Shown: in pieces, positions 1 to 22,392 of the stretch
Numbering within the stretch: position 1 is the stretch's first letter
Layout: every line of letters starts with the position of its first letter
Source: a virus
Reading direction: 5' to 3' (one strand)
DNA: 22,392 nt
Virus record (IMG/VR): IMGVR_UViG_3300032435_000076
Location: 1 to 22,392 of that record
Notes under the pieces: generated by a model
Seen by the model: the letters and a program-made list of their open reading frames with translations, nothing else
Databases searched by the model: none
What the model was told of the DNA's origin: nothing
Translations under genes and position numbers: made by a program

Positions 1-76
1 GAGCATGTTTGACTAGGCACCCAAGAATTCGTGCGCCTAGGTTAGAGAGAGATTTCATTGTAAAATCAGTGTTTTA
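1..76. other. Probable host flank beyond the attachment site
   Basis: No coding region is visible. An imperfect hairpin lies at 13-40, where CTAGGC pairs with GCCTAG and a short AC/GT extension has a 2-base bulge. Because the tRNA fragment next to it reads toward this side, this stretch is the normal downstream flank of a host tRNA gene if the element is integrated. That assignment is an inference. Confidence 0.4.
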
Positions 77-121
77 TGGTGCTGTGAGGGAGGATTGAAC
101 TCCCGACCTCTCCCTTACCAA
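77..121 (-). other. 3' fragment of tRNA-Thr(GGT); probable att site
   Basis: On the minus strand this reads as an anticodon loop TTGGTAA (anticodon GGT, Thr), the 3' strand of the anticodon stem (GGGAG), variable loop AGGTC, a T arm with stem GGGAG/CTCCC around TTCAATC, acceptor 3' strand TCACAGC, discriminator A and encoded CCA. The 5' half is missing: no D arm and no GCTGTGA acceptor strand occur upstream, and the bases before the anticodon loop (CGCCG) do not fully pair with GGGAG. The tRNA match therefore stops at the anticodon loop, a usual crossover place for tyrosine integrases. The element encodes such an integrase at 14731-15846. This is best read as the displaced tRNA 3' end marking one prophage boundary; it could instead be the attP of an excised genome. 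Confidence 0.75.
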
Positions 122-277
122 CGGCGCGGTTCACGACAAAACCAACAGAACAGACCGTTGTTTTTCAACAATAAAAGGCCGGGTCGGTGTGTCACCCCGG
201 CCTTCTATGTGGACACAACAGGACAAAACCGCCCGTTTTGCTGGATTTAAGTGGACAAATCCGGTGTCTGTCCGGCG
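122..277. other. Non-coding end of the element, left of the early operon
   Basis: No gene is supported here. The stretch holds a CAGAC half-site of the dispersed element (151-155), the rho-independent terminator at 172-204, and two further small hairpins between 218 and 260 (CAAAAC/GTTTTG and GGATTT/AAATCC). It separates the att-like tRNA fragment from the last gene of the minus-strand operon. Confidence 0.5.
172..204 (-). terminator. Rho-independent terminator of the leftmost minus-strand operon
   Basis: On the minus strand a perfect 9-bp stem AAGGCCGGG/CCCGGCCTT is followed directly by a T-rich run (TTTTATTGTT). The loop can form an extra GGTG/CACC pairing. It lies about 75 bases downstream of the stop codon of the DUF1653-like gene and ends transcription before the att site. 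Confidence 0.75.
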
Positions 278-496
278 CTATTCGGGGTGTTCCTCGAAGG
301 TCATGGACCTGTGCCAATCGGGCAGTTTCCGAGTGTAAAGTTTTCCGTTCACGGCGTTCCGGTAATTGACGTGTTCGGGGTATCCGGGGCGGTCGCCGTC
401 CACATTTGAGGGTTCTTCCACCCGGTACAGGTTGCCGTTGTGGTGCCTCCAAAACGATCCTTGCTTCGGGCGGATTAAAGAGTTGTTGATAGTCAC
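278..496 (-). CDS. DUF1653-like small protein
   Basis: This is a 72-residue soluble protein of unknown function. An N-terminal segment with GSFWRHHNGNLYRVEE followed by an Asn/Tyr-rich middle (HVNYRNAVNGKLYTR) resembles the short beta-rich DUF1653 family, in which a G-xYRHxKGxxYxV-type start is typical. The resemblance is by eye and moderate. The start is GTG at 496, overlapping the upstream stop as GTGA, so it is probably translated by coupling to the preceding gene. It is the last gene of its operon, followed by a terminator. Small proteins of this kind are common in phage early regions. Confidence 0.6.
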   Translation of the reverse strand: MTINNSLIRPKQGSFWRHHNGNLYRVEEPSNVDGDRPGYPEHVNYRNAVNGKLYTRKLPDWHRSMTFEEHPE

Positions 497-996
497 AGGG
501 TTTTTTCCTTTTCTGCTTTTGCTTTGAAATCGTCGGCGGCTGCGTCCCTAATAGCGAAAACTTCCTCAATCCTCTCTGGGTAGTTTTCGCGCACCCACCT
601 GATGATCGCGGCCATTTCCGCCGAAGTCCTCTGGACAGCAAGGTTGGCACGTTCGACCTTGCGCTTGTGGGCTGCGGCTAACTCTTGCACATTGCGGTTT
701 GTTTTCCAAAAGTGCATGGCGCGGTTAAGGGTTTGAAGGTGGTTGTGTGCGGCTGCCAAGTTTCTTTGGGCGAGAGCAAACGCCGCCTTCGCCTCGGCCC
801 CCCACTCTTGTCGCCCAAACGCGTTGGGTCGTTCCTTATCCAGTTGGGCGCGAAGATCATCACGCACCTGCCGCGCAGCACCCAACGCAGTACCCGCGCG
901 CGCAATCTCGTCGGACGTTGGCTCCCTAAAGTGCTTGATCGGGGGGTGCGCCTCTAAGGTTTCGGTATCTACGACGGCGGGGTTTTTCGTGTTCAC
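493..996 (-). CDS. Hypothetical Ala-rich coiled-coil protein
   Basis: The family is not recognised. The 167-residue protein is rich in Ala, Arg, Glu and Lys. From about residue 28 to the C-terminus it is dominated by heptad-like helical stretches, with no membrane segment or signal peptide, so a long helical or coiled-coil structure is likely. It starts with GTG at 996, overlapping the upstream stop (GTGA), and its own stop overlaps the next start in the same way, placing it in the middle of a translationally coupled early operon. The neighbours are small phage early proteins. No catalytic motif can be seen. Confidence 0.7.
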   Translation of the reverse strand: MNTKNPAVVDTETLEAHPPIKHFREPTSDEIARAGTALGAARQVRDDLRAQLDKERPNAFGRQEWGAEAKAAFALAQRNLAAAHNHLQTLNRAMHFWKTNRNVQELAAAHKRKVERANLAVQRTSAEMAAIIRWVRENYPERIEEVFAIRDAAADDFKAKAEKEKTL

Positions 997-1454
997 AGGG
1001 TTTTCCCTTTTTCAGTTTCTACAAAGTTGCGCGCCCTCCGGCAAGGTTTCAGCGCGGGATCGTCAGGGGCCACGCCGTTTGCGACGGCCATGGCGGTGTA
1101 ATCCTCAAACAACTCCACCCCGCCGTCGGTCACGTCCGCGAAGGTGTCGCCCTCCACCCGCCGGAAGCGGACGCCAAGGTTGTGGGCGGCCCCTTTCAAC
1201 AGAAACCCGGCGCAAGTCGCGGGCTTGTCGGCCCCGGACTGGTGGCAACCGAAGCTGGACATGGCTTGATCGTAGGCGGTGGTGGCTGACTGCCGGAAGG
1301 CTTGGGCGGGAAACTCCCCTACCGCGTCCGTGCGCCACGGGCAGTCCGAACACGGCTTGCGGCGGTAGTTTCCCCCGCCCCCTTCGATTGTCAGGACGCG
1401 GTGGTTGTCGTCTGCCGGGTGAACGGCGGTGATCTTCGCTTTGCTGCGCTTCAT
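993..1454 (-). CDS. DUF6283-family Cys-rich protein
   Basis: This 153-residue protein has a conserved CxxCPWR block (C35, C38) followed by GEFPAQAF, AYDQAMSSFGCHQS (C70, H71) and KPATCAGF (C81). That is the characteristic pattern of the DUF6283 family, found in phages and actinobacterial and proteobacterial genomes. The four cysteines and the histidine suggest a zinc or other metal site, which is an inference. The family's function is not established. The gene overlaps the upstream one by ATGA and the downstream one by GTGA, so it belongs to the coupled early operon. The C-terminus (about residues 95-153) carries no recognised motif. Confidence 0.75.
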   Translation of the reverse strand: MKRSKAKITAVHPADDNHRVLTIEGGGGNYRRKPCSDCPWRTDAVGEFPAQAFRQSATTAYDQAMSSFGCHQSGADKPATCAGFLLKGAAHNLGVRFRRVEGDTFADVTDGGVELFEDYTAMAVANGVAPDDPALKPCRRARNFVETEKGKTL

Positions 1455-1807
1455 GGTTTGGCATCCGGTGCCAATGCCGCGTCAACTGCCCCAAACAAAC
1501 CAAACGGTGCGCGCTTGATGTATTTCCGCGCAGAACCCAAGGCATCCCGCAGCACAGTCTCGCGCGCCAAGGCCGCTGCGAGTTCGCGGTGCAGGTCGGG
1601 GGCGGCGGCGATTAGGTCGGCGTTGGCTTCACCAACCGCGTCGTTGACCTTTTTTCCGGCTATCCGTATTACAACATCGCAAAGCCCGGACCAGCCCGCA
1701 GCCGATATGCCGGACCAATATGTGCCACATTCGCTTTTTGATCTTTCCCACTTTCCCGGCGTAAAGCCGCCAAGCCGCGCGATCAGTTCTTGTGGTGTCT
1801 CGGTCAT
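1451..1807 (-). CDS. Small phage early protein with NADLIAAAPDL motif
   Basis: The 118-residue protein contains NADLIAAAPDL (residues 62-72) followed by a short helix. This motif recurs in many otherwise unrelated phage early proteins, and its function is unknown. The first 12 residues (MTETPQELIARL) are identical to those of the next gene upstream, and the DNA around the start is a near-perfect direct repeat of that gene's start region. The start codon overlaps the upstream stop as ATGA. The ribosome-binding sequence AAGGGGCGAG lies inside the last codons of the upstream gene. Confidence 0.75.
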   Translation of the reverse strand: MTETPQELIARLGGFTPGKWERSKSECGTYWSGISAAGWSGLCDVVIRIAGKKVNDAVGEANADLIAAAPDLHRELAAALARETVLRDALGSARKYIKRAPFGLFGAVDAALAPDAKP

Positions 1808-1824
1808 GTCTCGCCCCTTTCAAT
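1773..1824. repeat. 52-bp direct repeat, copy 1 (start-region duplication)
   Basis: It matches 2084-2135 at 50 of 52 positions, 311 bp away in the same orientation. It spans the end of the upstream gene, the ribosome-binding sequence, the start codon and the first 12 codons of the gene starting at 1807. Confidence 0.9.
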
Positions 1825-2118
1825 AGCTTCGGCTATCTCGTCCGAGTGGCCCGGTTCGGCAAATGTGTCCCAATATTCTTTGCCAATTCGCCGCGCGATA
1901 GCCGCGCACCGTTTCCGTTCCGCCTCCACGGCCTTGTCGATTAGGGCTTGCAGGGTTGCGGTTGCGGCGTAGAGAGGTTCAGCGGTAATGTGCTGGTCGC
2001 TCACCTTCAAACTTTCAGAGTAGGCCCACACGTCAGGCTCATCTCCACCGTTCCAGTGCCAACGCCACGCTATCGGTGATGCCAGCCGCGCGATCAATTC
2101 TTGTGGTGTCTCTGTCAT
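1804..2118 (-). CDS. Hypothetical early protein sharing its N-terminus with its neighbour
   Basis: This is a 104-residue protein of unknown function. The N-terminal 12 residues match those of the adjacent downstream gene. The middle is Trp-rich (residues 18-32), and the C-terminal half is a charged helix (LIDKAVEAERKRCAAIARRIGKEY), a pattern often seen in short phage early proteins. The ATG at 2118 is preceded by AAGGGGCGAGAC, part of the duplicated start region. The gene lies 12 bases after the stop of the preceding HTH-like gene and overlaps the next gene by 4 bases. Confidence 0.7.
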   Translation of the reverse strand: MTETPQELIARLASPIAWRWHWNGGDEPDVWAYSESLKVSDQHITAEPLYAATATLQALIDKAVEAERKRCAAIARRIGKEYWDTFAEPGHSDEIAEAIERGET

Positions 2119-2135
2119 GTCTCGCCCCTTTCAAT
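2084..2135. repeat. 52-bp direct repeat, copy 2 (start-region duplication)
   Basis: This is the second copy of the 1773-1824 repeat. Here the ribosome-binding sequence lies in the short gap after the HTH-like gene's stop, whereas in copy 1 the same bases are translated as the final residues (IERGET) of the upstream protein. Confidence 0.9.
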
Positions 2136-2403
2136 GGCTGACGGCGACGGCAAAGCCGTTGCGGCTGTATCCGGTCATAAAGCTGTCCACGGACGTAAAG
2201 CCTTCACGGCGTCCGTTGTTTGCGTGGTGGTTGTGGGCGAAGCGTTTGTCCCATCCGCGCGCCCGGACGATCTGTCCGACGCGGTGGTGGGGGACGCCCG
2301 TTTCGGCGGCCAACTCGGCGTAGGAACAATCCCAATCCGCGCTCTTGGCCGCGCGCCAGATTGCAAAGGCTTGGGCGTTGCGTTTGAGGTCAGGTTTTCC
2401 CAC
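2131..2403 (-). CDS. Small HTH-like DNA-binding protein
   Basis: The 90-residue protein has a likely helix-turn-helix at about residues 27-51 (SYAELAAETGVPHHRVGQIV), resembling winged or sigma-like HTH segments. The rest is basic and His/Asn-rich. The start is GTG at 2403, preceded by GGAGG five bases upstream, a strong ribosome-binding site. It overlaps the preceding gene by 14 bases. Its position within an early operon suits a small transcription regulator, but no family is firmly recognised. Confidence 0.65.
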   Translation of the reverse strand: MGKPDLKRNAQAFAIWRAAKSADWDCSYAELAAETGVPHHRVGQIVRARGWDKRFAHNHHANNGRREGFTSVDSFMTGYSRNGFAVAVSH

Positions 2404-2818
2404 CGGGGCCTCCGGCTTTCAGGGTTTTCAGGGCGTCCCGCAGAAGCAGAACGACAAAAGCCGGGTCCGCGTCCGCGAACACTTGGCGCTCCACGTCGTC
2501 CAAGGCTTTCTCGACTTCGGCCAGCACGTCGGCGCGCACGTCGGTTTTACTTGCGCCAGCCCCGGACACGCGCGAAGTGCCGTCCACCTTCATGTTGTAG
2601 GCTATCCGGTAGGCTTCCCGCATTTGTGTCGCGGCGGCGCGGTCTTGCGCGTCGATTTGGTCGGCTATGGCTTTGTTTCGGGCTTCGGTTGCGTCTGCGG
2701 CATCGGACGCCGCGGCTAAATCTGAAATGCGGTTCAGCAGCATTTGGCCTGTGCCTGTGCGGAATTGCGGGTATCGCGGAACGTGGGAGGGGTCCGACAT
2801 GTTGACTTTTTTGGTCAC
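2390..2818 (-). CDS. Hypothetical Ala-rich early protein
   Basis: This is a 142-residue soluble protein of unknown function. An N-terminal segment (SDPSHVPRYPQFRTGTG) precedes a long helical region (about residues 25-65), a flexible Ser/Gly stretch and a C-terminal amphipathic helical part (DVLAEVEKALDDVERQVFADADP). The GTG at 2818 was chosen because it forms the GTGA overlap with the upstream stop seen throughout this operon. An ATG lies six codons further in, and an upstream ATG at 2962 would lie deep in the HD-domain gene and is unlikely. There are no catalytic motifs. Confidence 0.65.
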   Translation of the reverse strand: MTKKVNMSDPSHVPRYPQFRTGTGQMLLNRISDLAAASDAADATEARNKAIADQIDAQDRAAATQMREAYRIAYNMKVDGTSRVSGAGASKTDVRADVLAEVEKALDDVERQVFADADPAFVVLLLRDALKTLKAGGPGGKT

Positions 2819-3435
2819 GCCACGGCCCTCCCGTTTTCGGCGGCCACGGCGGCGATCAAGGTCGCCAACGTGTCCATGAACAGAAATGCGGTTTCGCTCG
2901 GGGTGTCTGTCTCCGACCACGCCAGCTTTGCCACATCGCCTTTCCCAATAGCCTCCGGCCACGGGCGATAGGATTTAGCCATGCAGGCTTTCCGTTCGGC
3001 GCGCAGCACGGCCATGTCCGCGTCTTTGATCTGGGGAATTTCTTCGGTCGCCTGAAACCGCCCCATTCCTGCCGCTTGGAAAATGGCGGCGTCGGTTTCT
3101 TTCTTAATCATATCGACCGCGTGGCGGGTGCCTGGGTGGCGGATTTCAAAAGCGTCCATGACGGGGGTGGTTATGTCCCCGATAAAGGCTTCGTGGGCGT
3201 CGTGAAGCAGCCCGTGGAGTTGGGTGTGCGCGGACGCACCCGCTTGGGCAAGGTGCGCCGCCACGTTCAGGGAGTGCATGGCGACGGATACTTCCCGGCG
3301 GCGCAGCGTGTGACCGTTGAAGCGGAAGATGCGCGCCAGAGAGTGCGCAATGTCTTCCCAACATACGTCCAAGGGGTGCGGGTCCAGCAAATCCCACGCC
3401 CGCCCGCTAACTGTCTGGACCCACGGCGCGCTCAT
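2815..3435 (-). CDS. HD-domain phosphohydrolase (YfbR/DatZ-like)
   Basis: The 206-residue protein carries the metal-binding pattern of HD phosphohydrolases: H54 (AMHSLNVAAH), H78-D79 in HGLLHDAHEAFIGD, and a downstream Asp in IKDAD (137-140). The arrangement HDAHEAFIGDITTP is typical of the YfbR-like nucleotidase group, which dephosphorylates deoxynucleotides. DatZ, the dATP triphosphohydrolase of 2-aminoadenine phages, is also an HD protein of this general type. The substrate here cannot be read from the sequence. The gene overlaps its upstream membrane-protein neighbour (ATGA) and its downstream neighbour (GTGA). With the diphosphohydrolase-like gene at 6735-7100 it suggests remodelling of the host dNTP pool. 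Confidence 0.8.
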   Translation of the reverse strand: MSAPWVQTVSGRAWDLLDPHPLDVCWEDIAHSLARIFRFNGHTLRRREVSVAMHSLNVAAHLAQAGASAHTQLHGLLHDAHEAFIGDITTPVMDAFEIRHPGTRHAVDMIKKETDAAIFQAAGMGRFQATEEIPQIKDADMAVLRAERKACMAKSYRPWPEAIGKGDVAKLAWSETDTPSETAFLFMDTLATLIAAVAAENGRAVA

Positions 3436-3653
3436 TCGTCGGACCCACGGGTGACGATTGCGAAGGCCACGGCCACAACAGCAAAAGCCATGCCGAGAAG
3501 GATCAGGCCCGCCGCTGCGGTTCCGTAAGCCTCACCCACAGCAACGATCAACAGCGCGACGCCTAAAAAAGAAAATGTGGTTGCGGCTGCGATAACTAAG
3601 ACGGCGCTTTCGGAATAGTCGATAAATCGCTTGAAGCGTTGGAATTTAGTCAT
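3432..3653 (-). CDS. Small two-helix membrane protein
   Basis: This 73-residue protein has a basic N-terminus (MTKFQRFKRF) and two hydrophobic stretches at about 16-39 and 43-67, ending in a charged tail. It is probably an inner-membrane hairpin. It is the first gene of the leftmost minus-strand operon, with a good ribosome-binding site (AAGGA) before the ATG and the palindromic element 52 bases upstream. It resembles no family I recognise; such proteins in early phage operons can be superinfection-exclusion factors, but nothing here shows that. Confidence 0.65.
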   Translation of the reverse strand: MTKFQRFKRFIDYSESAVLVIAAATTFSFLGVALLIVAVGEAYGTAAAGLILLGMAFAVVAVAFAIVTRGSDE

Positions 3654-3741
3654 GGGTTGTTTCCTTGATGTTGTTGGTTTCGTCTACTCACCTTCGGGTG
3701 GTTTGTCTGCCTTGTCAACTACAAAGCAGACACCAAGAAGA
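3654..3741 (-). promoter_or_regulatory. Leader/control region of the leftmost operon
   Basis: This 88-base gap contains a palindrome (3705-3731) and an A/C-rich leader with GACGAAACCAAC (3684-3673 on the minus strand), repeated upstream of other transcription units. A TTGACA lies at 3718-3713 on the minus strand, but no convincing -10 follows it, so the exact promoter is not assigned. Confidence 0.5.
3705..3731. promoter_or_regulatory. 27-bp palindromic element (candidate operator)
   Basis: Left half GTCTGCCTTG and right half CAAAGCAGAC are separated by 7 bases and match in inverted orientation at 9 of 10 positions. It belongs to the dispersed TTTGTCTG/CAGACAAA family and sits between the polymerase gene end and the first gene of the leftmost operon. 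Confidence 0.65.
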
Positions 3742-5775
3742 CTATTTTTTGTAGCGGGGGCCGTGCCAGCCGTCGGCTCCAACAGGCAAGCCCGTGGCCC
3801 ACGCCGGGGTGATACTCATTTCCGCCAGCATCGCGGCCAAGGCGTCGTCCGCGCGGTGGGCGTCGGCCTCCCCAACCACTTCGTCGTGGACGGTCAAGAC
3901 AAGCTGCACCAAGTCCCGGTGTTTGTCGTCCAGCCTAATCATTGCGTCCGCCAGAACGTCGCGGGCGGTGGCCTGTGTGACGTTTTCCGCCAGTTTGCCG
4001 CCGTAGGTTCTGATCCGTTCCCATTTCCGGGTGTATTGGTTCACGCCCATGTAGGAAATTTCGTGGTCGCCGTGGCGGCGGTCGCTTGGGATCAGCTTGG
4101 CGTCCCGGTAAAAAAGCGCACGGCCCGAGGGCAAGACGATAGCCAAGTTTGGACCCCACATTCCGACTTTCAGGAAGTCCCCGACGGGAACGATCCTGCC
4201 GGGGTCGGACAGGACTTGCCGACAGGCCGCGTCCAGCGCCCACCAGAAACTCACGATCTTGGGGTTGTCCGCGCGCCATTTCAGTTTGATTTCTTCGGCC
4301 TCACCGTCGGAAACGCTGATGCCATAGTTGGCCGCCATGGTTTGAAACGCACCCTTGCCCCCGCCAAAGCCAAGCGCAAGGATCGAAACCTTCCCGATCT
4401 GGCGATGGTCGTCAGAAATATCGCCCTTCACAAACTTGTGGCCCGCCGGAAACGGCTTCCCAAAGATGCCCGCCCCGGCTTGGACGTAAACGTCGCCGCC
4501 AGAAATAAACACGTCCAAGACTTTCTGTTCCCCGGCCAGCCACGGCAGGACGCGGGCTTCGATCTGGGCGCTGTCCACGGCCACGACGACCTTGCCCAAG
4601 GGGGCGCGCAAACACGACCGCAAAAGGGACGACACGACGCGCATCCCCGGCCCGAAAATCAGTTCGATCAGCGCGGGAGGTGTGCCGCGCTCAATGGCAC
4701 GAATGGCCTCTTTAAGTGCCACTTTGCCGAGTTCGCCGCGCGGCATGTTTTGAAGCTGGATCAGGCGTCCAGCCCATCGGCCCGTCCTGAAAGCGCCGTA
4801 ATATTGCAACATGCCACGGACGCGGCCCACGCCCGTCCGGGTGACACAGGCCGACAACATGGCGTCCAGCTTTGCGGCGCTGGTCTTGGCCCCGTCCGCG
4901 CGCAGTTCCAGCAACTCCCGTTCCAGCCCCGTGCAAGCCGGGTCGTCCAGGCGTTCGGCCACGGTCGCTTTGCGGAGGTTGTCGGCGGGGTACGACAAGG
5001 TGTGCAGGTAAACGGTGAGGGCCGCCGTGGACGTGACTGTCTTTACGGCCCCATGGGTCAGGCGGGCCACGGAAGCATTGACGTTGGCCGCCGCATGAAG
5101 CGCCAGCCCCTTCATTTGGTCAACAAAGTCGTAATCCACGCCGACGCCGTGGGTGTTCATGCGCTGGTCCAACTGCCAAACCCGCAGTTCGTTCTTGGGC
5201 AGGTCCGGCAGGACCGCCGCCAAGGCCCGTTCGACTTCCACGTCCTGCCCGCAGTAATCGCACAGCGCGTCAAATTTCTCTTTGTCGTCTTCGTGCCACC
5301 ACGAAACCTTCCCCGTCGCCGCGTCCACGGACCGGGGACGGCACATGCGCAACATCAAGGAGTGACCGGCTTTGTCTTTGGTGTGCTTGACGCCCGCCGC
5401 GTGTCCAGCCATGTCCAGCGACAGCGGCAGGCCGTAGTAGGCGGCTTGCGCCATTGTGTCCCGGACTTGGGCGATAGCTAGGTCTTGTACGTTCCCCGGA
5501 ATGTTTAGTTGCCGCATCAAGGTGTTGTTCCAGATTGCCAACTCAAAAGCCGCGTTCCATGCCCGGACTTCGCCCATATTCAAAACATGGGTCAGCACGC
5601 GGGCCGGGAAGCGTTCCCCGATCCGCCAGACCTGCACGGGGTCTTGGTCGAAGGCCCACGCCATGCAGAGGACCATGGTGGACGGGTGTTCGGAATATGT
5701 GTGCGCCCCCGTCCGTTTGAGGTCCGCTTGGCTTCCTGTCTCGAAGTCGATTGAAAGGACTTTGGGTTTATTCAT
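3742..5775 (-). CDS. Family A DNA polymerase with 3'-5' exonuclease
   Basis: The product is a replicative phage polymerase of about 677 residues. The N-terminal proofreading exonuclease shows Exo I DFET (D10, E12), an Exo II-like block WNAAFELAIW, and an Exo III-like block CDYCGQDVEVE. The polymerase domain shows motif A (VAVDSAQIEARVLPWLAG), motif B (RQIGKVSILALGFGGGKGAF) and motif C (VHDEV) in order. There is no 5'-nuclease domain, which is usual for phage enzymes of this type. The ATG at 5775, overlapping the end of the GIY-YIG gene, was preferred over a TTG at 5793; neither has a strong ribosome-binding site. It is the last gene of its operon. DpoZ of 2-aminoadenine phages is also a family A enzyme with exonuclease, but sequence motifs alone do not distinguish it. 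Confidence 0.95.
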   Translation of the reverse strand: MNKPKVLSIDFETGSQADLKRTGAHTYSEHPSTMVLCMAWAFDQDPVQVWRIGERFPARVLTHVLNMGEVRAWNAAFELAIWNNTLMRQLNIPGNVQDLAIAQVRDTMAQAAYYGLPLSLDMAGHAAGVKHTKDKAGHSLMLRMCRPRSVDAATGKVSWWHEDDKEKFDALCDYCGQDVEVERALAAVLPDLPKNELRVWQLDQRMNTHGVGVDYDFVDQMKGLALHAAANVNASVARLTHGAVKTVTSTAALTVYLHTLSYPADNLRKATVAERLDDPACTGLERELLELRADGAKTSAAKLDAMLSACVTRTGVGRVRGMLQYYGAFRTGRWAGRLIQLQNMPRGELGKVALKEAIRAIERGTPPALIELIFGPGMRVVSSLLRSCLRAPLGKVVVAVDSAQIEARVLPWLAGEQKVLDVFISGGDVYVQAGAGIFGKPFPAGHKFVKGDISDDHRQIGKVSILALGFGGGKGAFQTMAANYGISVSDGEAEEIKLKWRADNPKIVSFWWALDAACRQVLSDPGRIVPVGDFLKVGMWGPNLAIVLPSGRALFYRDAKLIPSDRRHGDHEISYMGVNQYTRKWERIRTYGGKLAENVTQATARDVLADAMIRLDDKHRDLVQLVLTVHDEVVGEADAHRADDALAAMLAEMSITPAWATGLPVGADGWHGPRYKK

Positions 5776-6370
5776 AGCGGCCACTTGGGTCAAATTTTTC
5801 GATGCCGGCCATGTCTTTGTCTTTCGCTAAAAAACCTAAAAACCACGCAACATCAATGGCGCGCGGCCCGTTCCAGGGGCTTAGGGGGAAGATTTGGGGG
5901 AACATGTTGTTGTCGTCCAAGGCCCAACTCTGCATCACTTCAAGAGGAAGGAGCAGTTGCTCTGCAACATAGTTTTCGCCGTAGCAGCCAATGTTCCTGC
6001 CCTGTTCGTACATTTGGGCTACGTTCCACCAATGTTCACGGTGATACCGGATTGGGACGTTTTGATTTTTAACCCACTCGAACGGCTCAACAACGTCTAC
6101 ATGTCGGTGGTTGTGCAGTATGTTGGCGAGAGGTTTCTCTTTCCGAATAGCCGCCGCTTCGGCGTTCTCTGCCGCGCGACGATTAGGAAAAGTCTCCAAC
6201 CTTATAGTCGTCGCCTGTCCGAACCAACTTGAAGACGCGCGGTGTTGTTTCGCGCGCTGCATGACCGAAACGGATATTCCGACGTAAAGGAGCGTATCGT
6301 TTGCGTCAAAATATCGGTAAAGCGTCGTTGGTCGTGGGCCTAAGTTGGCTTGGCGGGTGTGTGCGTTCAT
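5768..6370 (-). CDS. GIY-YIG nuclease-superfamily protein
   Basis: The 200-residue protein has an N-terminal GIY-YIG-like domain: TLYRYFDANDTLLYVGIS (about 16-33) replaces the canonical GIY...YIG strands. It is followed by a basic helix with R39 (VMQRAKQHR), and then AENAEAAAIRKEKPLANI, supplying the metal-binding Glu (E71) and the family Asn (N83). This version is common in alphaproteobacterial genomes and phages. The C-terminal half (about 95-200) is Trp-rich and not recognised. The ATG at 6370 has AGGAAG eight bases upstream and forms ATGA with the preceding stop. In the replication operon it may cut branched or damaged DNA, or host DNA; this is inferred. Confidence 0.8.
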   Translation of the reverse strand: MNAHTRQANLGPRPTTLYRYFDANDTLLYVGISVSVMQRAKQHRASSSWFGQATTIRLETFPNRRAAENAEAAAIRKEKPLANILHNHRHVDVVEPFEWVKNQNVPIRYHREHWWNVAQMYEQGRNIGCYGENYVAEQLLLPLEVMQSWALDDNNMFPQIFPLSPWNGPRAIDVAWFLGFLAKDKDMAGIEKFDPSGRYE

Positions 6371-6738
6371 GTCCAGTTCTTCCTTTTCTTGGCGACGAAA
6401 CGGCGCTGGCGTTGGGCGCGGTCGTTGTTGGTGGGGTTGTTTTCGGCGTTGCCTTTCACGGGATTTCCGAACAGGACCGTGACCAGCCCCCATTCCAATT
6501 CCGCGTGGTGCCGGGCGAAGACGAAAATGCTTCCGTTGTGGGCGCGGACGCGGCGACAATCGGTATCTGCCCCGGCGCGCATGACGTTTTGGAGCATGTA
6601 TTCGGGGATATTCGGGTCGCCGGGGGGTAGGCCGTGGCGGAAGGCCGCGATGGCTTCCCGGTGGGCTGCGCGGGGCGGCAGGCCCCGGCGCTCTTTCATG
6701 CGGTGGCGCGCGTGGTAGGTCAGCCTGATGTTCGTCAT
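6367..6738 (-). CDS. Small basic protein, possibly DUF4258/RelE-like
   Basis: The 123-residue protein opens with TYHARHRMKERRGLPP, then a helix, a strand-like segment (GSIFVFARHH) and LEWGLVTVLFGNP. The H-A-R-x-R-M-x-E-R start and late hydrophobic strands recall DUF4258 or RelE/HigB-like folds, but the match is weak. The tail (about 95-123) is strongly basic and Asn-rich. The start at 6738 is set by the ATGA overlap with the upstream gene. No antitoxin partner sits beside it, and neighbours on both sides are DNA-metabolism genes. Confidence 0.6.
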   Translation of the reverse strand: MTNIRLTYHARHRMKERRGLPPRAAHREAIAAFRHGLPPGDPNIPEYMLQNVMRAGADTDCRRVRAHNGSIFVFARHHAELEWGLVTVLFGNPVKGNAENNPTNNDRAQRQRRFVAKKRKNWT

Positions 6739-7100
6739 GGCTTCGGCCCGCCGTGCGCCCGGTCGTCTTCCCCGATGCCGCGTTCTTCGTAGGCGATCAG
6801 GAAGGCGACACAGCAAAGCAGGTGCCAGAGGTGCGAGTGTCCGGTTTCTGCGTCCGTATCCCCGAACAGAAAAGACTTTGTGGTCGGACCTTTGCCGCCC
6901 CACCACGCCCAAGCGTGGCGCATGGCCGCCCCAAAAATGCGGCCCCACGACATGCCTTTTTCCCAATTCCGATCCGCGTATTTTACCGCACCGAACGTCA
7001 GGATCGTGGCGAGGGCGAACATGGCCTCCGGGGGGATCAAATCCATTCGGGGCTTGTCGGTATCGTCTTTCCGACCGTGTGTGTTTTCGTCCATATTCAT
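6735..7100 (-). CDS. dATP/dGTP diphosphohydrolase-like protein (former DUF5664)
   Basis: This protein of about 121 residues has the conserved pattern KPRMDLIPPEAMFALA, TFGAVKYADRNWEKGM, AAMRHAWAWW, GHSHLWHLLCCVAFLIAYEER. That pattern defines the helical domain annotated in databases as dATP/dGTP diphosphohydrolase N-terminal (earlier DUF5664), related in concept to MazG-type all-alpha NTP pyrophosphatases. In 2-aminoadenine phages such an enzyme makes dGMP from dGTP for the PurZ route. The family is also frequent in ordinary phages, where its role is unclear. The start is ambiguous among ATGs at 7106, 7100 and 7094; 7100 gives the ATGA overlap with the methyltransferase-like gene, and a GGGG lies just upstream. 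Confidence 0.8.
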   Translation of the reverse strand: MNMDENTHGRKDDTDKPRMDLIPPEAMFALATILTFGAVKYADRNWEKGMSWGRIFGAAMRHAWAWWGGKGPTTKSFLFGDTDAETGHSHLWHLLCCVAFLIAYEERGIGEDDRAHGGPKP

Positions 7101-7687
7101 CCCCATTGTTCAGCCATTGCGTCCGCGACGCCTTGGAAAGTTTCGCTGCGCAACCGCCAACGGTCCGCGCTTGGTGGCAGGTGGAAGACCCTTTGCCTTT
7201 CGGCGGACGTGAGGGCCGCCATTTTGTGTTTCACGTCGTTTGTTGGGGTCAGCGGCGGCAGGTTTTTAAGCCAAAGGCAGGTGGCCTTTTGTTCCGGGTG
7301 GCCGAACCACCACGGTTGAACGGTCTGCGTCTGTTGGGCGCCGCCGATCCGGGCTTTCCCGTGTTTGTGCATGATGGGGTTTTCCACGGCGATCTTGCCG
7401 ACGGGGGCGTTCAGGAGTTTTTGGAAGAACCGTGCCGCGTCGTCCAAAGCCGCCCAACGGGCCGGGTCGCGGTACAGCCACCGGACGCCACTGTTCGCCA
7501 AGAACGTGCAAGGTGGGTGCGCGATCAGGAGGTCGTAAAGGGTGAAGTCCAGATCGAACACGTCCCCTTGGTAGTGAAACCCCGGCTGCGCGGTTGGAAG
7601 CAGGTCAACCGACACGGCGAAGTGGCCGCGCTTCACGAAGGCGTCACGCACCTTGCCGGAAAACTCACACGCGATCAGGACGTTCAT
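7097..7687 (-). CDS. C5-cytosine methyltransferase-like protein
   Basis: The 196-residue protein starts with a Rossmann-type SAM-binding motif (MNVLIACEFSGKVRDAF), has an acidic strand end (SVDLLP), then AHPPCTFLANSGVRWL with the PPC of C5-methyltransferase motif IV (candidate nucleophile C60), and VENP (101-104) like motif VI. It is much shorter than restriction-type enzymes and shows no clear target-recognition domain or motifs IX-X. It belongs to a compact phage family usually annotated as DNA methyltransferase. Self-modification of phage DNA is plausible but unproven. It is the first gene of the polymerase operon, with the palindromic element starting only 9 bases upstream of its ATG. Confidence 0.75.
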   Translation of the reverse strand: MNVLIACEFSGKVRDAFVKRGHFAVSVDLLPTAQPGFHYQGDVFDLDFTLYDLLIAHPPCTFLANSGVRWLYRDPARWAALDDAARFFQKLLNAPVGKIAVENPIMHKHGKARIGGAQQTQTVQPWWFGHPEQKATCLWLKNLPPLTPTNDVKHKMAALTSAERQRVFHLPPSADRWRLRSETFQGVADAMAEQWG

Positions 7688-7696
7688 GGCGCTTTT

Positions 7697-7723
7697 GTCT
7701 TTCTTGTTTTCTGCAAAGCAGAC
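7697..7723. promoter_or_regulatory. 27-bp palindromic element (candidate operator)
   Basis: Left arm GTCTTTCTTG and right arm CAAAGCAGAC are separated by 7 bases, the same geometry as at 3705-3731. It lies between the DUF2815 gene and the methyltransferase-like gene, only 9 bases before the latter's start codon, so it overlaps that gene's leader. Confidence 0.6.
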
Positions 7724-7724
7724 A

Positions 7725-7748
7725 CAGCGGGCGCGAAAACGCCCGCTG
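7725..7748 (-). terminator. Strong hairpin after the DUF2815 gene
   Basis: A perfect 9-bp GC-rich stem (CAGCGGGCG/CGCCCGCTG) has a 6-base loop, TTTTCG on the minus strand, 12 bases past the DUF2815 stop. No T-run follows, so it may be a pausing or RNA-stabilising structure rather than a full intrinsic terminator. It abuts the palindromic element at 7697-7723. Confidence 0.5.
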
Positions 7749-7759
7749 CATCAGTGATT

Positions 7760-8407
7760 TTAGAAAGGCAGGCCGCCAGCGTTGGCCGCGCCCGCCGGGG
7801 TGTTGTTGTAGGCGGTCGTGGCGGTCGTGACGGCGTTCGGGTCGATACCGAGGGCCGCAAGCTGCGAGTTGTCCGCAGCCTTGAAGGCGTCTTCGGCGGA
7901 AACACCACCGTCACGGCGCGGCATATCGGCCTTGACGATCTGAACGTGTTCCAAGAACAAGCCCACGCCTTTGTTGCCGTTGGTGTCGTAACCGAACGGG
8001 CGGACCGTGAAGCGCGCCAACTGCCCCATGAAGACCGACTGTTTGTCCAAAATGTTGTTCCCTTGCAGGTCCACCACGCCGGGTTTCTGGTCAGCCGCCG
8101 CCCACGGGGCGATGAAAATTTCCCCGTCCGCGAAGCCGGAGTAGGTTTTTTCGGACGCTTGGCGGAACGGCAGGCGGCATTGGGCCAAAAAGGCTTTGTC
8201 GTTGGCCTTGGCGGCGCCAAACTTTGCCACCAGCGCGTCGAAAACGCCCTGACGCAAGGTCTGGTACTGTTGGGAGCCGGTCCCGGTCTTGTCCAGCAAA
8301 AGCATTGCGCCGAAGCGCGCGGCCTGTGTCGGGACTTGCTTGTTGCCACGGGCTTCAAACAGGTTGGGGAAGTAAAGGTAGCCTACGGGGGTCATGATAC
8401 CAGCCAT
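7760..8407 (-). CDS. DUF2815 phage ssDNA-binding-like protein
   Basis: The 215-residue protein begins MAGIMTPVGYLYFPNLFEAR and contains YSGFADGEIFIAPWA and a late RPFGYDTNGNKGVGLFLEHVQIV block. This is the usual layout of DUF2815, an OB-fold-like phage family found next to DUF2800 nucleases and DNA polymerases and considered an ssDNA-binding protein. The extreme C-terminus (GGLPF) resembles the hydrophobic tip of bacterial SSB tails, though the acidic stretch is missing. The ATG at 8407 is favoured by TTGGAG upstream; an earlier in-frame start lacks this. It is the last gene of its operon, directly after the DUF2800 gene, the standard phage order. Confidence 0.85.
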   Translation of the reverse strand: MAGIMTPVGYLYFPNLFEARGNKQVPTQAARFGAMLLLDKTGTGSQQYQTLRQGVFDALVAKFGAAKANDKAFLAQCRLPFRQASEKTYSGFADGEIFIAPWAAADQKPGVVDLQGNNILDKQSVFMGQLARFTVRPFGYDTNGNKGVGLFLEHVQIVKADMPRRDGGVSAEDAFKAADNSQLAALGIDPNAVTTATTAYNNTPAGAANAGGLPF

Positions 8408-8436
8408 GGTAATCTCCAAGTTTTGATGTTTAAGGT

Positions 8437-9747
8437 TTAAGGTGTCGTACTGGCCCCGCCAGTTATTCCGAAAGCATCGCGGGCGGACTGGCGGGCTACC
8501 GCGCTGCGAGGGTCGAGTTCCGGGGCAAGGTTCTTGCCGGACGAAACTTTGACAACGTGAGGGGAAACGATCAGATCGAAGGCCCTTTTCCCCAATTTCT
8601 TTTCAGCCTGCGCCGGGGTCAGGATTTTGGTGGTCAAGATGGTCGCCACGTCCAATCCTTCTTTGGTCAGGTCCGCGTCCAGCGCGGCGATCAGGGCTTC
8701 CTGATCTTCTTCGGCCCACTTCCGGGTGGGTCTGGTTGGGACCAGCTTCCATCCGGGGACCGTTTGGCCTGCGTCCAGCCGTTGTTGGGCCAGCGCCTCA
8801 ACCGACTTGATCCACGGGCCGATGATTTCGATCTTGTTCAGCAAGTCCCCCAGGGCGTCGTCCGACAGCGTGATTTGCGGCAGAAGCGCATGGGGTGGCG
8901 CGGACGCGGGCAGGTTCACGGCGGGGGCCGCCAAGAAAGCCGCCTTCGCCGTGTTCAACGACATGTCTGCCAGTGTTACACAGACTGCCGAAAGAGGACA
9001 AAACCGACAATGAGAACCGGCAAAAAGCGTTTGGCCGTTGTCGGAAAGCGCCTTGATTACGCCGGGGTAGAGGACTTCGCGCGCCCACGTCCGCACTTCT
9101 GCGGCGGTATATGTGTGCGCCCGGACGGGGCCTTTGGGGTGGTAGGCGCGCGGCTGGATGATGGTGATTGTGACCGTATCCACGCCGCCAAAAGCCACGC
9201 CGTTCAGCTTGCAGAGGGCCTTCAAAACGGTTTCGGACATAGCGCCCGCGCCATAGTAAAGGCCCTGCGTGTTGCCTTCGGGTTCGACAACCACGCCCCG
9301 GCCAAACTTCAAATCCACGACCCGCAAAGATTTTGTCCGGGTGTTGTAGGCCAGCACGTCCGCCGTGCCGAACAAATAGACGCTCAACGGTGTCAGCCCG
9401 CCCCACTGGTTTGTGGGGTCCACGCGGGTTTCAAGCATCACGACGTAGCCCATGGTTTGCAGGCCCCGGACGTGATCGACAAACGCCCGGACGTTCTCCA
9501 CCATGTCTTCGTCCACGGTGAACGAAAACCCGTCGGCGGTTCTGGTTTCCCCGAGGAACGCCGAGGGGTCGATCCCGGTGTGCAAGCAGGCTTCGGACAG
9601 AGAGTGCGCAAGCGTTCCCTCTGCCGAGAAGATGGACGACCGCCGGGAGCCGTCGTCCGCAGCCATTGCTAGGGCGTAAGACCCCGGACAGGCCAACAGC
9701 CGCGCACTGGAAGACGCCGAGAAACTTGAGTGTGCGTTGGGGGCCAT
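8437..9747 (-). CDS. DUF2800 PD-(D/E)XK (Cas4/RecB-like) nuclease
   Basis: The 436-residue protein opens with the DUF2800 signature AHSSFSASSSARLLACPGSYAL, then AEGTLAHSLSEACL. The nuclease core shows FGTADVLAYN (D130) and LRVVDLKFGRG (D145, K147) with a downstream QGLYYG helix, the PD-(D/E)XK layout of RecB/Cas4 nucleases. C20 together with CRFCPLSAVC (C247, C250, C256) could bind a 4Fe-4S cluster as in AddB/Cas4. It probably processes DNA ends during phage recombination together with DUF2815. The ATG has AAAGGAACGCCCC upstream, a ribosome-site pattern shared with the next two genes of the operon. Confidence 0.88.
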   Translation of the reverse strand: MAPNAHSSFSASSSARLLACPGSYALAMAADDGSRRSSIFSAEGTLAHSLSEACLHTGIDPSAFLGETRTADGFSFTVDEDMVENVRAFVDHVRGLQTMGYVVMLETRVDPTNQWGGLTPLSVYLFGTADVLAYNTRTKSLRVVDLKFGRGVVVEPEGNTQGLYYGAGAMSETVLKALCKLNGVAFGGVDTVTITIIQPRAYHPKGPVRAHTYTAAEVRTWAREVLYPGVIKALSDNGQTLFAGSHCRFCPLSAVCVTLADMSLNTAKAAFLAAPAVNLPASAPPHALLPQITLSDDALGDLLNKIEIIGPWIKSVEALAQQRLDAGQTVPGWKLVPTRPTRKWAEEDQEALIAALDADLTKEGLDVATILTTKILTPAQAEKKLGKRAFDLIVSPHVVKVSSGKNLAPELDPRSAVARQSARDAFGITGGASTTP

Positions 9748-9758
9748 GGGGCGTTCCT

Positions 9759-10088
9759 TTACAGTTTTGCGAGGCGTTCGGCGTGGTAAATGGCGCGGCG
9801 CAGTCGGCCTTCGATTGCGTCCAGCCGCGTGTCGATGTGTTCCAACGCCGAGTGCGGTTCCGGCCTGTCAGGGGCGCGACCGTCCGAGGTTGCTTCGGGC
9901 TGATAGCCGAGGATGCGGTTCGCCGTGTCGTTCAGGGTGTCTTCCAGCCGTCCGGCCATATCGCCCAACATGTCGGCGCGCATGATGCGCCCGTCGAGTT
10001 CGTTCGTCTTCGGAGAGTTTTGGCCGATACCCGACCCGAGGAATAGTCCGGCGGGGTGGGGTAGGGTTTCGTTCGTCGTGTAGCCCAT
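9759..10088 (-). CDS. Hypothetical protein
   Basis: The 109-residue protein is not recognised. A proline/glycine-containing N-terminus (residues 1-25) is followed by a helical segment (ADMLGDMAGRLEDTLNDTANRIL), a charged linker and a C-terminal helix (ALEHIDTRLDAIEGRLRRAIYHAERL) with coiled-coil character. There is no membrane segment. Its ribosome-binding sequence AAAGGAACACCCCC is nearly the same as that of the DUF2800 gene 11 bases downstream, implying equal translation. It sits between the Acb2-like gene and the nuclease gene, so an accessory role in DNA processing or in counter-defence is possible but not shown. Confidence 0.65.
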   Translation of the reverse strand: MGYTTNETLPHPAGLFLGSGIGQNSPKTNELDGRIMRADMLGDMAGRLEDTLNDTANRILGYQPEATSDGRAPDRPEPHSALEHIDTRLDAIEGRLRRAIYHAERLAKL

Positions 10089-10100
10089 GGGGGTGTTCCT

Positions 10101-10358
10101 TTACTTGGTGATGTGTTTGACGGCCCACATTGCCGCTTCTTCAATTTTGGTGATCGCCAGAGACATTTCGCGGCTGCGGCCAACGGCTTCACACTTGCCG
10201 ATGAACGCGGCGGCGGCGTCCTTGAGGTCCACCATTTGCCCCTTTTCGGCGTCCGTAAGGACGCGATACTGGTGGCGGACGGCGTTGTTGGCCGTCCGGT
10301 CGTCGGACGCCCCGTCAACATGGGATTTCGCACGGGTCATTGGGGGTTCTTCACGCAT
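10101..10358 (-). CDS. Acb2/Tad1-like hairpin protein, candidate anti-CBASS sponge
   Basis: The 85-residue protein's C-terminal 55 residues form a likely helical hairpin: YRVLTDAEKGQMVDLKDAAAAF, then SREMSLAITKIEEAAMWAVKH. The combination YRxLTxxE...K, SREMSLA and KIEEAxMWAVKHIT is how I recall the Acb2/Tad1 hairpin family (DUF7681) of small phage proteins that bind cyclic oligonucleotides and block CBASS immunity. Tyr31 and Lys46 are 15 residues apart, the same spacing as the reported ligand-binding Tyr11 and Lys26 of Acb2. The first 30 residues are polar and probably disordered. It leads an operon, with AAAAGGGACACCCA before the ATG and a 35-bp palindrome upstream. The alternative is an unrelated small helical protein. 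Confidence 0.65.
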   Translation of the reverse strand: MREEPPMTRAKSHVDGASDDRTANNAVRHQYRVLTDAEKGQMVDLKDAAAAFIGKCEAVGRSREMSLAITKIEEAAMWAVKHITK

Positions 10359-10388
10359 TGGGTGTCCCTTTTGGTTGGTTTAGGTTCT

Positions 10389-10423
10389 GTCTGTTTTGCA
10401 GCGGATTGGCAAGCAAAACAGAC
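10389..10423. promoter_or_regulatory. 35-bp palindromic element (candidate operator)
   Basis: Perfect 11-bp inverted arms GTCTGTTTTGC and GCAAAACAGAC are separated by 13 bases. It lies 31 bases upstream of the Acb2-like gene. On the minus strand ATTTGT-CTG overlaps its edge and could be a -10, with TTCAAT as a weak -35 at 17 bases. Confidence 0.65.
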
Positions 10424-10436
10424 AAATTTGGGGTGA

Positions 10437-10458
10437 CGAAACCCATTGAAGGGTTTCG
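10437..10458 (-). terminator. Hairpin after the acidic-linker gene
   Basis: A perfect 8-bp stem CGAAACCC/GGGTTTCG with a 6-base loop starts 8 bases past the stop codon at 10467. There is no T-run, so it may be a transcript-end structure of a factor-dependent kind. Confidence 0.45.
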
Positions 10459-10466
10459 AGTAGGGC

Positions 10467-11006
10467 TTAGGATGCGCCCGTGCCGTTGGTCATAGCGATC
10501 ACGTCCGCCAGGAAGTTTGCGGCCTTTTCGTCGGGGATAGCCGAGAAGTGGGCGACCGCGTATTTGGCCGAAATGGCGTTGATGAGCGCCAAGTTGTTCG
10601 GGTTGGCCCCGAAGAACACTTGGACCATGCCGATCCCTTTGTCCCGCGCTTCTGCCGGGGTCAGGTTTTGCATGGCGTTGATGGTGGGCGCGTCCGCTTG
10701 ATCTGCGGCTTCTGTGTTGTCGCCCGCGTCCGCTTGGGTTGCGGCTTCTGGTTCGTCTTTTTCGGCTTGGGCCTTTTTCACGCGCTGCTTGGGTTTGGGC
10801 GCTGCGGCTGCGTCGGCTTCGGCCTTGTTCGGGTGGATCGTCAAATCCGCTTGGGTGCCGTCTTCGTCGTAGCGGATTTTGCTGATCCGGTTCGGGTCAA
10901 ATGACCCCATAACGGCGTCCATAAGGTCCATCAGTTCGGGAACCGAGTTGGCTTCCAAGTGAAGGACCAAGGCCGCCGGGGTCGGCGCGGGGGGATTGTG
11001 TGCCAT
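10467..11006 (-). CDS. Hypothetical two-domain protein with acidic/Ala-Lys linker
   Basis: The 179-residue protein is not recognised. Residues 1-60 form a small domain (LHLEANSVPELMDLMDAV, ISKIRYDEDGTQADLTIHP). Residues 61-108 are a low-complexity Ala/Lys/Glu/Asp linker, and residues 109-165 a second helical part (LTPAEARDKGIGMVQVFF, NLALINAISAKYAVAHFSAI). It follows the SNF2-type helicase gene by 18 bases and ends its operon before a hairpin. The order suggests a partner of that helicase or of recombination proteins, which is inference only. Confidence 0.7.
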   Translation of the reverse strand: MAHNPPAPTPAALVLHLEANSVPELMDLMDAVMGSFDPNRISKIRYDEDGTQADLTIHPNKAEADAAAAPKPKQRVKKAQAEKDEPEAATQADAGDNTEAADQADAPTINAMQNLTPAEARDKGIGMVQVFFGANPNNLALINAISAKYAVAHFSAIPDEKAANFLADVIAMTNGTGAS

Positions 11007-11024
11007 GTGTTGCTCTTTCGTGTG

Positions 11025-12425
11025 CTACTGAAGGACGCCGGGGGTTTCTGCCCCGTACATTTGGTAGTTGTCTTCGGCGCGGCGGCGCAAGATGCGCGCT
11101 TGGCGACGTTCGAGAGGCACGGCTTCGTCATATGCAACGTAGGCCGTGACGGTGTTGCGTTGCCCGAGGCGGTGGGCGCGGCTCACGATTTGATAATTCT
11201 GGTCAGGGCTTGGGTGCGGCTCCACCAAGACAACCGTTTCGGCGGCGGTCAGGGTGATTGCCGTGCCAGCGGCGATGTTCTGGCCGATGAAAACCCGCAC
11301 CGACTTTTCACCTTGGAACAGGTCCACCGCGCGCTCTTTGTTCTCTGGGCTTACGCTGCCGTCCACCTTTACGGGTTGATATTTCGCCAGCCCTTCGACC
11401 AATGCCGCGAGGACTTCCTTGTGGTGGCCGTAGACCAAAATCTTCTTGTCCGGGTTCACGTCCAAAAATTCTTTGATCCAGATCAATACCGCTGCGGCTT
11501 TGGCGATACCGAGGTGCCGCCGTTGGCTTCCGGGCTGCGTTTCCAACGCGGTCAGGTACGCTTCGACTTCGGCGTCCGTCATGGCGTCCACTTCTTCTTC
11601 GGACAAGGCCGCAACTTGTTTGAACCCCGTTTCCAAAGGTAGCGGCACGGTGAGGATGGGCGGCAGTTCGGTCAGCACGTCAGCTTTCCGGCGCATCAGG
11701 ATATGGGGCGCAAGGGCTTCGCGCAGTTCCCCGACCGTTTCAGGGTTGTTTCCGATCACTTCGCGGCCAAAACGTGTTTCAAAGATTTGGCAGAACCGAT
11801 CCTCAAACGCGAATTTGTTGGGGATTTTACCACCAAACAGCTTCGCCAGCACGTCCGGGAACAGCGCCCGCAAGTGTGAGTAGAGTTCCCCGACGTGACC
11901 CAAGGGGGTGGGTGTCGCCGTGGCGATCCAGCGCGGACCTGTGACGTTGGCCGGGGACAGGACGGCGTTTTTCAGGTCCAGTTTGGAGCCGTAAACCGCT
12001 TTGGTCCGGGCCGCGTCCGGGCTTTTGACCCCGTGGGCTTCATCCACAAACGCCACGTCGAAGGGTGTGCGGCGCGCGATTGCGGCCATGAGTTGCTGCG
12101 CGCGGGCTTTGTTGGACAACCATTCCATGCCGACAATCATGACCAAAGGCCCGTCAGGGATTTCGTCTTTCTGTGACGTGAACGGATACGTCATAACCCG
12201 GCGGGCCGCTATGTCCCACTCGCCAAATTGCAGCTTCCACGATCCCCGCGCAATGGCGGGGGCAATCACGAGGATACGGCGCGCGCCGATGGTGTTCGCG
12301 GCGGCGATCATCTGCATGGATTTCCCCAAGCCCGCGTCGTCCGCGAGAAGTGCGCGACGACGCGAGGTCAGAAAAGCCGTGCCTGTGATTTGGTAAGGTT
12401 TGGCGAACACTGACTGGCCCCTCAA
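11025..12425 (-). CDS. SNF2-family (SF2) DNA helicase/translocase
   Basis: The 466-residue ATPase of the SNF2/SMARCAL1 type has a Q-like AKPYQITGTAF, motif I DDAGLGKS (29-36), motif II DEAH (128-131), motif III ATATPTPLG (from 168), and motif VI with RAHRLGQ (416-422) near the end, the hallmark of SNF2 proteins. Phage members commonly accompany DUF2800/DUF2815/polymerase genes and are thought to remodel forks or recombination intermediates. I chose the TTG at 12425: it overlaps the upstream stop as TTGA and places the Q-like motif right after the start. Longer reading into the upstream gene gives an unlike, Arg/Ser-rich extension. Confidence 0.9.
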   Translation of the reverse strand: MRGQSVFAKPYQITGTAFLTSRRRALLADDAGLGKSMQMIAAANTIGARRILVIAPAIARGSWKLQFGEWDIAARRVMTYPFTSQKDEIPDGPLVMIVGMEWLSNKARAQQLMAAIARRTPFDVAFVDEAHGVKSPDAARTKAVYGSKLDLKNAVLSPANVTGPRWIATATPTPLGHVGELYSHLRALFPDVLAKLFGGKIPNKFAFEDRFCQIFETRFGREVIGNNPETVGELREALAPHILMRRKADVLTELPPILTVPLPLETGFKQVAALSEEEVDAMTDAEVEAYLTALETQPGSQRRHLGIAKAAAVLIWIKEFLDVNPDKKILVYGHHKEVLAALVEGLAKYQPVKVDGSVSPENKERAVDLFQGEKSVRVFIGQNIAAGTAITLTAAETVVLVEPHPSPDQNYQIVSRAHRLGQRNTVTAYVAYDEAVPLERRQARILRRRAEDNYQMYGAETPGVLQ

Positions 12426-12967
12426 TTTGCTGTGGGTTTTGCTGTGGGTTTTGGTTTGGCGTTTTCTGCAAGAAAACGGTGCAGCCGCATAAGGTTGGTG
12501 GACAAGCTGACGAAAACTTCGTCGTCGGGCTTTTTGTCGTGGATAATCACAAGCATCGTGGACGCCACGTCCGCGATATGGATTGCGTCGATACATATCT
12601 GTGCCGTCCGCGCTTCCAACTCGCGCCCCGGTCCTTGGGACAAAGCGACACCAACCAGTTGTGTCACGCTGGCTTGAAGGTTTCGGTCAAAAATCGTCAT
12701 GGTTGCGTGATACATCGACACCAGCGCGTCCCGTGTTTCAGAAGAAGCCGGGGCGCGTTTGCCATGGCCTTTGCACGTTGCGCAATGCTCGACCAAGGCC
12801 CCCTGCATAGCTTTGACGTGCAAAACCGTGTCGGCCAAGTCGCGGTAGACGCCGCGAGTGTCTGCGTTTTCAAAGACTTCAACCACTTTGGCGAGAAGTC
12901 CTTGGACCGTCTTTGCGGTGCCAGTTTGGTTTGTGGCGTTTTGTTCAGTTTTGTGCGGCTTTGCCAT
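12422..12967 (-). CDS. Hypothetical protein with single CxxCxGxG motif
   Basis: The 181-residue protein is not recognised. It contains one CATCKGHGK (CxxCxGxG, as in DnaJ zinc centres, but a single copy) at about residue 64, surrounded by helical segments. Its tail is a short Lys/Pro/Thr repeat (KPKPTAKPTAN) encoded by a duplicated GCTGTGGGTTTTG-type sequence. The ATG at 12967 has CAGGACACAGAC upstream. It is the first gene of the helicase operon, and a promoter lies just beyond it at 13009-13037. A zinc-dependent homodimer or partner of the helicase is conceivable. Confidence 0.7.
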   Translation of the reverse strand: MAKPHKTEQNATNQTGTAKTVQGLLAKVVEVFENADTRGVYRDLADTVLHVKAMQGALVEHCATCKGHGKRAPASSETRDALVSMYHATMTIFDRNLQASVTQLVGVALSQGPGRELEARTAQICIDAIHIADVASTMLVIIHDKKPDDEVFVSLSTNLMRLHRFLAENAKPKPTAKPTAN

Positions 12968-13008
12968 GTCTGTGTCCTGGTTGTTGGTTTCATATAACGA
13001 CAAGGCAG

Positions 13009-13037
13009 ACAAAACACTATTAGGTTCAGCCCGTCAA
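13009..13037 (-). promoter_or_regulatory. Promoter of the SNF2 helicase operon
   Basis: On the minus strand TTGACG (-35), exactly 17 bases, then TTTTGT (-10) merge into the CAGACAAA/TTTGTCTG element (13006-13013). The -35 lies inside the last codons of the RuvC-like gene. The leader to the ATG at 12967 contains GAAACCAACAAC. The same -35/17/-10-plus-CTG arrangement occurs at 13936-13964. Confidence 0.6.
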
Positions 13038-13553
13038 CTGCTTTTTCAGAAAACTATAGCCAATCAGCGCCGCATCGGCCCGATTGTGATCCATTTTGCG
13101 GCTAAACAGTTGGGATTGTTCAGGAAATAATTGCACGGCGCGGAGCCTTCCCGCGTCGTCACCCTTGCGGACGCCTGCCGGGGTCTGCCATTCGCTCGGG
13201 CGCATGAACGAGATAGGCAGGCCGAGGGCCGCCGCGACGCCGTGACAGACGCCCGTGACGAACCCGAACCGGAACATGGACGTGACGCCTTGTCCCGGCA
13301 TCGCATGAACGTCTTCGATCACGACCATAGAGGGCGTCGGCATGGCCGGGTTGCGCATCATGTCCGCGAGGACGGCGGGCTGGACGTGCGACTTGATGGT
13401 TTTGCCCTGTTGGGCTTTGGCCGTGGGCATGTCCGCGACGCCTATCAGGTGGATAGTCTTGCGCGCGTGGTTAAATTCCAGCCAAGCCAAAGCCCCGGTC
13501 AGGCCGGGGTCCACGGCAAGGATGGTCGTGACCTGGGGTTTGGGGTGCGTCAT
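13026..13553 (-). CDS. RuvC-like Holliday junction resolvase
   Basis: The 175-residue protein has an RNase H-fold core: LAVDPGLTGALAWL (D15), VVIEDVHAMPGQGVTSMFRFG (E80), and a C-terminal HNRADAALIG (H156, D160). These are the four acidic/His positions of RuvC-type resolvases, with the family's MFRFGF-GVCHG helix in between. It would resolve recombination or replication junctions before packaging. The ATG at 13553 was chosen from the ATGA overlap with the upstream gene and AGGAAGG upstream; an earlier start would add a non-homologous Gly/Pro-rich segment. Phage RuvC-like enzymes commonly accompany DUF2800-type recombination genes. Confidence 0.9.
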   Translation of the reverse strand: MTHPKPQVTTILAVDPGLTGALAWLEFNHARKTIHLIGVADMPTAKAQQGKTIKSHVQPAVLADMMRNPAMPTPSMVVIEDVHAMPGQGVTSMFRFGFVTGVCHGVAAALGLPISFMRPSEWQTPAGVRKGDDAGRLRAVQLFPEQSQLFSRKMDHNRADAALIGYSFLKKQLTG

Positions 13554-13882
13554 TTGGGGGCCTTCCTGAACAGAAGGTTGATCGGCATGGCCTTGTCCCG
13601 CAGGAGCATATAGATCATGACCGCGCGCCAGCGGTCCGGGATTTCCTTGCGGCGGACCCACTGGACAACTGCCCACCATGTTGGGGGCGTCAGGTTGTGT
13701 TTCTCAAACAGGTTTCGGATCGACACGGCCTCTTGGGTGGACCCGGACTTGGGGTTTCCCCCGGCATGTTGCCCGGCGCGTTCCAGAAGTTCGGCGTCAT
13801 TCCAGTTCAGGTCTGGGAGGACGCCGCGTCCGTGGAGGACGTTGTTTGGGGTGAACCCTTCGGTGTTTTCGCCCATGTTCAT
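13550..13882 (-). CDS. Small protein with YdaS/CARPH-like C-terminal HTH segment
   Basis: The 110-residue protein has an unstructured, Asn/Gly-rich N-terminus (about 1-50). Its C-terminal part (TPPTWWAVVQWVRRKEIPDRWRAVMIYML) resembles the helix-turn-helix and following helix of YdaS/CARPH-type phage regulators, where IPxRWR is typical. The resemblance is by eye. The ATG at 13882 has AGAAGGGAACC upstream. It is the first gene leftward from the lysogeny control region, directly under the promoter at 13936-13964 and opposite the XRE repressor, which is where a Cro/CII-type early regulator would be expected. Confidence 0.6.
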   Translation of the reverse strand: MNMGENTEGFTPNNVLHGRGVLPDLNWNDAELLERAGQHAGGNPKSGSTQEAVSIRNLFEKHNLTPPTWWAVVQWVRRKEIPDRWRAVMIYMLLRDKAMPINLLFRKAPK

Positions 13883-13923
13883 GGTAGGTTCCCTTCTCAT
13901 TGGTGGTCTTGGGGATTTAATTA

Positions 13924-13937
13924 CAGACACAACAGAC
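13924..13937. promoter_or_regulatory. Double CAGAC half-site (candidate operator)
   Basis: Two direct CAGACA half-sites start at 13924 and 13933 (CAGACACAACAGACAAT). They overlap the -10 and the start region of the leftward promoter at 13936-13964, so a protein bound here would block it. Confidence 0.55.
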
Positions 13938-13964
13938 AATAGGCGTTGTGCCGTGAGGCGTCAA
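13936..13964 (-). promoter_or_regulatory. Leftward early promoter
   Basis: On the minus strand TTGACG, a 17-base spacer and TATTGT form a good sigma70-type promoter 54 bases upstream of the ATG at 13882. The -10 runs straight into the CAGAC half-sites, as at the helicase promoter. Confidence 0.65.
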
Positions 13965-14042
13965 TAGGTCTAGGGCTTGCGGTTTAGGGGGTTTTGTCGG
14001 TTTCCCTTGTAGGTTGCGCGTATGTTTTTTCTGCAATTTTGT

Positions 14043-14070
14043 TTGACAAACCAGACAAAGGGTCTAATTT
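14043..14070 (+). promoter_or_regulatory. Rightward promoter of the repressor with embedded CAGACAAA
   Basis: TTGACA (14043-14048) and TAATTT (14065-14070) are separated by 16 bases, and CAGACAAA (14052-14059) lies within the spacer. The start codon of the repressor is 45 bases on. This position suits autoregulation of the repressor. Confidence 0.55.
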
Positions 14071-14114
14071 GGGTTGACCGGGCGCTGCGTTCGGAAGGGA
14101 TAGGAGACTAGAGA

Positions 14115-14561
14115 ATGTCTAAGCAAAACGAAGACGGCAACGGCGATAATACGGGTGGCGGGCCTGTAGGTGGCTTCAAGCAAAGACTGTACCAGTTGCG
14201 CCGCGCGGCGGGTTTGTCGCAAAGCGGGTTGGCCCGGAAAGTTTGGGGCGAACTTGAGGACGCGCGGGGCTACATGGTGGCCCGCAACCGCGACCGGGTA
14301 TCGGCCTATGAAGCTGGACGTGCAGAGCCGACCCGCGAAAACTTGGACGGCTTGGCCGAAGCCTTGGGTGTGACCGTCGCGGAGTTGGCCCCGGACTTGG
14401 TGTTGGCCCGCCCGAATACTTTGGGGGTGCCTGCCCCCGCCGTGTCGTTTGCGTTGACTTCCGGTGGCATGGCCCGGTTGAAGGTAGATATGGAAGTGCC
14501 GTTGGGCATGGCCGTGGCCGTCTTGAAAATGCTGGCCCCGGAAAACCGCGTCGGGCGGTGA
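14115..14561 (+). CDS. XRE-family HTH repressor (CI-like)
   Basis: The 148-residue protein has a disordered Asn/Gly-rich start (1-20) and a Cro/CI-type HTH_3 domain at about 21-93: FKQRLYQLRRAAGLSQSGLA, then RVSAYEAGRAEPTRENLDGLAEALGVTVAEL. An insert of roughly 15 residues (GELEDARGYMVARNR) separates the second helix from the recognition helix region. The C-terminal 50 residues are hydrophobic and may mediate dimerisation; there is no LexA-type peptidase. AGGAGACTAGAGA precedes the ATG. It is the first gene of the lysogeny operon, faces away from the leftward early genes, and is the most likely reader of the CAGACAAA elements, although this is inferred. Confidence 0.85.
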   Translation: MSKQNEDGNGDNTGGGPVGGFKQRLYQLRRAAGLSQSGLARKVWGELEDARGYMVARNRDRVSAYEAGRAEPTRENLDGLAEALGVTVAELAPDLVLARPNTLGVPAPAVSFALTSGGMARLKVDMEVPLGMAVAVLKMLAPENRVGR

Positions 14562-14911
14562 AAATGGAAATTTTGACGCAAGCCGAAGTCGCGTTCCGTT
14601 TGGGGGTGTCCCCCCGGACGGTGGCGCGGTTGCGGGCTGCGGGTGAGTTGGCTTTCTTGCCGGGGCGTCCTGTCCGGGTGCGGGTGGCCGAGGTGGATCG
14701 TTGGATATTGGCGCAGGAGGCGCGAGGGAAATGGTTAGGAAAGTTACATCAACAAGCATCGGCGGCGGTGGCGTCCCAGAGGTCCGCCTGTGCAGGGCAA
14801 AGACCGGAATTTGGGAATTACGGTGGTCCGAACGCGATGATGTTGCAGATCGCACGAGGTCGCGCAGTCAAAGTTGCAGGACGACGGACCGGGACGAAGC
14901 CGAAGGCGTAA
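14558..14911 (+). CDS. Excisionase-like MerR/HTH_17 protein
   Basis: The 117-residue reading frame's first 55 residues are a typical excisionase/MerR-like HTH_17 domain: LTQAEVAFRLGVSPRTVARL, a Leu-Pro-Gly-Arg-Pro wing and VAEVDRWIL. The remainder is low-complexity and overlaps the integrase gene in another frame for 181 bases, so the tail may be a by-product with no conserved role. The start is GTG at 14558 (GTGA overlap with the repressor stop) or ATG at 14564. Its place between repressor and integrase fits a directionality factor for excision, or a coregulator of integration. Confidence 0.75.
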   Translation: MKMEILTQAEVAFRLGVSPRTVARLRAAGELAFLPGRPVRVRVAEVDRWILAQEARGKWLGKLHQQASAAVASQRSACAGQRPEFGNYGGPNAMMLQIARGRAVKVAGRRTGTKPKA

Positions 14912-15846
14912 AGGCTGCATGGGTGTTGGCGACGATCCAAGCCCAAAAAACACAAGTGATGGTCGGCGGTGGCGCGCTGACCGTGGCGGACCTGATGGGC
15001 GCTTACATGGCGGACCGGGGGTTTGTGGTAGGATCGACCCAAGATTGGGCGGTGCGTCAGATTGTCGCAGGCTTGGGGGCCGGGATGGTGAGTGGCTTGG
15101 GGGCTTTGGTTGTTCAGAAATACCGGGTGCGGCGCGCTGTGCGGGTGGCCGACCCGACGATCCGCCGGGAGTTGGTTTGCTTGAAAGCTGCCCTGAATTG
15201 GGGCCGCATAAATGGGGTGGTCGCCCCGGGCTGTTTGCCTGTGATTAGCCTGCCGTCTGACGGTGTGGCGCGGACGCGGTATCTGTCCGAGGGAGAAGAA
15301 GAAGCCGTGTGGGGTGCCGCCTATGATCGGTTTATGTCTGGGGCTTTGCCGTTTCGGGAGCGTCGGGCGGCGTTGTTTGTGTGCATCGCTTTGGAGACTG
15401 CCGCGCGCGAGAGCGCAATCCGGGGGCTGACTTGGGATCGGGTGGACCTACGGGTGGGGGTGATAGACTTCCGTGACCCCAACATGAAGGTGACGAAGAA
15501 GCGCCGGGTTCCGGTGCCGATTTCGGACCGGCTGCGGCCCGTCTTGGAAATGGCGGCGGGGCAGGCGGGTTTGGCGGTGCCGGGGAACAAGTTTGTGTTG
15601 CGCGATCCGGGAGCCGTCAGGAAGGGTTTTGAGGGTTTGCGCGCCGGGGTGATGGTCGGCGGGGCTGTGGATCGGTTTTCCATTCACGACATGCGGCGGA
15701 CATGGGCGTCGTTGCGCGTCCAATGGGGGGTGCCTCTTGAGCAAGTCGCCGGGGTGTTGGGTGATGGGATTGAGGTGGTTCAGAAGCACTACGCGCACTT
15801 CGCGCCCGGATACTTGAGAACTGCCGTGAATAGGCGCGCGGCCTAA
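14731..15846 (+). CDS. Phage tyrosine integrase
   Basis: The product is a site-specific recombinase of 371 residues. It has an N-terminal arm-binding part (IWELRWSERDDV), a core-binding SAM-like domain (about 80-165) and a C-terminal catalytic domain with R226 (LETAARESAIRGLTW), a beta-hairpin Lys (KVTKKRRVPVPI), H319xxR322 (IHDMRRTW) and the nucleophile Y354 (KHYAHF). The usual LGH of box II reads LGD here, so the second His position is replaced by Asp, a tolerated but uncommon change. The ATG at 14731 follows AGGAGGCGCGAGGGA; an in-frame ATG 30 bases earlier is possible. A strong terminator follows. The tRNA-Thr fragment at 77-121 is its probable target. Confidence 0.93.
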   Translation: MVRKVTSTSIGGGGVPEVRLCRAKTGIWELRWSERDDVADRTRSRSQSCRTTDRDEAEGVKAAWVLATIQAQKTQVMVGGGALTVADLMGAYMADRGFVVGSTQDWAVRQIVAGLGAGMVSGLGALVVQKYRVRRAVRVADPTIRRELVCLKAALNWGRINGVVAPGCLPVISLPSDGVARTRYLSEGEEEAVWGAAYDRFMSGALPFRERRAALFVCIALETAARESAIRGLTWDRVDLRVGVIDFRDPNMKVTKKRRVPVPISDRLRPVLEMAAGQAGLAVPGNKFVLRDPGAVRKGFEGLRAGVMVGGAVDRFSIHDMRRTWASLRVQWGVPLEQVAGVLGDGIEVVQKHYAHFAPGYLRTAVNRRAA

Positions 15847-15862
15847 AAACAAGTTGACAACG

Positions 15863-15884
15863 GGGGGCAGTTGGCCCCCTTTTT
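15863..15884 (+). terminator. Rho-independent terminator of the lysogeny operon
   Basis: The stem GGGGGC/GCCCCC, with loop AGTTG, is followed by TTTTT, 17 bases after the integrase stop. It also overlaps the region just upstream of the primase gene, whose possible -35 (TTGGCC) lies within it. Confidence 0.85.
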
Positions 15885-15896
15885 GGCGTCTTATTT

Positions 15897-15922
15897 GTCT
15901 GTTTTGCAGGTTGCTTGCAGAC
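15897..15922. promoter_or_regulatory. 26-bp palindromic element (candidate operator)
   Basis: GTCTGTTTTGC and TTGCAGAC form an imperfect inverted repeat, preceded by TTTGTCTG at 15894-15901. It lies 31-56 bases upstream of the primase start. On the plus strand ATTTGT-CTG could act as a -10, as at the other promoters. Confidence 0.55.
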
Positions 15923-15952
15923 CACGAAACAACCAAACATAGGGAGAAAACC

Positions 15953-18481
15953 TTGAGTTTTCCATTTAACACAAAGACTTGGGCTGGCATGTCCGAATAT
16001 GTGACGGCGATTTACGGAGACACGTTGGCAAATGGGGCGGTCTGGACGACGGGCATGGTGTCCGTGGAAGGGTCCAACGCCGCGTGGTTTGGGGCCTCTG
16101 GTCTAGCCCATTTGGAAGCCAAGTTTCCGGGCATGGGCGCGGACTTGTATGCGTGTATCGGGGTGATGGGGCCGGGGTCTTCGGCCCGTGGCAACCGGAA
16201 CGTGGTGGCGCAACCGCTTTTGATTGTGGACGACATTGGTACGAAGATCGACCGGGGGGCTTGGAACCTTTTGTTTGCGATGGGGTTCCCGCTGCCGACA
16301 GCGAGGATCGAGACTTCGCCGGGGAATGAGACTTGGATTTGGGCCTTGGCCGGGGACGCGACTGATCCAGCCCGGTGGGTGGACTTGGCGGTGATCCGGG
16401 CTTGGCTGGTGGACATGAAGCTGACCGACGACGTGATGGACGCGGCGCGGTATATCAGGCTTCCTGGGGGTCACAATTCAAAGGCCAAATATAAGACTGG
16501 TGGAGGAAGTGGAGTTTCTCCACCAGTGACTTTGGTGGACTGGCAGGAGTGTCGGCCTTCGATGGGTGGCGCGCGCGTGGACTTGGACGCGGTGGGGGTT
16601 GCGTTGTTGGGTGCGGCCCGGTGGGCGGCGCGGGAGTTTCCGGCGACGGCTGCGGGGCGTTCTCAAGCATCTTCGGCGGTCTTGGGGAACATGGCCGGGT
16701 TGGTCAGGTCTGCGGATTTAGCCGCGGGGAATGATCCGCTTATGGTGTTGGGGTCTGTGATCGGCATGAATTTGGTGCAGATCAGGCCCGGAGTGGTCGA
16801 AGGGTTGTGTCCAAATATCGCGGCGCACGGCGACCGGGCTGACACGGGGTTTGCCTTCTTGGGTGATGGGCTGATGCACTGTAACCACGCGTCTTGTCAG
16901 GAATTGTCTACTCGGGAGTTTCGGGGGATGATGGAAGCCGAGTTCGAGCGACAGGCTGCGGCGGCCCCCGGTGGGCTTCTGGAAGGTTGTGCATCGGCTT
17001 CGGGTTTCATGGCCCGGCAAGTGTTTTCCGGTGCCGACGCGGGCAATCAAGTTTTGGCGGGTGGCGTCGTCGCGGGGGTTGCATCGGTGGCGCAAGGCAT
17101 GGCCGTCGCATCGGCGGCGGCTGCGGCGGACCGGGCTTTGGTGTTTGCCGACGGCTTGGACGGGTTGGTGGATCGTTACGCTTGGATCAGCGCCGTGGAC
17201 ATGTTCTTTGACCGTGTTTCGCGCAAGCTGATCCCGTTCGGTCAGATAGATCGGCGTGAGGCGGTGCTGGCGGTTATCCCTGCGGGCAGTTCTGGCGCCA
17301 AAAAGGCGCAATTCCAAATGGTGAACCACACAGGTCTGGTTCATCTGGACGCGGTGGCCCGCGCTGCCGGGGACCATCGGGATATTCTGGACATTGTGGA
17401 CGTGGAGGGCGACCGGACGCGGGTGGCGAACATCTGGCGCGCGTCCAAGGTCTGTTCGATTGATCGGGCGAGTTTGCGGGTCAGGCGTCCGGTCGAGTGG
17501 TTGGAGTTGTTGGCGCACGTTATCCCGGACGCGGCGTATCGGGAATGGTTTTTGGACTGGCTGGCGTTCGGGTTCCAGTTTCCGGGTAAGCGCAAAATGA
17601 CGATCCCCATGTTTGTCGGGGGGCAGGGCATCGGCAAAGACGTGATTTTGTGGATACCAAAGCTACTTCACGGCGCAAGCAACGTCACCACGCTTGAAAT
17701 GCACCAGATCGGCGCAAACTTCAACGAATGGGCTTTGAACGACCTGGTGTTGCTGAACGAAATGAAATTCGGCACGGACGGCAAAATGTATAACGCCGTG
17801 AAAGGTCTTTTGGCGAACGCCGAGGATTGGGTGTCCGTCAATGCCAAGTACGATCGTGCGTATAAGGCGCGGGTCAGTTTCTCCATGATCGCCATGACGA
17901 ACCACCTTGACGCGCTGCAAGGGTTGGAGCCGGACGACCGCCGGTTCCAGCCCTACATCAGCCCCGCCGAGAAACGGGAGTTGGACTTCTACAATCGGCG
18001 GGTCGTGGCCGGGTCTACGCCGGAAGCGGTTGAGGGCGCTCTGGACTTCCTGTTGTCACGGGACTTGTCCAAGTTCACGATCTACACCCCTGCGCCGGGT
18101 GCTGACGCCGCAAAGAACGTCATGGCCGTAGAGAACCTGACGGGGGCCGCGCTCTGGGCCTTTCAATCTGTGCAGAAAGGTGGCGGTGGGCGCTTCGTCG
18201 GGCGGCACTTGTTGTCCATTGCGGAAGTCGAAACGGCTGCCTTGGCTGACCCGTCCCGACGGATTTCAGGGAACGTCGATGCGCGTCCGCTGGCGAAAGG
18301 GCTGCGGACGGCGGGCTGGACGAGCCTTGGACAGATCGGTCCGCGCAACGATAGAACCTCCGTTTGGGTTTCCCCGGACGCGGTTTCGATGTTTGGAGGC
18401 GCGTCCAAGGCGTCTGCGCGCAAAATGTACGACGCTGAAAAGTTGGCGCACGACGCCTTGTTGTTGGGGAACATCAACTAG
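15953..18481 (+). CDS. Primase (PrimPol-like)-SF3/D5-type helicase
   Basis: The 842-residue replication protein has an N-terminal PrimPol-like region with LLIVDDIGTKI (acidic pair 92-96), TARIETSPGNETWIWAL (SPGN 122-125) and RYIRLPGGHNSKAKY (169-175), the usual phage archaeo-eukaryotic primase blocks. A zinc-like cluster follows (C286, H292, C310, C315; form C-x5-H...CNHASC), then an Ala-rich linker. The last is a DUF5906/NrS-1-type helicase domain with Walker A GGQGIGKD (556-563), Walker B LVLLNEM, and a sensor NHLDALQ region. I chose the TTG at 15953 because AGGGAG lies eight bases upstream; the next in-frame ATG (MSEYV) is 12 codons later. It probably initiates replication near the A+T-rich island downstream. 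Confidence 0.88.
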   Translation: MSFPFNTKTWAGMSEYVTAIYGDTLANGAVWTTGMVSVEGSNAAWFGASGLAHLEAKFPGMGADLYACIGVMGPGSSARGNRNVVAQPLLIVDDIGTKIDRGAWNLLFAMGFPLPTARIETSPGNETWIWALAGDATDPARWVDLAVIRAWLVDMKLTDDVMDAARYIRLPGGHNSKAKYKTGGGSGVSPPVTLVDWQECRPSMGGARVDLDAVGVALLGAARWAAREFPATAAGRSQASSAVLGNMAGLVRSADLAAGNDPLMVLGSVIGMNLVQIRPGVVEGLCPNIAAHGDRADTGFAFLGDGLMHCNHASCQELSTREFRGMMEAEFERQAAAAPGGLLEGCASASGFMARQVFSGADAGNQVLAGGVVAGVASVAQGMAVASAAAAADRALVFADGLDGLVDRYAWISAVDMFFDRVSRKLIPFGQIDRREAVLAVIPAGSSGAKKAQFQMVNHTGLVHLDAVARAAGDHRDILDIVDVEGDRTRVANIWRASKVCSIDRASLRVRRPVEWLELLAHVIPDAAYREWFLDWLAFGFQFPGKRKMTIPMFVGGQGIGKDVILWIPKLLHGASNVTTLEMHQIGANFNEWALNDLVLLNEMKFGTDGKMYNAVKGLLANAEDWVSVNAKYDRAYKARVSFSMIAMTNHLDALQGLEPDDRRFQPYISPAEKRELDFYNRRVVAGSTPEAVEGALDFLLSRDLSKFTIYTPAPGADAAKNVMAVENLTGAALWAFQSVQKGGGGRFVGRHLLSIAEVETAALADPSRRISGNVDARPLAKGLRTAGWTSLGQIGPRNDRTSVWVSPDAVSMFGGASKASARKMYDAEKLAHDALLLGNIN

Positions 18482-18500
18482 GTTTCCTAGATCGAACCGA

Positions 18501-18526
18501 GGCAAGCGGGTTCACCCCCGCTTGCC
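18501..18526 (+). terminator. Terminator-like hairpin after the primase gene
   Basis: A perfect 10-bp stem GGCAAGCGGG/CCCGCTTGCC with loop TTCACC begins 19 bases after the primase stop. Only a weak T-rich run follows. Confidence 0.6.
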
Positions 18527-18529
18527 CCT

Positions 18530-18720
18530 CTGATTTCATCCTATACCCTAGAATAAAACACCCAATCCTTGATACAAAATCTAGGTCGTTTTTTCTCAAT
18601 AAAAACAATACCTAAACACCTAAATCCTAACGTACTAATATCACTTACTATATAAAGTATAATATAATATATATACATACACACACACACACACACATGT
18701 ATAAGAGTTTACCCCCGATT
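18530..18720. other. A+T-rich intergenic island, candidate origin
   Basis: No gene is supported. In contrast to the GC-rich surroundings it is markedly A+T-rich. It holds several CCTAAA/CCTAA-type steps (18610-18635), a TA-rich run (18645-18675) and a (CA)9 tract (18679-18696) flanked by TATACAT and ATGTATA, which can pair. It lies right after the primase-helicase gene, a common place for a phage origin and DNA-unwinding element. Confidence 0.5.
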
Positions 18721-18745
18721 TTAACTAGGATTAAGGATGGTGTTT

Positions 18746-19489
18746 TCAGGGCCGCAAACCCATCGCGGCGGCGTCGCGGACGCACTCGGACCATTCCCGA
18801 AAATCCCCACGGACGCGGACGGCTTCCCACGCGGCCAAAAATCTCAAGACCAACCCCACACACGCCTCATGGTGTTTTCTGCGCTGCGCGTATGACCAGT
18901 CTTCAAACAGCGGGTTCTTGATGGCTACCCCGAACCGCGCCCGTTTGTAGGCTTCGGCAAATTCAGGAACGTCCCGGACCAATTCCATAGGGAATGTCTG
19001 CGCGCGCACGATCTGCCGCAAGACACCCACGCCGAGCAAAGCCCGGTCGGGTTTGTAATCCTCAAACTTGGCGTGAAGGTTTCGTTCATGCTGCGCACGG
19101 CCCCCGTGGCGCATACAGCGGTTTGAGTTTTTCACCGCAGGCCCTTTGCAACGAACCCCGGTCAGCAAATTCACGCGGTCGCATTTCTTGCAGACAGGCC
19201 CCACGCCCGGTTTGAACTGTGTTCCTGCCCGGTGCATGTCCAGCGCCGCCAGCCGCGCCGGAGGTTGAAACGATCCGATCTTTACCCCCCGCTTCTCGCG
19301 CCGGTGTTTGAACTTCGGAATACTCCCTGTTGCCGTCCGCGCGATGCTTTCCTGATTTACCCGCAGGCTCAACTCCTGCATCAGCAGCGCGCCGTCCATC
19401 ACAGAGGCTTGCGCCGCGTCGAACACTCTTTCGGCGGATACTCTCGGGGGCAACTTTGGGCGGGTTTTTGCGGGTTTTGCAGGTTTCAT
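18746..19489 (-). CDS. Hypothetical protein with Cys/HGG motif
   Basis: The 247-residue protein has a basic, Lys/Pro-rich start. Its middle has VCKKCDRVNLLTGVRCKGP and NRCMRHGGRAQHERN, i.e. Cys100, Cys103, Cys114, Cys125, His128 and the HGG signature seen in short zinc-binding phage and plasmid proteins. The helical C-terminal half (about 150-247) is rich in Trp and Arg. Family functions are unclear; small-terminase-like or DNA-binding roles are possible guesses. The ATG at 19489 has AAAGGAAACC upstream. A longer start at 19513 or 19563 exists. It is alone on the minus strand between plus-strand genes, and a GC-rich repeat array lies beyond its start. Confidence 0.7.
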   Translation of the reverse strand: MKPAKPAKTRPKLPPRVSAERVFDAAQASVMDGALLMQELSLRVNQESIARTATGSIPKFKHRREKRGVKIGSFQPPARLAALDMHRAGTQFKPGVGPVCKKCDRVNLLTGVRCKGPAVKNSNRCMRHGGRAQHERNLHAKFEDYKPDRALLGVGVLRQIVRAQTFPMELVRDVPEFAEAYKRARFGVAIKNPLFEDWSYAQRRKHHEACVGLVLRFLAAWEAVRVRGDFREWSECVRDAAAMGLRP

Positions 19490-19645
19490 GCGGGTTTCCT
19501 TTTTGGGGGACATAAGCCAACAAAACCTACTCTCCCCACCAAAACCAAACAAGCGGGTTTTCATGCGGGTTTTCTCACTCACCCCCAGGCGGGGGTCGCG
19601 CCCGCCCGCCCACGCCCGCGCCCGCGCCCGCGCGCGACCCCCCAC

Positions 19646-19698
19646 CTGGACGCCTGGACGGGGCTGGACGGGGCTGGACGGGGCTGGACGGCTGGACG
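19646..19698. repeat. Array of six CTGGACG units
   Basis: Six CTGGACG units start at 19646, 19654, 19664, 19674, 19684 and 19692, spaced 8, 10, 10, 10 and 8 bases. The central units form a perfect 10-bp tandem repeat (GGGCTGGACG three times). Such helically phased direct repeats resemble iterons or cooperative binding sites. Confidence 0.75.
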
Positions 19699-19733
19699 CC
19701 GCCAGACGAAACCAACAAAGACAGTTGACAGAG

Positions 19734-19741
19734 CAGACAAA
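19734..19741. promoter_or_regulatory. CAGACAAA element upstream of the AAA+ gene
   Basis: It matches the octamer found at other transcription-unit starts, 56 bases upstream of the ATG at 19797. TTGACA immediately precedes it (19725-19730), as at the repressor promoter, but no clear -10 follows. Confidence 0.5.
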
Positions 19742-19796
19742 ACAAAAGACAAGGGGAACACGACGAAACCAACACAACCAACGGAGAACCGACCCC

Positions 19797-21290
19797 ATGA
19801 TGAAGCTGACCGGAAACAAACGCACGATCTTGAAAAGCCGGGTGCGGTCGCACCCCGGCGCGGACGTGGCCCACGCAAGTCTGAACCTGACGGACAAAAT
19901 TTCTAATCTTACTGTTTCGGACTTGGTGCAGCTTGCCACGGTTTTGGGCATCGACTGCCCCACCGATAACGCGGACGCGGCATACACCGCCGCGAAAGCC
20001 GCCGGAGTGAACACTCGCGGCGCAATGCAGCAAGCGAACGCGCTGGACTACAACGCGCACCCAATGGCCCCCCAGACAGACGAGGACGAGGCCGAGGACG
20101 AGGCCGAAGACGCCGCCACGGACGCAAACACCCCCCAAAACGCCCCCACAACCGCAGAGGACGCCGAACCGATGGACACAGCCACCAAAACACAAGACAA
20201 GGCCGCAGCGGACGCCGTTAGCGCCGTTCTATCCCCCATGGGGCGCGGTGACATGGTAGGCTTCCAAACCGCCTTGCAGGCTTTGGCGGTAAAAGCCACC
20301 ACGCCCCCCGCCCCCGCCCCGGTCGCGCAATATTTTGACGCGTCCAAAGTGAAAGGCCATTGCCCGAAGGTCACGCGTCCACGCCTCAAGATGCTGGACG
20401 CCGAAATTGCGGCAAGCTGCAAAGTGAACTTGGACGCCGCCGCGCTTGACGCGTATGACGCACCGGACGCGCCCCAGATTGACCCCGCCTATGTCTGGCC
20501 CGAAGGGACCAGCGAGGCAATCGCGGCGCTTGGAGCGGGCCTGAATGTGTTTTTGTGGGGTCCAGCAGGGACGGGGAAAACGTCCTTCGCAAAACAGTTG
20601 GCCGCGCACTATGGCCGACCCTTTGCGCGCATATCGTGCGACGATCAAACAGAAAGCACCACCTTGCTAGGCATGACAGTGCCAGACGGACAGGGTGGAG
20701 TAAAATGGCAGGACGGACAGCTTGCAGCCGCTATCCGCCGCCCCGGCACGGTCGTATTGATTGACGAACCCACGGTGGCACGGGCTGGCGCGCACTACGT
20801 TTTCAACGCCCTGCTAGACGACGAGCGCGCAATCGTATCCCAAGAAACAGGCGAACGTATTGCAGCCGCCCCCGGCGTGATTGTGATCGTCGCGGACAAC
20901 ACCAACGGCACAGGCGACGAAACCGGAGCCTATGAGGGAACGCGCAGAATGAGCCGCGCGCTTCTGGACCGTTTCGCGCTTACCATGAGGCTGGATTACA
21001 TGCCCGCCGCGCAAGAGGCCCAGACCGTAGCCAAAAAGACCGGATTGAAACCCGCCCACGCCCTGACATTGGCAAAATTCGCGGCATCAACTCGCATCGG
21101 CGCGGAAAAGGGGGAAGTGTCCCACGGTCTAGGCATCCGCAGATTGTTTGCGCTTGGGTCGTTGATCCGTGCAGGCGCAGAACCCGCGCGCGCTTTTCAA
21201 TACGCCGTGATTGAAACAGCGCCCTTTGAAGACCGCGAAACGCTGCGCCAGCTTTGGACCGCGCAAGTGACGCCGGGAGCGTTCAAATGA
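19797..21290 (+). CDS. CobS/MoxR-like AAA+ ATPase
   Basis: The 497-residue protein's N-terminal third (1-225) includes an acidic linker (94-128). The AAA_5-type ATPase domain (about 230-440) shows Walker A GPAGTGKT (255-262), Walker B VVLIDE (319-324), a DDERAIV hairpin, sensor ADNTNG and LLDRF, as in CobS and MoxR proteins. These enzymes work with a VWA or CobT partner as motors that reshape a target protein. The gene is the first of a transcription unit that also carries the CobT-like metallopeptidase. Database names mentioning cobalamin would be misleading because no other B12 genes are present. ACGGAGAACCGACCCC precedes the ATG. Confidence 0.87.
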   Translation: MMKLTGNKRTILKSRVRSHPGADVAHASLNLTDKISNLTVSDLVQLATVLGIDCPTDNADAAYTAAKAAGVNTRGAMQQANALDYNAHPMAPQTDEDEAEDEAEDAATDANTPQNAPTTAEDAEPMDTATKTQDKAAADAVSAVLSPMGRGDMVGFQTALQALAVKATTPPAPAPVAQYFDASKVKGHCPKVTRPRLKMLDAEIAASCKVNLDAAALDAYDAPDAPQIDPAYVWPEGTSEAIAALGAGLNVFLWGPAGTGKTSFAKQLAAHYGRPFARISCDDQTESTTLLGMTVPDGQGGVKWQDGQLAAAIRRPGTVVLIDEPTVARAGAHYVFNALLDDERAIVSQETGERIAAAPGVIVIVADNTNGTGDETGAYEGTRRMSRALLDRFALTMRLDYMPAAQEAQTVAKKTGLKPAHALTLAKFAASTRIGAEKGEVSHGLGIRRLFALGSLIRAGAEPARAFQYAVIETAPFEDRETLRQLWTAQVTPGAFK

Positions 21291-21364
21291 TCCGGGAAAT
21301 TTTGGCGACAATCCTGTTTTGTGCGACCGCTTGGGCAATCCTGGCCTTTGCCTTAATCCTCTAA
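21287..21364 (+). CDS. 25-residue single-pass membrane peptide
   Basis: This short open frame starts with an ATG that overlaps the AAA+ stop (ATGA), as real genes do throughout this element. It encodes a short polar start (MIREI) and about 20 hydrophobic residues (LATILFCATAWAILAFALIL). If translated it is a membrane-spanning micropeptide. The short length leaves real doubt, but the coupling and clean hydrophobic pattern favour it. Confidence 0.45.
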   Translation: MIREILATILFCATAWAILAFALIL

Positions 21365-21392
21365 CCAACCCAACCCACGGAGACATATCAAA

Positions 21393-22392
21393 ATGACAAT
21401 CGAAACCATCAACGGCGTTTATCAGTTTTCGGGCCGCGTGATTTATTCCGACTTTGTGGACGCCGCAGAAAACACCGCGCGCGGCATCATCTCGCAAAAG
21501 ATCGCCAAACCCGGCGCGCGCTTTGGCGTTAAAATGACCTTGCGCGGGGGAGGCACCGCCAGCGTCCGGCAAGGCACAGGTAAAGATCATTTGGACAAGG
21601 GGAGCAACGTGGCAAAATGGCCCCTTTACTTCATAAACATGCCAACGCTTGCGCTTGATGAAATCGTAACAGCCGACTTTGCGCGGACAATGTTGGCGCT
21701 TTTGGTGCATGAATTGCTACATGTGGCACACACGGACCTAACCACCAACACGGGGCTTTCCCCTACTGACTTCAAAATCATGAACTTGTTGGAGGATTAC
21801 GCAATTGAGTATCGCGCTTGCGACCCTCAAAACCTCTTTGTCGGCAACGCCCCGGCATTGCTTGGCGGACTGAACGATCAAGCCGCGCCCCAATGGGTCA
21901 AACGCATGGCAGCAAGCAAGGCCAGCGGCAAGATCACCCACGCGGCGCACATCATCGCGGCAATGATAAACCGCCACGGGCGGCAGACCACCCCCACGCT
22001 TGACGCAATCAGCGTGAAGGCCCTGACCGAAGCCGACCCCGTGATCTTGCAACTTGTGGAAACAGCACTGACCACGGCGGAGAACGGAGACTTTAGGCGC
22101 AGATTGGACGCCGCGCGCGTCCTCTTGGCCGCACTCAAGCAAGAGCAGGACAAGCAGGACAAGCAGGACAAGCAGGACAAGAAAGACAAGCGGGACAAGC
22201 AGGACAAGCAGGACAAGCAGGACCAGCAGGACAAGCAGGACCAGCAGGACAAGCAGGACCAGCAGGACAAGCAGGACCAGCAGGAAGACGACGAAGCCAC
22301 GGACGCGGACGGGGAAGCCACAGACGCGGACGGGGAAGCCACGGACGGGGAAGCCACGGACGCGGACGGGGAAGCCACGGACGGGGAAGCCG
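21393..22392 (+). CDS. CobT-like HExxH metallopeptidase, partial at right edge
   Basis: The frame remains open to the window end (333 codons seen). The N-terminal domain (1-245) has the zincin motif H106-E-L-L-H110 (LVHELLHVAHTD) and NLLEDYAIEY (131-140), matching the third-ligand region of CobT/DUF2201-type metallopeptidase-like domains. From residue 252 there are 15 tripeptide units, mainly QDK and QDQ, then EATDADG/EATDG repeats, giving a very long charged linker. CobT proteins have the same layout, with a VWA domain after an acidic linker, so a VWA domain is expected just beyond the window. GGAGACATATCAAA precedes the ATG. It probably forms a complex with the CobS-like ATPase 100 bases upstream. 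Confidence 0.82.
   Translation, partial: MTIETINGVYQFSGRVIYSDFVDAAENTARGIISQKIAKPGARFGVKMTLRGGGTASVRQGTGKDHLDKGSNVAKWPLYFINMPTLALDEIVTADFARTMLALLVHELLHVAHTDLTTNTGLSPTDFKIMNLLEDYAIEYRACDPQNLFVGNAPALLGGLNDQAAPQWVKRMAASKASGKITHAAHIIAAMINRHGRQTTPTLDAISVKALTEADPVILQLVETALTTAENGDFRRRLDAARVLLAALKQEQDKQDKQDKQDKKDKRDKQDKQDKQDQQDKQDQQDKQDQQDKQDQQEDDEATDADGEATDADGEATDGEATDADGEATDGEA
22146..22280 (+). repeat. 9-bp tandem repeat (CAGGACAAG-type), 15 units
   Basis: Fifteen consecutive 9-base units code for QDK, QDQ, KDK or RDK in the metallopeptidase. The last seven units alternate QDQ and QDK, suggesting expansion of an 18-bp double unit. It lies in frame within the coding region. Confidence 0.95.
22293..22392 (+). 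repeat. EATDADG/EATDG repeat, continuing beyond the window
   Basis: Repeats of 21 and 15 bases (GAAGCCACGGACGCGGACGG-type, the short form lacking GCGGAC) follow the first array in the same frame and are still running at the window edge. The encoded segment is acidic. Confidence 0.9.

Follow-up and report, generated by a model that had tools for sequence, protein, structure and literature searches.

The window, the entire 22,392-nt stretch of viral DNA analysed here, encodes a DNA polymerase, a RuvC-like protein, an SNF2 helicase, dNTP enzymes and, at 10101–10358, an Acb2/Tad1 anti-CBASS protein (PF24729, E = 1e-17), in agreement with the gene list of the original prediction. It also encodes an XRE-type repressor, a Cro-like protein, a small HTH_17 protein and a tyrosine integrase (Table 1), the last of which, judged by its sequence, indicates that the phage is temperate. 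The AlphaFold2 model of the repressor (mean pLDDT 85) has one HTH, with a β-hairpin between helix 2 and the recognition helix (predicted at residues 59–67), followed by no more than about 50 residues that form a C-terminal β–β–α domain. The HTH matches those of P22 c2, C.AhdI and SinR structurally (TMt 0.81–0.86), and a Pfam search of the repressor recognised no S24 peptidase or autocleavage domain. The Cro-like protein, which has no Pfam match, occupies the equivalent position in five relatives, and each of the four closest relatives encodes it divergently from the repressor.

Table 1. Candidate operators and associated features of the window. Scores are from a matrix trained on relatives only; the last column names related phages with a site (or hairpin) at the equivalent place.
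Feature	Position	Strand	Component sites or supporting evidence	Held-out matrix score	Equivalent in
Candidate operator pair	3702–3734		3702–3717 (−) TGACAAGGCAGACAAA, abutting 3719–3734 (+) CTACAAAGCAGACACC	19.9, 14.0	L037, L038, L009, L017
Candidate operator pair	7694–7726		7694–7709 (−), 7711–7726 (+)	17.7, 14.5	L037, L017 (site and hairpin)
RNA hairpin running into operator 7711–7726	7721–7752	−	MFE −29.8 kcal/mol, z −3.9		L037, L017 (similar hairpins)
Candidate operator pair, 9-bp gap between	10386–10426		10386–10401 (−), 10411–10426 (+)	15.7, 19.1	
Candidate operator	12998–13013	+	CGACAAGGCAGACAAA	18.7	L037, L038, L017 (same gap and geometry)
Cro-like protein, divergent from repressor	13550–13882	−	Helical HTH-like model, pLDDT 77		
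Candidate operator with weak third word at 13916	13916–13940	+	13925–13940 AGACACAACAGACAAT	17.8, 11.1	
Candidate operator	14044–14059	+	TGACAAACCAGACAAA	21.0 (best in window)	L037, L038
XRE-type repressor, 148 aa	14115–14561	+	PF01381, E = 3.4e-9, 37 bits (cut-off 23)		
Small HTH_17 (excisionase-type) protein, adjoining repressor	14558–14911	+	PF12728, E = 1.5e-10; phrog_66		
Tyrosine integrase (start approximate)	14743–15846	+	PF00589, E = 1.5e-9; phrog_1, E = 2.9e-31		
Candidate operator	15894–15909	−	CTGCAAAACAGACAAA	17.7	L038, L009
Candidate operator cluster	19710–19753	+	19726–19741 TGACAGAGCAGACAAA, 19738–19753, weak word at 19710	17.7, 14.1, 11.5	L038

The octamer CAGACAAA occurs at the six places first proposed (3702–3709, 10419–10426, 13006–13013, 14052–14059, 15894–15901 and 19734–19741) and nowhere else in the window. 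A mean of 0.75 copies is expected, in line with the earlier estimate of fewer than one, and none of 100 shuffles reached six. All six lie in gaps (0.067 expected) and none in genes (0.60 expected), in the very comparison that the original prediction had put forward as able to overturn it. When corrected for the choice of word, 0 of 2,000 shuffles placed any 8-mer in at least six of the window's ten gaps; AGACAAA is present in seven of the ten (0 of 2,000 shuffles). The claim that the element stands before almost every transcription unit holds for seven of the ten gaps and fails for three, 8408–8436, 18482–18745 (convergent) and 21291–21392, which have no strong site. Near matches described at 7697–7723 and 13933–13940 are real, as are the perfect 11-bp arms at 10389–10423 and the 26-bp form at 15897–15922. 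By contrast, the 7-base centre said to be common to 3705–3731 and 7697–7723 reads TCAACTA in one and TTTTCTG in the other, only its length being common. A 9-bp tandem repeat of GACAAGCAG in gene 21393–22391 has the pitch and core of the operator, yet was rejected as a coding QDK repeat; it is absent from the L038 and L009 homologues.

The repeated unit is a 16-mer, TGACAAARCAGACAAA, in which two GACAA-like words follow each other at a 9-bp spacing; the octamer is its strong half. A site can thus start as many as 8 bp beyond the octamer, as at 12998–13013, 14044–14059 and 19726–19741. An unconstrained EM motif search was abandoned once it settled on low-complexity A-runs, and word counts with context alignment took its place. 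A matrix built from the relatives L038, L037, L009 and L017 alone, with the window held out, gave 14 hits of at least 10 bits in the window's gaps, compared with a mean of 0.98 and a maximum of 5 in 2,000 gap shuffles, and its nine best hits in the window are all in gaps. Across 17 phages, the direct 9-bp word spacing was seen 24 times (1.2 expected) and inverted spacings of 8, 17, 26 or 35 bp 28 times (about 2.5 expected). This 9-bp lattice gives a four-word quasi-palindrome of roughly 34 bp: the full operator form is two facing 16-mers, one good arm of which is kept at many sites.

The site pair at 3702–3734 lies before gene 3432–3653, downstream of polA, that at 7694–7726 directly after the RNA hairpin and 7 nt before the start of gene 7097–7687, and that at 10386–10426 before the Acb2/Tad1 gene. 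The 15894–15909 site, with a degenerate second arm extending to about 15922, precedes a primase-like gene (TTG start about 15953), for the product of which a scan found no relative; the cluster at 19710–19753 precedes an AAA+ (CobS-like) gene at 19797. A consensus scan confirmed the predicted leftward cro-like promoter TTGACG-17-TATTGT (13964–13936), the −10 box of which is overlapped by 13916–13940. The second leftward promoter proposed, TTGACG-17-TTTTGT (13037–13009), can be read directly from the sequence, its −10 box overlapping 12998–13013. The site foreseen in the repressor's own promoter is 14044–14059, with its first word over the TTGACA box. A consensus σ70 promoter is missing at most sites. 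Relative to transcription, 6 sites have the same orientation and 13 the opposite one, and 7 are in divergent gaps.

In syntenic relatives, the polA gap and the RuvC gap each hold a site in five of five cases. Orthologous gaps in L037, L038, L009 and L017 keep the site although the repressors are only 40–50% identical, and dispersed sites are also found in L003 and L038. The repressor's own promoter region contains a site in the window, L037, L038 and phage N65, the last with perfect arms (CATTTTGTCCG-N15-CGGACAAAATG). Because place and 9-bp spacing are kept in relatives that bear the XRE protein, the 16-mers are very probably a genome-wide set of landing sites of the repressor.

The motif also follows the repressor family. 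Control loci were sorted by XRE protein: over-representation of GACA with an enriched base before it was seen in 21 of 53 loci bearing the XRE repressor (about 15 distinct phages), compared with 1 of 40 RuvC-backbone loci lacking the XRE repressor (Fisher P = 1.4e-5). No significant XGACA enrichment was seen in 30 of the 53 at a corrected P of 0.01; among the XRE-bearing loci without it, L002, L016 and L018 have other words, and in others none was found. L018, with the helix RQTLGRY, has an altered word at the same pitch, GCCAAAAGCACCAA. A variable residue of the recognition helix is A, V or T in 13 phages with AGACA and Q or H in 4 with GGACA (P = 0.0004), with L053 (H with A) and L042 (V with G) as weak counter-examples. 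On the repressor tree, the A-to-G switch in specificity happened only once, so this covariation alone carries little statistical weight and is supporting only. Finally, the 16-mer is absent from 198 genomes of the family of Rhodobacteraceae MAG L030, which is only a candidate host family; searches of genomes at family and class level gave few prophage copies.

We consider it likely that the dispersed 16-mers serve the phage's own XRE-type repressor as its operators, as originally predicted. Comparison favours this reading: the motif is enriched among phages with the repressor and almost never in related phages without it, occupies the same gaps in syntenic relatives, is present in the repressor's promoter region and, as a 16-mer, is missing from the 198 genomes of the candidate host family.

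It is possible, though we think it less probable, that the Cro-like protein is the main reader, or that both proteins share the sites, with the XRE protein secondary. In lambda, CI and Cro share operators, and the Cro-like protein, HTH-like in its model and conserved in divergent arrangement alongside the repressor, is as well placed to read the sites as the XRE protein. Against this, word changes accompany changes in the XRE recognition helix, and the XRE protein was the basis for sorting the control loci; however, the two proteins travel together, so neither helix–word covariation nor locus sorting separates the two readers. An RNA role for the palindromes, as terminator or processing hairpins in place of protein-binding DNA sites, is very unlikely. 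The transcribed 3702, 7694 and 10386 gaps do fold well (z −3.1, −3.9 and −7.7), but we rejected an RNA element because the sites at 12998, 13925, 14044 and 19726 are non-palindromic, single sites occur in both orientations and Rfam gave no match; sites also overlap promoter boxes. The idea that the word is part of a promoter, namely an extended −35 box (TTGACA), or a box for a host regulator is highly improbable: TTGACA is present at 3712–3717 (minus strand), 14043 and 19725 but missing from CGACAAGG, CTGCAAAA and AAGCAAAA, enrichment is of AGACA, GGACA or CGACA and not of TGACA, it is missing from related phages that do not encode the repressor, and TGACAAANCAGACAAA does not occur in the 198 genomes. 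Replication iterons typically are direct repeats at fixed pitch, and one site lies before the primase-like gene, but iterons or partition sites are hardly credible here, with one or two sites per gap across 16 kb, fused with promoter boxes, and no single-origin cluster.

From the repressor operator set we infer how binding, oligomeric state and direction of regulation might be arranged. The operators would be GACAA-like words on a 9-bp pitch, a tandem pair forming TGACAAARCAGACAAA and a facing pair the quasi-palindrome. In the lysogen, repressor on the gap operators would block RNA polymerase, at some promoters (the repressor's own and that in the polA gap, TTGACAAARCAGACAAA) by covering the −35 box together with the spacer and at others (those of the cro-like gene and the RuvC gap, TTGACG-17-TTTTGTCTG) by covering the −10 box from the opposite strand. 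With sites in the gaps before early genes, the replication, recombination, nucleotide, anti-CBASS and AAA+ genes would thus be held down together, and the repressor would control its own level. More tentatively, this widespread repressor family (HTH with β-hairpin insert, small β–β–α tail, no peptidase domain) might assemble on the GACAA lattice with two tandem words per arm and two inverted arms, and at some gaps abut an RNA hairpin, bound repressor acting as a roadblock that aids termination. The 7721–7752 hairpin with operator 7711–7726 is a suggestive candidate for such a terminator-plus-roadblock.

This reading would provide a concrete operator code, open to testing, for a repressor family that dozens of uncultivated phages encode. 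Natural variants differ in recognition helix and DNA word, which may make immunity groups predictable from sequence, and the anti-CBASS gene would come under lysogeny control. If bound as read, the 9-bp lattice would be an unusual DNA seating for an XRE protein.

As in lambda, repressor and Cro-like genes are divergent, the 16-mers 13925–13940 and 14044–14059 lie over both promoters and the switch adjoins the integrase; here, however, no S24 peptidase domain is recognised, and sites on a 9-bp lattice extend across the early region. SinR of Bacillus subtilis binds a short box at promoters in several orientations and numbers (PMC3163267). It shares the XRE-type HTH, but its box is GTTCTYT, only the HTH matches, and it is a biofilm regulator and not a phage repressor. 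The P1 C1 repressor has 22 asymmetric 17-bp sites dispersed over the genome (PMC8546580); here, too, copies of one site lie in many gaps (seven of ten), probably for one phage repressor. The P1 consensus ATTGCTCTAATAAATTT is unrelated, whereas here the 16-mer is a 9-bp direct repeat that pairs into palindromes. The mycobacteriophage L5 repressor has more than 20 short asymmetric sites, located in promoters and in short gaps between genes, and among phages related to L5 the consensus sites are related yet distinct (PMC9283540, PMC6550527). Both features recur here, but L5 sites follow the direction of transcription, and a stoperator reading of that type failed on the orientation counts given above; the L5-type repressor is a monomer with two DNA-binding domains, whereas one HTH and a β–β–α domain are predicted here. 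Dispersed repressor sites are already known from P1 C1 and L5, whereas neither the present repressor family nor its 9-bp lattice appears to have been characterised; searching the literature for this motif returned nothing relevant. The kind of control is known; its layout here is unusual.

The unit underlying these sites is a 16-mer, TGACAAARCAGACAAA, made of two GACAA words spaced 9 bp start to start, to which the AGACA contexts in the gaps (intergenic stretches) of the window and four relatives align. The window, a 22,392-base IMG/VR virus record, represents the early half of a temperate phage, with gene ends set by a simple gene caller and inspection. The original prediction described a dispersed octamer, CAGACAAA, before almost every transcription unit; all six exact copies are present, with none elsewhere in the window. 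Placement in gaps was borne out over ten of them, each at least 20 bases long (1,341 bases in total, curated gene ends), which hold all six copies against 0.067 expected, whereas genes hold 0 against 0.60. Because the octamer had been picked by eye, the best of all words was tested: no 8-mer reached six gaps in any of 2000 dinucleotide gap shuffles. The shorter AGACAAA occurs in 7 of the 10 gaps (0 of 2000 dinucleotide shuffles).

The window has 13 instances of GACA-N5-GACA where 0.45 are expected: gaps hold five, a coding tandem repeat accounts for seven, and the last is an isolated coding match. A matrix was trained on four relatives only (L038, L037, L009 and L017), and the window was kept aside for testing. 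The nine top matches in the window all lie in gaps; a 10-bit threshold gives 14 gap matches where 0.98 are expected (2000 shuffles gave at most 5). Centring the training contexts on AGACA builds in the core match but not the gap placement. The same threshold also admits 8 coding matches, and weaker matches are therefore not to be trusted individually. Separately, the 9-bp unit AGCAGGACA is repeated in tandem about 16 times at 22117-22294, within gene 21393-22391; this QDK-type low-complexity repeat has the pitch and core of the operator and was not seen in the L038 or L009 homologues of that gene.

The words follow a 9-bp lattice. Around 234 anchor words in 17 phages, same-strand neighbours at 9 bp number 24 (1.2 expected) and those at 10 bp number 10 (1.3 expected), and inverted words lie at 8, 17, 26 or 35 bp 28 times (about 2.5 expected, scaled to anchor number). 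Folded by 9, 28 of 91 inverted distances fall in one phase; the 9-bp signal in coding sequence is weak. Together, these spacings make two words facing two inverted words, in steps of 9, 8 and 9, the simplest candidate for the full operator.

Putative operators, gene content and conserved site positions
Feature	Location	Description
Operators	window 3702-3734 and 7694-7726	each two 16-mers face to face
Operator	window 10386-10426	two 16-mers face to face, 9 bp between
Operators	window 12998, 13925, 14044, 15894, 19726	mainly single 16-mers
GCCAAAAGCACCAA-like elements, gap examples	L018 7781-7815, 11799-12117, 16049-16089	
Genes	window	family A DNA polymerase, Enc34-type ssDNA-binding protein, DUF2800 nuclease, SNF2 helicase, RuvC-like resolvase
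Genes, continued	window	divergent Cro-like/XRE repressor pair, HTH_17 protein, integrase
Further genes	window	primase-like protein, AAA+ (CobS-like) ATPase
Site	after polA	5/5 phages (window, L037, L038, L009, L017)
Site	downstream of RuvC	5/5 phages
Site	cro-repressor gap	clear in 4 phages
Site	between integrase and primase	3 phages
Site	after ssDNA-binding gene	3 phages
Site	before AAA+ gene	clear in 2 phages

Relatives, mostly metagenomic, were gathered by the repressor and via two annotated phages, Microcystis phage Mae-Yong1326-1 and Rhizobium phage RHph_N65. L037, L038, L009 and L017 share the gene order of the window and carry the site in the same gaps. The RuvC gap of the window, L037 and L038 reads TTGAC, about 17 bases, then TTTTGTCTG; that of L017 comes close to this arrangement. 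The RHph_N65 repressor is 34% identical and without the beta-hairpin insert; its cro-repressor gap holds perfect 11-bp arms, TTTGTCCG and CGGACAAA. The 16-mer is absent from 198 genomes of one candidate host family, which may not be that of the true host. Elsewhere in the window, a 56-bp repeat (95% identity; 1773-1828 and 2084-2139) spans the starts of two adjacent genes whose products have the N terminus MTETPQELIARL in common.

Which protein reads the sites was addressed by association, using loci of 11 kb or longer. Enrichment of GACA preceded by a specific base (corrected p < 0.001) was seen in 21 of 53 loci bearing the XRE repressor and in 1 of 40 with the same RuvC backbone but no XRE gene. 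Duplicates among the 21 (about 15 distinct phages) and relatedness between loci make the Fisher p of 1.4e-5 optimistic; the XGACA form was chosen after the first relatives were seen, which leaves partial independence of that choice only to the later loci (from L037 on) and the controls. The preceding base tracks a recognition-helix residue: it is A where that residue is A, T or V (13 phages) and G where it is Q or H (4 phages). The column of this residue shares first place for association across the repressor but reflects a single change on the tree; in an AlphaFold2 model the residue is A64, within recognition helix 59-67. The model also has a beta-hairpin insert (46-56) and a C-terminal beta-beta-alpha unit; structural matches cover only the HTH; P22 c2, C.AhdI and SinR rank among the best, and no E-value falls below 4e-3. 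In L018, whose recognition helix differs (RQTLGRY), GCCAAAAGCACCAA-like elements keep the 9-bp pitch with a changed word; such pairs are found 5 times in 1,268 gap bases versus 2 in 19,149 coding bases. The Cro-like protein could share the putative operators with the XRE repressor; it always adjoins the repressor, and the present data do not separate the two proteins.

Other loci add variants. In fragment L114 the repressor was not found, yet the gaps there contain 12 copies of GGACA (1.2 expected); L114 may have another regulator or be truncated. Gaps of L002 and L016 (helix GHYLAG/GFYLAG) carry dispersed CACAACA words, some at 10-bp pitch, and one gap of L041 (14294-14671) has eight GTAACA copies, some in 9-bp tandem (GGTAACACCGGTAACA).

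At the repressor promoter the first word of the operator overlaps the TTGACA box, and the -10 of the cro-like promoter, like that of the RuvC-gap promoter, is covered by a site on the opposite strand; bound in either way, a repressor would block RNA polymerase. The small gene 10101-10358, immediately downstream of a paired operator, encodes an Acb2/Tad1 hairpin domain (PF24729, E 1e-17) and is likely an anti-CBASS sponge; with this gene among the targets, the repressor would also govern an anti-CBASS gene. The gap that follows the ssDNA-binding gene leaves little room for a promoter, and in the window as well as in L037 and L017 the site lies immediately after a strong RNA hairpin, where it may serve as a roadblock.

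No paper on this XRE repressor family or the GACAA motif was found among open-licence literature. Dispersed asymmetric operators are known from P1, with 22 sites (PMC8546580), and from L5-type mycobacteriophages (PMC9283540, PMC6550527). In L5, however, site orientation follows transcription, whereas here it does not (6 same, 13 opposite); SinR, too, acts through a single short box that occurs in several orientations (PMC3163267).
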